From assembly GCF_020595125.1 (NCBI RefSeq), contig NZ_JACNMS010000002.1, positions 868,001 through 932,000 of the forward strand: a stretch of 64,000 nt of DNA, written 5' to 3'. The notes beneath the pieces are model-generated. The model saw only the letters and a list, made by a program, of their open reading frames with translations. It had not been told where the DNA came from and did not search any database. Both the position numbers and the translations under genes were made by a program. Below, in pieces: positions 1 through 64,000 of the stretch (the stretch's first letter is position 1; each line of letters starts with the position of its first letter). The DNA comes from Jeotgalibacillus aurantiacus (GTDB lineage Bacteria > Bacillota > Bacilli > Bacillales > Jeotgalibacillaceae).

Positions 1-2
1 CT

Positions 3-188
3 GCTTCTTTTCCGGGCTATGCCCATTATTTTACGATTCTGACCGCATATCACTGTGGTATTTGCCTTGTTGACTTTTTATATGCGAAATGCCTTTTCAA
101 ATCTCCTCGCGGTGCTTTTATCGAAGAGGATGATGATGGCTACGAAATTCTGATTCCCGTTAAGGAATCAACCTCCTCTGGGATGTAA
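3..188 (+). CDS. C-terminal end of a membrane protein (DUF3267-like), cut by window edge
   Basis: An open frame enters from the left edge and stops with TAA at 186-188, giving the last 61 residues of a protein whose start lies outside the window. The visible part has a hydrophobic stretch (YFTILTAYHCGICLVDFLYA) followed by PRGAFIEEDDDGYEILIPV. That ending resembles DUF3267 putative zincin-like membrane peptidases, but the HExxH region is not visible, so the assignment is tentative. A strong terminator follows at once, so this is the last gene of its transcript. Confidence 0.5.
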   Translation, partial: ASFPGYAHYFTILTAYHCGICLVDFLYAKCLFKSPRGAFIEEDDDGYEILIPVKESTSSGM

Positions 189-234
189 AACAGACATAAA
201 AATAGGCTCGCCCTGTTTTTTATGTCTGTTTTTT
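187..234 (+). terminator. Rho-independent terminator
   Basis: Inverted repeat AACAGACATAAAAA / TTTTTTATGTCTGTT followed by a T run, directly after the stop codon of the partial gene. Confidence 0.75.
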
Positions 235-272
235 GGTATCTTAGTAACTAGAGGATAGGAGGATGATAGAGG

Positions 273-461
273 ATGGTTGAAGTCATTGGACTGTTTATCG
301 TATTTACTGTGTTTATACTCTATTCGATTAATCGTATGACAAATAGATTATGTGTTCAAAAGGAAATTCCAAATGAAAAACAACCGAAAGTCTTCCGGAC
401 AATCAATATTTTAATCTTGATCCTGCTGCTTTCATCTTATGTAGAAATTCTTTATACGTAA
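273..461 (+). CDS. Small two-segment membrane protein of unknown function
   Basis: 62 residues. Two hydrophobic segments, residues about 3-18 (VIGLFIVFTVFILYSI) and 44-60 (INILILILLLSSYVEIL), flank a short polar loop, predicting a small integral membrane protein with two helices. A ribosome binding site (AGGAGGATGATAGAGG) precedes the ATG, and a terminator follows within 10 bp, so it looks like a free-standing gene. I do not recognise the family. Coding potential rests on the RBS, the hydrophobic periodicity and the terminator. Confidence 0.6.
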   Translation: MVEVIGLFIVFTVFILYSINRMTNRLCVQKEIPNEKQPKVFRTINILILILLLSSYVEILYT

Positions 462-468
462 TTAAAAC

Positions 469-510
469 GGCGGAACGCTTCCATAGAGGAATCGTTCCGC
501 TTTGTTTTTT
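469..510 (+). terminator. Rho-independent terminator
   Basis: Stem GCGGAACG / CGTTCCGC with inner CTTCC/GGAAT pairing, followed by a T-rich tail; closes the small membrane protein gene. Confidence 0.75.
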
Positions 511-561
511 CCCGTTTTTATAAATATCCTCAATCCATTCCGTCACAATAGCGTCCAAATT

Positions 562-666
562 TGTGCGTAAAGTGACCAAGTTCAGGCGGAATGTGACCAA
601 GTTCAGGCGGAATGTGACCAAGTTCGAGAAGAATGTGGCCAAGTACCAGCTGAAAGTGACCAAATG
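562..666 (-). repeat. 21-bp tandem repeat array (five units)
   Basis: Five units with exact 21-nt spacing; read on the minus strand the core is cTTGGTCACNTTC. Two middle units are identical (period AATGTGACCAAGTTCAGGCGG on the plus strand, one base over the quoted limit if extended). The core resembles the TTTGACCACTCTTTC units of the arrays at 12151, 23840 and, more distantly, 49918, so I place all four in one family. The period is a multiple of three, which keeps a spurious frame open on the minus strand. Confidence 0.8.
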
Positions 667-1104
667 ATCGCCTACGCTTTTCTTTTTGGCTAGCTGCGGC
701 TCGCAGCGGCTAGTGCGCTTCCCTCAGCTCTGTCCGATAAGTCAACATCGGTTCACTTCGTTCACCGTGTTTCCTTTATCTCCGGCGCTTCAGTCCAGCG
801 CATACGCCGCTGAACGCTCGCCTGCGCTTTTCTTTGTCCAGCTCCACCAGGCAGGGACTAGCAAACTTCCCGTCCTCTCGTTCGATAAGTCAACATCGGT
901 TCACTTCGTTCACCGTGTTTCCTTTATCTTCGTCGAGGACAGTCCAGTTTGTACGTCCCTATACGCCTGGTTACGCCTTTCTTTGGCTAGCTCCGGCACC
1001 TAGCCCCTCGAGGTCATAAGTCAAAGCTGAAAGAGGGCAAAAGGCAGCCCTCTTTTCATCTTCGCCTTATGCTTGTCGGGGCTGAGCAAGGTGCCTACGC
1101 TTTT
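664..1104. repeat. Composite dispersed intergenic element (three modules)
   Basis: No gene is supported here. Two related copies of a module containing GATAAGTCAACATC and GTTCACTTCGTTCACCGTG lie at about 738-790 and 882-935 (inverted relative to the copies at 12380 and 52270). A third module at about 990-1090 pairs GGCACCTAGCCCC with GGGGCTgagcaaGGTGCC, CATAAG with CTTATG, and GAAAGAGGGC with GCCCTCTTTTC. The same module is embedded in the elements at 16241 and 48825. The predicted frames here are repeat translations. Confidence 0.8.
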
Positions 1105-1105
1105 C

Positions 1106-1198
1106 TTAGAACCACGCGCTGCCGATGATGATAAGAAGTATGAAGAGGACGACGACTAGGGCGAAGCCTCCGTAGTAGTTACCGTGTTTATGTGACAT
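1106..1198 (-). CDS. YjcZ-family sporulation micro-protein
   Basis: 30 residues: a short polar head (MSHKHGNYYGGF) followed by one hydrophobic helix (ALVVVLFILLIIIGSAWF). The glycine-rich head, the VVLFILLIII core and the terminal AWF are hallmarks of the YjcZ family, small Bacillales membrane peptides generally linked to late sporulation in the mother cell. A ribosome binding site (GAAGGGGG) lies 8-10 bp upstream. It is the second gene of a tandem pair, 25 bp downstream of its paralogue, and was found by direct reading because it is very short. Confidence 0.85.
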   Translation of the reverse strand: MSHKHGNYYGGFALVVVLFILLIIIGSAWF

Positions 1199-1223
1199 TT
1201 CATTTTCCCCCTTCTGTTGGTTT

Positions 1224-1307
1224 TTAGAACCACGCTGCTCCGACAATGATCAGAAGGATGAACAGCACGACAATAAGTGCGAATCCTCCACCGTATCCAC
1301 AGGACAT
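1224..1307 (-). CDS. YjcZ-family sporulation micro-protein
   Basis: 27 residues: MSCGYGGGF head and a single transmembrane stretch ALIVVLFILLIIVGAAWF, the typical YjcZ-family signature. A very strong ribosome binding site (GGAAGGAGGGG) precedes the ATG. It is the first gene of a tandem pair. The two tails are nearly the same (one Ala-to-Ser change before AWF), while the heads differ, so local duplication is likely. Minus-strand transcription would start in the 1310-1400 interval; I could not assign a sporulation sigma promoter there with confidence. Confidence 0.87.
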   Translation of the reverse strand: MSCGYGGGFALIVVLFILLIIVGAAWF

Positions 1308-1442
1308 TAAAACCCCTCCTTCCTTTCTTTTGTATGCTATTCAAAGGAAATCAAAAATGGTTGGGCAAAATAGTAAATGTGAAAATTCCTTGAATGTAGA
1401 GAAAATTAAGTATTCTCTGTTGGGTAAACGTTTAAATAAGCG

Positions 1443-1471
1443 TTCACCGTAATATGGAAATGTGATATAGT
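1443..1471 (+). promoter_or_regulatory. sigma-A promoter of prsA
   Basis: -35 TTCACC (1443-1448), 17-bp spacer, extended -10 TGaTATAGT (-10 hexamer 1466-1471). The ribosome binding site AAGGAGAGG lies about 40 bp further on. Confidence 0.65.
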
Positions 1472-1524
1472 ATGCAGTGAAGAATTTTCACCATAGATTT
1501 CACACATATAAGGAGAGGAAATGA

Positions 1525-2463
1525 ATGAAAAAGTGGATTGCAGCAGCTTCACTTACTTTAGGTGTAGCGGCTTTAGCAGGTTGCAGTGACGAGGAATCAG
1601 CAAGTGAAGTGATCGCTTCTTCGAGTGCAGGGGACATTACGAAGGACGAGCTTTATGAAGAGATGAAGAAGACTGTTGGGGAACAGGCGCTTCAAATGAT
1701 GATGCTCGAACAGGTACTTGAAGAAAAATATCCTGTTGATCAGGAGACCATTGACGCTGAGTTTGAAGAAGCGAAAGCACAGTACGGCGAGCAGTTTGAC
1801 ATGGTCCTTTCACAGCAGGGATACGATGAGGAATCCTTCAAGGAAATGCTGAAACTGAATCGTATGCAGGAGAATGCACTCGTTGCAGACGTTGAAGTAA
1901 CAGATGAAGAAATTCAGGCTGAATACGACAAGATGAAAAAAGAAGTCAGCGCACGTCATATTCTTGTTGCTGACGAAGCAACAGCACTTGATGTGAAAAA
2001 GCAGCTTGAGGATGGCGCAGACTTTGCTGAGCTTGCAAAAGAAGTTTCTACTGAGCCTGCAGCACAAGAAACAGGTGGAGACCTTGGATTCTTCGGACCG
2101 GGAACAATGGATCCTGCTTTCGAAGAGGCCGCTTTTAACCTTGAACCTAATGTCATCAGTGATCCGGTCGAAACGAGCTTCGGCTGGCACATTATCGAAG
2201 TAACAGAAACGCGCGAAGCAGAGGTTGAGCCTCTTGAAGAGATTCGTGATCAGGTTGAGCATGATCTGAAACTGGCAAAAGCAGATATGAATCAGATCGG
2301 AACCGTTGTAAGAGACTTGCTTAACGAAGCAAATATCCAGGTAGAAGACGAAGATTTGACTGAAACATTTGATGCCCTTCTACAGGAACCTGTCAGCTCA
2401 CCTGCTGCCCCTCCGGCAGAAGAGCCAGCTGAAGAGGAAACAACTGAAGATACAGAAGAATAA
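1525..2463 (+). CDS. prsA: PrsA foldase lipoprotein (parvulin peptidyl-prolyl isomerase)
   Basis: 312 residues. PrsA is a lipid-anchored extracytoplasmic foldase that helps exported proteins fold after leaving the Sec channel. The N-terminus is a lipoprotein signal (MKKWIAAASLTLGVAALAGC) with lipobox LAGC and lipidated Cys20. A parvulin PPIase domain spans about residues 139-229 (ARHILV, TGGDLGFFGPG, FGWHIIEV), between the N- and C-terminal chaperone segments typical of the family. The tail from about residue 285 is rich in Pro, Ala and Glu and makes the protein slightly longer than B. subtilis PrsA (292 residues). It sits next to yhaL and yhaM as in B. subtilis, with its own promoter and terminator. 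Confidence 0.97.
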   Translation: MKKWIAAASLTLGVAALAGCSDEESASEVIASSSAGDITKDELYEEMKKTVGEQALQMMMLEQVLEEKYPVDQETIDAEFEEAKAQYGEQFDMVLSQQGYDEESFKEMLKLNRMQENALVADVEVTDEEIQAEYDKMKKEVSARHILVADEATALDVKKQLEDGADFAELAKEVSTEPAAQETGGDLGFFGPGTMDPAFEEAAFNLEPNVISDPVETSFGWHIIEVTETREAEVEPLEEIRDQVEHDLKLAKADMNQIGTVVRDLLNEANIQVEDEDLTETFDALLQEPVSSPAAPPAEEPAEEETTEDTEE

Positions 2464-2473
2464 TACAAAACAT

Positions 2474-2515
2474 AAAGCCGGTCACACTCCGTTTCCATGA
2501 GTGTGACCGGCTTTA
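2474..2515 (+). terminator. Terminator of prsA
   Basis: Perfect stem AAAGCCGGTCACACTC / GAGTGTGACCGGCTTT with a 9-nt loop; the A and T flanks would let it work in both directions. Confidence 0.8.
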
Positions 2516-2531
2516 TATCTGCTCAAAAATG

Positions 2532-2567
2532 AAAAACCTCCTGCAATTTTCATCACAGGAGGTTTTT
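2532..2567 (-). terminator. Terminator of yhaL (minus strand)
   Basis: Stem AAAAACCTCCTG / CAGGAGGTTTTT just past the yhaL stop codon. The stem contains an AGGAGG-like sequence but no gene follows it. Confidence 0.75.
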
Positions 2568-2576
2568 CATTTCCAT

Positions 2577-2762
2577 TCATTGATTTTTAAGCTGCGACAC
2601 CATTTTCTTTCTTTTTTCATCTTCGATCCGTTTTATGTAGGCTTCACCATGTTCTTCGATAAAACGGACTTCCTGTTTTCTTTCAGCATGCGCAGTCTTC
2701 AGAAACATAATAAAACTGATGATGATCCCGCCAATTGCAATATCGATCCAGATTGGAAACAT
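2577..2762 (-). CDS. yhaL: YhaL family sporulation protein
   Basis: 61 residues. One N-terminal transmembrane segment (residues about 2-22, FPIWIDIAIGGIIISFIMFLK) is followed by a charged cytoplasmic tail rich in Glu, Lys and Arg. Length, topology and position between prsA and yhaM match B. subtilis YhaL, a small protein classed as sporulation-related with no defined biochemical role. A strong ribosome binding site (GCAGGAGGGG) supports the start. It is probably transcribed with yhaM, which ends about 65 bp downstream of... more exactly, yhaM starts at 3788 and reads toward it on the same strand. Confidence 0.85.
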   Translation of the reverse strand: MFPIWIDIAIGGIIISFIMFLKTAHAERKQEVRFIEEHGEAYIKRIEDEKRKKMVSQLKNQ

Positions 2763-2828
2763 CCTTTCCCCTCCTGCATTTAATCAGCTCAAGAGCCGTT
2801 TATAGAGGGTATGTTTCCACCCTTTCTC

Positions 2829-3788
2829 TTATGCGTCTTCAAATGGATCATCGTATAGGTGTGGACGGTAAAATGTACGGTTTTCAAGGGCAAATACGCG
2901 CTCTGTAAATTCACCGGGCTTCGTCCGCTGAATGACACGGTCCATCATAATCATTTTTGCGTCCAGATTGTCAATGTAATGAAGTATTTCTGCTTCCCTT
3001 AGCATTGGCGGCTTTGGTGAGCCCCATTCTGCTTTCCCGTGGTGGGATAAAATCATGTGCTGAAGCATCAGCACCTCTTCCCCTTCCACTTCAAGCTCTT
3101 TCGCTGCTTCAGCAATTTCATTCACCATGATTGAAATATGCCCCAGAAGATTACCTTCAAGCGTATAGGTCGCTGATACGGCACCTGACAGCTCCTTCAC
3201 TTTGCCCATATCATGAAGAATCACTCCTGCATACAGAAGATCCTTATTCAGATTTGGATAAAGCTCTGTCAGTGATTTCGCGATTTTCAGCATCGAGACA
3301 ACGTGGTAAGCAAGTCCTGACACGAACTCATGATGATTTTTCGTTGCTGCCGGAAACTCGAGAAATGCCTTTTGATACTTTTTGACCAAATGACGTGTAA
3401 TTCTTTGAATAACAGGGTTTTTCATCTCAAAAATATACTGGGTCAGCTCTTCCGTCATTTCATCTTTTGATAGTGGTGCGGTTTCAAGGAATTCTCCCAT
3501 TTGCACGTTATCAGTCGCTGAAGCCGGACGGATCTGCTTTAATCTGAGCTGATTTTTGCCTCTGTAATTATGAATTTCACCTGCAACCTTAACAATGGTC
3601 TGAGGCTGAAATCTTTTTTCTTCTTCATCCCCTGCATCCCACAGCTTTGCTTCAATTTCCCCGCTGCGATCCTGAAAAATCAGGGTTAAAAATGGCTTTC
3701 CAGCCGTTGTAACACCCTTGGTTGTTTGTTTAATCAACAGGAATTGTTCAACCTGATCCCCTGCATTTAAAAATGTGATGCCTTTCAT
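2829..3788 (-). CDS. yhaM: 3'-5' exoribonuclease YhaM
   Basis: 319 residues, close to the 314 of B. subtilis YhaM. The enzyme degrades short RNA and single-stranded DNA from the 3' end, needs metal ions, and acts in general RNA turnover. An OB-fold nucleic-acid-binding domain lies at about residues 15-90 (ETAPLS linker after it), followed by an HD-type hydrolase domain from about 160 to 290. Metal ligands are visible as H162 (YHVVSM) and the H192-D193 pair in ILHDMGK. The RBS (AAAGGAGATGG) fixes the ATG start. Same strand and order as in B. subtilis, upstream of yhaL. Confidence 0.95.
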
Positions 3789-3907
3789 CTCTTCGCCATC
3801 TCCTTTACATGGAATTGCCTTTTCAGGCGTTCTTCAGGCGGAACAAACGTTCTTTATTAGTATAACAGATAAACAGTCCTGACACATATGAAGCCGAGAC
3901 GTATGAA

Positions 3908-5182
3908 TTAGCTCGTCTTCTCACGCTTTGAAAGCTGAAGTGCTTTTTTAAGGTCTTTGATGGATGACGAATTTCCATACATCAGTACACCACCACGATA
4001 CACTTTTGCGCCAAACCATCCAAGCAGTAAAATTGTGATCAGCATCAGCACAATCGCGATCACCGGTTCCCAAATCGAAATGTCCAGCATTCCGACACGG
4101 GTAAACATGACGAGCGGACTGAAGAAAGGAATATAAGATGTGATGGTAATAAGAGCTGTCTCAGGCTCCGCCAGACCGTAAAAGGCCAAGAGTGCTCCAC
4201 CGACCACCAGGAGATTAACAGGCAGCAGCACCTGCTGAAGATCCTCTGTCCTGCTCACGAGAGAGCCTAAAAATGCAGCAAGTGAAGCGAACAAAAAGTA
4301 TCCGAGAATATAAAAGATCACCGCAAAAACGATGGTAACGATTGAGCCGGAGGAAAAGTCAAACAGCGAATAAATCCCGCCTTCAAAAGAATCCTGGCTC
4401 AGATTAACGGAAAGAATACCGATCCCTGCCCAGATCGTCAGCTGTGTCAGTCCGACAAGACCGATCCCGGCAATTTTAGCAAAAATCTGCTGGATAGGTG
4501 AAACGCTTGAGATCAGGATTTCCATTACCCGTGATGATTTTTCATTCGCTACTTCCGTTGCGATCATCATTGAATATATCAGCACAGACATATAAATCAC
4601 AAAAATCAGGATATAGACGAGTCCTCTCGCCTGATCAAGTTCAGCGGCAGATCTTGCTGAATCCACATAAGCCGATTCTGCAAATGAAACAGGAAGATTC
4701 AAGGTTGCCAGCTCATCGGCACTTAACCCCAGTCGGTTCGCAGCGATGTTGGACTGAATCGTCTGAAGTGCAGCCTGCAAGTCATTTGAATAGGAATTGG
4801 CTGTTAAAGATTTCGAAATGTATTCAGCCTTTATTTTTCCGCTCTCCGCCATATCAACAATCAGAAGCGCGTCAAATTCCCCTGCTTCTAACTCCTCTTG
4901 CAGAACAGCCTGATTTTTATCTTCGGTTGAAACGGCAATAGAGCTGTTGATAATCGCTGTCTGATCCGCGATAAGTGAAGCGATCTGAGGTTCTTCCTCA
5001 TAAACGACGACTTCCCAACTGCCTTCTCCACCGTTACGATCAGACGAAAAAATATCGGCAATCGACTGAAAATTCGTTCCGATGATAATGGCAAGAGCAA
5101 ATAGCGCAGTTGTGATGATAAATGATCTGGATTTAATTTTTCCTATGTATGATTTCGCCAGAATCAGACCGAATCTATTCAA
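3908..5182 (-). CDS. yhaP: ABC transporter permease YhaP (NatB family)
   Basis: Predicted 424-residue permease of a NatAB-type exporter. An N-terminal transmembrane helix (FIITTALFALAIIIG) is followed by a large extracytoplasmic domain (about residues 45-190) and a cluster of five or six helices in the C-terminal half, the usual ABC-2 permease layout. I chose the TTG at 5180-5182 (NRFGLILAKSY after it), which overlaps the yhaQ stop, because it has a GGCAGG-type RBS and gives a length near the B. subtilis 419. An ATG eleven codons upstream lies deeper in yhaQ and has no RBS. The substrate is unknown. Confidence 0.9.
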   Translation of the reverse strand: MNRFGLILAKSYIGKIKSRSFIITTALFALAIIIGTNFQSIADIFSSDRNGGEGSWEVVVYEEEPQIASLIADQTAIINSSIAVSTEDKNQAVLQEELEAGEFDALLIVDMAESGKIKAEYISKSLTANSYSNDLQAALQTIQSNIAANRLGLSADELATLNLPVSFAESAYVDSARSAAELDQARGLVYILIFVIYMSVLIYSMMIATEVANEKSSRVMEILISSVSPIQQIFAKIAGIGLVGLTQLTIWAGIGILSVNLSQDSFEGGIYSLFDFSSGSIVTIVFAVIFYILGYFLFASLAAFLGSLVSRTEDLQQVLLPVNLLVVGGALLAFYGLAEPETALITITSYIPFFSPLVMFTRVGMLDISIWEPVIAIVLMLITILLLGWFGAKVYRGGVLMYGNSSSIKDLKKALQLSKREKTS

Positions 5183-6071
5183 ATGAAGCACCTGCCTTCT
5201 CAATAAAGATATCATTCAGCGACGGTTCTTCAAGTGAAAACTGCCGGATGAAACCCCTTCCCTGAATGGACTGCAGAATGTTTTGTGAGACATCTTCGTT
5301 TTCAATCTGAAGAATCACACCGCCAATCACCGTTTTCAATTTCACTACGCCAGGAAAATCTTTGAGCTCTGATAAGTCCATATCCGATCTAATCACCAGA
5401 TTTTTCTTACCAAATGCCTTTTTTATCTCAAGCAGACGGCCTTTCACGATCGGTTTTCCATGATGAATGATGCACAGACTTTCACATAATTCCTCCACAT
5501 GCTCCATCCGGTGACTCGAAAAAACAATGGTGGTGCCGCTGTTCTTAAGATCCGTTACGGCTTCTTTTAAAAGCTCGACATTGACAGGATCAAGTCCACT
5601 AAACGGTTCATCAAGGATGAGCAGCTCCGGCTTATGTATAACTGAAGCGATAAACTGGATTTTCTGCTGGTTCCCTTTAGACAGCTCCTCTACTTTCTTA
5701 TTTTCATAATCCGGAACTTTAAATCGGGCAAGCCAGGCTTTCAGTTCTTTTTCAGCTTCTTTTTTATCCATTCCTCTTAATCTTGCAAGGTAGACAATTT
5801 GCTCCTTCACTTTCATTTTCGGGTAGAGACCTCTTTCCTCCGGCAGATACCCGATTTTCTGACTGTTATGGTAACCGATTTTGTCATTGTTCCACGTAAC
5901 TGAACCATTTGTTGAATCAATAAGCCCAAGAATCATCCGGAAGGTCGTCGTTTTTCCTGCACCATTTGCGCCAAGAAATCCAAACAGCTCCCCTTTATTT
6001 ATTTCAAGTGACAGCTGATCAACAGCTGTATGGTCACCAAATCTCTTTGTAACATGATCAATATGCAGCAT
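5175..6071 (-). CDS. yhaQ: ABC transporter ATP-binding protein YhaQ
   Basis: 298 residues, the same length as B. subtilis YhaQ. Walker A GANGAGKT at residues 34-41, signature LSKGNQQK at about 129, Walker B LLILDEP at about 149-155, then the C-terminal extension seen in NatA-type exporters. I chose the ATG at 6071 because GAGGAGG lies just upstream and MLHIDHVTKRFG is the normal N-terminus; an in-frame ATG 20 codons upstream lacks an RBS. Its last codons overlap the yhaP start, so the two are translationally coupled and form one exporter. Confidence 0.94.
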   Translation of the reverse strand: MLHIDHVTKRFGDHTAVDQLSLEINKGELFGFLGANGAGKTTTFRMILGLIDSTNGSVTWNNDKIGYHNSQKIGYLPEERGLYPKMKVKEQIVYLARLRGMDKKEAEKELKAWLARFKVPDYENKKVEELSKGNQQKIQFIASVIHKPELLILDEPFSGLDPVNVELLKEAVTDLKNSGTTIVFSSHRMEHVEELCESLCIIHHGKPIVKGRLLEIKKAFGKKNLVIRSDMDLSELKDFPGVVKLKTVIGGVILQIENEDVSQNILQSIQGRGFIRQFSLEEPSLNDIFIEKAGASFE

Positions 6072-6212
6072 CTCCCAAACCTCCTCTGTCCCTATCATTA
6101 TTCTATACGTATTATATAGAAAAAAGTTCATTTTTTCCTGACTTTCAAAACTTTACGGAAGTTACCGGCTGTGTAAAAATAAAAGAGCGGACAAAGAGAG
6201 GAGATGGTAGAC

Positions 6213-6398
6213 GTGGATATTTACAAGATCACCGTTTTTGATCCGAAGGGAGAACTTCTTTTTGAAGATTCCTTCGAGGCAAAGGAAGACGATGAAGCGA
6301 AACAGATCGGTGAAAAGAAGCTTGAAGAGCAGGGTTACATAGAACATACTCACCGTGTTGTATCCCCGAGAGGCAAACTGGTTTTATTTCACAGCTAA
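6213..6398 (+). CDS. yhzD: YhzD-like small protein
   Basis: 61 residues, soluble and acidic. The pattern ITVFDPKGELLFEDSFEA ... THRVVSPRGKLVLF matches YhzD, a small conserved Bacillus protein with no known function, here in its usual place between yhaQ and yhaR. An ATG at 6204 sits right on the AGGAG sequence and is too close to it. The GTG at 6213 has a spacing of about nine bases and gives the family length, so I chose it. Confidence 0.8.
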   Translation: MDIYKITVFDPKGELLFEDSFEAKEDDEAKQIGEKKLEEQGYIEHTHRVVSPRGKLVLFHS

Positions 6399-6419
6399 CC
6401 AATTGGACATGATCGCAAT

Positions 6420-6465
6420 AATGGAGGTGGGGCAACTCTTATCAGAGTCGTCCCACCTCCATTTC
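6420..6465. terminator. Bidirectional terminator between yhzD and yhaR
   Basis: Stem AATGGAGGTGGG / CCCACCTCCATTT with an inner AACTCT/AGAGTC helix; it separates two convergent genes. Confidence 0.8.
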
Positions 6466-6476
6466 ATTTTCAATCT

Positions 6477-7271
6477 TTACTGTCCTTTAAAAGCAGGTTT
6501 TCTTTTATGCACGAATGCATTGATTCCCTCAAGATGATCTTCCGTCTGCCTCATTCTCCACTGTGCTTCTTCTTCCATTTCAAGCGTTGACTCAAGCTCT
6601 TTCAGCCTGCTTGCACGCAGAATAGCCTTCGTCTCAAGCATCGCTTTAAGCGGACTGCTACTGAATCGGCTGACATAAGCTTCTGCTTCAGTAACGGCAC
6701 GTCCCTCTGCCGTTACACGGTCAATCAGCCCGAATGAATGAGCTTCGTGGGCATTCATCACGTCCCCTCTCCAGATCGCGTGCATCGCCTTATGAGACCC
6801 GACTCTTTCCTGCATCAGAAAATGACCGCCACCGTCAGGCACAAGACCAATACCGATGAAGTTCATCGCAAGCTTACTCTGCTCTTCAGCAATCAGAACA
6901 TCACACGCCAGTGCCAGACTCAGACCAAGACCCGCAGCAGCACCGTGGATCGCACTAATCGTAATTTTCGGCATGGCATAAAGCGTGGTTGAAAGTTCTT
7001 TGATCACTTTCATAAACGTTTTAAATTCTTCCTCACCACTCATCGTCAGCATCCCTTTAATATCACCGCCGGAGCAAAACCCTTTTCCTTCCCCTTTTAA
7101 CACCACGATTTGCAGGTCTGCATTACGTGAAATCTCCTTCAGCACATCAAGAAGCTCAGACATTAACTCCATATTCAACGCATTCAGACTTTCAGGCCTG
7201 TTCAGTGATACCCATGCCGTTTTTCCTTCAGTTTTCACGTAAAGTGTTTTATAGCTGTTCGTCAATTCCAT
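6477..7271 (-). CDS. yhaR: Enoyl-CoA hydratase/isomerase family protein (YhaR)
   Basis: 264 residues. A crotonase-fold protein: N-terminal VSLNRPESLNALN, oxyanion-hole segment FCSGGDIKGM, second oxyanion segment AIHGAAAGLGLSLALACD, and catalytic-region IGIGLVPDGGG. The family hydrates or isomerises acyl-CoA thioesters in fatty acid breakdown; the exact substrate cannot be read from the sequence. The closest B. subtilis counterpart by position and size is YhaR (255 residues). RBS AAGGGGGATGG supports the start. A palindrome of the kind used by TetR/FadR repressors lies 17-38 bp upstream, consistent with acyl-CoA-responsive control. Confidence 0.88.
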   Translation of the reverse strand: MELTNSYKTLYVKTEGKTAWVSLNRPESLNALNMELMSELLDVLKEISRNADLQIVVLKGEGKGFCSGGDIKGMLTMSGEEEFKTFMKVIKELSTTLYAMPKITISAIHGAAAGLGLSLALACDVLIAEEQSKLAMNFIGIGLVPDGGGHFLMQERVGSHKAMHAIWRGDVMNAHEAHSFGLIDRVTAEGRAVTEAEAYVSRFSSSPLKAMLETKAILRASRLKELESTLEMEEEAQWRMRQTEDHLEGINAFVHKRKPAFKGQ

Positions 7272-7287
7272 TTTTCCATCCCCCTTA

Positions 7288-7309
7288 AAAATGAATGATC
7301 ATTCATTTT
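7288..7309. promoter_or_regulatory. Operator-like palindrome upstream of yhaR
   Basis: Perfect 22-bp palindrome with core ATGAATGATCATTCAT. The TGAATGA/TCATTCA half-sites equal those of the B. subtilis FadR operator, but the spacer of about four bases found there is missing here. A TetR-family site is a reasonable inference. Confidence 0.6.
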
Positions 7310-7442
7310 ATCATTCTCTACGCCTTTCATAAAATCCTTCTTTTTTTTAAAAGATTCTTATTCTGGCGCGCGATACTGTAATCTCCACATAGATTAATAA
7401 GAAAAAATACCTATTATTATTATTTTTTTAGTCTAATTGATG

Positions 7443-7469
7443 TAAACGTTTATCAATTTCAGACGATAT
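7443..7469 (+). promoter_or_regulatory. sigma-D promoter of hemAT
   Basis: TAAA (7443-7446), exactly 15 bases, then GACGATAT (7462-7469): seven of eight match the sigma-D -10 consensus GCCGATAT with consensus spacing. RBS AAGGAGG follows at about 7488. Sigma-D is the flagellar/chemotaxis sigma factor, in keeping with the gene. Confidence 0.85.
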
Positions 7470-7501
7470 AAAATAAGATTTGATACTAAGGAGGATTTTT
7501 C

Positions 7502-8794
7502 ATGAAGTGGCTAACATCAAGGGAGAAAAAACATAAAGAAGACTTATTAACACTTGCTGAAAAGCAGTCTGTAACGATTACACTGCCAAAAGAAGCAACC
7601 ACTGCAGCCCAGATCAGTATGATCGCTTTGCAGAAAGAAGATCTTCAGGTGCTTGCAGCCTTTAAACCATACGTAACGGAAAACATCGAAGCAATCGTTG
7701 CCAGCTTTTATAAGACATTGGGTCATGAACCTGGATTGCTAACCATTATTAATACCCACAGCTCTATTGAAAGGTTAAAGAAAACATTAACCATTCATAT
7801 TCAGGAAATGTTCAGCGGTAGACTCGATTCTACATTTATCGAAAAACGCCACCGTATTGCTGATGTGCATTTACGTATCGGACTCGATCCTAAATGGTAT
7901 ATTGCTGCATTTCAGGATCTGCTAAATTCCCTGACCGATGTGATTATCGAACTTCCTTTTGGTGAAAAGGATAAGTTTATTCTAATCAAAGCTGTTTCAA
8001 AAATCCTTAACCTTGAAATGCAGATTGTGCTTGAAGCATATGAAAAGAGCTTCCAACAGCAGATTCAAAATGAGCAGGATCGACTTCATGGTCTATTAAT
8101 TACACTGAAAGAAAGCGCAGCTGCTCTTTCTGAAAACAGTAATTCCACAAGCGAAAATGTCAAGCTGATGAAAGAGGCACTGGAGCATCTGGCATCCCGC
8201 GCACAGCAAGGGTCAGGTGTAGCATCCGAGCTTCAGTCCAAAACCGGCGATGAAAAAGTCCGCCTTGATAAAACGAAAGAAGAAAGCGAACAAATTTCTT
8301 CAAAAATGATGACAACGGAAAAAAATATTAAAGAACTTAACAACTTGAACAGTCAGATTTCCGAAGTAGCCAATATGGTTACGTCCATAGCCGACCAGAC
8401 AAACCTCCTGGCATTAAATGCTTCAATAGAAGCTGCGCGTGCAGGTGAGCATGGTAAAGGGTTCGCCGTGGTTGCAGATGAGGTTAGGAAGCTTGCTGAA
8501 AATACAAAAGAATCCGTCGCGCAGGTTTATGATCTGCTAAAAGATACGAATGTTAAAACAAAAACGATTGAAGGATCAATTATGGAACTGAACACTCTTT
8601 TCCAGGCAGAGCGTGACAGCATTCATTCAACAAGTGAATCCTTCAATGGCATTATGGAATCCATGAACCAGCTGAAATCACAAAATACGCAGATGGATCA
8701 GGATGTCAGCCGACTCGTTGTGATGCTTGATCAAATTTCCCAGGAAGCTTCAGGCGTCGCTGCAGCTGCAGCATCACTTGAAGAAAGAGCATAA
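7502..8794 (+). CDS. hemAT: HemAT globin-coupled aerotaxis transducer
   Basis: 430 residues (B. subtilis HemAT 432). The soluble haem protein senses oxygen and signals to CheA for aerotaxis. An N-terminal protoglobin domain spans about residues 30-180. The haem ligand H123 (DVHLRIGL) and the distal residues Y70 and T95 fall at the same numbers as in B. subtilis. The C-terminal half is an MCP signalling domain with the conserved hairpin tip ([19 protein letters not shown]). There is no transmembrane segment, as expected for HemAT. Clear RBS (AAGGAGG) and a sigma-D promoter lie upstream; a terminator separates it from convergent yheA. Confidence 0.96.
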
Positions 8795-8827
8795 GTTTTC
8801 AGAAGCCTCTTTTAATAATAAAAAATG

Positions 8828-8856
8828 AAAAGACCCCATTCGAAAATGGGGTCTTT
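8828..8856. terminator. Bidirectional terminator between hemAT and yheA
   Basis: Perfect stem AAAAGACCCCATT / AATGGGGTCTTT around a CGAA tetraloop. Confidence 0.85.
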
Positions 8857-8865
8857 GTCATTGAA

Positions 8866-9234
8866 TTACTGCTGCGTTTGATTATTTTCCATTGATCCAT
8901 AAAGCTCTTCAAGCGGCTTCATGATCACTTTGTTCAGTTCCTGAATCGTCATACTCATGCGTTGCTCTGCATCCATCAGCTGAGCAATCAGCTCATGCTG
9001 CTGAACAAGCTGAGCCGTTTTCTGCGCCTGTTCAATTTCTTCCTGTGTGATTTCCTCACCATTCATCTGCTTTTGCTGAAGTGAAAGCTGAATGTCACGG
9101 AAGTTTTCAAAAATGCCTTTTGCAGACTCATCGTTGTTTACTGCATCGTACATTTTCTTTAAGTTGTTGAATTCATCACTTTGACGAATTGCACGCTCTA
9201 ATTCATTTGCCTGATCGTACAGATTTACTGACAA
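8866..9234 (-). CDS. yheA: YlbF/YmcA-family protein YheA
   Basis: 122 residues, helical, acidic and glutamine-rich, with no transmembrane segment. The pattern LYDQANELERAIRQSDEF ... AQLMDAEQRMSMTIQELN is typical of the YlbF/YmcA (Com_YlbF) fold, four to five helices that form oligomers. The relatives YlbF and YmcA work with YaaT in RNase Y-dependent mRNA processing and in competence and biofilm development; YheA itself has no assigned role. It lies directly downstream of yheB on the same strand, the B. subtilis arrangement, separated by about 70 bp. Confidence 0.9.
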   Translation of the reverse strand: MSVNLYDQANELERAIRQSDEFNNLKKMYDAVNNDESAKGIFENFRDIQLSLQQKQMNGEEITQEEIEQAQKTAQLVQQHELIAQLMDAEQRMSMTIQELNKVIMKPLEELYGSMENNQTQQ

Positions 9235-9302
9235 TCAAAAAACCTCCCTTTTTAATCACTCTTCCCCTATTCCCTGATGATTCCGTCCTAAACATCAATC
9301 AA

Positions 9303-10442
9303 TCAAAGTCCAGTTAAGAGTACAAATATTCCCTGAACGATTCCGATGAGACCACCGAGCAATGCGCCAAGATAGGTGATCATTTTAAATTCCCTGCGCG
9401 AAATGCCGAGTACAAGCTCTTCTAGCCTAGATACTTCAAAGGAGTCAACCTGTTCCCTGACAATTTCCTGCAGCTTCATTTTTGAAAGAATAGCCTCCAG
9501 TTTTTCAATGAGCAGTTCTTTCAGTTTTTCAGACGCTTTTGGAATTAAATGATTGACAACCCTGTCTTCTAGTGGCTGAATCGCACTGCCTAACGGGCGC
9601 TGCATCCATTCATTCAGGTTGATGCGTTCCTTTAATATGCGCTGCAGACGGACAATCAGATCGCGATCAGTAATGATCGAAAACGCCCGATCCCACTGCC
9701 AGTCCTTGATTTTTTCCCATTCTGTGCGCAAAACCTGTTCGAGTATATCATGTGTGCCATCATGTTTCAAAAATTTTATGATCTCAGGCTGAACTTTATC
9801 CCCAAGAGAGGTATTGCCCATGATCATATTCACCATGCTGCCAAGGGTTCCACGCGTTTTAAGGAAATCATCAATCATTGTCTGAACGCGTGCTTTTCCT
9901 TCATCTGATTCAAAGTAATCGATGCCCTTTTCCAGGATATAATCTGTGACGGTTTCAACCTTGCCATCCAGACGGTCAAGCCATTTCTCCGGGAGCGTCT
10001 CTCTGATCGTTAAAAACATGTACTGATCTTTCAGCTGATCGTACTGCTGTTCAATCCATTGATCCATTGTTTCTTCTATATAAGGAACTGGCGAGGTCAG
10101 ATCAAACCGTTCAAATACATCCTGAACCGTGTCCTCCATATTAAAAAGCTTACCGCTTTCCTTTTGAAGCCAGCGTGTTAAAGCCTGCTCTTTCTCCTTC
10201 GTCAGAAACTTTGTTTTCAGACTGTCGGCTGTCAGCAGGTGATTGACGACCATCAAGCCAAGCTGTCTAGCCAGTTCTTCTCTTCTTTTTGGAATCAGAC
10301 CCGGTGTAAACGGAACCTTCCATTTACCGATGTATACTGCTTTGTATGGCCGAAAAAGCATTTTAATTGCAAGGGAATTGGTGAATCCCCCAATCACCGC
10401 TCCAACAACCATCATAACTGATAGTAATAAAAATATATCCAT
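9303..10442 (-). CDS. yheB: DUF445 membrane protein YheB
   Basis: 379 residues (B. subtilis YheB 377). One transmembrane helix at each end (about 2-22, IFLLLSVMMVVGAVIGGFTNSLA, and 357-378, MITYLGALLGGLIGIVQGIFVLL) brackets a long, largely helical, charged middle. The start motif GGFTNSLAIKMLFRPYK is diagnostic of DUF445. The function is not known, though the family recurs in Bacillales genomes next to yheA. RBS GGAAGGTG supports the ATG. It probably forms an operon with yheA. Confidence 0.9.
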   Translation of the reverse strand: MDIFLLLSVMMVVGAVIGGFTNSLAIKMLFRPYKAVYIGKWKVPFTPGLIPKRREELARQLGLMVVNHLLTADSLKTKFLTKEKEQALTRWLQKESGKLFNMEDTVQDVFERFDLTSPVPYIEETMDQWIEQQYDQLKDQYMFLTIRETLPEKWLDRLDGKVETVTDYILEKGIDYFESDEGKARVQTMIDDFLKTRGTLGSMVNMIMGNTSLGDKVQPEIIKFLKHDGTHDILEQVLRTEWEKIKDWQWDRAFSIITDRDLIVRLQRILKERINLNEWMQRPLGSAIQPLEDRVVNHLIPKASEKLKELLIEKLEAILSKMKLQEIVREQVDSFEVSRLEELVLGISRREFKMITYLGALLGGLIGIVQGIFVLLTGL

Positions 10443-10641
10443 CTCAAATCACCTTCCGCTATACATACAATCCATTCTTTCTCAGTATAGCAGAAACTTC
10501 TTCATTCAAATATGATTATAGGCGCATGACACAATACGAAATAAATAGAAATGGATCTCCTCCTTTTAAATTCACCATATGAGCATTTATTAAAAACATT
10601 CACATGATATACTGAAGGAAATTGGAACATGGGGGTTTATT

Positions 10642-10848
10642 ATGATTCAGCATTTTCAATATAAAAAAATGTATGAAAGTGATTTACCGGGATGGACGTT
10701 TTCATTTACCTATCAGGGGGAACAGATCAGGGGAATTTATCATAAAAACGGACAAATTGAATGGTCAACACCAGCTCCCGTAAAAGATCCGGACAAAGTT
10801 GAAAAGCAAATACATGATCTGATGCTTTTCCACGTTTACGGTGATTAA
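10642..10848 (+). CDS. yheE: YheE/DUF5342 family small protein
   Basis: 68 residues, soluble. MIQHFQYKKMY ... GWTFSFTYQGEQIRGIYHKNGQIEWS is the DUF5342 pattern of B. subtilis YheE, a short protein of unknown function. An RBS (ATGGGGG) lies about eight bases before the ATG. TATACT at about 10606 may be its -10 element, but the -35 is weak. It points away from yheB. Confidence 0.8.
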   Translation: MIQHFQYKKMYESDLPGWTFSFTYQGEQIRGIYHKNGQIEWSTPAPVKDPDKVEKQIHDLMLFHVYGD

Positions 10849-10902
10849 TACCTGTATAGAACATGCTCAATATGCATAACGTATGTGCAGGGGGTGTTTT
10901 CA

Positions 10903-11079
10903 ATGACAAATCATCCGTCTTTTCTGCCCGACACTTCATATGAAGGACGGGACAAAGCATTTTTTGATGTCGACCGTTTTATTAACGAGGGAATGTCAGG
11001 AGGAACTGTTTTCCGATACGGGAAGCAGACAAACATTGAAGAGGCACGTGACCTGGATGCTGAAACACCGCCAAATTAG
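10903..11079 (+). CDS. Small hypothetical protein
   Basis: 58 residues, soluble and acidic, with motifs SYEGRDKAFFDVDRFINEGMSGG and a C-terminal ETPPN. I do not recognise the family. The ATG at 10903 has a good RBS (CAGGGGGTG) at suitable spacing; an upstream in-frame ATG overlaps that RBS. It lies 55 bp after yheE on the same strand and is followed by a strong terminator, so the two probably share a transcript. Confidence 0.7.
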   Translation: MTNHPSFLPDTSYEGRDKAFFDVDRFINEGMSGGTVFRYGKQTNIEEARDLDAETPPN

Positions 11080-11086
11080 ATCATTC

Positions 11087-11125
11087 AAAAGGCTTTCCGT
11101 AAAGTTGATACGGAAAGCCTTTTGC
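11087..11125 (+). terminator. Terminator after the 58-residue protein gene
   Basis: Stem AAAAGGCTTTCCGTA / TACGGAAAGCCTTTT with a 7-nt loop. Confidence 0.85.
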
Positions 11126-11198
11126 AGGTTCATGATTGTTTCTTTGTTAAAAAAATGATACTTTTTTCATAAATGTTTTATTAGAAAAAGGTGATCAC

Positions 11199-12098
11199 TT
11201 GTCAAACGTAAAAAAACTTCTACAGTCAATGAATTCAGCAAAAAAACCTTCAGACCTTAGTGCACCGGAATTTGAGTCTTATTTGTGGTTCAGAGATAAG
11301 GAAACCGAAGAGCTGATCGCATTTAATAAAAATGGGCTAAGCCCAAATGAACTTTCTTTGTTATCTATGCTTTTAAATCCATCATCACCCCCTCCATCCG
11401 GAAAAGCAGATGAATGGCTAAATTTTCTGCGTGACGATTCAGGCAACTGCCCACTGCCAAAAGGATCCAGCTTCAGAATGGTTCAATTCTCAAGCAATGC
11501 TGCTCTCGTTCAGGATGCTGATGAAGCACCACTCGACTATGTTTTCTCTGAACAGGCAGTCATCGTACTGAAAAATGAAAACAGCGGATTTGTCATCGAA
11601 CCGCAAAGCAGCGATACCCTTTCACTGGAAGAGCTGGCTTCAGCATCACAGGCAATTGAAAATGATCTGGAAATCAACATCACATTTTTCGCAGGATCCT
11701 TTCATACTGTTAACGCCGAAACCCGGAGTATGCTTCTGATGGAAATGGACTGGTTTGAACAGCACACCTTCCACGACCACCGTCAGCCCGTACTGTCACT
11801 GTTTGACGTCATGCCCATCAACCTGATCAACCGCTTTTCCGACTTTGAAAAAAACACCCTGTTTTCAGCCATCTTTGAATTATTCGAAACCGAACAGGAC
11901 CTTCCGCGCATCATCCAAACCTTTGTCGAGAACCTTTCAAACGTGAGCAGCACAGCCAAAATGCTCTACATGCACCGGAACAGCCTGCAATACCGTCTCG
12001 ACAAATTCACAGAAAAAACATCCATCGACCTCAAAACCTTCTACGGCGGACTCATTGCCTACTTCGCCTGCCTAGAATGGAACCAGCGCAATGGCTGA
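11199..12098 (+). CDS. PucR-type helix-turn-helix regulator
   Basis: 299 residues starting with TTG, preceded by AAAGGTGAT. The C-terminal 60 residues (NLSNVSSTAKMLYMHRNSLQYRLDKF ... DLKTFYGGLIAYFACLEW) form the PucR C-terminal HTH, a DNA-binding domain also found in CdaR-type regulators. The N-terminal 230 residues match no sensor domain I recognise. It stands directly upstream of msmX; as I recall, B. subtilis has a similar pair (yxkF-msmX), so a regulatory link to sugar uptake is plausible but unproven. A terminator separates them here. Confidence 0.82.
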   Translation: MSNVKKLLQSMNSAKKPSDLSAPEFESYLWFRDKETEELIAFNKNGLSPNELSLLSMLLNPSSPPPSGKADEWLNFLRDDSGNCPLPKGSSFRMVQFSSNAALVQDADEAPLDYVFSEQAVIVLKNENSGFVIEPQSSDTLSLEELASASQAIENDLEINITFFAGSFHTVNAETRSMLLMEMDWFEQHTFHDHRQPVLSLFDVMPINLINRFSDFEKNTLFSAIFELFETEQDLPRIIQTFVENLSNVSSTAKMLYMHRNSLQYRLDKFTEKTSIDLKTFYGGLIAYFACLEWNQRNG

Positions 12099-12102
12099 CC
12101 AA

Positions 12103-12140
12103 TGCCGTGAACCGGGCCGGGCTCCCGCTTCACGGCTTTT
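12103..12140 (+). terminator. Terminator after the PucR-type regulator
   Basis: Stem GCCGTGAA / TTCACGGC with inner CGGG/CCCG, then TTTTAT. Confidence 0.8.
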
Positions 12141-12150
12141 ATGAGTGCGG

Positions 12151-12272
12151 ATTTAACCACTCTTTCCCGGTATTTGACCACTCTTTCGGAGGATTCGACC
12201 ACTCTTTTCCGGTATTCGACCACTCTTTTGATTTATTTAACCACTCTCCTCCGTTATTTAACCACTCTGATT
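12151..12272 (+). repeat. 21-bp tandem repeat array (six units)
   Basis: Six units in exact 21-nt register: ATTYRACCACTCTTTC followed by five variable bases. Half the units read GACCACTCTTT and half AACCACTC. The array lies between the terminator of the upstream gene and the dispersed element at 12344. Open frames through it are spurious. Confidence 0.85.
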
Positions 12273-12343
12273 ACCAGCACGCTAAAGTATGATCTCTTCA
12301 CAGCTTTTTTATATTGCGTTCGGAAACAAAATAACCATTTAGA

Positions 12344-12493
12344 GCGCCGGGAGCATCCGCAGACTCCTGTGGCGGAAAGGAACAGGTGAACGGAGTGAGC
12401 TGATGTTGACTTATCGGACGAGTGGACAGGAAGTTTGCTAGTCCCTGCCCGCTGAAGCTAGACAAAGGAAAGCGGAGGATGGTCCCGGTGCGG
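12344..12493. repeat. Dispersed hairpin-bounded element
   Basis: Terminal arms GCGCCGGGAGCATCC (12344-12358) and GGATGGTCCCGGTGC (12477-12491) pair with one wobble and a small bulge. The interior has the shared GACTCCTGTGGCGGAAAGG block, the module GCTGATGTTGACTTATCGG, and the internal hairpin GGACaggaagtttgctaGTCC. TTTTAT follows. The 12500-12610 remainder before msmX shows nothing else I can identify. Confidence 0.8.
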
Positions 12494-12613
12494 CTTTTAT
12501 AAATCACAATAAGTTCAGGTTCAGCCGCAGACTCTTATGTTCTAAAGGATGAGCCCTGCCCGATTTTTGTCACATTGCCCAAACCCCCCTATTCTTTTTG
12601 TGCACTATGTCCA

Positions 12614-12642
12614 TTGGAAAGGCTTTCATTTAACGCTAAAAT
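12614..12642 (+). promoter_or_regulatory. sigma-A promoter of msmX
   Basis: -35 TTGGAA (12614-12619), 17-bp spacer, -10 TAAAAT (12637-12642); RBS GGAGG about 30 bp downstream. Confidence 0.65.
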
Positions 12643-12681
12643 GAAAGCAGTTACAAAGAACAGCACAATGGAGGAATCAAC

Positions 12682-13779
12682 ATGGCAGAGTTAAAACTAC
12701 AAAACATTTATAAAATCTACGATAAAGAAGTTACAGCAGTAACAGACTTCAATCTTCATATCCAGGACAAAGAATTCATCGTATTCGTTGGTCCTTCAGG
12801 TTGCGGTAAATCAACGACACTTCGTATGGTCGCAGGTCTTGAGGAAATCTCTAAAGGAGACTTCTACATTGACGACGAGCGTGTAAACGATAAAGCACCT
12901 AAAGATCGCGATATCGCGATGGTATTCCAGAACTACGCACTATACCCTCATATGAGCGTATATGACAACATGGCATTCGGTCTTAAACTTCGTAAATTTG
13001 ACAAAGCTGAAATTGACAAGCGTGTTAAAAATGCTGCCAAAATTCTTGGTCTTGAAGCACTTTTAGATCGTAAGCCGAAAGCTCTTTCCGGTGGTCAGCG
13101 TCAGCGTGTGGCACTGGGCCGTGCGATTGTACGTGATGCGAAGGTATTCCTGATGGATGAGCCTTTATCTAACCTTGACGCTAAGCTGCGTGTTCAGATG
13201 CGTGCTGAAATCGCGAAGCTTCACCAGCGTCTTCAGACAACAACGATCTATGTAACACACGATCAGACTGAAGCGATGACAATGGCAACACGTATTGTTG
13301 TTATGAAGGATGGCGTGATTCAGCAGGTTGGATCTCCGAAAGAAGTATATGACAATCCTGAGAATGTTTTCGTTGGTGGATTTATCGGGTCTCCTGCGAT
13401 GAACTTCTTCAGCGGAAAGCTTACTGAAACAGGCTTCCAGGCTGGCGATCAGCTGCTTGCTGTACCGGAAGGAAAAATGAAGACACTTCGTTCTCATGGC
13501 TATGTTGGAAAAGACATCATCCTCGGTGTGCGTCCTGAAGATATCCATGATGAGCCGGTATTTATCGAATCAGCTGCCGGATCTAAGTTCCTTGCAGATA
13601 TCGAAGTATCAGAACTTACAGGTGCCGAGCTTATGCTTTACTCAAAAGTCGGTGGACAGGACTTTGTTGCCCGCGTTGACTCACGTTCAGACATTAAAGC
13701 AGGACAAAAAGTTGAGCTTGCTTTCAACATGAACAAGTGCCACTTCTTCGATGTGGAATCAGAGCAGCGCATTAAATAA
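12682..13779 (+). CDS. msmX: Sugar ABC transporter ATPase MsmX
   Basis: 365 residues. MsmX is the shared ATPase that energises several oligosaccharide importers whose permease genes lie elsewhere, which fits its isolation here. Walker A GPSGCGKS at 37-44, signature LSGGQRQR at 135-142, Walker B VFLMDEP at 155-161, and a C-terminal TOBE/regulatory region from about residue 240 typical of the MalK/UgpC group. RBS GGAGGAATCAAC and a sigma-A-like promoter are present. Codon use is visibly biased to preferred codons, suggesting high expression. Convergent with fumC. Confidence 0.92.
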   Translation: MAELKLQNIYKIYDKEVTAVTDFNLHIQDKEFIVFVGPSGCGKSTTLRMVAGLEEISKGDFYIDDERVNDKAPKDRDIAMVFQNYALYPHMSVYDNMAFGLKLRKFDKAEIDKRVKNAAKILGLEALLDRKPKALSGGQRQRVALGRAIVRDAKVFLMDEPLSNLDAKLRVQMRAEIAKLHQRLQTTTIYVTHDQTEAMTMATRIVVMKDGVIQQVGSPKEVYDNPENVFVGGFIGSPAMNFFSGKLTETGFQAGDQLLAVPEGKMKTLRSHGYVGKDIILGVRPEDIHDEPVFIESAAGSKFLADIEVSELTGAELMLYSKVGGQDFVARVDSRSDIKAGQKVELAFNMNKCHFFDVESEQRIK

Positions 13780-13803
13780 GATGGTTACCCCCTTTAACCA
13801 TAT

Positions 13804-13838
13804 AAAAAGAGAGACGGCCATGATGCCGTCTCTCTTTT
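13804..13838. terminator. Bidirectional terminator between msmX and fumC
   Basis: Perfect stem AAAAGAGAGACGGC / GCCGTCTCTCTTTT with a 6-nt loop. Confidence 0.88.
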
Positions 13839-13857
13839 GAGTTTTTAATCACCGCAC

Positions 13858-15246
13858 TCAACGGTCAATGTTCACCATTTTGATCGGCTGAATCCACTCC
13901 TGGTACTGCTCTTCTGTCACATACCCTGTTTCAATCGCCGCTTCTTTCAACGTGAGTTCTTTCCTGAATGCAAGCTTCGCAATTTCAGCTGCTTTTTCAT
14001 AGCCGATATGGGGATTCAAAGCGGTCACCAGCATTAACGAATTGTTGACGTGACGGTCAATGACCTCAAGGTTCGCTTCAATGCCTGATGCACACTTATC
14101 GTTAAACGTATTCATCCCGTCTGCCAGCAGCGTGACGGACTGAAGGAAATTGTAAATGATCACAGGCTTAAAGACGTTCAGTTCAAAATTACCTTGGCTG
14201 GCCGCAAATCCGATCGTTGCGTCATTACCCATAATCTGTGTTGAAATCATCGTCAACGCTTCGCTCTGTGTCGGATTAACCTTTCCAGGCATGATGGAGC
14301 TTCCCGGTTCGTTTGCAGGAATGGAAATCTCACCGATCCCGCTTCGTGGTCCACTCGATAGCCACCTGATGTCATTCGCTATCTTCATCAGATCAGCTGA
14401 TAAACCTTTTAAAGCGCCGTGAAGATATACGATTTCGTCATGACTCGTCAGTGCATGAAACTTATTATCTGAAGAGTAAAACGGGAACCCTGTCTGCAAA
14501 ACAAGCTGTTTGGCAACGCGCTTACCGAATTCCTCGTGCGCATTAATCCCGGTACCAACCGCTGTGCCTCCGATCGCAAGAGATAAAATATGCTTATTTG
14601 CCTCCTGAATCATCGTGTTGGACCGCTCAAGCATCGCGCGCCAGCCGCTGATTTCCTGTCCGAGTGTCAGAGGCGTTGCGTCCTGCAGGTGTGTACGTCC
14701 AATTTTAATGATTTCATAAAACTGTTTTTCCTTCTGATAAAAGGTATCAGTCAGGTTATTTAATGCCGGGACAAGCTTTCCGCATACCGCTTTATAGGCC
14801 GCAATATGCATGGCTGTCGGAAAAGTGTCATTTGAGCTTTGAGACATATTTACATCATCATTCGGATGAACTTTTTCATCTGAACCCTGCTCTTTAAGCC
14901 AATGATTGGCACGAAACGCAATCACTTCATTTGCATTCATATTCGACTGTGTTCCGCTTCCCGTTTGCCAGACAGAAAGAGGAAAATGATCGTCCAATGA
15001 TCCATCCAGTATTTCGTTACACGCCCGCACGATCGCATCCCGTTTATGTACAGACAATTTTCCAAGATCATAATTAGCCATCGCCGCCGCTTTTTTCAGT
15101 TCAGCAAAAGCATAAGTCACCTCGATAGGCATTTTCTCAATTCCGATCGGAAAGTTTTCCAGACTTCGTTGCGTCTGCGCTCCCCAATATTTGTCCGCAG
15201 GAACCTGAATCTCACCTAACGTATCTTTCTCAGTACGATATTCCAT
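13858..15246 (-). CDS. fumC: Class II fumarate hydratase
   Basis: 462 residues, equal to B. subtilis fumarase. It interconverts fumarate and malate in the TCA cycle. The superfamily signature [11 protein letters not shown] lies at residues 315-325 and carries the mobile-loop serine; [10 protein letters not shown] and the [10 protein letters not shown] block complete the active site. I chose the ATG at 15246 because AGGAGGAGAG precedes it; the ATG seven codons upstream lies within that RBS. In B. subtilis the gene is also called citG. Monocistronic here, with a shared terminator toward msmX. Confidence 0.96.
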
Positions 15247-15392
15247 GATAATCTCTCCTCCTAACAAACACGTAATACAAATATTGTATCATGGTTAAAG
15301 CGTTTCCACACAAATGAGGATTAGACGGGATTCTTTCCCTGTACGACAATTTCCGCTAAACTTATATGTAGAAAAGATGGGAGGGGATTGTT

Positions 15393-16010
15393 ATGAAAAT
15401 CGCTTTGTTTGGTGCGACTGGACGGGTTGGAAGTGTCATTTTGGACAATGCCATTAAGGATGGTCATCACGTGCAGGCATTGGTCCGGGACGCATCCGCA
15501 GCTGTCAGTCATGATCAGGCAACCTATATTGTGGGGGATGCCTCTGTAAAAGAAGATGTGTTTCGCACCATTGCAGGGTGTGATGCCGTTGTCAGCGCAA
15601 TGGGGACAGATAAAAAAGATGCTCTGACTAAATCAATGGTCCACATTCTTCCTGCCATGAGATCAGAAGGGATCCGGAGAATTGTCACAGTCGGAACCGC
15701 AGGCATTCTTGATTCTAAAAGAGAACCTGGAAAATTCCGATTCCACTCCTCTGAATCAAACCGGAAACTCAGTACAGCAGCAGAAGACCACTGCCGCTCC
15801 TATCTCATGCTGAAAGAGGCAGACCTTGACTGGACCATCGTCTGTCCAACGTACCTGCCGGATGGAGAAAGAATTGGAAAATATCGCACAGAAATCAACA
15901 CCTTACCCGACGAACCATCCAGCATCTCCATGTACGACACCGGAGACTTTACCTACTCTCTCCTATTAAATCATCAACACATAAAAGAACGGGTAGGCAT
16001 CACCTACTAA
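15393..16010 (+). CDS. NAD(P)-binding oxidoreductase (atypical SDR, NmrA/YwnB-like)
   Basis: 205 residues with a Rossmann N-terminus: GATGRVG dinucleotide motif at about residues 7-13 and VVSAMGTDKKD following the fourth strand. The fold belongs to the NAD(P)H-binding atypical SDR group, which includes B. subtilis YwnB and YhfK. No YxxxK catalytic pair is obvious, as is common in this group, so catalytic activity is uncertain. RBS GGGAGGGG precedes the ATG. It diverges from fumC and ends in a strong terminator. Confidence 0.82.
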   Translation: MKIALFGATGRVGSVILDNAIKDGHHVQALVRDASAAVSHDQATYIVGDASVKEDVFRTIAGCDAVVSAMGTDKKDALTKSMVHILPAMRSEGIRRIVTVGTAGILDSKREPGKFRFHSSESNRKLSTAAEDHCRSYLMLKEADLDWTIVCPTYLPDGERIGKYRTEINTLPDEPSSISMYDTGDFTYSLLLNHQHIKERVGITY

Positions 16011-16055
16011 AAAAACAGCCAGTCTCCCCATCACGAGGTGAGACCGGCTGTTTTT
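16011..16055 (+). terminator. Terminator after the SDR-like gene
   Basis: Stem AAAAACAGCC..GTCTC / GAGAC..GGCTGTTTTT with one mismatch. Confidence 0.82.
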
Positions 16056-16139
16056 ACAATGAAACCAAGCAAGCGGCTCAGCCCGGGTTTTGTTTTCCTC
16101 TATCCTTCTAACCAATAAGGAGCAGATAGCATTTATTAA

Positions 16140-16188
16140 GGTGCGGACTCACTCGTAGATTCCTATGAGGAAAGGGTAAGTCTGCACC
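16140..16188. repeat. Short, decayed dispersed element
   Basis: Arms GGTGCGGACTCACTC and GGGTAAGTCTGCACC are still mostly complementary. The 19-bp interior (gtagattcctatgaggaaa) looks like the two ends of the longer element (gactcctgtggcggaaag) with the middle deleted. Confidence 0.6.
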
Positions 16189-16240
16189 TGTTCTCTCTTT
16201 CATTTTCACCAAAGAAGAAAAGTCTGGAAATCTTACTGAG

Positions 16241-16480
16241 GGTCGAGGCGCATCCGAAGACTCCTACGGCAGAGAAGCGACAGGTGAGACAGCGTAGCGC
16301 GGAGCGCTAGCTGGCTCACCGCGCGGCCTTGGAAAAGCGGAGGCGACTCGTCCAGCCCCGACAAGCATAAGGCGAAGATGAATAGAGGGCTGATCTTTGC
16401 ACTCTTTCATCTTTGACTTATGACCTCGAGGGGCTAGTCGCCGGAGCTAGACAAAGGAAAGCGAAGGATGCGCCTCGGCC
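16241..16480. repeat. Dispersed hairpin-bounded element, 240-bp form
   Basis: Arms GGTCGAGGCGCATCC and GGATGCGCCTCGGCC pair fully with one wobble. Inside lie GACTCCTACGGCAG, an apical hairpin GGTGAGacagcgTAGCGC / GCGCTAgctggCTCACC, and an embedded module pairing AGCCCC/GGGGCT, CATAAG/CTTATG and AAGATGAA/TTCATCTT. Its length equals that of the copy at 48825. Confidence 0.85.
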
Positions 16481-16492
16481 CGATTCTAACAG

Positions 16493-16523
16493 AAAAAACG
16501 CCCGGATCACTCCGGACGCTTTT
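16493..16523 (-). terminator. Terminator of bmrCD
   Basis: Read on the minus strand: GCGTCCGGA / TCCGGGCGT followed by six T. Confidence 0.75.
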
Positions 16524-16525
16524 CC

Positions 16526-18538
16526 CTATACAGCCTTCTTCCCCTGCTGCAGCTCATACATCTGATAATACTTCCCGCGCCTTGCCATCAGCTCATCATG
16601 CGTCCCCTTCTCCACAATTTCCCCGCGGTCCAGCACAATAATCTGATCCGCATTCTTAATCGTAGACAAACGGTGCGCAATAATAAACGTCGTCCGGCCG
16701 GATTTCAGCGTCTCCATGGCCTCCTGAATAATCGACTCCGTCTCTGTATCAATACTCGACGTTGCCTCATCCAGCACAAGAACCGCCGGATTGAACGCCA
16801 GCGCTCTTGCAAACGAAATTAACTGCCGTTGTCCTGAGGAAAGCGTGCTTCCTTTTTCAATGACCGGCTCATCAATTCCCTGTTCAAGGTGAGTCAGCAC
16901 TCTGTCTGCTCCAACCGCTTTCAAAGCAGCTTCAACTTGTTCTCTTGAAATCCTCGGATCATTTAAGCTGACATTTGATGCAATTGTTCCCGTAAATAAA
17001 TATGGATCCTGCAGCACAATACCCATGTGATCACGAATTGTCTGCTTCGGTACATCCTGAATATTCATGCCATCAACAGAAATGATCCCTTTTTGATTAT
17101 CATAAAACCGGAAAAGCAGATTCATGATTGATGACTTTCCTGAACCAGTATGCCCGACGAGACCGATCGTTTCACCCGGTTTCGCTTCAAAGGACAGGTT
17201 CTTTAACACATATTCATCGTTTTTATAGGCAAATGATACGTCATCAAACTTCACATGACCTTTGATGCGCTCCATTTTCCCATCAACCACAGTTTCCCCT
17301 TCTTCATCCATCAGCTTAAACACACGCTCACCTGCCACAAGGGCAAGCTCGAGGTTCGCCAGCTGATTGACAATCCCGGTAACCGGCTGGAACAGTCTAG
17401 TAATATAGTCAACAAATGCGTACAAAACACCAACCGTAACAACGGATTCCGCATTCAGCGCCCCGCTCCCGAAATACCAGATAAAAGCGACGAAGGTGAT
17501 GTTTCTTAAAATCCCCACGAGATTATGAGACATGAGCGAATTCAGGTTCAATAGCTTATTCTGGAATTGAAAATGAGTCGTATTCTTTTCTTCGAATTCA
17601 CCCTGTATTTTCTTTTCTTTTCTGAAAGCCTGAATAATCGTCATCCCCTGGATCGACTCGTTAATGGATGCATTAATCTCGCTCACTTTAGAGCGGACTG
17701 TCTGATTATATTTCGAGGCGTACTTGCGATAAATGACCATCCACAAAATCAATAGTGGAATCAGTACGAGACAGATTGCTGCCAGTGTCGGGTCAAGGAT
17801 GAATAACGCAACGTAAATCCCGGTAATATAAATCCCGCTGTGGAAAAACTGCGCTAACACCTGCACATACAATTCTCTAATGGCTTCTGTATCATTGGTG
17901 ATTCTTGACACTACTTTTCCTGCAGGCAAATTATCAAAATAGTTGATCGGAAGCCGCTGGATATGACCAAACACTTCCGTTCTCATTTTTTGAATAATCC
18001 GGTTTGCTGAACGCTGCAGCTGGAATTCCTGCCCAAAATGGAAAACAGCCGCAATAACGGTTAAGACAAAATAAAGCAGGACAAGCTGAATCATTCTCGG
18101 AATTTCCGGACGGTAAAAGGCCAGCACCTCTGACGCACTTAATTCTTCAGCACGGTAGGATACAGATTCCTCACCCGTACCAAAGATCAGCATGCCGTTT
18201 TCATAACTGCGCTCCCCTTCTGCCTCTGTCACCGGTTCGTCTACGAAATAGAAGTTCAGACCGATTTGAAAAATACCTGCTTCCCCTCCAGTCTGCTCTC
18301 CTTCATTCAGGTAGGCTTCCCGCTTATAAAATGTATCGTTATAAGCGACAGCGTCCTTCCCCTGATCCGTCTGCACCCACGTTTCCTCAATACCCATGAT
18401 GTGATCATCAATCATTTTTTTAGCAATAAACGGACCTGCCAGTTCTGCTGCAACCGAGACTGTCAGCATGACCAGCGCAATGATGATCGTCTTTTTATAC
18501 AGCAATGCATAATGGTAAAGTCTTTTTCCTACACTCAT
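16526..18538 (-). CDS. bmrD: Multidrug ABC exporter subunit BmrD (YheH)
   Basis: 670 residues (B. subtilis BmrD/YheH 673). Half-transporter with six helices in the first 380 residues and a C-terminal ATPase. A hydrophilic insertion between helices 1 and 2 (about residues 45-125) is characteristic of the subunit. Walker A GHTGSGKS and Walker B LVLDEATSSID carry the catalytic glutamate, while its signature reads LSSGQ instead of LSGGQ. This fits an asymmetric heterodimer in which the consensus ATP site combines this Walker B with the BmrC signature. It overlaps bmrC by four bases (ATGA). Confidence 0.93.
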   Translation of the reverse strand: MSVGKRLYHYALLYKKTIIIALVMLTVSVAAELAGPFIAKKMIDDHIMGIEETWVQTDQGKDAVAYNDTFYKREAYLNEGEQTGGEAGIFQIGLNFYFVDEPVTEAEGERSYENGMLIFGTGEESVSYRAEELSASEVLAFYRPEIPRMIQLVLLYFVLTVIAAVFHFGQEFQLQRSANRIIQKMRTEVFGHIQRLPINYFDNLPAGKVVSRITNDTEAIRELYVQVLAQFFHSGIYITGIYVALFILDPTLAAICLVLIPLLILWMVIYRKYASKYNQTVRSKVSEINASINESIQGMTIIQAFRKEKKIQGEFEEKNTTHFQFQNKLLNLNSLMSHNLVGILRNITFVAFIWYFGSGALNAESVVTVGVLYAFVDYITRLFQPVTGIVNQLANLELALVAGERVFKLMDEEGETVVDGKMERIKGHVKFDDVSFAYKNDEYVLKNLSFEAKPGETIGLVGHTGSGKSSIMNLLFRFYDNQKGIISVDGMNIQDVPKQTIRDHMGIVLQDPYLFTGTIASNVSLNDPRISREQVEAALKAVGADRVLTHLEQGIDEPVIEKGSTLSSGQRQLISFARALAFNPAVLVLDEATSSIDTETESIIQEAMETLKSGRTTFIIAHRLSTIKNADQIIVLDRGEIVEKGTHDELMARRGKYYQMYELQQGKKAV

Positions 18539-20292
18539 GAGCGCACCTCCTCAAGAAGCGACTCTTCAACCTGCTGGCGTTTGAATTGCTCAAAGTACCA
18601 GCCTTTTCTTTCTATCAGCTGCTGATGGGTTCCTTCCTCCATCACGCACCCTTCATTCATCACTAAAATCCAGTCTGCATGTTCAACTGCTGAGAGACGA
18701 TGGGTTGTAATAATCGTCGTTTTCCCTTTTCTTTCGTTCTTAATATTTTCTAAAATAGCCGACTCCGTCTTTGCATCTACAGCTGACAATGAATCATCCA
18801 AAATCAGCAGGGACGGATCATCAATTAGAGCCCGCGCAATCGAAATTCTCTGTTTCTGTCCTCCGGATAAAGCGACTCCTTTTTCACCAACAAGTGTTTC
18901 CAGACCATCCGGCAGCATTTCCAGATCTTTCTCAAAATGAGCCATCTTAATCGCTCGGATAACATCCTCTTCCGATGCCTCATCCGCTCCAAACAGTATA
19001 TTTTCCCTTACCGTTTTTGAAAACAAAACGTGCTCCTGCGGTACATAGCCAATCCATGACAAAACATGATTTCGTTTCTGATCCGCAATCGAGGTTCCGC
19101 TTAGTAAAATATCTCCTTCTCCAAGCGGATATTCCTTCAATAGCTGCTTTACAAAGGTCGTTTTTCCGCTGCCGGTTTTTCCGACAATACCAAGCGTCTG
19201 TCCCTGTTCAATCCGTACTGACACATTAGAAAGATTCGCTACATTGGATGAAGGATACTGAAAATCAGTCTGTTTAAATTCAATTCCCTGAAGCTCTCCG
19301 GGATACACCGGCTGAAGCGGATCAGGAACGTCTTCTGTATAATTTAATGTTTCATTTACACGATCCAAGGATGCATTACCGCGCTGCATAATATTAATGA
19401 GTTCACCGATTGCAAACATCGGCCAGATCAGCATACCGAGATAGACGTTAAAAGCGACGAGTTCGCCTAATGTAATGGACTGATTAAAGACCAGATAAGA
19501 TCCATATCCGAGACCAATCATATAACTCATCCCGGTGATGATTTTTGTTAAAGGATTAAATAACGAATCAATCAACGCGACCTTCAGGTTTTTCTGATAC
19601 ACGTCCTCTGTACCTTCGAAAAACGCTTTTTCATCCTCGCGCTCCTGGACATAAGCCCTGATTACGCGCACACCCGCGACAGATTCCAATACGCGGTCGT
19701 TCAGATCACCAAACGCATCCTGCGCCTGCGTGTAGCGCTCGTGAATCTTTTTCCCGAGAAACTGCATCACAATGGCCAGAATAGGCAGTGGAAGAATAGC
19801 AGCAATCGTCAACTCCCACGATACAAGGAATCCCATCGCGACAACAATGGTCAGCATGTAGGCTGTTGAGTCAATTAGCGTTAATACACCAAAACCCGCT
19901 GTAACAGATACCGCCTTCAGATCATTAGTCGCTCTTGCCATCAGGTCCCCAGTCCGGTTCCGTTCATAAAACGTCGGCGTCATCTTCAGCATATGTCCCA
20001 TAAACATAGACCTGAGTCTTCGTTCAATTTTATGAGCACCGCTGAAGAGAAGATACTGCCAAACATAGTTAATGATATAAGCCACTACAGCAATTCCCGC
20101 CAGAATGATGACATACTGCAGAAGGAGCGCCTGTGTTAATTCTCCAACAAAAATATCGTCAATGGCCATCCCGACCAGAAAAGGCGGTACGATTTCCACA
20201 ACATTCGCAATCAGCAGGAGAACAATGGCGATCGTATACCGTTTCCAATGCTCCTTAAAAAACCATCCTAATTTTATAAAAATATCAAACAT
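18535..20292 (-). CDS. bmrC: Multidrug ABC exporter subunit BmrC (YheI)
   Basis: 585 residues, the B. subtilis length. Half-transporter with six helices and a C-terminal ATPase: Walker A GKTGSGKT, signature LSGGQKQR, and Walker B LLILDDSLSAVD, in which the catalytic glutamate is replaced by aspartate. That degenerate site is known for BmrC, so it should pair with BmrD as a heterodimeric drug exporter. RBS AAAGGAGG precedes the ATG. Upstream is a long leader with a short peptide gene and two terminators, suggesting translation-dependent attenuation. Confidence 0.94.
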   Translation of the reverse strand: MFDIFIKLGWFFKEHWKRYTIAIVLLLIANVVEIVPPFLVGMAIDDIFVGELTQALLLQYVIILAGIAVVAYIINYVWQYLLFSGAHKIERRLRSMFMGHMLKMTPTFYERNRTGDLMARATNDLKAVSVTAGFGVLTLIDSTAYMLTIVVAMGFLVSWELTIAAILPLPILAIVMQFLGKKIHERYTQAQDAFGDLNDRVLESVAGVRVIRAYVQEREDEKAFFEGTEDVYQKNLKVALIDSLFNPLTKIITGMSYMIGLGYGSYLVFNQSITLGELVAFNVYLGMLIWPMFAIGELINIMQRGNASLDRVNETLNYTEDVPDPLQPVYPGELQGIEFKQTDFQYPSSNVANLSNVSVRIEQGQTLGIVGKTGSGKTTFVKQLLKEYPLGEGDILLSGTSIADQKRNHVLSWIGYVPQEHVLFSKTVRENILFGADEASEEDVIRAIKMAHFEKDLEMLPDGLETLVGEKGVALSGGQKQRISIARALIDDPSLLILDDSLSAVDAKTESAILENIKNERKGKTTIITTHRLSAVEHADWILVMNEGCVMEEGTHQQLIERKGWYFEQFKRQQVEESLLEEVRS

Positions 20293-20327
20293 TCCAGATA
20301 ACCTCCTTTAATCCGATTCCAATCAGG

Positions 20328-20381
20328 CTACCCACTATCCAGCTCCGCCTTGATTGTTCCTTCCCATGCAAAATAAATCAT
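20328..20381 (-). CDS. 17-codon small ORF in the bmrCD leader
   Basis: Encodes MIYFAWEGTIKAELDSG and stops with TAG. Its RBS (GAAGGAGG, spacing about 8) is as good as that of bmrC. It lies between the second leader terminator and bmrC, 35 bp before the bmrC start. It may be a second leader peptide or the shortened remnant of a bmrB-like gene. I do not recognise the peptide. Confidence 0.5.
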   Translation of the reverse strand: MIYFAWEGTIKAELDSG

Positions 20382-20450
20382 CCTGTTTTCCTCCTTCGTT
20401 TTTTTATTTATGACAACAGCAAATGCTGATATCAACTAAAAATTGGCATT

Positions 20451-20490
20451 AAAAAAGCATACCGCCCCAAAAAAGCACGGTATGCTTTAA
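20451..20490 (-). terminator. Second leader terminator upstream of bmrCD
   Basis: Perfect stem AAAGCATACCG / CGGTATGCTTT with six T on the minus strand, about 160 bp before bmrC and downstream of the 22-codon leader peptide. An attenuator candidate. Confidence 0.75.
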
Positions 20491-20526
20491 AAAAGGACAC
20501 AGACTGCACACGCAGACTGTGTCCTT
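20489..20526 (-). terminator. First leader terminator upstream of bmrCD
   Basis: Stem AAAGGACACAGtCTGC / GCAGtCTGTGTCCTTT (one T-T mismatch) followed by six T on the minus strand, 35 bp after the leader peptide stop. It abuts the second terminator. Confidence 0.8.
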
Positions 20527-20560
20527 TCCATACAAATTCAAATAAACATCATCAGAATCG

Positions 20561-20629
20561 TTAAAAAGGTTTTCGCTGCGTGTTATTCAATTTTGCTTGC
20601 TTTGTTAATTTTTTCATTAGATGTTTCAT
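20561..20629 (-). CDS. 22-residue leader peptide of bmrCD
   Basis: Encodes MKHLMKKLTKQAKLNNTQRK plus PF, a short basic peptide, with RBS GGAAAGGAG nine bases before the ATG. It sits between a consensus sigma-A promoter and two tandem terminators, the layout of antibiotic-responsive leaders in which ribosome stalling on the peptide prevents terminator formation. In B. subtilis bmrCD is controlled in this way through the bmrB leader; this peptide is shorter than bmrB. Seen: ORF, RBS, promoter, terminators. Inferred: attenuation. Confidence 0.7.
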   Translation of the reverse strand: MKHLMKKLTKQAKLNNTQRKPF

Positions 20630-20680
20630 GACACGCAACTCCTTTCCAATCGATTTTTTGTCCATTGTTTGAACAACCCT

Positions 20681-20709
20681 AGAATATCCTACCAACTGAC
20701 TACTGTCAA
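20681..20709 (-). promoter_or_regulatory. sigma-A promoter of the bmrCD leader
   Basis: Minus strand: -35 TTGACA (20704-20709, perfect), 17-bp spacer, -10 TATTCT (20681-20686). It predicts a leader of nearly 400 nt before bmrC. Confidence 0.85.
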
Positions 20710-20881
20710 TCTTTTTTCAGAATCTTTTTAAGATCTTTACATTCTAACTTTAATAATGGCACCTTAATCTTCCCTTTACCCTAAAAATAATATATTTCCC
20801 GCACAGGTTTGTTTAAAGGGGCGTTGGGTATCTTATTAGTAAGCTTTCACCCACTTTACATGATGAAGGAGGAACCCCCCG

Positions 20882-20953
20882 ATGTTAAGAACAATCCTGA
20901 TGATTATTGGCGCTATCGTTGTTATTGTATTCCTCGTGAACCTAATTGCTTAA
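20882..20953 (+). CDS. 23-residue single-helix membrane peptide
   Basis: Encodes MLRTILMIIGAIVVIVFLVN plus LIA: almost entirely one transmembrane helix. RBS AAGGAGG lies 9-10 bases upstream. It precedes a second small membrane protein by 14 bp, whose RBS begins at this stop codon (TAAAGGAGG), so the pair is likely translated together. The family is not recognised. Confidence 0.65.
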   Translation: MLRTILMIIGAIVVIVFLVNLIA

Positions 20954-20967
20954 AGGAGGAATTGAAC

Positions 20968-21117
20968 ATGGCTGATGAGAGAAAAGTTGAAGTTCATAAA
21001 GAGAAAAAGTCGGACAACGGCCTTGTAGGCGCAACACTAATAAAGTACACAGCTTACGTCATCATCTTTATCGGTATTATATGGTTTTTAATTAATTATA
21101 TTCTTCCAATGTTCTAA
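20968..21117 (+). CDS. 49-residue membrane protein
   Basis: A charged head of about 17 residues (MADERKVEVHKEKKSDNG) is followed by one helix (about residues 28-46, YTAYVIIFIGIIWFLINYI). RBS AAAGGAGGAATTG supports the ATG at 20968; a longer upstream frame would run through the preceding peptide gene. A terminator follows at once. It forms a two-gene unit with the 23-residue peptide, before the NhaX-like gene. Function unknown. Confidence 0.72.
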   Translation: MADERKVEVHKEKKSDNGLVGATLIKYTAYVIIFIGIIWFLINYILPMF

Positions 21118-21143
21118 AGCCCTGTTCATACAGGGCTTTTTTT
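21116..21143 (+). terminator. Terminator after the two small membrane proteins
   Basis: Stem AAAGCCCTG / CAGGGCTTTTTTT with a 6-nt loop. Confidence 0.85.
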
Positions 21144-21224
21144 ACTATATATAGGTGCATGATCTGATTAATCAAAGCCTGCAGTGGGTATAGGTGAAAA
21201 AACGAACAACGAGGGGTGAATGTC

Positions 21225-21698
21225 ATGTTTAAGCAAATTCTTGTTGCCTTTGACTCAACAGCTGCAAGCCAGAAAGCGCTAGATGCAGCCGTGGAACTCC
21301 ACCGTCTGCACCCTGATTCATCACTCATTATTACGCACGTATCACTTGATAAGTCCCGCCGTGATGCAACCATGTACGAGCATTCCATGAATACGCAGAC
21401 TGACCATCAGCCTGCAATGGAAAAAGAACAAGTAGAAACGCGACAGGATGAAAATAACAAACTGAATCAAGCACTGCTTGCTGCCAAGGAAGTTCTGGAC
21501 TCAAGAAGTATTCATGCCGACTTTTATCCCCTGACCGGTTCACCGGCTGAAGCCATTGTTGACTACGCCATACATAAAGGCGCAGATTTAATCATCGTTG
21601 GCCGGACTGAAAAAAGTTCATTTCAGAAGCGCTTTCTCGGCAGCGTCAGTGAAACAATCGTTGAAAAAGCGCGCTGTCCCGTACTCGTTATGCGATAA
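21225..21698 (+). CDS. Universal stress protein (NhaX-like)
   Basis: 157 residues of the UspA fold: first strand FKQILVAFDSTAASQKALD, central ADLIIVGRTEKSSFQKRFLGSVSETIVEKARCPVLVM with the nucleotide-binding GxxxxxxxxGSVS motif, so ATP binding is likely. The ATG at 21225 is correctly spaced from GAGGGG; a GTG nine bases upstream overlaps it. The position after bmrCD matches B. subtilis nhaX, but the neighbouring nhaC antiporter gene is absent. A middle segment (about residues 45-75) is extra polar linker. Confidence 0.85.
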   Translation: MFKQILVAFDSTAASQKALDAAVELHRLHPDSSLIITHVSLDKSRRDATMYEHSMNTQTDHQPAMEKEQVETRQDENNKLNQALLAAKEVLDSRSIHADFYPLTGSPAEAIVDYAIHKGADLIIVGRTEKSSFQKRFLGSVSETIVEKARCPVLVMR

Positions 21699-21773
21699 AA
21701 CCGTTTCATTTTCCCCTCTTATCCAAACTTTCGCTATACTATAGACAGGAATACATTTAAAGGATGATGGGAT

Positions 21774-22349
21774 ATGGCGCGACAGCGAAAAATGGACATG
21801 GAGGAACTGATGGAAGCAACTGAAAACCTGCTTCTTGAAAAAGGTTATGAAGGGTTTCATTTTAAAGCTCTTTCAGAAAACCTCAATGTTGCCCGCAGCA
21901 CCATTTATGAGTACTACAAAAATAAAGACGAATTGATAACTGATTATATGAACATCCTGATGGAGCAGGTCATGAGAAGGATACGGTCACTTGCTGATCA
22001 GCCTTCTTCCTTTCTCATGCTTAAAGAGCTCCTTATTCTATTTATGGAATATTCGCAGGTATATGAAATGATCAAAATGCGCCCTTCACTCGATCAGAAT
22101 GCTTCCCCACATGTAAAAGAACAGCTAAGTAAGCTTGATGCACAATCCAGGGAACTGTTTCAGATCCTTCTGGTTGAGATTGAAAAGGCAAAAAATGAGG
22201 GCTCTATCCGAAAGGATCTTCCTACCTCCCTTATTGCGGGTGTATTTTTCAACACTGTTTTGATTCAGAATACAGACCAAATCCCTCCCCGTGAATGGGC
22301 GGATCTATTATTCAGCCTGATCGAGGATGGCATAAAACCTAAAAACTGA
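21774..22349 (+). CDS. TetR/AcrR-family transcriptional regulator
   Basis: 191 residues. N-terminal HTH (ENLLLEKGYEGFHFKALSENLNVARSTIYEYYKNKDELI) is a textbook TetR DNA-binding domain; the helical C-terminal half is the ligand/dimer domain with no recognisable specificity. The start overlaps an RBS region (GGATGATGGG). TATACT at about 21736 may be its -10. Only 18 bp separate it from the photolyase gene, so the two form an operon, and the regulator may control it and itself. Confidence 0.88.
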   Translation: MARQRKMDMEELMEATENLLLEKGYEGFHFKALSENLNVARSTIYEYYKNKDELITDYMNILMEQVMRRIRSLADQPSSFLMLKELLILFMEYSQVYEMIKMRPSLDQNASPHVKEQLSKLDAQSRELFQILLVEIEKAKNEGSIRKDLPTSLIAGVFFNTVLIQNTDQIPPREWADLLFSLIEDGIKPKN

Positions 22350-22367
22350 TCATTGAGGTGTGATAAC

Positions 22368-23768
22368 GTGACGTCACTTGTCTGGATTAGAAAAGATTTT
22401 CGCATGCATGACCACCCTGCCCTCTTTCACGGGGCAGAAAATGGTGAAATCTTACCGGTATTTATACTGGATGACCGTGAAGAAATTGGAGAGGCACAGA
22501 AATGGTTTTACCATCATGCGCTTGATTCATTTACAAAACGCCTTGAAAACGCAGGCGGCAAACTGCTTATTCAAAAAGGGAATCCTGAAAAGATCATCCC
22601 TGACCTGATAAAAAAATATGATATAAAAAAGATTTTCTGGAATCGTCAGTACGAACCTGATCTAATGAATTCAGACAGATCACTCGGCGAAAACCTTCAT
22701 GAGCAGGGAATAGAGGTCAACACGTATGAGGGCAGACTGCTTCTGTCCCCATGGGAAGTTCGCAAGGCCAACGATGAACCTTATAAAGTGTTTACACCCT
22801 TTTACAGAGCAATGCAAAAACATGATATTCCCGCTCCATTAAAAAGCGTGAAAAACATTTCTTCCCCTGCAATAAAGAAAGGAACCTCCATTGAACTGAA
22901 GGATCTTAAATTGCTGCCAGAAATCAACTGGACAGACGGTTTCGAAAAACGCTGGACTGTTTCAGAAGAGGCGGCTATCAGAAGATTTAAAGCGTTTGTG
23001 AAAAATAACCTGGGTAACTATAAAGATGGACGCGACTTCCCGGCGGATGAAATAAGCTCTGCATTATCACCCTACTTCGCCCTCGGTCTTCTCTCGCCAC
23101 GGAGCACCTGGCATTTCATCAAAAAGAAAGCTGAAGCAGCAGGCGAACCTTTTTTAAGACAGCTTGTCTGGCGTGATTTTGCCTATATGCTGCTTGTTCA
23201 TTTTCCCGAAACCGTTTCAGAACCGATGAACGATCAATTTTCATCCTTTGACTGGCTGGAAGATCAAGATGGATTACAAGCGTGGAAAAAAGGCAGAACA
23301 GGCTTTCCAATCGTGGATGCAGGTATGAGAGAGTTATGGGAAACCGGCTATATGCATAACCGGATTCGTATGGTCACAGCCTCGTTCCTGACAAAAGACC
23401 TTCTCATTCACTGGAAAGAAGGCGCAGACTGGTTTACCTACACGCTGCTCGATGCCGATCTTGCCAATAACACCATGGGCTGGCAGTGGGTAGCTGGGTC
23501 AGGTGCAGATGCATCCCCATTTTTCAGGATCTTCAACCCGATTACCCAATCGAAAAAATTCGATCCTGACGCAGATTACATCCGAAAATGGGTACCCGAA
23601 CTCGCAAAGCTTCCCGATAAATACATCCATGAACCAGCTGCTGCTCCGGAAGAAGTTTTATCCAAAGCCGGCGTCAAACTCGGTGATAACTATCCCAAAC
23701 CGATCGTCGACCACTCAGCAGCCAGAAAACGCGCACTGGAACATTATGAAAAAATCAAAAATAGGTAG
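22368..23768 (+). CDS. phr: Deoxyribodipyrimidine photolyase
   Basis: 466 residues. Uses blue light and FADH to split cyclobutane pyrimidine dimers. An N-terminal alpha/beta antenna-binding domain (SLVWIRKDFRMHDHPALF) is followed by the helical FAD domain with GRTGFPIVDAGMRELWETGYMHNR and DADLANNTMGWQWVAGSG, the class I CPD photolyase signature including the dimer-binding WQW. I chose the GTG at 22368, seven bases after GAGGTG; an upstream TTG frame includes the RBS. It is second in an operon with a TetR regulator. Confidence 0.94.
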   Translation: MTSLVWIRKDFRMHDHPALFHGAENGEILPVFILDDREEIGEAQKWFYHHALDSFTKRLENAGGKLLIQKGNPEKIIPDLIKKYDIKKIFWNRQYEPDLMNSDRSLGENLHEQGIEVNTYEGRLLLSPWEVRKANDEPYKVFTPFYRAMQKHDIPAPLKSVKNISSPAIKKGTSIELKDLKLLPEINWTDGFEKRWTVSEEAAIRRFKAFVKNNLGNYKDGRDFPADEISSALSPYFALGLLSPRSTWHFIKKKAEAAGEPFLRQLVWRDFAYMLLVHFPETVSEPMNDQFSSFDWLEDQDGLQAWKKGRTGFPIVDAGMRELWETGYMHNRIRMVTASFLTKDLLIHWKEGADWFTYTLLDADLANNTMGWQWVAGSGADASPFFRIFNPITQSKKFDPDADYIRKWVPELAKLPDKYIHEPAAAPEEVLSKAGVKLGDNYPKPIVDHSAARKRALEHYEKIKNR

Positions 23769-23839
23769 TCAATATAAACCGGGCCTGCGCGTCCGGTTTT
23801 TTGATGCGGAAAGCACTAAACTGAGGAACTTTTAGTGGT

Positions 23840-24018
23840 GATTAGACCACTTTTTAGCTTTATTTGACCACTTTTTCTGGGTATTCGACCACTTTTTCGG
23901 AGTATTTGACCACTCTTTGAAAGTATTCGACCACTCTTCTGGAGTATTTAACCACTTCCTGGGTTTTTGACCACTCTTCTGGAGTATTCGACCACTTTAT
24001 TGACTTATTTAACAACCT
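23840..24018 (+). repeat. 21-bp tandem repeat array (eight to nine units)
   Basis: Units of the form TATTYGACCACTYTTCTGGAG, 21 nt apart, with one unit two bases short. The last unit drifts to AACAACCTT. Same family as the array at 12151. It follows the photolyase gene, with no clear terminator between. Confidence 0.85.
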
Positions 24019-24035
24019 TATACTAAACAACGCAA

Positions 24036-24099
24036 CCTAGCTCAGCTGACTCACCGCGCGGTCACCGAAAAGCGGAGGCGACTCGTCCAGGCCCGGTTT
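24036..24099. repeat. Truncated dispersed element
   Basis: GACTCACCGCGCGGTCACC then GAAAAGCGGAGGCGACTCG, near-identical to the 3' half of the elements at 16241 and 48825, but with no matching left half or arms. A broken copy. Confidence 0.7.
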
Positions 24100-24102
24100 T
24101 TG

Positions 24103-24152
24103 AAAAATAAAAACAATGACCCCTATTTCCCGGGATCATTGTTTTTATTTTT
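24103..24152 (-). terminator. Terminator of tatA
   Basis: Long stem AAAAATAAAAACAATGA / TCATTGTTTTTATTTTT flanking CCC..GGG; overlaps the end of the tatA coding region. Confidence 0.8.
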
Positions 24153-24305
24153 CGGACTGTCATCCTTCATGACTTCATTCAGCCCTTTTTTAAACTCATA
24201 TAACGTCTTCCCGGCTGTTTTCCCCAGCTCAGGTAACTTCGAAGGCCCAAACACAATAAGCGCCACAAATAAAATAATTAAGATTTCACCAAAGCCGAGG
24301 TTCAT
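24123..24305 (-). CDS. tatA: Twin-arginine translocase subunit TatA
   Basis: 60 residues: N-terminal membrane helix (GFGEILIILFVALIVF), the family hinge FGPSKLPELGKTAGKTL, and an amphipathic helix with a short charged tail. TatA oligomers form the pore that exports folded proteins. No tatC lies in the window, so the partner gene is elsewhere. RBS AAAGGGGACG precedes the ATG. Single gene with its own terminator. Confidence 0.93.
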   Translation of the reverse strand: MNLGFGEILIILFVALIVFGPSKLPELGKTAGKTLYEFKKGLNEVMKDDSPKNKNNDPGK

Positions 24306-24423
24306 CTTACTCGTCCCCTTTACTACTTCATAATCTGATTATAACGCCAAACTTTAACAAAACACAAAACGTGCCCGCCTTTTTTCACTAAAGACGGACA
24401 CTTTTTCACAAATATTTCTTATT

Positions 24424-25674
24424 TTACGCCTCTCCGCGCTGCTGCTTAATTTTCCGTTTCTTTTCAGACTCAGAAATATATAGTGCAACTGCAGCATCAC
24501 CTGAGATATTAATGGCTGTACGACACATATCAAGCAGACGGTCGATACCGAGGATCAGTCCGATTCCGGCAACAGGCAGACCCACCTGGTTCAGTACAAG
24601 GGCCAGAAGGATTAATCCGACACCAGGTACACCTGCGGTTCCGATACTCGCCAAAACAGCTGTCAGAACGACGGTTACGAGCTGAATAAACGTTAATTCA
24701 ATCCCGTAAACCTGTGCAATAAAGATGGTTGCCACACCCTGCATAATAGCTGTTCCGTCCATATTAATCGTGGCTCCTAAAGGCTGGACGAAAGAGCTTG
24801 CATGTTTGGAAACATTCAGATTTTTCTGGGCAGTTTCCATGGAAATTGGCAGCGTCGCGTTACTGCTTGATGTACTGAATCCTACCGTCATGGCAGGGGC
24901 AAAACCTTTGAAGAACCAGATCGGGTTCTTTTTCGCAAGAAATGCAATGATCGAACCATAAGTCACAATGGCATGAATGACGAGTGCAAGTAGCACAACG
25001 ACCACATACATTAAAATACTCTGCAGTGATTCAAATCCTGCTTCACCTAATGCAGAAGCAATCAGACCAAACGTCCCGTATGGAGCAAACTTCATGACCA
25101 GACCAACAAGATACATGAAAATGTCATTACCCTGTTCAATCAGTTTATAAATCCCTTTTGTTTTTTCTCCCAGGACGGTCAGTGCGATACCGATAAAGAT
25201 CGAGAAGGCGATAATCTGAAGCATGTTACCTTCTGCTAGAGCCTGAATTGGGTTTGAAGGAATGATATCCAGTAAGGTCTCTCCAACAGACGGGGTTTCT
25301 TCCGCCTCATAGCTGGCGGAATCTCTATCTTCCTGTGACAGCGGGGCATTACTTCCCGGCTGAATAGCTGACGCAAGCAACAGCCCGATCGTAATCGCAA
25401 TGGCTGTTGTAATTAAAAAAGTGGAGATCGTTTTGATGCCCATTCGTCCAAGCTTCTTTGTATCACCAAGGCCTGCAACTCCTAATACAAGCGAGAAGAA
25501 TACAATCGGCACAACGAGCATATTAATTAATCCGAGGAAAATCTCACCGAGCGGATTAAATAAATAAGTATCCAGCGTACCGAATAAATCCGGCGCCCAT
25601 ACATTTAAAACTAATCCTGTTATCATACCGAGCACGAGCCCGATCAGGATTTTAGCAGTTAAATTTAACTTCAT
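24424..25674 (-). CDS. Dicarboxylate/amino acid:cation symporter (GltP/GltT-like)
   Basis: 416 residues, DAACS family, importing glutamate/aspartate or C4-dicarboxylates with Na+ or H+. Eight helices plus re-entrant loops, with the hallmark hairpin-1 serine-rich motif STSSSNATLP and the NMDGTAIMQG substrate/cation motif. B. subtilis GltP, GltT and DctP all share these, so the substrate is not settled. I chose the ATG at 25674 with AGGAGG eight bases upstream; the longer frame begins within the RBS. An acidic loop (about residues 110-130) is unusually hydrophilic. Confidence 0.9.
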   Translation of the reverse strand: MKLNLTAKILIGLVLGMITGLVLNVWAPDLFGTLDTYLFNPLGEIFLGLINMLVVPIVFFSLVLGVAGLGDTKKLGRMGIKTISTFLITTAIAITIGLLLASAIQPGSNAPLSQEDRDSASYEAEETPSVGETLLDIIPSNPIQALAEGNMLQIIAFSIFIGIALTVLGEKTKGIYKLIEQGNDIFMYLVGLVMKFAPYGTFGLIASALGEAGFESLQSILMYVVVVLLALVIHAIVTYGSIIAFLAKKNPIWFFKGFAPAMTVGFSTSSSNATLPISMETAQKNLNVSKHASSFVQPLGATINMDGTAIMQGVATIFIAQVYGIELTFIQLVTVVLTAVLASIGTAGVPGVGLILLALVLNQVGLPVAGIGLILGIDRLLDMCRTAINISGDAAVALYISESEKKRKIKQQRGEA

Positions 25675-25848
25675 AAACATAACCTCCTGCATCACATAAA
25701 TATACAACAATAAAAAACTATACCCTTATTACTCTACTTGCTAACACATTCAAGATCAAATGAATAGGCGATAAACAGGTCAAAATGCATATTCCGAATT
25801 ATATTTGGGTATAGTGAATTAGAAAGACGAAAGAAAGGGGCTGTTCAT

Positions 25849-26283
25849 ATGGATAGTAGAGTGGTTTACTTTATTTCTTCGAACCATGAACGCAGCTCAA
25901 TTGCAGAGGGATGGGCTTCACGCCTGTATATCCCCAACACTGTTTTCAAAAGTGCTGGATGGGCAGATGCCAGAAAAAGCAGCCTTACATTAGAAGCAAT
26001 GAAGGAGATCAATATCGATATTACCGGTATTAACCCTTCCATTATAGATTGGCACGATCTTCAGCAGGCTGATCTGATCGTCCTGATCCAGGATGAAGAA
26101 ACAGACGAAAGGATTAACCTTGAACCATCTATTTCTCAAAAAGTTATTACCTGGAATGTTGTAAATCCTGAAAAGAGAGCTGCTGACCCTGTTACAAAAT
26201 GGGTATTATTTCAGGAAATTTGTGACGATATCGCACTCAGGATCCGCGATCTTGAGCAGCACTTGTCAGCCCATGCTGTTTGA
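25849..26283 (+). CDS. ArsC/LMW-phosphatase-fold protein without catalytic cysteines
   Basis: 144 residues. The start (VVYFISSNHERSSIAEGWAS) aligns with thioredoxin-coupled arsenate reductases (VYFLCTGNSCRSQMAEGWA), and the end keeps DPVTKW ... IRDLEQHL where ArsC has its DP motif and final helix. The nucleophilic cysteine is Ser, the P-loop is one residue short, and no Cys stands in the region of the two resolving cysteines; the only Cys is near the end (QEICDD). It should not reduce arsenate or dephosphorylate by the usual route. RBS GAAAGGGG and a terminator show an intact gene. Confidence 0.75.
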   Translation: MDSRVVYFISSNHERSSIAEGWASRLYIPNTVFKSAGWADARKSSLTLEAMKEINIDITGINPSIIDWHDLQQADLIVLIQDEETDERINLEPSISQKVITWNVVNPEKRAADPVTKWVLFQEICDDIALRIRDLEQHLSAHAV

Positions 26284-26317
26284 CCTGAATCCTTATTTGA
26301 AGGATTCAGGTTTTTTT
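26284..26317 (+). terminator. Terminator after the ArsC-like gene
   Basis: Perfect stem CCTGAATCCTT / AAGGATTCAGG then seven T. Confidence 0.88.
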
Positions 26318-26328
26318 CTGTCTATGAT

Positions 26329-26949
26329 TTATTTTCTAAGGACGGCTCTCACAGGACTGCCATCAGCTCCTACAATGTTCAGCGGCAGTGCAATCAGCTC
26401 GTACTCCCCTTCTTCCACATGGTCAAGAACGAGCCCTTCTAAAATATAAATGTCCTGCTCAAGCAGTTTATGGTGATTCTCGAGCTCTTTATTGTCAATA
26501 GGATCAACGGATGGCAGGTCTAAACCGATCAGACGGATACCTTTGTCAGCCAGAAAAGCCGGGACGTTGTGGTCCATAACAGGAATCTTTTCCGGAAATA
26601 CAGACCGGTCATGCCAGCTTAATGTTTTTAACAATACTGCATTGGCCGTTCCATTTTCAAGTTTTGACTGTAAATCCTCTATAAAGATGGTGTCTTTTCC
26701 TGTTACGTCAACGACAGTGGCAGTTGTCATATAACGGTCGACGTCAAGCTCATGTACTTTCTTTCCATCCTCTTTAAAATGAAATGGAGCATCTATATGA
26801 GTACCTGAGTGCGCACTCATCTCAATTCTGCCAACATTAACTGATCCGCTCTCTTCCATCCCCCACGATACCTCATAGCTGAAACGTGTATCTCCTGGCC
26901 ATGGAGCCGTTCTTTCAGATAACGGCATGGAAATATCAATCATCTTCAT
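26329..26949 (-). CDS. kynB: Kynurenine formamidase (arylformamidase)
   Basis: 206 residues of the cyclase/KynB family. Hydrolyses N-formylkynurenine to kynurenine and formate. Metal ligands are visible in SAHSGTHIDAPFHF, the family's HxGTHxDxPxHF motif. N-terminal IDISMPLSERTAPWPGDT is typical. It starts 16 bp after the kynU stop and is co-transcribed with it. Tryptophan dioxygenase (kynA), the preceding enzyme of the pathway, is not in the window. Confidence 0.94.
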   Translation of the reverse strand: MKMIDISMPLSERTAPWPGDTRFSYEVSWGMEESGSVNVGRIEMSAHSGTHIDAPFHFKEDGKKVHELDVDRYMTTATVVDVTGKDTIFIEDLQSKLENGTANAVLLKTLSWHDRSVFPEKIPVMDHNVPAFLADKGIRLIGLDLPSVDPIDNKELENHHKLLEQDIYILEGLVLDHVEEGEYELIALPLNIVGADGSPVRAVLRK

Positions 26950-26965
26950 ATTAAATAACCCTCCG

Positions 26966-28243
26966 TCAGGCGATTACATTTCGCTTATTTTCAAAGTTTT
27001 TATATGATTTTGTCTGCATGATTTTTTTAAGTCTCGATAACCCTTCCAGCACGTCCTGATAACTCGTATACATGGCTGCCGGTGCCAGGCGGATGATATC
27101 CGGTGCGCGAAAATCCGGAATGACCCCCTCATGTTTCAGCGCTTTACAAATGCTTGCGGCTTCAGGGTGACGAAGTGCCACATGACCTCCACGTTTATGT
27201 TGATCAAGTGGAGTTACAATCTCAAATGCCTCTTCAGACAATTCCTTTTGTATAAATGAGATCATATAACCTGTCTGACTTAACGACTTTTCTCTTAACC
27301 GGTTCATCCCGGCTTCCTCAAATAGCTCAAGACTCCCAATCAGCGGTGCCGTAGACAGGATATGCGGGGTACCGATTTGATAAGCGCCTGCGCCATCTGC
27401 TTTTGTAAAGGTGTGTTCCATATCAAACTGCTTTGTCTTGTCAGAACCGAACCACCCTTTTAAACCAGGCATTTTATCATGGTGTTTTTCATGAACATAT
27501 AACCCGCCTGTGCCGCCGGGACCGTTATTCATATATTTATAATGACACCATACGGCAAAATCAACGCCCCATTCATGCAGCTCGTGAGGCACAGCACCAA
27601 TTGAATGGGCAAGGTCAAATCCAACAATAATTCCTTTTTGCTGCGCCATCTCTGTGATCTCCTTGATCGGCAGGAGCTGACCGCTTCTGTACAGGACAGA
27701 TGGAAGTAAAAGCAGCGCTACGTCATCCGTCAGCACTTTCTCAATATCTGATAATGACAGTACATAACTGTCTTCTGACCCTGCTTTGATCAATTCCTGC
27801 TTCGGGTCCCTCCCCTTCAGCTCGACCTGACTCTGAAGCGTATAAATGTCTGATGGAAAATTAAGTTCATCGGCTGCAATCTTCGTACGTTTTCCTTCAG
27901 GATGATAAAAGGTTGAAACGAGCTGGTGAAGATTTGTCGTAATGGAGCCTGTAACAATCACTTCATGAGGCTTTGCACCGATTAATGGAGCAGTCTTCTC
28001 TCCAAGCGTTTCGGATAAAGTGAACCACGGGTGCTCACCTTCCATCCACCCTTCTATACCAAAGCTCTTCCAGCTGTCCAGCAGCTGTAAAACCGAGTTT
28101 TCTGCTCTCTTTGATAACAGTCCTAAAGAGTTCCCGTCAAGATAAATCTGATCCGGTTTTATGTAAAATTCCTTCTTAAATGACGCCAGCTGATCCTGCT
28201 GATCGAGTTGTTCCGCTTCTTGTACAGAAAATAAGTAATTCAT
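26966..28243 (-). CDS. kynU: Kynureninase
   Basis: 425 residues, a PLP-dependent fold-type I enzyme cleaving kynurenine to anthranilate and alanine. [13 protein letters not shown] near the start, [35 protein letters not shown] around the PLP lysine (HYKY), and a C-terminal [21 protein letters not shown] block are all characteristic. RBS AAAGGAGG precedes the ATG. First gene of kynUB, with a promoter whose spacer is occupied by a palindrome. Confidence 0.95.
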
Positions 28244-28287
28244 GTTATCCTCCTTTTTTGAGCCATTTAATATATCACGAAAACGTT

Positions 28288-28316
28288 TTTATAGTATGGT
28301 ATTATCATACCGTAAA
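28288..28316 (-). promoter_or_regulatory. kynUB promoter with operator-like palindrome in the spacer
   Basis: Minus strand: -35 TTTACG (28311-28316), 17-bp spacer, -10 TATAAA (28288-28293). The spacer contains GGTATGATAATACC (28298-28311), GGTAT/ATACC half-sites around TGAT. A repressor bound there would block RNA polymerase. The regulator is not identified. Confidence 0.6.
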
Positions 28317-28381
28317 TAAAACATCAATGTAAGCTGAGCGCTGTCAGTCAGACAGGATGGGAAAGGGGTACTCCGGTACGT

Positions 28382-28675
28382 ATGAAGCTTAATTCGGTAT
28401 TAAAAACGATTCGCCTGATGATGTTAATCATCCTGATCCCATTATTTGTGCTGCTTCCCGATTCAGTAAAAGCAGCTTTATATGTGCTGCCGCTGTTTAT
28501 TCTCTTATCGGTCAGTCACCTGTTACTGGGAGAAAAACCGACACACGCAAAGCTGAAATTATATGTTTTGATTACCTGTTTGTACCTGATTGGTGTACTG
28601 GCAGAACAGTCTTTTATCAGGTTTATCGCAGCAATTGCCGTTATATATGCATTGCTCGCCGCCGAATATACATAA
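28382..28675 (+). CDS. Small three-helix membrane protein
   Basis: 97 residues with hydrophobic segments at about 11-25 (LMMLIILIPLFVLLP), 31-46 (ALYVLPLFILLSVSHL) and 60-93 (LYVLITCLYLIGVLAEQSF and FIAAIAVIYALLAAEY). Family not recognised. Start supported by AAAGGGG, rather far upstream. It ends 16 bp before the aldo/keto reductase gene, whose RBS follows immediately, so they are probably co-transcribed. Divergent from kynUB. Confidence 0.65.
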   Translation: MKLNSVLKTIRLMMLIILIPLFVLLPDSVKAALYVLPLFILLSVSHLLLGEKPTHAKLKLYVLITCLYLIGVLAEQSFIRFIAAIAVIYALLAAEYT

Positions 28676-28691
28676 CATAGGAGGAATAGAA

Positions 28692-29594
28692 ATGGAAAAA
28701 GTTCAATTAGCTGAAGGTCTTCAATTATCTAAAGTTGTGCATGGGATGATGCGTCTCAACGAATGGCAATTATCTAAAGAAGAACGACTCACATTTTTTA
28801 AAGAAGTAATGGAACTCGGGATCACATCGTTTGATCACGCTGACATTTATGGAAGCTATACGTGTGAAGAACTGTTCGGAGAAGCTCTGGCACTGGAACC
28901 TTCCCTTCGCAGCAACATGGAGCTGATTTCTAAATGCGGGATTGTCCTTGAATCAAAAAATCGTCCTGAGCATGAAAGTCATCACTACAATACATCTAAA
29001 GAACATATTGTAACCTCAGTAGAACGATCTTTGAAAAATCTGTCAACTGACTATCTCGATCTTCTCCTCATTCACAGACCGGATCCGCTGATGAATCCGG
29101 AAGATGTTGCAGAAGCATTTGACGAGCTGCATCAGTCAGGGAAAGTGCGTCACTTTGGTGTATCGAATTTCAAGCGCAGTCAGCTGAGTATGCTCGAATC
29201 TTATGTATCTCAGCCACTTGTCACGAATCAGATTGAGCTCAATCCTTTTAACCTGGAGAACTTTGCTGATGGTACAGTTGAGCTGATGCAGGAAAAGAGA
29301 CTGCCTTCAATGGCCTGGTCTCCACTTGCCGGAGGTGATCTGCTTAAAGGCGATTCAGAAAAAGCAATCCGATTAAGAAAAGCGCTTGAACAGGTTGGAC
29401 ACCAGCTTGGAACGGAAGAGATTGATCAGGTTCTTTACGCCTGGCTCTACACTCATCCGTCAACCATTCTTCCGATCGTCGGTTCAGGCAAACTGTCACG
29501 TATAAAATCAGCAATTAAGGCGGCAGACTATAAAATGACGCCTCACCAGTGGTTCCACATTTACCAGGCATCACTTGGACATGATGTGCCATAA
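28692..29594 (+). CDS. Aldo/keto reductase (YcsN-like)
   Basis: 300 residues, TIM-barrel NADPH-dependent oxidoreductase. The catalytic tetrad is visible: Asp and Tyr in DHADIYGSYTCEELFG, Lys in LISKCGI, His in LLLIHRPDPL. The C-terminal PIVGSGKLSRIKSAI contributes the cofactor phosphate site. Similar in length and pattern to B. subtilis YcsN; the substrate is unknown. The ATG at 28692 follows TAGGAGGAATAGA, so a longer frame reaching into the upstream gene is not the true start. No clear terminator follows. Confidence 0.88.
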   Translation: MEKVQLAEGLQLSKVVHGMMRLNEWQLSKEERLTFFKEVMELGITSFDHADIYGSYTCEELFGEALALEPSLRSNMELISKCGIVLESKNRPEHESHHYNTSKEHIVTSVERSLKNLSTDYLDLLLIHRPDPLMNPEDVAEAFDELHQSGKVRHFGVSNFKRSQLSMLESYVSQPLVTNQIELNPFNLENFADGTVELMQEKRLPSMAWSPLAGGDLLKGDSEKAIRLRKALEQVGHQLGTEEIDQVLYAWLYTHPSTILPIVGSGKLSRIKSAIKAADYKMTPHQWFHIYQASLGHDVP

Positions 29595-29661
29595 AATACG
29601 ATTCGCCTTAAAATAAGCGCGAAAAAGCGAAATTTTCTAGAAAACAAAACATCCACTGTGG

Positions 29662-29936
29662 TAGAATATAGGCATTATATCGTGAATGGAGGTATGTCCG
29701 ATGGGGTTGTGAAGCTGAATGTTCTTTCTATAGGCAACCGTCACGGAAGTACGTATTCAGACATCGCTTTTCAGGCGGTTCACTCAGCGGACATCACCTG
29801 TTCGCGGAACTAGAGCGGATTTCTCCTGAAAACAGATGTCGATCAGCGAAACGCTGATTATCTAACTTAACAGGAGGTGGGAGAGGCTTCCTTTCCCGGC
29901 TATATAAGCAGTACCGGAAGGAATGGCCTCGCTTCA
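29662..29936 (+). ncRNA. Structured 5' leader of the CNNM/HlyC-type gene
   Basis: About 270 nt between a probable extended -10 (TGGTAGAAT, 29659-29667) and the likely start codon. Helices seen: CCGatgGGGTTG / CAACCgtcaCGG (29698-29746), GATCAGCG / CGCTGATT (29841-29859), and a hairpin of about 15 bp at 29883-29930 after the AGGAGG (29872-29877). I compared it from memory with the M-box and yybP-ykoY riboswitches and saw neither, so it stays an unassigned leader. Confidence 0.45.
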
Positions 29937-31301
29937 TTGGAGATCGTCAATTTAATTTTGGTCGCTGTTCTAATAGCACTTACAGCATTTTTCGTTGCAT
30001 CGGAATTTGCCATTGTCAAAGTACGCACGACGCGTATTGATCAGCTGATTGCTGAAGGACAAAAAAATGCGCTAGCTGCGAAACGTGTTACATCAAATCT
30101 TGATGAGTATTTATCAGCCTGTCAACTAGGGATTACCGTAACGGCCCTTGGACTTGGCTGGCTCGGCGATCCGATTTTGGCTCATTTGCTTGAACCTGTT
30201 TTAATGGATTTAGGATTATCAGTATCACTGACCACATTAATCTCATTTTTGATTGCCTTTTCTTTCATTACATTTCTACATGTTGTGTTTGGAGAACTGG
30301 CACCTAAAATCATGGCGATTCAAAAAGCAGAACAGCTCGCTTTACTGCTATCGCCACCATTAATCTGGTTTTATCGCATCATGTATCCATTTATCTGGTT
30401 CCTGAACAGCTCAGCCCGTATGTTCACTGGCCTGTTTGGTTTAAAGCCTGTATCAGAAAATGATATGGCCCACTCTGAAGAAGAGCTTCGCATGATTTTA
30501 TCCGAAAGCTTAAAAAGTGGGGAAATTAACCAATCTGAGTATAAATACGTCAACAAGATTTTCGAATTTGATGAGCGCGTGGCAAAAGAAATCATGGTGC
30601 CCCGTACAGAAATCGTGAGTGTGAACAGCGGCCTTACCCTGCGTGAAGTATTTGATGTCATGAAAGAAGAACAATACACACGTTACCCTGTCGTCGAAGA
30701 TGGTGACAAAGATAATATCATCGGCATGATCAACATGAAAGAACTGATGACAGCTTTTATAGAAAACCAGAACAACGGTGATAAAACCGTTGCCGAATAC
30801 ACGCACCCGATTATCCAGGTAATCGACAGTATTCCGATCAATGAACTCCTTCATAAATTTCAGAAAGACAGGATGCATATGGGAATCCTGCTTGATGAAT
30901 ATGGCGGAACTTCCGGCCTTGTTACAATGGAAGACATTATTGAAGAAATTGTCGGTGAAATCCAGGACGAATTCGATGCCGATGAAATTCCTGATATTCA
31001 ACAGATCAATGAACAACACTACATTCTTGACTCCAAAGTACTCGTGCAAAACGTCAATGACCTGTTAGGCATCGACATTGACGAGGAAGACGTCGACACC
31101 ATCGGCGGCTGGTTTATGACCCGCAACTTTGATGTAGAAATCGGCGACGAGATCTATGAACAGGGATTTGTATTCCGCGTCAATGATGTAGAAGGCTATC
31201 ATATTCTTTATCTTGAAGTGTGGAAAATGTCCGAGGAAGAAACGGAAGATGCCGAACGCACCCGTGAACAAACCTCCATCCAGACAGGTGAAGTACTATA
31301 A
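29937..31301 (+). CDS. CNNM/CorC-type (hemolysin C family) membrane protein with CBS domains
   Basis: Predicted 454 residues. An N-terminal DUF21/CNNM domain with three to four helices (ILVAVLIALTAFFVASEFAIVKVR), a CBS pair at about residues 205-335 (VPRTEIVSVNSGLTLREVFDVM), and a C-terminal CorC-type domain. The family includes Mg2+/Co2+ exporters; B. subtilis YhdP and YhdT are examples. Family proteins start near MEIVNLILVAV, which favours the TTG at 29937. A GTG at 29877 is in frame but directly abuts the AGGAGG; a stable hairpin lies between the two. Confidence 0.88.
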   Translation: MEIVNLILVAVLIALTAFFVASEFAIVKVRTTRIDQLIAEGQKNALAAKRVTSNLDEYLSACQLGITVTALGLGWLGDPILAHLLEPVLMDLGLSVSLTTLISFLIAFSFITFLHVVFGELAPKIMAIQKAEQLALLLSPPLIWFYRIMYPFIWFLNSSARMFTGLFGLKPVSENDMAHSEEELRMILSESLKSGEINQSEYKYVNKIFEFDERVAKEIMVPRTEIVSVNSGLTLREVFDVMKEEQYTRYPVVEDGDKDNIIGMINMKELMTAFIENQNNGDKTVAEYTHPIIQVIDSIPINELLHKFQKDRMHMGILLDEYGGTSGLVTMEDIIEEIVGEIQDEFDADEIPDIQQINEQHYILDSKVLVQNVNDLLGIDIDEEDVDTIGGWFMTRNFDVEIGDEIYEQGFVFRVNDVEGYHILYLEVWKMSEEETEDAERTREQTSIQTGEVL

Positions 31302-31339
31302 AACCAAAAAGCGCTCATTTGAGTGCTTTTTGGTTTTTT
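31301..31339 (+). terminator. Terminator after the CNNM-type gene
   Basis: Stem AAACCAAAAAGCGCTCA / GAGTGCTTTTTGGTTTTTT, one wobble. Confidence 0.88.
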
Positions 31340-31359
31340 ATAAACTTATTTTAGAAACC

Positions 31360-31426
31360 GGGCCGTCCTTATCCTACGCTTTCTGTTGTCTAGCTGCGTC
31401 GGGGAGTCTCCGGATAAGGACGGCCC
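31360..31426. repeat. Short dispersed element (67 bp)
   Basis: Perfect 15-bp arms GGGCCGTCCTTATCC / GGATAAGGACGGCCC enclose only CTACGCTTTCTG ... TAGCTGCGTCGGGGAGTCTCC. The core hairpin of the longer copies is missing. An A run precedes and TTTTT follows. The 31440-31630 interval shows nothing more. Confidence 0.85.
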
Positions 31427-31635
31427 TTTTTGATTAAAAAATAGATTTCAAACCTGATAAAACCTTTCTAAATCGACTATCCACTTGAATCATTTTAACA
31501 AAACATCCCCTACTCTCTTCAAAAATTAAAAAATAATAAAACCTAGCACTAAACTTCTGAAATCTATATAAAGATATTATGAATTTTCATTGTGACCTTC
31601 ATTTAATTAATCTGCAGTTTGGATTTCACAGCAGA

Positions 31636-31748
31636 GGGCTGGACTCACCCGGAGACTCCTGTGGCGGAAAGGGACAGGTGAAACCGACTGAGCGAAGCTC
31701 AGGCGGGTTCACCGCCCGGCCACGGAAAGCGGAGGGTGAGTCCAGCCC
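31636..31748. repeat. Dispersed hairpin-bounded element
   Basis: Perfect arms GGGCTGGACTCACCC / GGGTGAGTCCAGCCC, middle helix GTGGC/GCCAC, apical hairpin GGTGAAACCgacTGAGC / GCTCAggcGGGTTCACC. 113 bp. Confidence 0.88.
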
Positions 31749-31802
31749 GGTTTCCTCCTGCTCTGTATTCTGAATCAATTTTTAAAAACATCAAAATAAC
31801 CA

Positions 31803-31831
31803 TTGCGAAATCAAAATGTAAGCGGTAAAAT
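31803..31831 (+). promoter_or_regulatory. Probable promoter of the alpha-glucosidase gene
   Basis: -35 TTGCGA (31803-31808), 17-bp spacer, -10 TAAAAT (31826-31831). A small stem AACGGA/TCCGTT with eight T (31867-31893) lies between it and the gene. Confidence 0.5.
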
Positions 31832-31903
31832 AAACGGGTATAAAAGTGAAAATGAGTTTGCAGACCAACGGACTACACGCTCCGTTTTTTTATTTACCGG
31901 TAG

Positions 31904-31917
31904 TGCAAACGATTGCA
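31904..31917 (+). promoter_or_regulatory. LacI-family operator-like site before the alpha-glucosidase gene
   Basis: TGCAAACGATTGCA: TGCAA/TTGCA half-sites around a central CG, the general form of LacI/GalR-family operators such as those of maltose regulators. It is located 20 bp before the RBS, downstream of the predicted start of transcription. Confidence 0.55.
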
Positions 31918-31937
31918 TAAATGATGGAGGTGCCTTT

Positions 31938-33617
31938 ATGAAAAAAATATGGTGGAAAGAAGCCGTGGGCTATCAGATTTACCCGCGCAGCTTTCAGGAT
32001 TCAAATGGCGACGGGATCGGTGACCTGCAGGGGATTATCTCACGTCTTGACTATGTAAAAGACTTAGGAATTGATGTGATCTGGATCTGCCCGATGTATC
32101 AATCCCCTAACGATGACAATGGATACGATATTTCTGATTACCAGGCAATCATGGATGATTTCGGGACGATGGATGACTTCGATCAGTTAATGAAAGAAGT
32201 TCATGCACGCGGAATGAAACTAATCATTGATTTCGTGCCAAACCACACAAGTGATGAGCATAAGTGGTTTGTTGAATCACGTGAATCGAAGGATTCCCCA
32301 AAACGCGACTGGTATATCTGGCGCGATGGTAAGAAAGATAAAAAAGGAAAGACAATCGGTGAGCCGAATAACTGGGAAAGTATTTTCGGCGGCTCTGCGT
32401 GGGAATATGATGAAAAAACGGACCAGTACTACCTCCATGTCTTCTCTACGAAGCAGCCGGATGTAAACTGGGAAAATCCTGATGCACGTCAGGCCATTTA
32501 TGACATGGTAAATTGGTGGCTCGATAAAGGAATTGATGGATTCCGTATTGACGCAGTAAGTCATATCAAAAAGCGCAAAGGCTTCCCTGATATGACAAAC
32601 CCAAAGAAAAAGAAATACGTTTCTTCTTTCGATATGCATATGAATCAAAAAGGCATTCAGCCTCTGTTAAAGGAATTTAAAGAAAAAACGTATGGCAATT
32701 ATGATGTGATGACGGTCGGCGAAGCCAATGGGGTTTCCATTGATGAAGCAGACCTATGGGTCGGTGAAGAAGAAGGTAAGATGGATATGATTTTCCAATT
32801 CGAACACCTTGGGCTGTGGGATGCTGAAACAAATCTTGACCTTGACATTGTAGAACTGAAAAACGTGTTGTCGAGCTGGCAAAAAGGGCTGGAGAAAGAT
32901 GGCTGGAACGCTTTGTTTATTGAGAATCATGATAAGCCGCGTGTTGTTTCAACATGGGGTAACGATGATGAGTTCTGGTATGAGAGTGCGACTTCCATGG
33001 CGGCTATGTACTTCCTGATGCAAGGTACTCCATTCATTTATCAGGGTCAGGAAATTGGCATGACGAACGTGCAGTTTGAGTCTATTGATGATTACGATGA
33101 TGTATCAGCGAAGAATATGTACCGTCTGCGCCGTGAAGAAGGTGTTCCACATGATGATATCATGCGTATTCTGTGGGCTTCATCACGTGACAACAGCCGG
33201 ACGCCGATGCAATGGTCAAATGAGGCAAATGCAGGCTTTACCACTTCCACCCCGTGGATGAAAGTGAATCCGAATTACACAGAGATTAACGTAGAAGATC
33301 AGTTGAAAGATGATCAGTCGGTCCTTTCTTTTTATAAGAGAATGATTGCCCTGAAAAAAGAACATGAGATTTTCACTTACGGCATTTATGATCTGCTGCT
33401 TCCTGATCATCACCAGATTTATGCGTACACAAGAACACTTGATAATGACAAGGTCGTTGTGATCACAAACCTTTCTGTTAAAGATGCTGTGATGGAAGAT
33501 CTGGATTTTAAAGTTGAGCATGGGAATCTGCTGCTTAGCAATCTTGAAGTCAAAAAGCATGACCCTGCTTCTACCCTTGTCTTAAAACCTTATGAAGCAC
33601 GCGTATATAAAATCTGA
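31938..33617 (+). CDS. Alpha-glucosidase, GH13 (MalL/oligo-1,6-glucosidase group)
   Basis: 559 residues, cytoplasmic, releasing glucose from short malto- or isomalto-oligosaccharides. GH13 landmarks: QIYPRSFQDSNGDGIGDLQGI at the start, nucleophile D205 in GFRIDAVSHI, acid/base E262 in TVGEANG, and D332 in ENHDKPR. In this subfamily the residue after the nucleophile influences specificity; Val is linked to alpha-1,6 and smaller or Thr residues to alpha-1,4. Here it is Ala, so an alpha-1,4 preference is inferred. I chose the ATG at 31938, preceded by GGAGG; an upstream frame is not supported. Confidence 0.9.
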   Translation: MKKIWWKEAVGYQIYPRSFQDSNGDGIGDLQGIISRLDYVKDLGIDVIWICPMYQSPNDDNGYDISDYQAIMDDFGTMDDFDQLMKEVHARGMKLIIDFVPNHTSDEHKWFVESRESKDSPKRDWYIWRDGKKDKKGKTIGEPNNWESIFGGSAWEYDEKTDQYYLHVFSTKQPDVNWENPDARQAIYDMVNWWLDKGIDGFRIDAVSHIKKRKGFPDMTNPKKKKYVSSFDMHMNQKGIQPLLKEFKEKTYGNYDVMTVGEANGVSIDEADLWVGEEEGKMDMIFQFEHLGLWDAETNLDLDIVELKNVLSSWQKGLEKDGWNALFIENHDKPRVVSTWGNDDEFWYESATSMAAMYFLMQGTPFIYQGQEIGMTNVQFESIDDYDDVSAKNMYRLRREEGVPHDDIMRILWASSRDNSRTPMQWSNEANAGFTTSTPWMKVNPNYTEINVEDQLKDDQSVLSFYKRMIALKKEHEIFTYGIYDLLLPDHHQIYAYTRTLDNDKVVVITNLSVKDAVMEDLDFKVEHGNLLLSNLEVKKHDPASTLVLKPYEARVYKI

Positions 33618-33623
33618 TTTAAT

Positions 33624-33653
33624 GAAAGACTGTCCTAATGGACGGTCTTTTTT
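33624..33653 (+). terminator. Terminator after the alpha-glucosidase gene
   Basis: Stem AAAGACTGTCC / GGACGGTCTTTTTT around TAAT. Confidence 0.85.
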
Positions 33654-33818
33654 ATGTATGAAAACATCATTATTTTCAGAATTCCATTGCCTTTGGTCAA
33701 CTTATTTTTCTTTTCACAATAAGCGTGGCTTCAGCTTACAACGTTGCTATAGACCCACTCAGGTCGCGTCTGCTACGATTTAATTACCATCATCTTAATT
33801 GATCCGGAGGCCACGATT

Positions 33819-34688
33819 ATGGATTTATACGATAATTTAAAAAAGGGTGAACGCGGGGCATGGATCAGTATCGGAGCCTACCTTGTCCTGTCTGCTATTA
33901 AACTTATTGTCGGGACTCTCACCGGTTCAGAGGCATTAAGAGCGGACGGGTTAAATAACTCCACAGATGTCATCGCGTCCATTGCTGTGCTGATCGGCCT
34001 CCGTATTTCACGCAGGCCACCAGATAAAAATCACCACTACGGACATTTACGGGCGGAGTCTATCGCTTCCTTTGCAGCAGCTTTTATTATGACCGCAGTA
34101 GCCGTTCAGGTCCTGGTACAGGCCGGGTCTCTTCTACTCCAGGGAGGGGCAACAGAACCTCCAAGCCTTCTGGCAGCCTGGACCGCCATCGGAAGTGCGA
34201 TCGTGATGTTTGGCGTCTACGCTTATAACCTGAGGCTTTCAAAAGCGATAAAAAGCTCCTCACTATTCGCAGCTGCACAGGACAACCGGTCAGATGCCCT
34301 TGTCAGTATCGGTGCTGCGATCGGAATTTTCGGTAGTGTTTTCGGTGTTTTATGGCTGGATCCATTAGCCGCCCTGATTGTCGGTTTGATTATATTAAAG
34401 ACGGCAATCGGTATTTTTAGGGATGCAATCCACACGTTAACTGATGGCTTTGATCAGGAGGAAGTTCAGGATATTACGCTGAATGTCTCGGATATTCCAG
34501 GTGTGAGGTCCATTGAGGAAATTAAAGGACGTACGCATGGGAACATGATGTTCATTGATCTGACGATTAAAGTGAATCCGGAACTGAATGTCATTGAAAG
34601 TCATGATATCACGGAGGAGATTGAGGCATCCTTGAAGGAAAGACATCCTCATACTGAAGTGCTCGTGCATATTGAGCCTGATATTTAA
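33819..34688 (+). CDS. Cation diffusion facilitator (MneS/YeaB-like)
   Basis: 289 residues. Proton-coupled efflux of divalent cations. Six helices with metal-site motifs ADGLNNSTDV (helix 2) and AQDNRSDALVS (helix 5), YGHLRAESIASF before helix 3, and a cytoplasmic C-terminal domain from about residue 205 (SHDITEEIEASL). The sequence follows B. subtilis YeaB (MneS), a manganese exporter, closely; Mn2+ is therefore the likely substrate. RBS CCGGAGG is present. I saw no manganese riboswitch or MntR box in the 165 bp upstream. Confidence 0.9.
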   Translation: MDLYDNLKKGERGAWISIGAYLVLSAIKLIVGTLTGSEALRADGLNNSTDVIASIAVLIGLRISRRPPDKNHHYGHLRAESIASFAAAFIMTAVAVQVLVQAGSLLLQGGATEPPSLLAAWTAIGSAIVMFGVYAYNLRLSKAIKSSSLFAAAQDNRSDALVSIGAAIGIFGSVFGVLWLDPLAALIVGLIILKTAIGIFRDAIHTLTDGFDQEEVQDITLNVSDIPGVRSIEEIKGRTHGNMMFIDLTIKVNPELNVIESHDITEEIEASLKERHPHTEVLVHIEPDI

Positions 34689-34690
34689 TC

Positions 34691-34738
34691 ATCAAAACCC
34701 TAATAGGAGATTTTCTTCCGGGGTTTTGATGTTTTTTA
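34691..34738 (+). terminator. Terminator after the CDF gene
   Basis: Stem ATCAAAACCC / GGGGTTTTGAT with a long loop, then GTTTTTT. Confidence 0.75.
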
Positions 34739-34868
34739 TTTTCAAAAGACTTTTTTATTATTTCCTGCTTTTTTATGAAAAAGGATAGATAAATCAAGAA
34801 AATAATAGTATATGAGAGTAATTGTTTTGTTAATGCGCTTACATCAATCTGATAAGAAATTCTCATTG

Positions 34869-34877
34869 TGCTATAAT
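34869..34877 (+). promoter_or_regulatory. Extended -10 promoter of the SulP gene
   Basis: TGC followed by a perfect TATAAT (34872-34877); no good -35. A half-match to a cre site (TGTAAGCGC on the minus strand, near 34836) lies upstream. Confidence 0.55.
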
Positions 34878-34955
34878 CTCTTCGTTATCAACGGACCCTG
34901 ACTTTTCTGAGAGTGGAAAGTCAAACAAAAAAATTGAATAAGGAGAGATGCAAAG

Positions 34956-36431
34956 TTGGATTTAGCACAATATAAACAGGAGTGGTTTGGGAATGTGAGG
35001 GGCGACATCATGTCAGGAACGCTCGTTGCCCTTGCACTGATTCCTGAAGCGATTGCATTTTCGATCATTGCTGGAGTAGATCCGATGGTCGGTCTTTATG
35101 CTGCCTTCTGTATCGCAGTGGTTATTGCATTTATCGGTGGACGCCCGGGAATGATTTCAGGTGCAACAGGTGCTATGGCACTTCTTATGACAACACTCGT
35201 TGCCGACCATGGCTTACAGTATTTATTTGCAGCCACGATTTTAACAGGTATTATTCAGCTGATTATGGGTGTATTAAAATTAGGAAAGCTGATGCGCTTT
35301 ATTCCGAATTCAGTCATGATCGGGTTTGTAAACGCACTGGCGATTTTAATTTTCATGGCTCAGTTGGAACAATTTGAAGGTGCCAGCTGGGTGATGTATG
35401 CACTTGTGGCTGTATCGCTTGCGATCATTTATTTAGTACCGCGCTTTTTTAAAGCCATTCCTTCCCCGCTTATTGCAATTATCGTTGTTACCGCATTTGT
35501 GATGATTACGGGAATTGGAACAAAAACGGTTGGAGATATGGGAACGATCACACAGGCACTCCCTACTTTCTTTTTCCCTGATGTACCATTTAATATGGAA
35601 ACGTTGATGATTATTCTTCCTTACTCTTTATCGCTGGCGGTTGTCGGATTACTTGAATCCCTTCTGACTGCTCAGATTGTAGACGATATGACTGACACAC
35701 CTAGTGATAAAAATAAAGAAGCGCGCGGTCAGGGAATTGCGAATATGATTACGGGCTGCTTCGGCGGTATGGCTGGCTGTGCGATGATCGGTCAGGCTGT
35801 AATTAATGTCAAGTCAGGTGGACGCGGAAGATTGTCTTCCTTTACTGCAGGGATTGTTTTACTGACACTGATTATCGTCCTGACAGATCTTGTTGTTCAA
35901 ATACCGATGGCCGTTCTCGTTGGGGTCATGATCATGGTATCGATTGGTACATTCGACTGGAATTCATTAACCCGTCTCCACAAAGTACCAAGATCTGACG
36001 CGGCTGTAATGATTGTCACGGTTGTTACGGTTGTGATTACACATGACCTTTCAATCGGCGTGCTGGCCGGCGTTCTTTTAAGTGCGATATTCTTCGCTTC
36101 CAAAATCTCTAAGGTTCATGTTCAAAAAGAACTCGATCAGGCAGCATCTACTGTTGTTTATAAGGTCGATGGTCAGTTATTTTTCGCTTCCGTCACAGAA
36201 TTTGTGATGGCGGTTGATTATCAGACTGACGGAATTGAAAAAGTCATCTTCGACTTTACGAACGCCCACCTTTGGGATGATTCCGCGATCAACGCCGTTG
36301 ATAAGGTCGCAATCAAACTGAAGCAGCAGGGCTTACAGGTTGAATTGACAGGATTGAATAAAGAAAGTACAGAGCTCGTCAACCAACTTTCCATTCATGA
36401 TAAAGCAAATGCAAAACTGACTGGTCATTAA
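34956..36431 (+). CDS. SulP family anion permease with STAS domain
   Basis: 491 residues. About ten to twelve helices with the SulP opening ([35 protein letters not shown]), then a C-terminal cytoplasmic STAS domain from about residue 395 ([17 protein letters not shown] ... [22 protein letters not shown]). Family members carry sulfate, bicarbonate or dicarboxylates; the anion is not readable here. The start is TTG at 34956 with AAGGAGAG upstream. Single-gene unit with its own promoter and terminator. Confidence 0.92.
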
Positions 36432-36446
36432 TCAAATAGTAGACAA

Positions 36447-36479
36447 GGCTGTAAAACGAATTTGTTTTACAGCCTTTTT
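36447..36479 (+). terminator. Terminator after the SulP gene
   Basis: Perfect stem GGCTGTAAAAC / GTTTTACAGCC then TTTTT. Confidence 0.88.
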
Positions 36480-36507
36480 CTATTCAGGAGTCGAATTCGT
36501 TCAGCGT

Positions 36508-36536
36508 TTGTAAGCGCTTACTGAATCAAGTATAAT
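36508..36536 (+). promoter_or_regulatory. Promoter with overlapping CcpA cre site
   Basis: -35 TTGTAA (36508-36513), 17-bp spacer, -10 TATAAT (36531-36536, perfect). TGTAAGCGCTTACT at 36509-36522 matches the 14-bp cre consensus TGWAARCGYTWNCW at every position and covers the -35, so CcpA would repress the 45-residue protein gene downstream. Confidence 0.75.
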
Positions 36537-36605
36537 TTAATTACATTTATATAACCTGAGGTTTGAAATTCTTCTTATATCTTCATATGAACGGAGTCGA
36601 TAATC

Positions 36606-36743
36606 ATGAAAGCGAAGCGTTTTGATGAGTTGGTTCAACGTTTGGAAGAAGTCGCGGGAAGAGAAGAAAAAGCCGGGGGCATTCAAAATTACTTTATATT
36701 AGGGATCGGCATTGCAGCTATCTGGATTCATTCTTTATTATAA
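36606..36743 (+). CDS. 45-residue membrane-anchored protein
   Basis: A basic/acidic helix of about 25 residues (MKAKRFDELVQRLEEVAGRE ...) is followed by a single C-terminal transmembrane helix (YFILGIGIAAIWIHSLL), giving a tail-anchored topology. The RBS is modest (ACGGAG), but a very good promoter, a cre site and a terminator enclose it. Family not recognised. The cre site implies expression only when preferred sugars are absent. Confidence 0.65.
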   Translation: MKAKRFDELVQRLEEVAGREEKAGGIQNYFILGIGIAAIWIHSLL

Positions 36744-36754
36744 CTCGTATATTT

Positions 36755-36789
36755 AAAAAAGGTGCTCCCAAATCCCGGGAGCACCTTTT
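36755..36789. terminator. Bidirectional terminator between the 45-residue protein gene and azoR
   Basis: Stem AAAAGGTGCTCCC / GGGAGCACCTTTT. Confidence 0.85.
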
Positions 36790-36792
36790 CGA

Positions 36793-37431
36793 TTATCGTG
36801 CTGCTACTGCAGCAAGGTCTTTAGCTGTTTCAACGACACGCTTGAAACCTTCTTCTTTGATTTCTTCTGTGCGGTCAACGTACTGGTTATGACCTTCAAT
36901 GACTACGTCAGTCTGCTGCTGAATACCAAAGAATCCAAGCGCATTTTTAATAAAGTTCAGACTCATTTCAGCACCCTGCATCGCTGGAGCTGAGTAGTCT
37001 CCACCACGTGCATTAAGAAGGATCGCACGCTTGTCCCCCATCAGACCCTGAGGACCTTCAGCTGTATATTTGAACGTTTCTCCTGCACGGAACAGATAAT
37101 CCATATAAGTGTGAAGTACTGCCGGTACCGTGAAGTTCCACAGCGGGAATGCAAATACTACAACATCCGCCTGCTTGAAACGCTCAAGGTGTCCATTGGC
37201 AATCGTTAATACGTTTTCTTCTGCCTCTGTGAGCTGAGCGTTTTCAGCCTGCTTGAACTGGGCTGCAAGGAAATCCTGTCCAATGTACGGCAGTTCCTCG
37301 TTATATAAATCGACCTGATCGACTGTAATTTCCTCGTTATTTTTAATTTCTTCAAAGAAAAGATCATGCATTTTAGCTGACACTGACTGATCGGACGGAC
37401 GGTTGTTCGCTTTGACGAGTAATACTCTCAT
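36793..37431 (-). CDS. azoR: FMN-dependent NADH azoreductase
   Basis: 212 residues of the flavodoxin-like AzoR family (B. subtilis AzoR2/YvaB 211). Reduces azo dyes and quinones in two-electron steps, avoiding semiquinone radicals. VLLVKANNRPSDQSVSAKM binds the FMN phosphate, FAFPLWNFTVPAVLHTYMDYLFRAGETF and LNARGGDYS complete the flavin site. RBS AAAGGAG. A near-perfect MhqR-type operator lies about 70 bp upstream, so induction by quinone stress is expected. Confidence 0.93.
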   Translation of the reverse strand: MRVLLVKANNRPSDQSVSAKMHDLFFEEIKNNEEITVDQVDLYNEELPYIGQDFLAAQFKQAENAQLTEAEENVLTIANGHLERFKQADVVVFAFPLWNFTVPAVLHTYMDYLFRAGETFKYTAEGPQGLMGDKRAILLNARGGDYSAPAMQGAEMSLNFIKNALGFFGIQQQTDVVIEGHNQYVDRTEEIKEEGFKRVVETAKDLAAVAAR

Positions 37432-37498
37432 GATGAAAAACTCCTTTTATACTTTTTAGTCACTTTTATTACTATAACCGAGACACATAACTTTAAAC

Positions 37499-37514
37499 AT
37501 CTCGAATACGAGAT
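37499..37514. promoter_or_regulatory. MhqR-type operator upstream of azoR
   Basis: ATCTCGAATACGAGAT, an inverted repeat equal to the B. subtilis MhqR box (ATCTCGAATTCGAGAT) except for one central base. It lies upstream of a possible -10 TATAGT (37471-37476, minus strand). Confidence 0.75.
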
Positions 37515-37520
37515 AATTAT

Positions 37521-37562
37521 AAAAGGGTGAGCAGATCAATTCAATTGATCTGCTCACCCTTT
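37521..37562 (-). terminator. Terminator of spoVR
   Basis: Near-perfect long hairpin: AAAAGGGTGAGCAGATCAAT paired with ATTGATCTGCTCACCCTTTT. It abuts the azoR operator. Confidence 0.85.
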
Positions 37563-37589
37563 AACAAACTCTTTACGAATACCTCTAAA

Positions 37590-38954
37590 TTATTTATCCA
37601 CGTTTTTCTTATACACGGCACGGCCACTGCATGTATAACAGACAGGACTTGAATGGATGACTGTTTCGAGATGGACAGTCTTCCCCCATATCCGGTAAAT
37701 GTGGTGAAGCACTTTCTCCAAATAAGCGGTGTCGAGTTCTTCCCCTTCATATTGATGTCTAAGGTAAAGTTCACCATTTCTTAAATAGTCGCCATTTTCA
37801 ACTACGATGTAAGGAAACCCTCCATTCACTCTGGAATGAACAAGTTCATCACGTATGTTTTCCCATTTTTTATCAATAATTTTATAATCACGGCCAGACT
37901 GCTGGAAAACGTATAAGTCCTCCTCTTCAACAAACTCCTTTGTCATATAATTCCTGATGAAAGACTGGTCGGAATCAAGCTCTCTAACTTCAAAAATTTT
38001 TCTGCGACCTGCCCCGTCCCCCTCAATTTGATCCCATCTGTTTTCAATGTCTTCAAATAGTTTTATTCCGAGGTAGTATGGATTGATTTGGGTTTTAGAA
38101 GGCTGTACGACATTGGCATTTAATTTGGCATATTCTATAGCCTCTGATTCTGTCAGTGGAAGTTCTCTCATAATTTTCTGATGCCAGTAGGAAGCCCAGC
38201 CCTCATTCATGATTTTGGTTTCCATCTGCGGCCAGAAATAGAGCATCTCTTCTCTTATAATAGTCATGATATCCCGCTGCCACTCATCAAGCTCCCTGCT
38301 GTGCTTCTGCAAGAACAGCACCAGATCCTTCTCAGGTTCTTCAGGAAACATTTTTTTCTTTGGAACCACCGGCTCTTTCTTTTCTTCATCCCATAAATCA
38401 CTATAAGGCTGGTGTATTTTTTTAAACCCTTTTTGCTCATCATCTTTACATTTCTCAGGTTTGACTAATCCCGGATCAATATGCTCCTCAATCGCCATTA
38501 CTGCGTCGATAAAAGTTTCGACCTCTTGACGCCCATATTTATGTTCATAAAATTTAATCCTTTCAGCAGATGCCGCCATTCGTTCAACCATATCACGGTT
38601 TGTATTTTGAAAACGTGCATTATGCTTAAAGAAATCACAATGTGCAAGAACATGAGCAATAATCAATTTATTTTGGATCAATGTGTTGGTGTCCAGCAAA
38701 AAAGCGTAACATGGATCTGAATTAATTACGAGCTCATAGATTTTACTGAGACCCAAATCATACTGAAGCTTCATTTTATGATACTGTTTCCCAAAGCTCC
38801 AATGAGAAAATCGAACAGGCATACCATAAGCTCCGAATGTATAAATAACAGACGCCGGACAAATCTCATAGCGCATCGGAAAAAAATCAAGTCCGAAACC
38901 TTTTGCCACCTCTGTAATTTCATCAATTGCATAATACAATTTTTTCGTATCCAA
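37590..38954 (-). CDS. spoVR: SpoVR family protein
   Basis: 454 residues (B. subtilis SpoVR 468). Needed for normal spore cortex formation; the biochemical activity is unknown. Diagnostic N-terminal [40 protein letters not shown] and the central [14 protein letters not shown] are present. The C-terminus ends in a [12 protein letters not shown] segment. The start is TTG, five bases after GAGGTG. SpoVR often occurs with PrkA and YhbH homologues in one operon in other bacteria; here those two lie 15-20 kb away on the same strand. Confidence 0.94.
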
Positions 38955-39010
38955 AGCCTCACCTCTTTTTAATCAGCATATTCCGGTAGCCCGATAATAT
39001 GAGTAAAGAA

Positions 39011-39054
39011 GAGGACAGCCCCTGGTCTGATGAAGACCGGAGGCTGTCCTTTTA
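39011..39054 (-). terminator. Terminator of yhcYZ
   Basis: Stem AGGACAGCC / GGCTGTCCT with inner GGTCT/AGACC; the minus-strand T tract is interrupted (CTCTTCTTT), so efficiency is uncertain. Confidence 0.6.
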
Positions 39055-39058
39055 TGCG

Positions 39059-39706
39059 TTATTTTCCCGGTGAGGCGAGTCCGTGGCGGACAGCATATAA
39101 GGCTGCCTGTGTCCGGTCAGATACCTCAAGCTTGGAAAAAAGATTGGATATATGTGTTTTGACTGTTTTTTCTGTAATAAATAAAGCTGAAGCAATTTCT
39201 TTATTGCTTTTACCTTTTGCGAGTTCAAGTAATACATCTTTTTCTCTTTTTGTCAGCTGATGTAATTCATGCGGGGACGGTTCTTTCTGATTCACTCTGG
39301 ATAAAAGCTGGTTTGTTGCTTTAGGGTGTAGTGTATTTTCCCCTTTGATGAGTTTCCTGATCGATTCAACCAGCTCGTCCGGTTCAATATCCTTCAGCTG
39401 ATACCCGGCTGCACCTGCTTCTATAGCGGGAATGACGTGATCCTGGTCCGAAAAACTAGTCAGCATCATAATTTCTGTACCAGGCAGCGCACGTTTAATT
39501 TCTCTTGTCGCTTCAATGCCGTCCATTTCCGGCATAATCAGGTCCATCAGTACGATGTCCGGCTGGAGTTTCTTCACCATCTCTACCGCTTCCAGTCCAT
39601 TTTTCGCCTCACCGACTATTTCTATATCTTTTTGTGTCTTCAGAAAGAAAGCCAGTCCTCTTCTCACTACATGATGATCATCTGCAATCAGTAATTTAAT
39701 CGCCAT
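39059..39706 (-). CDS. yhcZ: NarL/LuxR-type response regulator YhcZ
   Basis: 215 residues. Receiver domain at about 3-120 with the acidic pair (ADDH), phosphoacceptor Asp in IVLMDLIMPEMDG and the conserved Lys in YQLKDIEPDEL; C-terminal LuxR HTH (LTKREKDVLLELAKGKSNKEIASALFITEKTVKTHISNLFSKL). It follows its kinase YhcY by 12 bp in one operon. The target genes are not known to me. Confidence 0.93.
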   Translation of the reverse strand: MAIKLLIADDHHVVRRGLAFFLKTQKDIEIVGEAKNGLEAVEMVKKLQPDIVLMDLIMPEMDGIEATREIKRALPGTEIMMLTSFSDQDHVIPAIEAGAAGYQLKDIEPDELVESIRKLIKGENTLHPKATNQLLSRVNQKEPSPHELHQLTKREKDVLLELAKGKSNKEIASALFITEKTVKTHISNLFSKLEVSDRTQAALYAVRHGLASPGK

Positions 39707-39718
39707 TTTTTCTCTCCT

Positions 39719-40828
39719 TTAATACGGCAGGATGATCTGAATCTGTGTACCTTCTCCCGGTGCACTCTGAATGTGGAATGTTCCGTTCAGTATCCTTGTC
39801 CGTTCTTTCATACTGGATATACCGATTGATGGAAGCCGTTCAAGGTGATCGGTATAAAAACCCTGACCAAAATCCCGGATAATGAGACTGATCCTGTCTT
39901 CAAATGCCTCAATCCAGATGAAAATTTCATCCGTTGCTGCATGACGTTTGCAATTAGTCATCGCTTCCTGCGTAATCCTGAAGATTGCTTCTTCAATTCT
40001 TGCCGGGAGGTTTAACACACCGCTCACTTTGATCTCTACGGTTAATCCGAGTATTTCACCAAACCCTTTTACCGCTTCACTGATTCCGCCTTCTACCCCT
40101 TTTGGCCGAAGCTGCCAGATTAAGGCGCGCATTTCAGTCAGCGCTTCCTGGGCAAGTGATTGAAGACCGTGAAATGTTTCTTTGACTTCCTGTTGATCCG
40201 TCATCTCCGCTCCTCCGCGTGCTGTTAATGTCATTGAAAAGAGAAGCTGATTCACCGAGTCATGCAGATCCCTTGCCAACCGGTTCCTTTCCTGCATGAG
40301 CGCTACTTCCTGCTCCTTTTTTGTTAACTGAATCCGTTTAATAGCTGAACCGATCTGAAAAGCCACTGATTCAAGCAAAGCAAGCTCTTCATGTCCGAAT
40401 TCTCTTCTCCCGGGTGTGGCTACATTCAACAGTCCGAATCTTTCATTACCTGACTGTAACGGCACCGTCGCATGATGTGTAATGCCATCCGTACTCTCAC
40501 GTTTGCGGTCTACTGCTTCAACAATTCTTTTACACTCAATTATATTAGATGCCTTCTTCAGGCTCCCTCTTTTAAACCTGTTTACACACCAGCAGCCACC
40601 TGCTTTCATAAAGTAGCAGTCCTTTTCAAGCAGTGCATCAGGCAGATGGTGATGGGCAATTAAAGAATGCCTGCCATCCTCTTCTATAAAAAACACCCAT
40701 CCGGCATGAAAATCAGTTCCATCAAGGAATTTTTTTAATGCTCCTTCAAGCATGGATTCAAGTTCTGTTTCTTCATTCAGTAATTCAGCAATTTCTTTTA
40801 AAATGACGACATGTGATGGATTGTTCAT
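39719..40828 (-). CDS. yhcY: Sensor histidine kinase YhcY
   Basis: 369 residues (B. subtilis YhcY 379). Cytosolic: no transmembrane segment. N-terminal GAF domain (about 20-165) with several cysteines (KDCYFMKAGGCWCVNRF), then HisKA_3 with phosphoacceptor His in ERNRLARDLHDSVNQLLFSM, and a HATPase with IIRDFGQGF. A GAF domain with CYF ... CWC spacing could bind a metal or redox cofactor; this is only an inference. RBS GGGGGAAAG. A perfect TATAAT lies about 20 bp upstream of the RBS. Confidence 0.92.
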   Translation of the reverse strand: MNNPSHVVILKEIAELLNEETELESMLEGALKKFLDGTDFHAGWVFFIEEDGRHSLIAHHHLPDALLEKDCYFMKAGGCWCVNRFKRGSLKKASNIIECKRIVEAVDRKRESTDGITHHATVPLQSGNERFGLLNVATPGRREFGHEELALLESVAFQIGSAIKRIQLTKKEQEVALMQERNRLARDLHDSVNQLLFSMTLTARGGAEMTDQQEVKETFHGLQSLAQEALTEMRALIWQLRPKGVEGGISEAVKGFGEILGLTVEIKVSGVLNLPARIEEAIFRITQEAMTNCKRHAATDEIFIWIEAFEDRISLIIRDFGQGFYTDHLERLPSIGISSMKERTRILNGTFHIQSAPGEGTQIQIILPY

Positions 40829-40929
40829 GACTTTCCCCCATTCTATTTCATTATAAAGAAATTTTCTGAAAAGCGTTATCCTTCGTTTTGATGAGGTTTT
40901 GTTCGGTCAAAAGGATGAATAAACAGTTA

Positions 40930-40968
40930 AGGCGGGACAATCTCTAAATAAGAGTTTGTCCCGCCCGC
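40930..40968. other. Perfect-arm hairpin without T run
   Basis: GGCGGGACA ... TGTCCCGCC with inner TCTC/GAG pairing. No T tract follows on either strand. It lies between yhcY and the dispersed element at 40987; it may be another stripped-down arm pair of that family. Confidence 0.5.
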
Positions 40969-40986
40969 ATAGTGATAAATTAAACC

Positions 40987-41098
40987 GTGCCGGGGCACTC
41001 CTTCGCTTTCCGCGGCCGCGCGGTGAGCCAGCTGTGCTTCGCACATCTGGCTCACCTGTCGCTTCACTGCCGCAGGAGTCTTCGGAATGTCCCGGCAC
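40987..41098. repeat. Dispersed hairpin-bounded element
   Basis: Arms GTGCCGGGGCACTCC / GGAATGTCCCGGCAC (13 Watson-Crick pairs, one wobble, one mismatch), middle helix GCGGC/GCCGC, apical hairpin GGTGAGCCAGCTGTGC / GCACATCTGGCTCACC. 112 bp. Confidence 0.88.
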
Positions 41099-41164
41099 TT
41101 TATATATTTCTAAAAAATAAAGAGTACATCATGAATATCACACCAAAACCTTCAAAAATTCAGA

Positions 41165-42889
41165 TCAAATAAATGAGTGAACTTTTTCCATGAAGGATGC
41201 TTTTACGTGATTTAGTTTTTGTTCGCTGTCCTCGAGGCTTGAACCGATGACGCTGAAGTAGAATTTTACTTTTGGTTCGGTTCCGCTTGGACGTACGCAT
41301 ACCCATGAGCCGTCTTCAAGGAAGTATTTCAGTACGTTTGAGGATGGAAGCTCGATTTGCAGTTCTGTCTGGTCTGCGTTTAGGCGTCTTGATGTCTGGT
41401 AATCTTCTTGTGCTTCTACCTTCAGTCCGGCGATTTCTTTTAGAGGCTCCTGACGGAAGGAAGACAGGATGGTCTGGATCTGATCGGCACCATCTTTTCC
41501 TTTCAGCGTCAGTGATTCAAGCCCTTCCTGGTAATAACCGTGCTGTTCGAATAAGGCCAGCAGGACTTCATACAATGTTTTGCCTTCTGCCTTATGGTAA
41601 GCAGCGGCTTCAGTTGCAAGGAGTGCAGCCTGCACCGCATCTTTGTCACGTGCGAAATCTTTTACAAGATAGCCGTAGCTTTCCTCATAACCGAACAGGA
41701 ATGAATATTCGCCTGTTGCTTCGTATGTTTTAATTTTTTCCCCGATAAATTTAAACCCGGTCAGCACATCTTCAGCAGTTGCACCGTAATGCTCAGCAAT
41801 TTTGCGTCCGATCTCTGACGTTACGATCGTTTTGAATACGCGTCCGTTTTCAGGAAGCTGACCCTTCTCTTTTTTACGTGCTAAAAGATAATCAAGCAGC
41901 AGTGCTCCTGTCTGGTTTCCTGTGAGTAAAATGTATTCGCCACCCGGACCTTTTACGGCAAGGCCTAGGCGGTCTCCATCCGGGTCTGCTGTAATCAAAA
42001 GATCCGCTCCGATTTCTTTTCCGTCACGAATCGCATATTCAAACGCACCCGGCTCTTCCGGGTTTGGCGATTTAACCGTTGTGAATTCTGAATCCGGCTG
42101 TTCCTGTTCCTTCACCACGTGCACATTGTAACCAAGTGCCTTTAAGCCGCGCTGAACCATCATATTTGATGCACCGTGCAATGGAGAGAATACAACCTTT
42201 AAATCCGTTTCCTTTGCCATCTGAGGCTTTTCAGAAACCGTGATTAGATGCTCTGCATATGCATCATCGACTTCTGTTGAAATGATTTTGATCAGGCCTT
42301 TTTCCTTCAGTGACTCAACAGAATCCACTTCAATTGTCAGTTCATTTTCAATGGCATTAATTTCAGCAATCACAGCGTCTGCATCAGCAAGATTCAGCTG
42401 CGCACCGTCTGCGCCATACACTTTAAATCCATTATATTCAGGAGGATTGTGACTGGCCGTTGTCATGCCTCCCATAAAAGTCTTAAGGAATCTCACTGCA
42501 AATGACAGCTGAGGTGTTGAGCGCAATGATTCAAATACGTATGTCTGAATCCCGTGTGTAGCAAGTGTACGGGCAATCTCCATTGAGAATTCAGGTGACT
42601 TCCGGCGGCAGTCATACGCGAGCACAACGCCCTGCGCTTTTGCTTCTTCACCGTGTTTTTCTATGTATCTTGCAAGACCTTCTGCGGCCTTACGCACTGT
42701 ATACGTATTCATTTTGTTTGTCCCTGCGCCAATTTCACCGCGCATGCCACCGGTACCGAATTCAAGGTTTTTATAAAAAGCGTCTTCTTTTGCTTTTTCG
42801 TTATGTTGGATGGAATGAAGCTCTTGTTTGATTTCCTCTTCTAAAGTATCAAATTTTGCCCATTTTTCGTATTCTGACTGGTAATTCAT
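41165..42889 (-). CDS. pgcA: Alpha-phosphoglucomutase/phosphomannomutase
   Basis: 574 residues (B. subtilis PgcA 581). Converts glucose-6-phosphate and glucose-1-phosphate, supplying UDP-glucose for teichoic acid glycosylation and glycolipids. Phosphoserine loop [17 protein letters not shown], metal loop [10 protein letters not shown], sugar loop GYEESYGYL and phosphate-binding [13 protein letters not shown] are all present in order. It lies between yhcYZ and yhcX. The start ATG at 42889 is preceded by GGGAGGGA. No upstream promoter was clear. Confidence 0.95.
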
Positions 42890-42967
42890 TTCAATCCCTC
42901 CCGGTAGGTATCTATGATTCTATTGTTATTGTAGCAGAATGGAATATGATTGAATATTGAAAATGGG

Positions 42968-42995
42968 AAAAACCCCTGAATGGTCAGGGGTTTTT
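42968..42995 (-). terminator. Terminator downstream of yhcX, upstream of pgcA
   Basis: Stem AAAAACCCCTGA / TCAGGGGTTTTT; would separate yhcX transcription from pgcA. Confidence 0.8.
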
Positions 42996-43011
42996 CTGGT
43001 TTTAGTAAACC

Positions 43012-43127
43012 GTTGATCTCCACTACAGTTGGCGCTTTCCGCGGCCGCGCGGTGAGCCGGCACGCACTACGCTGTCTCACCTGTCGCTTCTCTGCCGCAG
43101 GAGTCGCCAACTTCCGTTCCGATCAAC
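43012..43127. repeat. Dispersed hairpin-bounded element (divided arms)
   Basis: Outer GTTGATC/GATCAAC and inner AGTTGGCG/CGCCAACT helices, separated by an internal loop, enclose GCGGC/GCCGC and the GGTGAG/CTCACC hairpin. Arms unlike those of any other copy. Confidence 0.82.
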
Positions 43128-43196
43128 TTATTGCAGTATTTAAAACACTAATAGGGATATTCACTCCAAAAAGTTAAAGATATTTAATACCCCGAT

Positions 43197-44738
43197 TTAC
43201 TTCTTGTATTGAATGGAGTAAATGTCGTGTCTGCGGTCTTTCAGCTGGCGGACGGTTCCACTTTGGCGTTGGCGGCGAAGGATTTCTAAGTCGACGTCGC
43301 CGATCATCACCATTTCAAGGTTTGGATCTGTTTCGCCAACGATTCCGTCACGGGCGAATTCGAAATCTGATGGTGCAAAGATGCCTGACTGTGCGTATTG
43401 AATGTCCATATTTTCCGTATCAGGCAGGTTGCCGACTGTTCCTGAAATGACCGTGTAGATCTGATTTTCCACGGCACGTGCCTGTGAACAGTATCTTACG
43501 CGCAGGTAGCCCTGGCGATCCTCTGTACAGAATGGTGTGAAGATGATTTTCGCGCCCATGTCCGTTGCGATACGGGCTAGCTCCGGGAATTCGATGTCAT
43601 AACAGATCTGGATGGCGATTTTACCGCAGTCTGTATCAAATACGCGTACGGTATCACCAGGACTGATTCCCCACCATTTGCGTTCATTTGGCGTGATGTG
43701 CAGCTTGTACTGCTTTTCAATCGTTCCATCACGTCTGAACAGGTAAGCGATGTTGTAGATCTCATCGTCATCCTCTTTCACAAAGTGAGAGCCTCCGATA
43801 ATGTTGACGTTATAGCGCACCGCAAGATCTGTAAAGAGTTCGATGTATTCCTCTGTGTATTCCGTCAGTTTTCTGACAGCCATGCTCGGGGATTTTTCAT
43901 TCAGGAATGACATGAGCTGTGTTGTAAAGATTTCAGGGAATACCACGAAATCAGAATGTGCGTCTGAGGCAACATCCGTAAAGTACTCAACCTGATTGGC
44001 AAAATCGGTAAATGAATCGATTTGACGCATCATGTACTGAACAACACAGATTCGTACCGGATGACTCGTTTTGAAATGGCGCTTTGATTTCGGACGGTAG
44101 TCCACATTGTTCCATTCCATTAAAGTTGCATATTTATTGGACTGCTTATCATCCGGAAGATAATTCGGATTGATTCGCATCAGTGTAAATCCATTGATTA
44201 ACTGAAACGAAAGCACAGGATCATAAATTTTGTGCATTTGAACAGAATCCACATATTCACGCGGAGACATTTCGCCTGCGTATTTATGGTAGTTCGGGAT
44301 CCGGCCGCCGATAATGATACTCTTCAGATTATATTCACGTGCAAGTTCGCGTCTTGCCTCATACAATCTGTGACCAACCTTCATCCGTCTGTAATCCGGA
44401 TGCACCATGACTTCAATGCCATAAAGGTTATAGCCGTCAGGATTATGGTTCGTAATATATCCTTCGTCTGTTACATCGTCCCACGTATGGCGATCGTCAT
44501 ATTCATCAAAGTTAATGATCAGGCTTGAGCATGAACCGATAATGTCTCCATCCAGCTCAGCAACAAGCTGTCCGTCCGGGAACATGTCCAGATGACTCTC
44601 GAGGTGCTCCACCTTCCACGGGGTCATGCCGGGAAAACAAAGCTTCTGCATGTTGATAATATTTTCTATGTCTGAATGATTCATCTTACGAATAATCATT
44701 TTTTTCTCAAATTGAGAGAGATCCAGTTTCTCTGACAT
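43197..44738 (-). CDS. yhcX: GNAT-carbon-nitrogen hydrolase fusion YhcX
   Basis: 513 residues, as in B. subtilis. An N-terminal acetyltransferase domain (about 10-190; EVMVHPDYRRMKVGHRLYEARR is the acetyl-CoA loop) is fused to a nitrilase-superfamily hydrolase (about 220-500). The nitrilase Glu-Lys-Cys triad is visible as VVFPEIF, KLHITPNE and IQICYDIEFPE. Amidase or N-carbamoylase activity is inferred from family; the fusion's role is unknown. I chose the ATG at 44738, after GGAGGAGTG, giving the family length. Confidence 0.93.
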   Translation of the reverse strand: MSEKLDLSQFEKKMIIRKMNHSDIENIINMQKLCFPGMTPWKVEHLESHLDMFPDGQLVAELDGDIIGSCSSLIINFDEYDDRHTWDDVTDEGYITNHNPDGYNLYGIEVMVHPDYRRMKVGHRLYEARRELAREYNLKSIIIGGRIPNYHKYAGEMSPREYVDSVQMHKIYDPVLSFQLINGFTLMRINPNYLPDDKQSNKYATLMEWNNVDYRPKSKRHFKTSHPVRICVVQYMMRQIDSFTDFANQVEYFTDVASDAHSDFVVFPEIFTTQLMSFLNEKSPSMAVRKLTEYTEEYIELFTDLAVRYNVNIIGGSHFVKEDDDEIYNIAYLFRRDGTIEKQYKLHITPNERKWWGISPGDTVRVFDTDCGKIAIQICYDIEFPELARIATDMGAKIIFTPFCTEDRQGYLRVRYCSQARAVENQIYTVISGTVGNLPDTENMDIQYAQSGIFAPSDFEFARDGIVGETDPNLEMVMIGDVDLEILRRQRQSGTVRQLKDRRHDIYSIQYKK

Positions 44739-44946
44739 ACGCTTCACTCCTCCATAAAAAAGTCTCACACTTTATTATAAACGGAATCGCCATTTAAGAA
44801 AAATATTGAGCTGATTCCTGCCAAAGTTTAGACAAATAAACAGATAATAATTTCGTTTCCCGTAAACCCTGCTTGTTTTATTTCCCATGAACTTTTACAA
44901 TTTTGATAGTATAGAATTGAATTAATGAGGAAACGGGGCATTACTT

Positions 44947-45378
44947 ATGACCAAAAAAATTGAAAATCTCCTCTTTCTCGCCTGGGCTGCATCGTTTACA
45001 GCGACAGCCGGATCTCTGTACTTTTCAGAAATCAGAGATTTTGACCCTTGTGAGATGTGCTGGTATCAACGGATTTTCATGTATCCAATCGTGATTGTGC
45101 TCGGAGCAGCGATCATCAGAAAAGATCCAAAAGCCGCATTGTATTCAGCTTTGCTATCCGGTATCGGGGGATCCATTTCTCTTTACCATTACGGCATTCA
45201 AAAGCTGGATTTCCTGTCTGAGAGTGCTCCTGCTTGCGGAGTTGTGTCATGTACGGGACAATATATAAATTGGCTCGGCTTTATCACAATCCCATTTCTG
45301 GCGCTGACTGCATTCATCATTATTTTTATTACAAGTATTGTTATTCTCAAGCAATCGAAAGGAGCTCCAACTAAATGA
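44947..45378 (+). CDS. bdbC: Disulfide oxidoreductase BdbC (DsbB family)
   Basis: 143 residues with four helices. CxxC pair in DPCEMCWYQRI and a second cysteine pair in APACGVVSCTGQYINWLGFITIP, the DsbB arrangement that passes electrons to quinone. It re-oxidises a thiol-disulfide partner outside the membrane. The following gene overlaps by four bases (ATGA) and encodes an extracytoplasmic thioredoxin-like protein, the probable partner. Confidence 0.93.
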   Translation: MTKKIENLLFLAWAASFTATAGSLYFSEIRDFDPCEMCWYQRIFMYPIVIVLGAAIIRKDPKAALYSALLSGIGGSISLYHYGIQKLDFLSESAPACGVVSCTGQYINWLGFITIPFLALTAFIIIFITSIVILKQSKGAPTK

Positions 45379-45848
45379 AAAAAATATTAATTTTCGGAGG
45401 AATTATCGTCCTCATTTTCGCAGCTATTGTTATTATTACGAATATGCAAAATGCATCTAAACTTGAAAACAACCCATACGGCACAGACGATCTCGACCAG
45501 GCAACCATTGATATTCTTGATGACGAAAACTATCAGAATCAAATCCTGCCTGATGAACTAGATGAGCAGATTTCAAGCGGAGAACCTACAACAGTTTATT
45601 TCTTCAGCCCGACCTGCCAGTTCTGTATCGAAACAACACCAATGCTTGCGCCATTGGCAGAAGAAATGGATGTTGACATGGTTCAGCTGAACCTTCTTGA
45701 ATTCAGTGAAGAAGGGGCAAAATACGGTATTCAGTCTACACCAACGCTGATTCATTTTGAAGACGGACAGCCTGTTGACGGCATCGTCGGAGCTGCATCT
45801 GAAGAAGAATACCGCTCATTTTTTGAACGTAACGTAACTGGATCCTAA
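45375..45848 (+). CDS. Membrane-anchored thioredoxin-like protein
   Basis: 157 residues. N-terminal signal anchor (ILIFGGIIVLIFAAIVIIT), then a thioredoxin fold with active site SPTCQFCIETTP and cis-Pro in QSTPTLIHF. It resembles BdbA-type proteins more than the larger DsbA-like BdbD. Start overlaps the bdbC stop, so the two are translated together; RBS AAAGGAG lies inside bdbC. Likely forms or carries disulfides in exported proteins together with BdbC. Confidence 0.88.
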   Translation: MKKILIFGGIIVLIFAAIVIITNMQNASKLENNPYGTDDLDQATIDILDDENYQNQILPDELDEQISSGEPTTVYFFSPTCQFCIETTPMLAPLAEEMDVDMVQLNLLEFSEEGAKYGIQSTPTLIHFEDGQPVDGIVGAASEEEYRSFFERNVTGS

Positions 45849-45861
45849 TCCTCATCCATCA

Positions 45862-45888
45862 GAGAAGCCGTAATGGCTTCTTTTTTTA
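45862..45888 (+). terminator. Terminator of the bdbC operon
   Basis: Stem AGAAGCC / GGCTTCT with seven T. Confidence 0.85.
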
Positions 45889-45939
45889 TCGGGTAATTGT
45901 CTGAGAAAAAAGACCGGAAGCCCCTTTATTTAAAAAAAC

Positions 45940-46054
45940 GGGTCGGACTCATCCTACGCTTTCCGCGGCCGCGCGGTGAGCCAGCTAATGCTTCGCATTA
46001 CGCTGTCTCACCTGTCGCTTCACTGCCGCAGGAGTCTTCGGATGAGTCCAACCC
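45940..46054. repeat. Dispersed hairpin-bounded element
   Basis: Arms GGGTCGGACTCATCC / GGATGAGTCCAACCC (14 of 15 paired), middle helix GCGGC/GCCGC, apical hairpin GGTGAGCCAGCTAATGC / GCATTACGCTGTCTCACC. Seven A precede and TTTTT follows. Confidence 0.88.
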
Positions 46055-46091
46055 TCTTTTTGTTTTCGAAGTCGTACGTTTTTACTTGTAG

Positions 46092-46279
46092 GAATATGAA
46101 AAACTAGAAATTCTTAAGGAGTATAAAGCACCTCAAATAAAAGGTTTTAAAAGTGAAAATGGTTTAAAGGATTTAATTACTCAAAAGAGGAGGATGAATT
46201 CCGGAATGAGGGACAAGGATTCGAAAATATTACAAAGCGAATGGATTATGCTCAGCAAAACTTTCAGCTACTTGTATAG
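46092..46279 (+). pseudogene. Remnant of a coding region split by a frameshift
   Basis: Two consecutive frames read like protein: EYEKLEILKEYKAPQIKGF then KSENGLKDLITQK in one, and EEDEFRNEGQGFENITKRMD then YAQQNFQLLV with a stop (46277-46279) in the next, the switch falling near 46190. No start codon or RBS. The surrounding sequence is repeat elements. The family is not recognised. It may be the 3' end of a lost gene. Confidence 0.4.
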
Positions 46280-46339
46280 GGCTCTTTACTTAACTCTCTT
46301 TTTACATTTAAGAATCAACAAGACTTTTCTTTTACAAAA

Positions 46340-46453
46340 GGCCCGGAAGCCCCCGTAGACTCCTGAGGCGGAGAAGGGACAGGTGAAACCGACTGTGCGA
46401 AGCGCAGGCGGGTTCACCGCCCGGCCTAGGAAAGCGAATGGGGCTTCCGGGCC
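46340..46453. repeat. Dispersed hairpin-bounded element
   Basis: Perfect 14-bp arms GGCCCGGAAGCCCC / GGGGCTTCCGGGCC, the GGTGAAACC/GGTTCACC apical hairpin with TGTGC gaa GCGCA, and a weakened middle helix (GAGGC/GCCTA). Confidence 0.88.
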
Positions 46454-46531
46454 GGTTTTGTAATACATTCTTGCCATCCAAAACATTTTATGTGAAAGTA
46501 TCGTTATGACCATATCGGAGGAGGACAACTG

Positions 46532-47401
46532 ATGGGATTTTCGCTTACAGTCACGGAAAAATGGAGCGGATTGACGCTTGAGGCTGTTTTACGTGACGAG
46601 CTGGCTTTCAGCAAAAAAACCATTCACCAGTGGCGAATGGAAAAAGGAATACACATTAATGGCGAACTCACGCCTTGGAAAAACACGCTAAGCGAAGGAG
46701 ATATCCTGACATTTGCGCTGGATGATCCCGCTCCCTCCTACCCGCCTTCTCAAATGGATATTGACGTGTTATTTCAGGACGATCACCTGATCATCGTGAA
46801 CAAGCCTTCACAGACCGATACGCATCCTAATGAACCTGGTCAGAATAACACACTTGTAAACGCCGTTGTTCATTATGAGCTGCAAAGTGGACGAACCGGT
46901 TACATCCAGCCGATTCACCGCCTCGATCGCGATACGACCGGTGCGATTCTTTTCGCTAAGCATAGTGCGATTAAGCCTTTACTTGATCAGATGCTTGAAA
47001 AAAGGGACATTCGGAGAACATATACGGCGATCGTTCAGGGAGAAGTAAAAATCGCAAAAGGGACAATCAATCAACCTATCGGAAAAGACCGCCACCACGC
47101 TACACGCCGGAGGATATCCCCTGGAGGACAAAAGGCAGTCACCCACTACAAAAAAATCCGATATGATGCGGCATCTAACACGACCATTTTGTCATTAACA
47201 CTTGATACCGGTCGGACGCACCAGATCCGGGTTCACTTATCATCAATCGGACACCCGATTGTCGGTGATACGCTTTACGGGGCCAAAAAGGCCGGTCATT
47301 CTTATCAGGCATTACATGCTTCCAGTCTGTCATTTGTTCATCCGTTTACAGGTGAACTTGTAGATGTGGACGCACCTGAACCATTGAAACGCCGATTATA
47401 A
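46532..47401 (+). CDS. yhcT: RluA-family pseudouridine synthase (YhcT)
   Basis: 289 residues (B. subtilis YhcT 302). Isomerises specific uridines to pseudouridine in rRNA or tRNA. N-terminal S4-like region (KKTIHQWRMEKGIHINGE), catalytic Asp in IHRLDRDTTGAILF, then RRTYTAIVQG and DTGRTHQIRVHLSSIGHPIVGDTLYG. The target uridine is unknown. RBS CGGAGGAGG. Convergent with wrbA. Confidence 0.9.
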   Translation: MGFSLTVTEKWSGLTLEAVLRDELAFSKKTIHQWRMEKGIHINGELTPWKNTLSEGDILTFALDDPAPSYPPSQMDIDVLFQDDHLIIVNKPSQTDTHPNEPGQNNTLVNAVVHYELQSGRTGYIQPIHRLDRDTTGAILFAKHSAIKPLLDQMLEKRDIRRTYTAIVQGEVKIAKGTINQPIGKDRHHATRRRISPGGQKAVTHYKKIRYDAASNTTILSLTLDTGRTHQIRVHLSSIGHPIVGDTLYGAKKAGHSYQALHASSLSFVHPFTGELVDVDAPEPLKRRL

Positions 47402-47437
47402 AAAAGAGAGTCCGTCAATATGACGAGCTCTCTTTTC
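47401..47437. terminator. Bidirectional terminator between yhcT and wrbA
   Basis: Stem AAAAAGAGAG / CTCTCTTTT with inner CGTCA/TGACG. Confidence 0.78.
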
Positions 47438-47440
47438 TAC

Positions 47441-48055
47441 TTATCCGTTATGTCCGGCTTTGACCCATTCAGCAACCTGAACAGTCCGTTTAGCCTGGTA
47501 TTTTACGCCATCTTCCACATTTTCTTTCATGTTCCCGTCCTGATCCACCGTGACACTCGTTCCGTAAGGATTCCCTCCGGAAGCAAACGTAACAGGATCA
47601 GAATAACCAGGAGCCGCAATGATCGCACCCCAGTGCATCATTGTCGTATATAAATTAAGGATGGTGGCTTCCTGTCCACCGTGAGGATTTTGTGCCGAAC
47701 TCATGCCACTGACAACTTTATTGACAAGCTTCCCGTTAAACCAGAGTCCACCGGTTGTATCAATAAAACTCTTCATCTGGGCAGGCATCGTACCGTAACG
47801 TGTCGGAATACTGAAAATGTAGGCATCTGCCCATTCAAGGTCATTTAATGTAACCGTTGGAACATCTTTTGTTTGCTCGTAGTGCTCTTTCCATGCAGGA
47901 TTTGATGCAATGGCCTGCTGTGGTGCAGTCTCTTCAACTTTCAATACCTTTACCTCTGCGCCTGCTTCCTTTGCGGCTTCCTCTGCCCATTTTGCCAGCT
48001 GATAGTTCGTCCCGGTTGAGCTGTAATAAATAATTGCCAGTTTAACATTCGACAT
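47441..48055 (-). CDS. wrbA: NAD(P)H:quinone oxidoreductase, WrbA type
   Basis: 204 residues with flavodoxin fold. FMN phosphate loop YYSSTGTNYQLA, PTRYGTMPAQMKSFID and GGQEATILNLYTTMMHWG are WrbA signatures. Reduces quinones by two electrons. RBS AAAGGAG with the ATG at 48055; a TTG one codon upstream is less well spaced. Divergent from another flavin reductase across a 161-bp region holding an MhqR-like site. Confidence 0.9.
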   Translation of the reverse strand: MSNVKLAIIYYSSTGTNYQLAKWAEEAAKEAGAEVKVLKVEETAPQQAIASNPAWKEHYEQTKDVPTVTLNDLEWADAYIFSIPTRYGTMPAQMKSFIDTTGGLWFNGKLVNKVVSGMSSAQNPHGGQEATILNLYTTMMHWGAIIAAPGYSDPVTFASGGNPYGTSVTVDQDGNMKENVEDGVKYQAKRTVQVAEWVKAGHNG

Positions 48056-48130
48056 CAAATCGCTCCTTTAAATGTTGTATTTAAAAAATCCTGCCTTATT
48101 CAATATCCCCTCAAATTGCAAAATTAAACA

Positions 48131-48147
48131 TATCTCGAATTCAAAAC
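48131..48147. promoter_or_regulatory. Partial MhqR-like operator between wrbA and the FMN reductase
   Basis: TATCTCGAATTC is identical to the left half and centre of the MhqR box, but the right half has decayed (AAAAC instead of GAGAT). Position fits control of either divergent gene. Confidence 0.5.
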
Positions 48148-48216
48148 AACTGTATCAAATATCAAAAACAATCATAGGATTAATGTTACAATGTTCAAAT
48201 GTAAAGGAGGAATACG

Positions 48217-48750
48217 ATGAGTTTATTAATTATCAGTGGGAGCTCCCGTGAAAACGGCAATGCCGAATATTTAGCGAAAGAAGCTGTCGCGTCTTACAAG
48301 GGTGAGGTCAAATGGATACGCCTGCGTGAACATGCCATTCAGCAAATTACAGACCAGAGACATGACGAAAATGGATTTGAGCACGTCGATGATGATCATA
48401 CAGCGATTGTAGAAGAGATGATCAAAGCAGATGAAATTTTATTTGCCACTCCACTATACTGGTATGGCATGAGCGGTCATATGAAAACCTTCATTGATCG
48501 CTGGTCCCAGGCACTGCGCAATGACAGCCTGAATTTCAAAGAAAGCATGTCCGGCAAACCTTCCTACGTCATCACATGCGGCGGTGATCAGGTCCAGTTG
48601 AAAGCTCTTCCGCTCATCCTGCAATTCCGACACATTTTCGAATTTATGGGGATGGACTTTAAAAAATACTTCATCGGAGAAGCCAGAAAACCTGGAGATG
48701 CGGCAAATAATGCTGAACAATTAAAGAAAGTGGCTGACTTTTTTATTTAA
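48217..48750 (+). CDS. NADPH-dependent FMN reductase-like flavodoxin
   Basis: 177 residues. FMN loop IISGSSRENGNAEYLA, TPLYWYGMSGHMKTFIDRW around the isoalloxazine site and VITCGGDQ after strand 4 define the NADPH-dependent FMN reductase group; B. subtilis YwqN is similar in size. Substrates could be flavins, quinones or nitroaromatics. RBS AAAGGAGG. Divergent from wrbA, with which it may share regulation. Confidence 0.85.
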   Translation: MSLLIISGSSRENGNAEYLAKEAVASYKGEVKWIRLREHAIQQITDQRHDENGFEHVDDDHTAIVEEMIKADEILFATPLYWYGMSGHMKTFIDRWSQALRNDSLNFKESMSGKPSYVITCGGDQVQLKALPLILQFRHIFEFMGMDFKKYFIGEARKPGDAANNAEQLKKVADFFI

Positions 48751-48824
48751 GAAAAGTCTTACTTTAAATAAGCTTGATCCAATTTTTCCTTTCTTTAAAT
48801 GAGTCAGGTAGCAGACTACAATAG

Positions 48825-49064
48825 GGCCGGGGCGCATCCGAAGACTCCTACGGCAGAGGAGCGACAGGTGAGACAGCGTATTGCGTAGCAATAGCTGGCT
48901 CACCGCGCGGCCGTTGAAAAGCGGAGGCGACTCGCCCAGCCCCGACAAGCATAAGGCGAAAATGAAAAGAGGGTTGCCCTTTACCCTCGTTCATTTTTGA
49001 CTTATGACCTCGAGGGGCTAGTCGCCGCAGCTAGACAAAGGAAAGCGAAGGATGCGTCCCGGCC
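48825..49064. repeat. Dispersed hairpin-bounded element, 240-bp form
   Basis: Arms GGCCGGGGCGCATCC / GGATGCGTCCCGGCC (one wobble), middle helix ACGGC/GCCGT, apical hairpin with TATTGC/GCAATA, and an embedded module AGCCCC/GGGGCT, CATAAG/CTTATG, AAAATGAA/TTCATTTT. Same length as the copy at 16241. Confidence 0.88.
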
Positions 49065-49146
49065 CGGTTTTAAACAAGAACAGGGCCGAAGACAAAATAA
49101 AACGTCTCCAGTTTTTATTAAACAATTCAGCACATTAATCCGAGCA

Positions 49147-49215
49147 AGTTGGTTGACATAAAGATCCTCCTATACTATCATGTTGACTGTTATTGATAAC
49201 TAAAAGTAACCAACT
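49147..49215 (+). promoter_or_regulatory. Nitroreductase promoter with flanking inverted repeat
   Basis: -35 TTGACA (49153-49158, perfect), 17-bp spacer, -10 TATCAT (49176-49181). AGTTGGTT (49147-49154) and AACCAACT (49208-49215) form an exact inverted repeat around it, and GTTATTGATAAC (49189-49200) is a second palindrome just after the start site. A repressor site is likely; the regulator is unknown. Confidence 0.65.
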
Positions 49216-49248
49216 ATATAAACACTCAACAACAGGAGGATTTTACAC

Positions 49249-49875
49249 ATGTCAGTTTCAACTTTAGAAAAAAACGTATTAGATGTAATCAAAGAACGCC
49301 GTGCGACAAAGCAATACGACCCTGAAGCAGAAATCTCACGCGAAGAGTTGATGGAACTGCTACAGGTGATGGGTGAGGCACCTTCAGCCTGGAACCTTCA
49401 GCACTGGAGCTTCATGGCTTTCCATAATAAAGAGTCACAGGAAAAGCTTTTACCAATCGCTTATAATCAGCAGCAAATCACAGAGGCATCTGCAGTGGTA
49501 GCAATCCTTGGAGACCTTCGTGCAAATGAGAATGTAGACGCAGTTTTCGATCCTGCTGTTGAAGAAGGTGCAATGTCAGCAGAAATCAAACAGGCGCTGA
49601 ACGGACAAATCCAGGGCGCATACGAAAACGAGCAATTCGCACGTGATGCTGCCTTTACAAACGCTTCACTTGCCGCAATGCAGTTTATGATTGCAGCAAA
49701 AGCAAAAGGCTGGGACACTTGCCCAATCGGCGGATTTAACGCTGCCCAGTTTGTTGAGGAATTTGAGGTTTCTGACCGCTACGTACCGGTTATGCTGATT
49801 ACGGTCGGAAAAGGCTCAAAAGAAGCACGCAAATCAGGCCGTTTAAACATCGAAGATTTAGTTTCATTCGTATAA
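49249..49875 (+). CDS. Nitroreductase family protein
   Basis: 208 residues, FMN-dependent NAD(P)H oxidoreductase. N-terminal VIKERRATKQYDPEAEI holds the FMN phosphate arginines; APSAWNLQHWSFMAF and WDTCPIGGFNAAQFVEEF complete the flavin site. Acts on nitro compounds or quinones; the physiological substrate is unclear. Strong RBS ACAGGAGG and strong promoter; codon use suggests good expression. Followed by a terminator and then a 21-bp repeat array. Confidence 0.88.
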   Translation: MSVSTLEKNVLDVIKERRATKQYDPEAEISREELMELLQVMGEAPSAWNLQHWSFMAFHNKESQEKLLPIAYNQQQITEASAVVAILGDLRANENVDAVFDPAVEEGAMSAEIKQALNGQIQGAYENEQFARDAAFTNASLAAMQFMIAAKAKGWDTCPIGGFNAAQFVEEFEVSDRYVPVMLITVGKGSKEARKSGRLNIEDLVSFV

Positions 49876-49881
49876 TGATGT

Positions 49882-49912
49882 AAGAGCCCGGGATCATTCC
49901 GGGCTCTTTTTT
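49882..49912 (+). terminator. Terminator of the nitroreductase gene
   Basis: Stem AAGAGCCCGG / CCGGGCTCTTTTTT. Confidence 0.88.
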
Positions 49913-49917
49913 AATGG

Positions 49918-50001
49918 TATTTGACAACTATTTCAGGTTAATAGACAACCTTTTGCGGTTATTGAACAACTTTCCTCACTTATTTAACAACTCTTCCCCA
50001 A
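49918..50001 (+). repeat. 21-bp tandem repeat array (four units)
   Basis: Four units in 21-nt register with the core TATTTGACAACTATTTC, where CAACT replaces the CCACT of the arrays at 12151 and 23840. A diverged member of the same family, again just downstream of a gene. Confidence 0.8.
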
Positions 50002-50049
50002 AAAAAATCTCAAAAAAGAGGAACCACCAGGTGATCCCTCCATTTCTAA

Positions 50050-51714
50050 TTATTTATTCACCCGCTCCCGCACTGACACGAGGTCCAGTGCGAAGTCGCG
50101 GATCAGCTTTGGCAGCACACCGAATGTGTACGGCTTATACACGCGTTCTGTCCACTTATGTCCATCGCGTCCGTAAACGCCTATGTTAATGGACGGGATA
50201 TTGAGCTCGCGGATCAGGTCAATTGGAACAGGATACAGCTCTTTCATCCTCGGGATGTTTTTCTGCAGTACGTCAACGGCTTCCTCTGATTCATGCAGAG
50301 ACAGAAAACTGCCGTCTGCTAAATATGGGAAAAACCGCTTAGTGGTAAACACTTCACCAGTCGCAGCAGAAGTTTCCTTTAACCGGAATTCCAGCTTTTC
50401 GATAATTTCCGATCCGAATTGATTCTTCTCACTTAAGTAATTGTGAGGAAGAAACGGCGGTGCGAAAAAGAGAAGAACTCTTGGCTTTTTCTCGGGATCA
50501 AGCTGCTGAAGTGCTTCAGCAAGAGCAAAGGCGGCTTCCCGCTTATCACGGCCTTTATAATGTTCAACAACCTTATCGAGTTTACTTTTCACATCGATCC
50601 CCTGACGAATTAACTCATCCTCCAGTTCACCAAACGTGCAGACTTCCACAGAAAAATCCCATTCACTTGGCGGAAAACCATGTTTTTTTCTGAAGTCGTG
50701 ATATTTTCTGCTGCTTTCAACTGCCAGTTTCTTAACCGCATCTTCAGTGATGCCGCGTAACTTTTCAATGACATCCTCCGCTGTTTTTTCAAACACAAAG
50801 TAGTTGAAATAAAGGTGAGCACTGATCGCCGTCTGAACATTATAGTCCTTTTTATCATCCTTAAAATGAAGACAGGCAGGCGGCAGCACATATTCCCCTT
50901 CAAGGTCCTCGGCAAGATCCGTATTCTGATTAATCCTTCTGTTCAGCTCCGCACCGATCAGCGTCGGATCAACAGACGTCAGAACATCCCCTACATGAGC
51001 CTCACGCCCGTATATATAAAAGCAGGGAAGCACTTTCCCGGCAGCTCCTGTGTAAATATATTTGGTCGTATCCCCATCGTACATCGGAGCGATGAAATCA
51101 TTGTTTACAGCCGCCACAAACTCAAGGCCCTCCTGCTTCATCCGGTGTAATTCCTCAAGTGCCGCAAGCATTCCCGCATGCTCACTCTCCTCATCCGGAT
51201 TAAAAAGGAAAAGCATCGTGCCGTCAGGTTCTTCCGGGCTGTCAGATAACTCAAGCAGATTCACTAAATGAACCGCTGCCCCGCTCTGCATATCAAGTGA
51301 GCCGCGTCCAAACAGCCAGTCACCTGAACGTGCCTCTTCCTGCACCCTGAGATCCCCTTTATGATTTTTAAAAAATGCCTGCAGCTGATCCGGATCATGC
51401 GCAATCTCCTGCAAAGAACCAAAATCGTCCGTTCCCACAGTATCAATATGACTGTGAAATAAAACAGACCTCGTCCCCTTACCCTTTAAACGCGCCCAGA
51501 CATTTTTTCGCCCAAGCGGATCATGTTTGATCTCCTGAATCCAGACTTCCTCCGGATGTTCCTTAAAATATGGAAAAGAGGCGATGATATCATAAATCGC
51601 TTCCGCTTTAATCCGTTCATTTCTCGTACCTGTATAACTTTTTAAAGATACTAAATATCTAGTAAGCGTTTCGGCCTGCATTTCCGGTGTTAAATCCTGA
51701 AGCTTTTCATACAT
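50050..51714 (-). CDS. M20-family metallopeptidase, RocB-like
   Basis: 554 residues (B. subtilis RocB 566). M20 zinc peptidase motifs: FHSHIDTVG, DWLFGRGSLDMQSGAAVHL and NPDEESEHAG with the general-base glutamate. It keeps the long C-terminal half typical of RocB. RocB is linked by gene context to arginine use in B. subtilis, but its reaction is not established, and no other roc gene is nearby here. I chose the ATG at 51714; upstream TTG codons overlap the RBS (GGGAGTG). Confidence 0.85.
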   Translation of the reverse strand: MYEKLQDLTPEMQAETLTRYLVSLKSYTGTRNERIKAEAIYDIIASFPYFKEHPEEVWIQEIKHDPLGRKNVWARLKGKGTRSVLFHSHIDTVGTDDFGSLQEIAHDPDQLQAFFKNHKGDLRVQEEARSGDWLFGRGSLDMQSGAAVHLVNLLELSDSPEEPDGTMLFLFNPDEESEHAGMLAALEELHRMKQEGLEFVAAVNNDFIAPMYDGDTTKYIYTGAAGKVLPCFYIYGREAHVGDVLTSVDPTLIGAELNRRINQNTDLAEDLEGEYVLPPACLHFKDDKKDYNVQTAISAHLYFNYFVFEKTAEDVIEKLRGITEDAVKKLAVESSRKYHDFRKKHGFPPSEWDFSVEVCTFGELEDELIRQGIDVKSKLDKVVEHYKGRDKREAAFALAEALQQLDPEKKPRVLLFFAPPFLPHNYLSEKNQFGSEIIEKLEFRLKETSAATGEVFTTKRFFPYLADGSFLSLHESEEAVDVLQKNIPRMKELYPVPIDLIRELNIPSINIGVYGRDGHKWTERVYKPYTFGVLPKLIRDFALDLVSVRERVNK

Positions 51715-51897
51715 GACAAGCACTCCCAACCAGTCTTTTTCTTCATCTTAACGAATCGTCTGAAGATTGAAAAGAGAATGTCCGCTCATTTTGGAAATTA
51801 ATTTTAAAAAAAGGGTTGTGTTCAGACCTATAAACGAATATTATATTCTTTGTGGTTTTTAAACGTTCGTATTTCTACACCAAATTTATTTAAAACC

Positions 51898-52008
51898 GGG
51901 ACGTACCCATCCTACGCTTTCCGCGGCCGCGCGGTGAGCCAACTGTGCTGCGCACATTTGTCTCACCTGTCGCTTCACTGCCGCAGGAGTCTTCGGATGG
52001 GTACGCCC
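51898..52008. repeat. Dispersed hairpin-bounded element
   Basis: Arms GGGACGTACCCATCC / GGATGGGTACGCCC (one base missing on the right), middle helix GCGGC/GCCGC, apical TGTGC tgc GCACA. Confidence 0.88.
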
Positions 52009-52124
52009 CTCTGATTATGTCACTTAACAAGTAATATCTCTAAACTGGATTCTCAGCTGATTAATTTCACACAAAATATTGTCCATAGTTTGTCTGTATA
52101 TTTTCTCATGAACATCTGTTCAGA

Positions 52125-52369
52125 GGACTGGAAGCCTGGCGGAAAGGGACAGGTGAAACCGGCTAAAGCTCAGGCAGGTTCACCGCCCGGCCATAGAAAA
52201 GCGAAGGAGGGCGCATAGGGACGTACAAACTGGACTGGCCCCGACGGAGATAAAGGAAACACAGTGAACGAAGTGAGCTGATGTTGACTTATCGGACGAG
52301 GGGACGGAAAGTTTGCTAGTCCCTGCCCGATACAGCTAGACAAAGGAAAGCGAAGGGGGCTTCCAGTCC
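52125..52369. repeat. Dispersed composite element
   Basis: Perfect 12-bp arms GGACTGGAAGCC / GGCTTCCAGTCC enclose a GGTGAAACC/GGTTCACC hairpin and a module with GCTGATGTTGACTTATCGG and hairpin GGGACggaaagtttgctaGTCCC, as also found at 664 and 12344. TTTTTT follows. The 51715-51897 interval and 52370-52440 show nothing else; no purine riboswitch precedes the permease. Confidence 0.85.
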
Positions 52370-52452
52370 GGCTTTTTTGAAAATAACTAGGATCAGGTCG
52401 GTCCGGTTTTCAAAAATAAATTATTTAACAAAATACATAAAGGAATGATTAT

Positions 52453-53757
52453 ATGTTTCGTTTTCATTTGAAGGAAAATAACACGACGGTTAAGACGGAG
52501 GTTTTGGCTGGTTTTACGACGTTTATGACGATGGTGTATATCGTGGTTGTGAACCCGATTATTTTATCGAGCGCCGGAGTTCCGTTTGATCAGGTGTTTT
52601 TGGCAACCATTATCGCAACCGTGATCGGAACACTGTGGATGGCGCTGTTTGCCAACTATCCGATTGCGATTGCGCCAGGGATGGGGCTGAATGCGTATTT
52701 TGCTTTTTCAGTAGTTGGTACGAATACGGCGATTACTTATGAAGTCGCTTTTGCCGCTGTTTTTGTATCAGGGATTCTCTTTACGATTTTATCGCTGACA
52801 CCATTCAGAAAGAAATTAATTGAAGCGATTCCTGAAAACCTGAAGCATGGGATTACGGCTGGTATTGGATTGTTTATTGCATTTATCGGAATGCGAATGA
52901 CAGGGATTATTGTGGCTCATCCTGACAATCTTGTTGCGCTTGGCGACCTGCATTCGATGCCTGTGATTCTGGCTTTCAGCGGGCTTGCGATTACGCTTAT
53001 TCTGATGGCGCTGAATGTAAATGGTGCTTTATTTATCGGGATGGTGTTAACCGGAACGATTGCTTATTTTACGAATCAGCTGACGTTTGATGGGATTGTC
53101 GCGATCCCGGGGCTTCCTGAGGGAATTATTGTGGCTAATCCGATCGCTGCTTTTGGGGATGTCATTCAGTATGGGCTGTATGCAGTTGTTTTCTCTTTTC
53201 TCCTTGTTACTATTTTTGATACGACAGGGACGATGATCGGTGTTGCCCAGCAGGCGGGACTGATGAAGGGGAAATCGCTGCCCCGTGCGCGTCAGGCGCT
53301 GTTAGCGGATTCTGTTGCAGCAACGGCTGGAGCGATGGTTGGAACGAGTCCAACCTCTGCCTACATTGAGTCTTCTTCAGGTGTTGCTGCCGGCGGCCGT
53401 ACCGGATTAACAACTGTTACAGTTGCTGTACTATTTATCATCGCTGCTTTCTTTGGCCCGCTCGTTGGTGCTGTTTCCGGGGTTTCAGCGATTACAGCTC
53501 CTGCATTGATTATTGTTGGAAGTTTAATGATGGGAAGCATCTCGCAGATTAAATGGGGAGAAATTGATGAAGCTTTTCCGGCTTTCCTCATTATCCTGAG
53601 CATGCCGTTAACGTCTAGTATTGCAACTGGTATTGCACTAGGGTTTATCTCTTACCCAATATTAAAAGTGGTAAAAGGTAAGTGGAGAGAAGTCCACTTC
53701 CTTGTATACCTGTTTGCTGTGTTATTTGCCTATCAGCTTGTGTTCTTACCACATTAA
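52453..53757 (+). CDS. Guanine/hypoxanthine permease (NCS2, AzgA/PbuG type)
   Basis: 434 residues, about 12-14 helices. The AzgA-subfamily motifs TEVLAGFTTFMTMVYIVVVNP, GMGLNAYFAF and STSAYIESSSGVAAGGRTG (here TSPTSAYIESSSG) are clear. Imports hypoxanthine/guanine or adenine with protons; B. subtilis PbuG and PbuO are similar, and I cannot tell which. The RBS is moderate (AAAGGAATG). Convergent with yhbH. Confidence 0.9.
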   Translation: MFRFHLKENNTTVKTEVLAGFTTFMTMVYIVVVNPIILSSAGVPFDQVFLATIIATVIGTLWMALFANYPIAIAPGMGLNAYFAFSVVGTNTAITYEVAFAAVFVSGILFTILSLTPFRKKLIEAIPENLKHGITAGIGLFIAFIGMRMTGIIVAHPDNLVALGDLHSMPVILAFSGLAITLILMALNVNGALFIGMVLTGTIAYFTNQLTFDGIVAIPGLPEGIIVANPIAAFGDVIQYGLYAVVFSFLLVTIFDTTGTMIGVAQQAGLMKGKSLPRARQALLADSVAATAGAMVGTSPTSAYIESSSGVAAGGRTGLTTVTVAVLFIIAAFFGPLVGAVSGVSAITAPALIIVGSLMMGSISQIKWGEIDEAFPAFLIILSMPLTSSIATGIALGFISYPILKVVKGKWREVHFLVYLFAVLFAYQLVFLPH

Positions 53758-53770
53758 TCATGATAAGAAA

Positions 53771-53821
53771 ATGGACCGTACAAATTCTTCTTTTTAAGAA
53801 GCTCTGTACGGTCCATATTTT
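53771..53821. terminator. Terminator after the purine permease
   Basis: Stem ATGGACCGTACA / TGTACGGTCCAT with an inner TTCTTC/GAAG helix. Confidence 0.8.
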
Positions 53822-53865
53822 AATGTAAAAATGATCATCCACCTCACCCGGAATACCTTCAGTCC

Positions 53866-55008
53866 TTACTTTTCTTTTTGCTTTAAGAAAAACTTCAGTG
53901 CATCCAGCACGTCTGTTTTTTTCCGTAAAATCGTATGCCGGATCCTGTCGTGCTCTGTTTTTTTATAGACAGACATTAAAGAGGATTGTCTCTGGTACTG
54001 ACTTACTTCCCCGTAGCCGAATAAGTTACAGTGCTCGGCCAGTTCCTGTATGACAGGCAGACATCTCTCATTATCCGATGTTAAATTATCACCGTCTGAA
54101 AAATGGAACGCATATACGTTGTACCGGTTGATCGGATATTCCTTTTTGATCATATCAAGCGCTTTTTTATAAGCAGAAGAACAGATTGTACCCCCGCTCT
54201 CCCCTTTAGAGAAAAACGTTTCCTGATCCACTTCTTTCGCTTCTGTATGATGGGCAATGAATCTCATTTCAACGTGAGCATATTTCCCTTTCAAAAAACG
54301 GACAAGCCAGAAGAAAAAGCTGCGTGCCACATATTTCTCGAACGCGCCCATTGAACCGCTTGTATCCATCAGAGCAAGGACCACGGCTTTAGATTCGTGT
54401 GTAATGGAATCGTTCCAGGTTTTATATCTGATATCTTCAGGCAAAATGGGATGGAAGCCTGCTTTCCCTGCCATCGCGTTACGCTTAAAAGCGGTCACCA
54501 TCGTTTTCTTTTTATGAATGTTTCCGACGAGTCCTTTTGGTCTGATATCGTTAAACTGGATGCCGTCACTGATTTCCTCAGATTCTTCCTTACGTTCAAA
54601 ATCAGGCAGCTCAAGCTCTGCAAAAAGAGCCGTTTCGATTTCTTCTATGGAGACCTCAGTTTCTACATAGTCTTCCCCTGGCTGATCTCCCGCTTCCTGT
54701 GCGCCTGGTTCGTCTTTTTTTCCACGTGCGATGACATCTCCTACCTGGCTATCTCCATTTCCCTGGCCAATATGTTTCTTTTTGCCGTAATCATATCGGA
54801 TTTTGTATTCATCAAGTGATCTCACTGGAATTTTTACAATTTGTTTGCCGTTCGAAAGAATGACATTTTCCTCTGTAATTAATTCGGGCAGCCGATTTTT
54901 GATCGCGTCCTGTACTTTATCCTGGTGTCTTTTTTGATCCTCTTCCCCTTGCTGATGAAGAGACCAGTCCTCCTGTGAAACGATGCCTGCTGAATCGGAA
55001 TATTCCAT
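53866..55008 (-). CDS. yhbH: Sporulation protein YhbH (DUF444)
   Basis: 380 residues (B. subtilis YhbH 392). A von Willebrand-like metal-site domain in the C-terminal half: LMDTSGSMG, then [20 protein letters not shown] and [15 protein letters not shown]. The N-terminal half is charged with RKRxxG-like basic stretches. The YhbH/YeaH family acts with the PrkA/YeaG kinase, and B. subtilis yhbH is sporulation-expressed. Here three small genes separate it from prkA on the same strand. RBS GGGGGAGTG. Confidence 0.93.
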
Positions 55009-55135
55009 CGTGCGGACACTCCCCCTTCTTCCGCTCTTTTTTTAGTGTATGAAGAGTCGGGAAAGAAATTGCAGGAAATGTGAATGTTATCGAAATAAAA
55101 AGTCCCAGTTCCTTTCTTTCAGCAAGCGGTCAAAC

Positions 55136-55164
55136 AAAAAAATCCGCTGGGGTGCGGATTTTTT
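55136..55164. terminator. Bidirectional terminator upstream of yhbH
   Basis: Stem AAAAAATCCGC / GCGGATTTTTT; overlaps the end of the next gene. Confidence 0.8.
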
Positions 55165-55472
55165 CAGCTCTTTTCCAGAGCGGTCGAGCGTGATGCATCG
55201 ATGAGAAGAATGATGGAGGTAACAAGGTGCATGATAAATCCGACAAATGGAATAATGCCGATAATACTCGTCACAATGCCAAAAATACTACCTGTTTTCG
55301 AAGTGAATTCTCTCATAGCAAAGATCAGTGTCACGATATGAAGGGCAAGCATGATCCAAAGCGGTGTCCATGCTGTAAAAGCGATAATTGAACCACCCAG
55401 TACAGGAATCGCCCAGAAGGCCTCTAGCCCGCCTGTGATCCATTTTAAAACAGTGGATATTCTCAACGTCAT
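55164..55472 (-). CDS. Three-helix membrane protein
   Basis: 102 residues with helices at about 7-30 (VLKWITGGLEAFWAIPVLGGSII), 33-52 (WTPLWIMLALHIVTLIFAM) and 62-90 (IFGIVTSIIGIIPFVGFIMHLVTSIILLI). Glycine-rich and hydrophobic; the family is not recognised. RBS AAAGGAAAGGACG. Same strand as prkA and yhbH but with its own terminator. Confidence 0.75.
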   Translation of the reverse strand: MTLRISTVLKWITGGLEAFWAIPVLGGSIIAFTAWTPLWIMLALHIVTLIFAMREFTSKTGSIFGIVTSIIGIIPFVGFIMHLVTSIILLIDASRSTALEKS

Positions 55473-55578
55473 CAGCGTCCTTTCCTTTATTCATGGTATA
55501 GACTGACGGCCGATTTATCAAACCTTACTACTTATACGAGTTTTCATTAAAAAAGTTTCACTAAATGTGCTCAGACCG

Positions 55579-55613
55579 AAAAAAATGATCAGCTGCTGTG
55601 CTGATCATTTTTT
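55579..55613 (-). terminator. Terminator of the 56-residue protein gene
   Basis: Perfect stem AAAAAATGATCAGC / GCTGATCATTTTTT; overlaps the stop codon region. Confidence 0.85.
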
Positions 55614-55775
55614 GTCATCGTATTGAATCGGATCCGATAAACGTTGACTGACCTTTAATTCACCGCCTGAACGAATCTTTTCCATCTGCTTGCCAAGGAG
55701 AATGAGTTCTTCCATATTGTTGGCCATGCTTCCATTGAACGGTTCAAGCTCTTTGAAATAATCTCTTCCCGGCAT
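55605..55775 (-). CDS. Small protein, paralogue of the 55-residue protein next to prkA
   Basis: 56 residues: MPGRDYFKELEPFNGSMANN then MEELILLGKQMEKIRSGGEL and a polar tail. The segment SMANNMEELILLGKQMEKIR matches SMASDLEEMDQLGKQMDKMR of the neighbouring gene, so they are paralogues. Helical and soluble. I chose the ATG at 55775 with GGGAG upstream; the longer frame has no RBS. A promoter (TTCACA-17-TACTAT) lies 80-105 bp upstream. Confidence 0.75.
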   Translation of the reverse strand: MPGRDYFKELEPFNGSMANNMEELILLGKQMEKIRSGGELKVSQRLSDPIQYDDKK

Positions 55776-55853
55776 ACGATCACGCTCCCGTTTTGTTTTT
55801 ATTGTAACACTTTCTGAAAATTCAGTCAAAAGTCGTAGAAAAAGTACGCGTTT

Positions 55854-55882
55854 ATAGTATGCACGATGTTCGTGAATGTGAA
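55854..55882 (-). promoter_or_regulatory. Promoter of the 56-residue protein gene
   Basis: Minus strand -35 TTCACA (55877-55882), 17-bp spacer, -10 TACTAT (55854-55859). CATACTA, the forespore sigma-G/F -10 form, overlaps the -10, but a matching -35 is not obvious. Confidence 0.5.
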
Positions 55883-55940
55883 ACGTACCATTTGATGTAA
55901 ACATCTAATGAACATTGTGCAATGTTTTACGAACGAAACG

Positions 55941-55976
55941 AAAAAACGGAGAGCACCCACATGCGTGCTCCCCGTC
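55941..55976 (-). terminator. Terminator of the prkA unit
   Basis: Minus strand GGGGAGCAC / GTGCTCTCC followed by GTTTTTT. Confidence 0.82.
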
Positions 55977-55986
55977 TTCATTAACG

Positions 55987-56154
55987 TTATTCATGTTCAT
56001 CCTGCTTCGTTCCGGATTCCCTGTTTTTCAGCTGTTTAGCCGTTCTCATTTTATCCATCTGCTTGCCAAGCTGATCCATTTCCTCGAGATCTGATGCCAT
56101 CGAGCTGTTTTCAGGTACTTCCTGTTTCATCTCTTCTTTTTTACGATCTGTCAT
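55987..56154 (-). CDS. Small protein directly downstream of prkA
   Basis: 55 residues: MTDRKKEEMKQEVPENSSMA then SDLEEMDQLGKQMDKMRTAK and a charged tail. Predicted to be one long amphipathic helix; no membrane segment. It begins 47 bp after the prkA stop, with RBS GAGGTGA, and is followed by a terminator, so it is the last gene of the prkA transcript. Paralogous to the 56-residue protein at 55605. A role with PrkA is inferred from position only. Confidence 0.75.
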   Translation of the reverse strand: MTDRKKEEMKQEVPENSSMASDLEEMDQLGKQMDKMRTAKQLKNRESGTKQDEHE

Positions 56155-56201
56155 GAATCTCACCTCAAAGTGATTTTACCCTGAGGAGCTTTTCATAAAC
56201 G

Positions 56202-58097
56202 TCAGCGGTTCAGCAGACTTCCGACATAGCGCAGCAGGTCATTGGCACTGACTGTATTATAGCCATACTCATCAATCAACCTGGCGATGACTTCATTCAT
56301 TTTCTTCAATTGCTGTTCATCCGGCGTTTTGGACGACGTTGTAATTTTCACAACATCCTTCAGATCAGAAAACAGCTTTTTCTGAATCGCTTCCTTCAGT
56401 CGGCTGTGAGACTGATAATCAAACCGCTTCCCTTTTCTGGCAAATGCAGATATACGGATCAGTATTTCTTCACGGAACGCTTTTTTAGCATTTTCAGAAA
56501 TGCCGATCTGCTCCTCAATCGATCGCATGAGCCGCTCATCAGGTGTCATTTCCTCACCTGTCAGCGGATCACGTAATTTCGTTTTATGACAATAAGCCTC
56601 GACATTATCAAGATAATTATCCATTAACGTCTTGGCTGATTCCTCATATGAATAAACGAAGGCTTTCTGCACTTCTTTTTTCGCCATCTCATCAAATTCT
56701 TTACGCGCGAGTGAAATGCAGGTTAAGTAGTGCTCCTTCAAATCCTTCGAAATGGAGGCATGCTGTCCGAGTCCTTCTTTAAGTGAGCGAAGAACATCAA
56801 GTGCGTTGATGGATTCCATTTCCTTTCGGATGATGGTAGAGGAAATCCGGTTAATCACATAACGCGGATCCACACCGCTCATTCCTTCATCCGGGAATTC
56901 CTTATGAAGCTCTTCAAGATCAGCATCTCCCAAGCCTTCTACAGAATCGCCGTCATACAGCTTCATTTTTTTAATCAGATCAATATCTTTGCGGTTTGGC
57001 TCCTTCAATCTTGTGAGAATTGTAAATACAGCAGCCGTCCTCAGCGTGTGGGGAGCAATGTGTACATCTGATACATCGCTTTCTGAGATCAGCTTTTCAT
57101 AAATTTTCTCTTCCTCTGACACCTTCAGATTATACGGAACCTTCATAATGATCATCCGGGAATGTAACGCTTCATTTTTCTTATTAGCGATAAAGGAACG
57201 GTACTCCGTTTCATTTGTGTGGGCTACAATCATCTCATCAGCTGAAATCAGCGCGAATCGTCCGGCCTTAAAATTCCCTTCCTGAGTAAGTGATAACAGG
57301 TGCCACAGGAACTTTTCATCACATTTCAGCATTTCCTGAAATTCCATCATCCCTCTGTTCGCTTTGTTAAGCTCCCCATCAAAACGGTAAGCCCTTGGAT
57401 CTGATTCAGACCCGAATTCAGCGATCGTTGAAAAATCAAGGCTTCCGGTTAAATCAGCAATATCCTGGGATTTTGGATCTGACGGGCTGAAGGTACCGAT
57501 CCCGACCCGTTTATCCTCAGAGAAAAACACTCTCTCCACCGGCACCTGATCGATTTGACCATTGTACTCTTTTTCGAGTTTCATCATATTTAACGGAGAA
57601 AGATTTCCTTCGATTCTGATGCCATATTCCTGAAAAAAATCCTCCCGCAATGCTTCAGGAATCAGATGCAGAGGGTCCTCATGCATGGGACAGCCTTTAA
57701 TGGCATACACTGCTCCCCGCTCTGTACGGGTATAGGCTTCAAGCCCTCTTTTCAGCATCGTCACAAGCGTCGATTTCCCTCCACTCACCGGCCCCATCAG
57801 CAATAAGATCCGCTTTTTCACATCAAGACGTCTTGCTGCAGGGTGAAAATACTCTTCAACCAGCTTTTCAAGCGGTTCCTCTAGCCCAAATAACCTTTCT
57901 TTGAAAAACTGATAATATTTCTTCCCGTTGACGGTTTCTACGCCTGCGTCCTGAATCATGTTGTAGATGCGCGCATGTGCGGATTGAGCGACCCAGGGCT
58001 TTTTTTCGAGAAGCTTCAAGTACTCTCCGAAGGTTCCTTCCCACTTCAAGGCAGATTCTTTATGTTGGTAATCCGTTACTTTTCTTAGCATATCCAT
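56202..58097 (-). CDS. prkA: PrkA serine protein kinase
   Basis: 631 residues, identical in length to B. subtilis PrkA. An N-terminal AAA+-like ATPase domain (Walker A GPVSGGKST at about 103-111) precedes a C-terminal kinase-related domain. Reported as a kinase, and for B. subtilis also as an ATP-dependent protease, acting early in sporulation. EEYFHPAARRLDVKKRILLLMGPVSGGKST and IKGCPMHEDPLHLIP are invariant family blocks. I chose the ATG at 58097 after AGGGGGAG. The MCP gene lies immediately upstream on the same strand. Confidence 0.95.
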   Translation of the reverse strand: MDMLRKVTDYQHKESALKWEGTFGEYLKLLEKKPWVAQSAHARIYNMIQDAGVETVNGKKYYQFFKERLFGLEEPLEKLVEEYFHPAARRLDVKKRILLLMGPVSGGKSTLVTMLKRGLEAYTRTERGAVYAIKGCPMHEDPLHLIPEALREDFFQEYGIRIEGNLSPLNMMKLEKEYNGQIDQVPVERVFFSEDKRVGIGTFSPSDPKSQDIADLTGSLDFSTIAEFGSESDPRAYRFDGELNKANRGMMEFQEMLKCDEKFLWHLLSLTQEGNFKAGRFALISADEMIVAHTNETEYRSFIANKKNEALHSRMIIMKVPYNLKVSEEEKIYEKLISESDVSDVHIAPHTLRTAAVFTILTRLKEPNRKDIDLIKKMKLYDGDSVEGLGDADLEELHKEFPDEGMSGVDPRYVINRISSTIIRKEMESINALDVLRSLKEGLGQHASISKDLKEHYLTCISLARKEFDEMAKKEVQKAFVYSYEESAKTLMDNYLDNVEAYCHKTKLRDPLTGEEMTPDERLMRSIEEQIGISENAKKAFREEILIRISAFARKGKRFDYQSHSRLKEAIQKKLFSDLKDVVKITTSSKTPDEQQLKKMNEVIARLIDEYGYNTVSANDLLRYVGSLLNR

Positions 58098-58164
58098 TGG
58101 TACTCCCCCTCTTAACCGTCCTCTATAACACGGTATGCAAAAGGGAAGCGGATCATGTGCTTTT

Positions 58165-59412
58165 TCAGCCTGCCTGAACAATTGCTGTCTTTAGTTCAAT
58201 CAGGGATGATTCCATCTCTTTAATCTTTCCGGTTTCCTTCGTAATATTATCCTGATAGTCCTGCATCTGTCTCATCGCTTCCTCATTTTCAGAAACGAGA
58301 CTTTCAACAGTCGATGAAATGGCGTTAAATTCAGCCTTCAGCTGCACAGAATCATTTCTCGCAGACTCTATTTCACTGTCGCTCTGCTGAACACCCTTGA
58401 TAATTTCAGTAAAGTGATGATTCATATCACTGATTTTACTGATATTTTTATTAATCTCCTCCGCTTTTTGCCTGCTATCAAAAGCGGCACTCTCTGTTTT
58501 TAAGACAATTTCATTTACCGATTGATCAATGGACCTCGTTGCTTCACCAACACTCGAAGCCAGCTTTTTCACTTCATCTGCCACCACTGCAAAACCCTTA
58601 CCATGCTCTCCCGCTCTTGCCGCTTCTATGGATGCATTAAGTGCTAATAAGTTTGTCTGTTCAGCTACTTCTGAAATGACCTGAGACATTTTTTTAGTGG
58701 AAAGAATCTCTTCTTTTAACTGATTAAAATAATGATCCGTTGTTTTCACGTACGATTCAATTTCTTCCACTGTTCCCGCTGTTTCATCAGCAAGCTTTAT
58801 GCCTTCCCTTGAATAACGGTCAATCGAAGAAAAGGACTGTTTAACGTCCTGCATTTTATCCGCTGTTTTATCTACTTTTCCACTAATCATATGTATGATC
58901 GCTGCAATCTCCTGATAAGAGGATAACTGTTTTCCGGATCTGGAATAGATCAAACCGAATTTTCCTGTATTATCCGTCATATTTGTTGTGATGGAACCGA
59001 TGGAATGGCTGACTGAATCTGATGTCGCTGCAACCTGCTCCTGCTGGGAAGCTTTCATCTGGTGATTGAGCTCGATCTGGTCAAATAATTTATCCATTTG
59101 CCCCGCTAGATACCCAAGCTCATTTTTCGATTTGGACTGAATTCTCGCCTTCATGTCCCCCTGCTGAAATTTCTTTGTCGTTTCAATCATTTTCTGAATT
59201 GGACGTAACATCATACTGCGGATCGTCAGACCGATTAAAACCGTTGCAACAATGACATTCATAAAGTTATTCAGCCAAATACCAATCACACCGAGCTCAA
59301 TCCCTGTCGACTGAATTGCCTGGATAATAAAACTTGAAATGGTTGTATTAAACAAAAGCACCGCAATCAGAACAGCAAGAAATCGAAACGTTAAACGATT
59401 CAGCATTTTCAT
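58165..59412 (-). CDS. Methyl-accepting chemotaxis protein without a ligand domain
   Basis: Predicted 415 residues. Two helices (about 6-28 and 40-63) are joined by only about ten residues, so there is no extracytoplasmic sensor domain. A HAMP domain follows ([23 protein letters not shown]), then a coiled-coil signalling domain with the tip [22 protein letters not shown]. It may sense membrane state or work through a partner. I chose the ATG at 59412, eleven bases from AAAGGAG; a TTG two codons earlier has tighter spacing. Confidence 0.88.
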
Positions 59413-59578
59413 ATTCAAACACACTCCTTTTTTCCTAGTTCTATAGGACTTATATACACGTGGGTTTATCTGTTTAAACATTTTTTCAGCAATCCATTTG
59501 AATTTTAACAATCATGCGCTGTTTATGATAAAGTGATGACAGTTTCAAGTTAATCGCAAATTAACTGCCTTTCCTTTA

Positions 59579-59607
59579 TTCACAATGCGGCTGTTGTCGG
59601 GTATACT
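59579..59607 (+). promoter_or_regulatory. Promoter of the 31-residue peptide gene
   Basis: -35 TTCACA (59579-59584), 17-bp spacer, -10 TATACT (59602-59607); RBS GGGAGG about 35 bp downstream. Confidence 0.7.
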
Positions 59608-59651
59608 TACTAGTAGTGATCAATTTGAACGCTTACAGGGAGGTTATATTC

Positions 59652-59747
59652 ATGGGTACAGTACTTATTTTAGGTATTTGTGTAGCATTTCTTGCTGCTA
59701 TTTTCTCTGCTGGCTATAACGATAAGCCGGGCTCTCATAAGGAATAA
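59652..59747 (+). CDS. 31-residue single-helix membrane peptide
   Basis: Encodes one helix (GTVLILGICVAFLAAIFSAG) with a short polar tail (YNDKPGSHKE). RBS CAGGGAGG ten bases upstream, a good promoter and an immediate terminator make this a convincing independent gene. Family not recognised. Confidence 0.75.
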   Translation: MGTVLILGICVAFLAAIFSAGYNDKPGSHKE

Positions 59748-59784
59748 TAAAAAGACCGTACAAGCGTACGGTCTTTTTATTATT
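59743..59784. terminator. Bidirectional terminator
   Basis: Perfect stem AATAAAAAGACCGTAC / GTACGGTCTTTTTATT around AAGC, between convergent genes. Confidence 0.88.
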
Positions 59785-60529
59785 TCCGGGCAAACTTTTT
59801 CTTTTCCACGAAATCCTTCATATACATTCTGCTCTTACGGCTGAGCATACCGGCCATTTGCTCCGTCCATTTATCCGAACGTTTCCCTTCCGTCCGCTGA
59901 TGATAATAGCTTGAAATCACATCGTTATACTCCTCCAGCTCACTACGGACCGCTTCCTCATCGGACTGATACGTATTTTCATGGTAAACCGTTTTAAATG
60001 GATACCTCGGCTTAACAGCCGTTTCCTGATCAGGCACACCCACTGTCAGACCAAATAGGGGAATGACATGTTCTGGTGTCCCGAGAAGCTCACTCACTTC
60101 ATCCAGATGATTCCGGATGCCGCCAATATAACAAATACCCAGCCCCATTGATTCAGCCGCCACAGAAGCATTTTGCGCAGCCAGTGATGCATCAATGACA
60201 GCCACCATAAACTTCTCCATAGATTCCAGCGAATCATTGACATCAGCACCGTCCCACTGTCCAATCAGAGAGTGACGGTATAAGTCAGCACAAAATACAA
60301 AGAAGTGACCTGTCTCTGCCACATAGCTTTGGCCACCTGCCAGCGCCGCAAGTTTCTCTCTTTTTTCCTGATCCGTCACTCCAATAATGCTGTAGGCCTG
60401 AATAAAGCTTGAGGTGGAAGCACTCTGAGCAGCCTTCACAATCACCTCAATCTGCTCCGCTGTCAAAGCTTCGTCTTTAAACTTTCTCACTGAGCGGTGC
60501 TCAAGCATCATTTTAATTGTTTCATTCAT
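59780..60529 (-). CDS. NADPH-dependent nitro/flavin reductase NfrA type
   Basis: 249 residues, equal to B. subtilis NfrA1. FMN-binding N-terminus MLEHRSVRKFKDEALTAEQ, central AAESMGLGICYIGGIRNHLDEVSELL and FGLTVGVPD, and the long C-terminal extension with basic residues (KWTEQMAGMLSRKSRMYMKDF) typical of the NfsA/NfrA group. Reduces flavins and nitro compounds. The ATG at 60529 gives the family length though the RBS is weak; an upstream ATG adds a Cys-rich heptapeptide. Confidence 0.9.
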   Translation of the reverse strand: MNETIKMMLEHRSVRKFKDEALTAEQIEVIVKAAQSASTSSFIQAYSIIGVTDQEKREKLAALAGGQSYVAETGHFFVFCADLYRHSLIGQWDGADVNDSLESMEKFMVAVIDASLAAQNASVAAESMGLGICYIGGIRNHLDEVSELLGTPEHVIPLFGLTVGVPDQETAVKPRYPFKTVYHENTYQSDEEAVRSELEEYNDVISSYYHQRTEGKRSDKWTEQMAGMLSRKSRMYMKDFVEKKKFARK

Positions 60530-60629
60530 ACATCCATCGCAACCTTTCATTCATGTCTACTGATAAGTGTACAAAAATTGAGAAAACGATGCGAATCATT
60601 CAGCTCGGACGAATGGCTATATCATTATA

Positions 60630-60664
60630 AAAAATACAGCTGTCCCGTTTTTTGGGACAGCTTT
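60630..60664 (-). terminator. Minus-strand terminator-like hairpin
   Basis: AAAGCTGTCCC / GGGACAGCT with TTTTTTA after it on the minus strand, next to the dispersed element at 60690. Confidence 0.65.
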
Positions 60665-60689
60665 CAATAGAGTCTTGATTATAGAAACC

Positions 60690-60800
60690 GTGCCGGAGAC
60701 ATCCTCCGCTCCGTGGCCGGGCGGTGAACCCGCCTGCGCTTCGCACAGTCGGTTTCACCTGTCCCTTTCCGCCACAGGAGTCTCCGGATGTCTCCGGCAC
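60690..60800. repeat. Dispersed hairpin-bounded element
   Basis: Perfect 15-bp arms GTGCCGGAGACATCC / GGATGTCTCCGGCAC, middle helix GTGGC/GCCAC, apical hairpin GGTGAACCC / GGTTTCACC with TGCGC ttc GCACA. TTTTT follows. Confidence 0.9.
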
Positions 60801-60871
60801 TTTTTATATTTGTGTAATCGATCTTTTTTCCAATTCGTTAATTTGAAGTCCCACCAAAATTTTACATATTA

Positions 60872-60902
60872 TAAAAACCTGACTCTTGATATGAGTCAGG
60901 TT
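60872..60902 (-). terminator. Terminator of trmL
   Basis: Stem CCTGACTC / GAGTCAGG with TTTTTAT on the minus strand. Confidence 0.78.
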
Positions 60903-60913
60903 ACTCTTAAATG

Positions 60914-61387
60914 TTATCCAAGTCCAGGATAGCCCTGCTGCCTTAAAGCTTCATAAACAAGAATGGCTGCTGTGTTGGAAAGATTCAATGAACGCACGTG
61001 ACCATTCATTGGAATGCGCAATGCGCGGTCCTTGTTATTTTCAATGACATCGTCGGGCAGCCCGGATGTTTCGCGGCCAAAGATAAAATAAAAGTCCTGA
61101 TCTGTGTTTGAGTAATCAAACGTGGAATGAGGCTGCGTTCCGTACTTCGTTAAATAGAAGTACTCCCCGCCTTCACTCGACTTATAAAAATCATCAAGCG
61201 AATCATGATAATGAAGATCAACATGTTCCCAATAATCAAGACCTGCCCGTTTCAGCATTTTATCATCCGTTGAAAAACCCAATGGACGAATTAAATGAAG
61301 TGCCGTTCCTGTCGCAGCACATGTTCTTGCGATATTTCCTGTGTTTGCCGGTATTTCCGGCTGAAATAATACAACGTGTAAACCCAA
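60914..61387 (-). CDS. trmL: tRNA (cytidine/uridine-2'-O)-methyltransferase TrmL
   Basis: 157 residues of the SPOUT family. Methylates the ribose of nucleotide 34 in tRNA-Leu isoacceptors. N-terminal FQPEIPANTGNIARTCAATG, middle FIFGRETSGLP and C-terminal MNGHVRSLNLSNTAAILVYEALRQ form the knotted AdoMet site. Formerly named cspR in B. subtilis. Neighbours an amidase gene and queG as in B. subtilis; two tRNA-modification genes thus lie close together. Confidence 0.96.
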   Translation of the reverse strand: MGLHVVLFQPEIPANTGNIARTCAATGTALHLIRPLGFSTDDKMLKRAGLDYWEHVDLHYHDSLDDFYKSSEGGEYFYLTKYGTQPHSTFDYSNTDQDFYFIFGRETSGLPDDVIENNKDRALRIPMNGHVRSLNLSNTAAILVYEALRQQGYPGLG

Positions 61388-61434
61388 TCTATTTCACCTC
61401 AACGATTTCTATCAGTACAATCTTTCTTATTCTA

Positions 61435-61902
61435 TCATGAAATATGAAAAAAATAATAGCGGATATTCGGGGTATAGGCTGCTGAATCCCGATATGCCCA
61501 ATTCCGCATCCGGCTGTCATTCGTGTGGGCGTTTACCAGGGGAGTGCCGTTTGAAATGGCAGTGATCATCGTTGTATGATCCACTCTGCCATCTCCGCTG
61601 AAGTCATAACAGATCACATCGCCTAATTCAAGCTGACTGACATCTGATACCTGTGTTGCGATTGACGGGAGAAACCAGCGCATTGAGTGGGCAACTGCCC
61701 AGCTGAAACTCCAGCTGCCGTTCATCATCCACCACCCGGAAGCCCGGTTTGGATATCCTCTCATTTGTATGCCACCAGCTAACAAGCACTGTGATATAAA
61801 ATTTGTACAGTCTACTTCAAATGAAGGGAACGCAGGATTTCTCCCGTTCCACCACTTTTCAGCATACTCAATTGCCTTAGCCCTGTTATACAGCCTGATC
61901 AC
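61435..61902 (-). CDS. Amidase-domain protein (YhbB C-terminal type)
   Basis: 155 residues, a complete 'putative amidase' domain of the NlpC/P60-like fold: DCTNFISQ with the nucleophilic Cys, GDVICYDFSGDGRVDHTTMI with the His, and NAHTNDSRMR. B. subtilis YhbB, in the same place, is about twice as long with an additional N-terminal region; here only the amidase domain exists. The start is GTG, overlapping AAAGGTG, five bases after the queG stop, so coupling is likely. No signal peptide, which suggests action inside the cell or spore. Confidence 0.85.
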   Translation of the reverse strand: MIRLYNRAKAIEYAEKWWNGRNPAFPSFEVDCTNFISQCLLAGGIQMRGYPNRASGWWMMNGSWSFSWAVAHSMRWFLPSIATQVSDVSQLELGDVICYDFSGDGRVDHTTMITAISNGTPLVNAHTNDSRMRNWAYRDSAAYTPNIRYYFFHIS

Positions 61903-61907
61903 ACCTT

Positions 61908-63047
61908 TCAGGATTCTTTCGTCAAAAGCTGTAATCCTTTTTCAATTTCATTTAAGACGTCCAGATCTTTTTCAACTGCTTTTTGCTTCAGCAGCGCTTC
62001 TTCTGCTTCCACACCACCGATTTTCCCGGCTGCCCAGGCTGCTGTGCCTCTCATGACCGGGCGTACATCTTCCTTCAGCACGGTCAAAATCGCCGGTAGT
62101 GCTGACTTTTCCTTAAAATGAGCCAGCGCAATCAGCGCATTTCTCTGAATCGGTTTTTTTCCTCGCCATGAACCTGACATGTGACCATATTTTTCTTTAA
62201 AGTCACGATTACTGATCGTCAGGAGTGGTTCCAGCAATGGCTTTGCAAGCTCCGGCTCCGGCTCAAATTCCTCATGCAGATGAAGATCTATGCCCTTATT
62301 TTTCGGACAAACGGTCTGACATGTATCACATCCATACAGCCTATTCCCGATTTTGGCCCGGTATTCGTCCGGTAAAAACCCTTTTGTCTGTGTTAAAAAT
62401 GCAATACATTTTTTCGAATCAAGCTGCCCCCCTTGAACGAGTGCACCCGTTGGACAGACATCAACACATAAATTACAGCTCCCACACTGATCCTCCATCG
62501 GCTGATCAGGCGTAAACGGCAGATTCGTGATCATTTCGCCCAAATACACATATGAACCGAACTCGGGTGTGATAATCGAACAGTTCTTCGCACTCCATCC
62601 AATACCTGCCCTTTCAGCCACCGCTCTGTCCACAAGCTCCCCTGTATCGACCATTGATTTAAACCTGGCATGAGGCACTCTTTCCTTAATAAAGTGCTCA
62701 AGACGTTCCAGCCTGTCTCTCAGAACAGTGTGATAGTCTTCCCCCCATGAAGCCCTGGCAAAGATCCCTCTTCTCTCTCCTGCCTTACTGCGCGGTGCGT
62801 CTTTCATTTTGGAGGGATAAGCTAGCGCAATAGAGATAATAGAGCGCGGCTCAGACAGCAGCAGGGATGGATCCGTTCTCTTTTCCACATCCGGCTCCTC
62901 AAATCCTGACTGATATTCGAGTTCCTGCTGTCTGATCAGTCTGTTTTTCAATTCAGAAAAGTACCCTGCACTTGTAAAACCGATTTTATCGATTCCAAGA
63001 GACTCTGCATGATCAAGAATTTCCTGTTTCAACGCATCATAATTCAT
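61908..63047 (-). CDS. queG: Epoxyqueuosine reductase QueG
   Basis: 379 residues (B. subtilis QueG 386). A cobalamin- and iron-sulfur-dependent enzyme catalysing the last step of queuosine synthesis on tRNA. Two 4Fe-4S motifs are visible: CGSCNLCVDVCP and CDTCQTVCPKNK. The cobalamin domain is N-terminal (FARASWGEDYHTVLRDRL) and a HEAT-like tail is C-terminal (VMRGTAAWAAGKIGG). The ATG at 63047 follows GGAAGGAGG. Confidence 0.95.
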   Translation of the reverse strand: MNYDALKQEILDHAESLGIDKIGFTSAGYFSELKNRLIRQQELEYQSGFEEPDVEKRTDPSLLLSEPRSIISIALAYPSKMKDAPRSKAGERRGIFARASWGEDYHTVLRDRLERLEHFIKERVPHARFKSMVDTGELVDRAVAERAGIGWSAKNCSIITPEFGSYVYLGEMITNLPFTPDQPMEDQCGSCNLCVDVCPTGALVQGGQLDSKKCIAFLTQTKGFLPDEYRAKIGNRLYGCDTCQTVCPKNKGIDLHLHEEFEPEPELAKPLLEPLLTISNRDFKEKYGHMSGSWRGKKPIQRNALIALAHFKEKSALPAILTVLKEDVRPVMRGTAAWAAGKIGGVEAEEALLKQKAVEKDLDVLNEIEKGLQLLTKES

Positions 63048-63111
63048 GCTAGCCCTCCTTCCCTTTCTTTCATGGTAAACTGTATATATTTCATCTAAGG
63101 AGCTGTCTGTT

Positions 63112-63768
63112 ATGGAAAAATCCATTCATTCTTCAATTGGTGCACCATTTTCCTTTGGCATTATCAACTATCACAATATTGTTGTAAGTGAATCCCCTCA
63201 GATGTTAAAAGGGAGATTACAGCTGTTTCAGGAGTCTCTGTTTTTTGACTTACAGGATAAGCCTCCTTCAAGCTTCCCGGGCGTGGCAGAATGGCGTACG
63301 CTATTTAAGGATCATGGTAAAGATCCAAACCGCTATCGTCACAGCACAGAAGCGCTTTTAAAAAGAATCCAGAAGCAGAATTACCTGACCAGCATCAACT
63401 CAGCGATTGATCTTAATAATTTTTTCTCACTGCAATATGAGACGCCTATCGGGATTTACGATTCATCTAAAATCGAAGGTTCCATCGAATTACGGTTAGG
63501 CTCTGAAAACGAAATGTTCGAAGGACTGAACGGAAGAACCAACTCCGCACATAATCTTGTCGTTGCAGCAGATCAAAACGGCCCGTTCGGCAGCCCATTT
63601 GTTGATTCTGTTAAAACATCTGTTTCAGAAAAAACGACAGAAGCTCTTCAAATTGTTTATTTCCGTCCTTCTTTATCAGAAGAAAATAAAGAGAAGTTTC
63701 TTTCATCTCTTAAAGAAATGTTCATTCAGGTAAACGGAGGGTCTGCAACAACCCGGATTATCTCTTAA
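63112..63768 (+). CDS. B3/4-domain protein (PheRS beta-like tRNA-binding fold)
   Basis: 218 residues. EWRTLFKDHGKDPNRYRHSTEALLKRI and INSAIDLNNFFSLQYETPIGIYDSSKIEGSIELRLG are typical of the B3/4 domain found in phenylalanyl-tRNA synthetase beta chain and in free-standing proteins. Editing of mischarged tRNA or a related role has been suggested for such proteins; none is shown here. RBS AAGGAG. Divergent from queG, next to tRNA genes. Confidence 0.82.
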   Translation: MEKSIHSSIGAPFSFGIINYHNIVVSESPQMLKGRLQLFQESLFFDLQDKPPSSFPGVAEWRTLFKDHGKDPNRYRHSTEALLKRIQKQNYLTSINSAIDLNNFFSLQYETPIGIYDSSKIEGSIELRLGSENEMFEGLNGRTNSAHNLVVAADQNGPFGSPFVDSVKTSVSEKTTEALQIVYFRPSLSEENKEKFLSSLKEMFIQVNGGSATTRIIS

Positions 63769-63783
63769 ACATATTTATTTTAA

Positions 63784-63819
63784 CATGGTGCCGCCTAAAA
63801 TGAGCTGCACCATGTTTTT
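63784..63819 (+). terminator. Terminator after the B3/4-domain gene
   Basis: Stem CATGGTGC / GCACCATG then TTTTT. Confidence 0.78.
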
Positions 63820-63834
63820 AGATAAAAGTGGCAC

Positions 63835-63879
63835 ATAAAAAAACGCAATGCTTCGTTTTAGTAACGAAACACTGCGTTG
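63835..63879 (-). terminator. Terminator of the tRNA cluster
   Basis: Minus strand: AACGCAGTGTTTCGTT / AACGAAGCATTGCGTT followed by seven T, 13 bp after the tRNA-Gly 3' end. Confidence 0.82.
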
Positions 63880-63891
63880 GTTATGTATGTT

Positions 63892-63965
63892 TGGAGCGGG
63901 TGATGAGAATCGAACTCACGACATCAGCTTGGAAGGCTGAGGTTTTACCACTAAACTACACCCGC
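63892..63965 (-). tRNA. tRNA-Gly (anticodon UCC)
   Basis: 74 nt. Acceptor GCGGGTG / CACCCGC, D-loop AGTTTAGTGGTAAAA, anticodon stem TCAGC / GCTGA enclosing loop CTTCCAA (anticodon TCC, reads GGA/GGG), T-loop TTCGATT, CCA encoded. It is the last tRNA of a minus-strand cluster entering from the right. Confidence 0.95.
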
Positions 63966-63979
63966 AATATTATAGTAAG

Positions 63980-64000
63980 TACCGATGGCCGGGGTCGAAC
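63980..64000 (-). tRNA. 3' end of a further tRNA, cut by the window edge
   Basis: The minus strand has T-loop GTTCGACC, T-stem CCGGC and acceptor half CATCGGTA, 14 bp upstream of tRNA-Gly. CCA does not seem to be encoded. The anticodon lies outside the window, so identity is unknown. Confidence 0.55.

Follow-up and report, generated by a model that had tools for sequence, protein, structure and literature searches.

The intergenic regions of Jeotgalibacillus aurantiacus carry a dispersed family of hairpin repeats, whose 15-bp outer arms match within each copy and differ between copies. The family is best read, with a probability of about 0.55, as an ancient structured-RNA repeat in which a core would be kept by selection and the arms would be rewritten in matched blocks, either by template switching or by exchange between copies. 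The conserved core, the fixed wobble pair and the spread across genera suggested a structured RNA under selection.

Copies and organization of the element

The window, i.e., the whole 64-kb stretch of DNA that was analysed, contained 12 copies of the repeat, together with a decayed and a truncated one (Table 1). A preliminary description of this DNA had listed thirteen positions, and a copy was present at each of them, the one at 16140 being decayed and the one at 43012 having an atypical interrupted arm; the arm sequences that it quoted as examples were also correct. The genome-wide search that it proposed was carried out with a covariance model built from six window copies. At least 150 matches at E ≤ 0.001 were found in the 3.5-Mb host genome (the best 150 of 697 candidates), and the same model found at least 150 matches in the genome of a sister species (G004) of the same genus. 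The stretch GGAAAGCGNAG occurred 158 times in the host genome, compared with 9 times for the reversed control.

Table 1. Copies of the hairpin repeat in the 64-kb window and their counterparts in the sister species.
Copy	Position	Strand	Form and arms	Comparison with the sister species
c1	12344..12495	+	Composite form; arms GCGCCGGGAGCATCC / GGATGGTCCCGGTGC, match imperfect	Interior deletion versus the sister species
Decayed copy	16139..16188	+	Hairpin fold still present	
c2	16240..16481	+	Long form plus extra module	3' relic remains
Truncated copy	about 24036..24100	+	Absent from the preliminary list	
c3	31360..31426	-	Short deletion derivative; 15-bp arms perfect	Longer form, starts with the same arm as c3
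c4	31636..31748	+	Medium form, CCC subtype	
c5	40987..41098	-	Medium form, CGC subtype	CCC subtype; inner arms changed, outer arm the same
c6	43012..43127	-	Atypical interrupted arms (GTTGATC..GATCAAC)	At contig break; relic of one end
c7	45940..46054	-	Medium form, CGC subtype	Without c7 and c8
c8	46340..46453	+	Medium form, CCC subtype	Without c8
c9	48824..49065	+	Long form	Medium form, arms the same
c10	51898..52009	-	Medium form, CGC subtype	
c11	52125..52369	+	Composite long form	
c12	60690..60800	-	Medium form, CCC subtype	CGC subtype; inner arms changed, outer GTGCCGG retained

The canonical element comprised an A-rich flank, a 15-nt arm (consensus GKGCCGGNNNCATCC), GNA, GACTCC, a GC-rich hairpin of either the CGC or the CCC subtype, GGAAAGC, GNA, the matching arm and GGTTTT. 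The interior was about 81–85 nt in size, and optional modules brought the length of the element to between 240 and about 430 nt; long copies had one or two additional modules, each ending in AGCTAGACA, upstream of the closing strand. The curated sets (123 copies from both species; 77 own copies) required GACTCC and AGCG and allowed at most five arm mismatches, which removed false hits in coding sequences; nine of 132 candidate copies from the two species, with 6–12 mismatches, were left out. The 123 curated copies included 74 of the CGC subtype, 47 of the CCC subtype and 2 others, and the same arm types were found with both subtypes.

Paired changes in the arms and the interior

In 88 simple own copies, taken from a pattern catalogue in which false hits, some of them in coding sequences, were not filtered out, Watson-Crick pairing was 0.90–0.97 at each of arm positions 1–15 and fell to 0.11, near the chance level, at position 16. 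The arm of the simple form is thus sharply 15 bp long, and not 12–15 bp as first described. Watson-Crick pairs made up 1136 of the 1155 arm pairs in the 77 curated own copies, of which 60 were perfect; 62 distinct arms existed, and 1000 shuffles of the arms gave on average 1.34 and at most 7 perfect copies, which agreed with the earlier statement that the arms are locus-specific and paired within a copy. The 123 copies had 87 distinct arm sequences; 92 copies were perfect, 28 had one mismatch and three had two. All four bases were found in comparable numbers at arm positions 6 and 7 and less evenly at position 8, and pairing there was still 0.90–0.93. Only G-C or T-A was found at position 14 in the 77 own copies.

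As for a structured RNA, the common fold displayed significant covariation. The covariation score of 79 aligned copies was 0.398, compared with 0.109 ± 0.005 after shuffling and 0.039–0.076 in slid controls, and 22 of 43 pairs had changed on both sides. None of 500 shuffles reached the observed score or any of the five measures. This indicated that shared ancestry alone, which the preliminary description had named as a refuting explanation, was not sufficient. The arm mismatches comprised 20 G.T, 5 A.C and 9 others, and the G.T excess was compared with the C/T share of the flanks (p 0.016 with orthologues counted twice, and therefore only an indication; p 0.04 in own copies alone). The excess of G.T over A.C suggested that folding of one strand was favoured. 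A T.G pair was kept in 58/59, 31/31 and 19/19 copies of the three length classes, the two species taken together, which suggested that it is the canonical strand that folds.

The two parts of the element differed in how their pairs changed. Among neighbouring types that differed in one pair, matched transitions numbered 16 in the interior and 8 in the arms, matched transversions 4 and 11, one-sided wobbles 16 and 4, and one-sided mismatches 15 and 3, respectively. The difference between interior and arms was seen for transitions against transversions (Fisher p 0.022) and for wobbles against matched changes (p 0.048), where both p-values serve as indications because the neighbours are not independent. 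A second count with 64 perfect arm types gave 12 transitions and 15 transversions among 27 single-pair neighbours. Changes in the arms thus came as matched jumps, many of which were transversions, and wobble neighbours were few. The first impression of covariation seen directly was accurate as a description, but the arms were unlike classical step-by-step compensation. The share of transitions in the arms (12/27; 8/19) was near that of the flank substitutions (134/246), which is compatible with the copying of random mutations, but also with subfamilies passed on by descent or with a slow change in two steps.

The fixed G-U pair, the transition-type compensation and the GNA/GNA loops conserved across genera support an interior that would behave as an RNA, and to this extent the structured RNA among the explanations first listed held for the interior. 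Template switching, also on that list, was supported as a candidate mechanism for the arms by the matched jumps, the few wobble neighbours and one turned-round interior. We tentatively propose that one molecule may change in two modes, the interior by classical RNA compensation and the arms by being rewritten in one stroke through template switching; we would not put this as high as even odds.

Comparison with the sister species and distribution in Bacillales

The sister species showed 89–95% identity over the longest aligned stretches. Fifty-three of the 84 own copies were mapped to the analysed stretches of its genome, of which only part was covered, and the remaining 31 were unmapped. In the comparison of contig C7 and its own counterparts, 19 of 26 own loci were occupied in both species, six were own only and one was unmapped; one of the six was a weak match, and another faced a truncated element in the sister species. 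In the other direction, 19 of 20 loci of the sister species were occupied in both.

Variable numbers of internal modules at fixed sites, as in modular repeats, were found at sites 0, 45, 53, 57, 66, and 71, which had the medium form in one species and the long form in the other, with arms equal up to a single base. The arms at site 9 were equal to the same degree around a short deletion inside the interior, and site 76 had a short, more decayed form. At site 61, the interior was reversed and longer between near-identical arms, the only clean case among the 53 mapped sites; at sites 24 and 31 the orientation differed between the species, and the position was not the same. The subtype and the inner arms had changed jointly at sites 3 and 6 (c12 and c5, respectively), where the outer 7–8 bp were unchanged. 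Sites 10, 14, 50, and 81 had hybrids with one arm replaced, whose arms were no longer fully matched. This indicated that exchange does not always keep the arms matched.

Twelve loci were hand-picked for an unchanged interior, and their differences between the species amounted to 9/1009 in the core, 8/360 in the arms and 101/2276 in the flanks. The core was under constraint (p 1e-8), and constraint on the arms was less clear, with about half the flank rate (p 0.06). Six arm changes at these loci were one-sided and one was a matched pair, which indicated that copying was not fast.

In five congeners, the stretches corresponding to positions 40000–61500 of the window gave seven matches. Three of them were located in the gene gaps of c5 (G009 and G008) and c12 (G009), and four in gaps that had no element in the window. 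Of the 61 genomes searched, the host genome among them, 44 gave matches, as did 32 of 48 genera, so the guess of relatives in other Bacillaceae was borne out at the level of the order Bacillales; a sample of the class gave matches in 49 of 299 genomes (own included) and 21 of 118 genera. The loops at the junction of arm and core were scored in 34 of 35 relative copies from 13 other genomes, with ties resolved towards equal sizes: 20 were 3x3 GNA/GNA loops, eight were 2x2 GA/GA, two were 1x1 and four copies had none. In several other genomes the fold extended outward, with an inner arm, a GGA/GGA or similar loop and an outer helix such as TTGATT/AATCAA.

At the gathering score, Rfam gave no family on the element, and only a tRNA in the window; at eight relative loci, a purine riboswitch and Bacillaceae-1 adjoined the element and no family lay on it. 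Two matches over c2 at E ≤ 10, in a search of window positions 12200–16600, were taken as chance (PrrB_RsmZ, 17.6 bits against a cut-off of 44, E 0.67; sR19, E 8.7). Six 12- to 13-base stretches of the wider family were searched for in the text, figures apart, of 5.39 million papers, few of them from subscription journals, and matched only an unrelated Drosophila paper. Thus, no publication giving the sequence of the element was found within the text searched.

Explanations for the element and known systems

The sequence comparisons are best accommodated by an ancient, mainly vertically inherited family of intergenic elements, from which RNA would be produced and whose canonical strand would be built to fold as RNA. 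Selection on the fold would keep the interior, and the 15-bp outer arms would mainly need to match, with much of their sequence free. Matched blocks of the arms would be rewritten when replication switches template from one arm to the other, and interiors, sometimes together with inner arms, would be exchanged between copies. This reading was also supported by the orientation of the elements in co-directional gene pairs, 17 of 23 of which followed the gene direction (p 0.035), and by the three congener matches in the gene gaps of c5 and c12. Template switching and exchange among copies both fit the arm data; against the former, the single clean turned-round interior also differed in length. 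Slow ordinary compensation with inherited subfamilies may be an alternative for the arms. A classical functional RNA, with selection on arms and interior alike and an arm diversity produced by ordinary compensatory point mutation, would agree with the strong covariation, the G.T excess and the reduced rate of arm evolution. However, the transversion-type pair changes and the few wobble neighbours in the arms were unlike the interior of the same molecule, and the two pair types at position 14 also argued against it, so we regard it as rather improbable, at roughly one chance in five.

Termination could instead be the primary function, and the element would then be a long bidirectional intrinsic terminator. 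The preliminary description had noticed A runs before and T runs after most copies, and a T-rich stretch indeed came after the stem in 64 of the 77 own copies for the canonical strand, in 48 for the other strand and in 42 for both, against a background of 258/1386 stretches (19%) that was taken on one strand of one flank only. The copies of the sister species had a T run after the stem as well. Among 32 elements in the window and contig C7, with ORFs called by a simple length rule, 23 were located between co-directional genes, seven between convergent genes and two, in one region, between divergent genes. Elements were found in 1 of 34 divergent intergenic regions and 27 of 170 others (p 0.054). 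However, T-rich stretches were found in only 6 of 31 copies from 13 other genomes; all six were among the 27 copies from other genera, which is near the background, and the four copies from four congeners had none. A GC-rich stem followed by a T tract thus characterized the host species and not its congeners or other genera, and the terminator-like tails belonged to the species pair, not to the family. In addition, an ordinary terminator was already present at 19 of 33 element-facing gene ends, compared with 105 of 162 ends without an element (p 0.43), and termination needs no conserved interior loops. As an account of the family a terminator is unlikely, more so than the classical RNA. A narrower role, in which the stem and the T tracts would serve behind genes as a bidirectional back-up terminator or as an insulator, would be the most likely present use in the host species, with about one chance in three.

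The least probable of the explanations, slightly below the terminator in our estimate, is a mobile, non-autonomous element of the MITE, REP or EFAR-like kind, which would insert into stem-loops and take its arms from part of the target stem. The copies were dispersed, modular and numerous; the outermost 4 bp were shared at 5 of 7 exchanged sites, hand-listed post hoc (chance 0.22, p 0.007); and in G051 a fragment of a Y1 transposase gene was located about 13 nt from an element, as an exception. Against mobility, most sites were shared between the species, and visual inspection of a few empty or relic sites showed no clean insertion with a duplicated target. These empty sites (c7/c8, site 83 and six own-only loci, site 29 among them) may represent deletions involving short repeats, remnants of an element or stretches that were replaced, and some missed more sequence than the element alone; site 83 and the last C4 locus may be pre-insertion sites. 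Terminal inverted repeats common to the copies, as in MITEs, were absent, although the arms had a family consensus. The consensus and the fixed length were also the reasons for rejecting an origin of the arms by insertion into ready-made terminator loops. A distant-mode search of plasmid and phage collections with one copy as query gave no match. PF01797 (Y1 transposase) had 35 matches, and none of the ten of these loci that were examined had an element match, so that a Y1 (RAYT) gene flanked by the element, as in REP/RAYT systems, was not found there; G007 had at least 59 elements yet no PF01797 match. A link to the Y1 transposase was not supported in the host either; both of its Y1 genes lay in contig C1 44579-262123, a part with none of the best 150 matches.

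By type, the element is best read as a BOX/EFAR-like repeat. EFAR of Enterococcus faecalis is modular and palindromic and inserts into stem-loops, and its ends keep part of the target stem and are thereby locus-specific. The arms studied here differ in that they have a consensus and a length of exactly 15 bp, and distant genera share the conserved internal loops. EFAR has been named among the MITEs (PMC3733652). The BOX elements of Streptococcus pneumoniae are described as intergenic and modular, with a variable number of inner modules, a stem-loop if transcribed, and proliferation in the past with slow insertion at present (PMC3049150), all of which resembles our element. By the same description, BOX copies end in terminal inverted repeats and are accompanied by target duplications, whereas the element had copy-specific arms and no duplication was seen. 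REP/RAYT palindromes are likewise high-copy and intergenic (PMC3733652), but the element is far longer and no element-flanked Y1 gene was found among the loci examined. In Bacillus, families of intergenic repeats for which a conserved fold is predicted include bcr1 in the B. cereus group and Bhal-1 in B. halodurans (PMC2267715). The latter (74 bp, 36 copies) could be kin of the element.

Template switching has been described to homogenise arms and invert spacers (PMC8604942; PMC8794818) and to create and maintain RNA hairpins (PMC8794818). In the latter account a single event changes both sides of a stem to match and inverts loops, as may have happened in our element; there the events are rare and inferred from rRNA and microRNA, whereas here they would concern a repeat family that exceeds a hundred copies in a genome. 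It is described as an open question whether two selected mutations or one copying event give rise to matched changes in RNA stems (PMC8794818). The ends of the element match within a copy and differ between copies, and they therefore provide a natural test of how paired bases change in RNA. Both modes can be compared within the same molecules, as each genome has over a hundred copies with variable but matching arms, the selected interior serves as an internal control and a sister species is available. The analysis also draws attention to a structured repeat that is widespread in Bacillales and had no match in Rfam 15. If the two-mode reading is true, the family would offer a natural assay, with many copies, of the way in which compensatory substitutions come about.

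Element copies compared with a sister species

An adjacent pair of the matched-arm hairpin elements, together with the stretch between them, appears inverted between J. aurantiacus (L020) and its sister Jeotgalibacillus species G004 (L091/L138). The arms of each element are nearly unchanged in this pair, with single matched pair changes. At site 55, G004 carries an element with a differing, longer arm type, AGGTGAGCGGAGCGTCAGGCGG (L189), whereas the element in J. aurantiacus is of the standard form.

Genes, RNA and repeat arrays

In the relative G051, a broken IS200-type transposase reading frame directly abuts the element, and the distance from the element to the Y1 transposase match was about 13 nt. 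A search for the element at the J. aurantiacus locus of a Y1 transposase-like gene (L231) gave no match; the gene adjoining this transposase-like gene is, as we take it from its sequence, comM-like. About 100 nt separated the element from a Bacillaceae-1 RNA match in the relative G047. Three of the 21-nt arrays in the window had a GACCAC/AACCAC/GACAAC-like motif in common, at 21/42-nt spacing.

Features located in the window and at single loci
Feature	Location	Remark
21-nt period repeat array	window 565-663	
21-nt period repeat array	window 12151-12268	shared motif
21-nt period repeat array	window 23828-23996	shared motif
21-nt period repeat array	window about 49910-49991	shared motif
Element at a broken IS200-type transposase reading frame	L218 (G051), about 1396-1623	
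Y1 transposase-like gene	L231 (J. aurantiacus), 1102-1869	255 aa
Bacillaceae-1 RNA (Rfam match)	L198 (G047), 1733-1799	35.8 bits, cut-off 35

Element copies at contig ends

Among the matches listed, element copies were located no more than about 200 nt from the ends of several draft contigs of G004 (C3, C4, C8, C16, C19, and C20). This proximity suggested that assemblies are probably broken by the element repeats.
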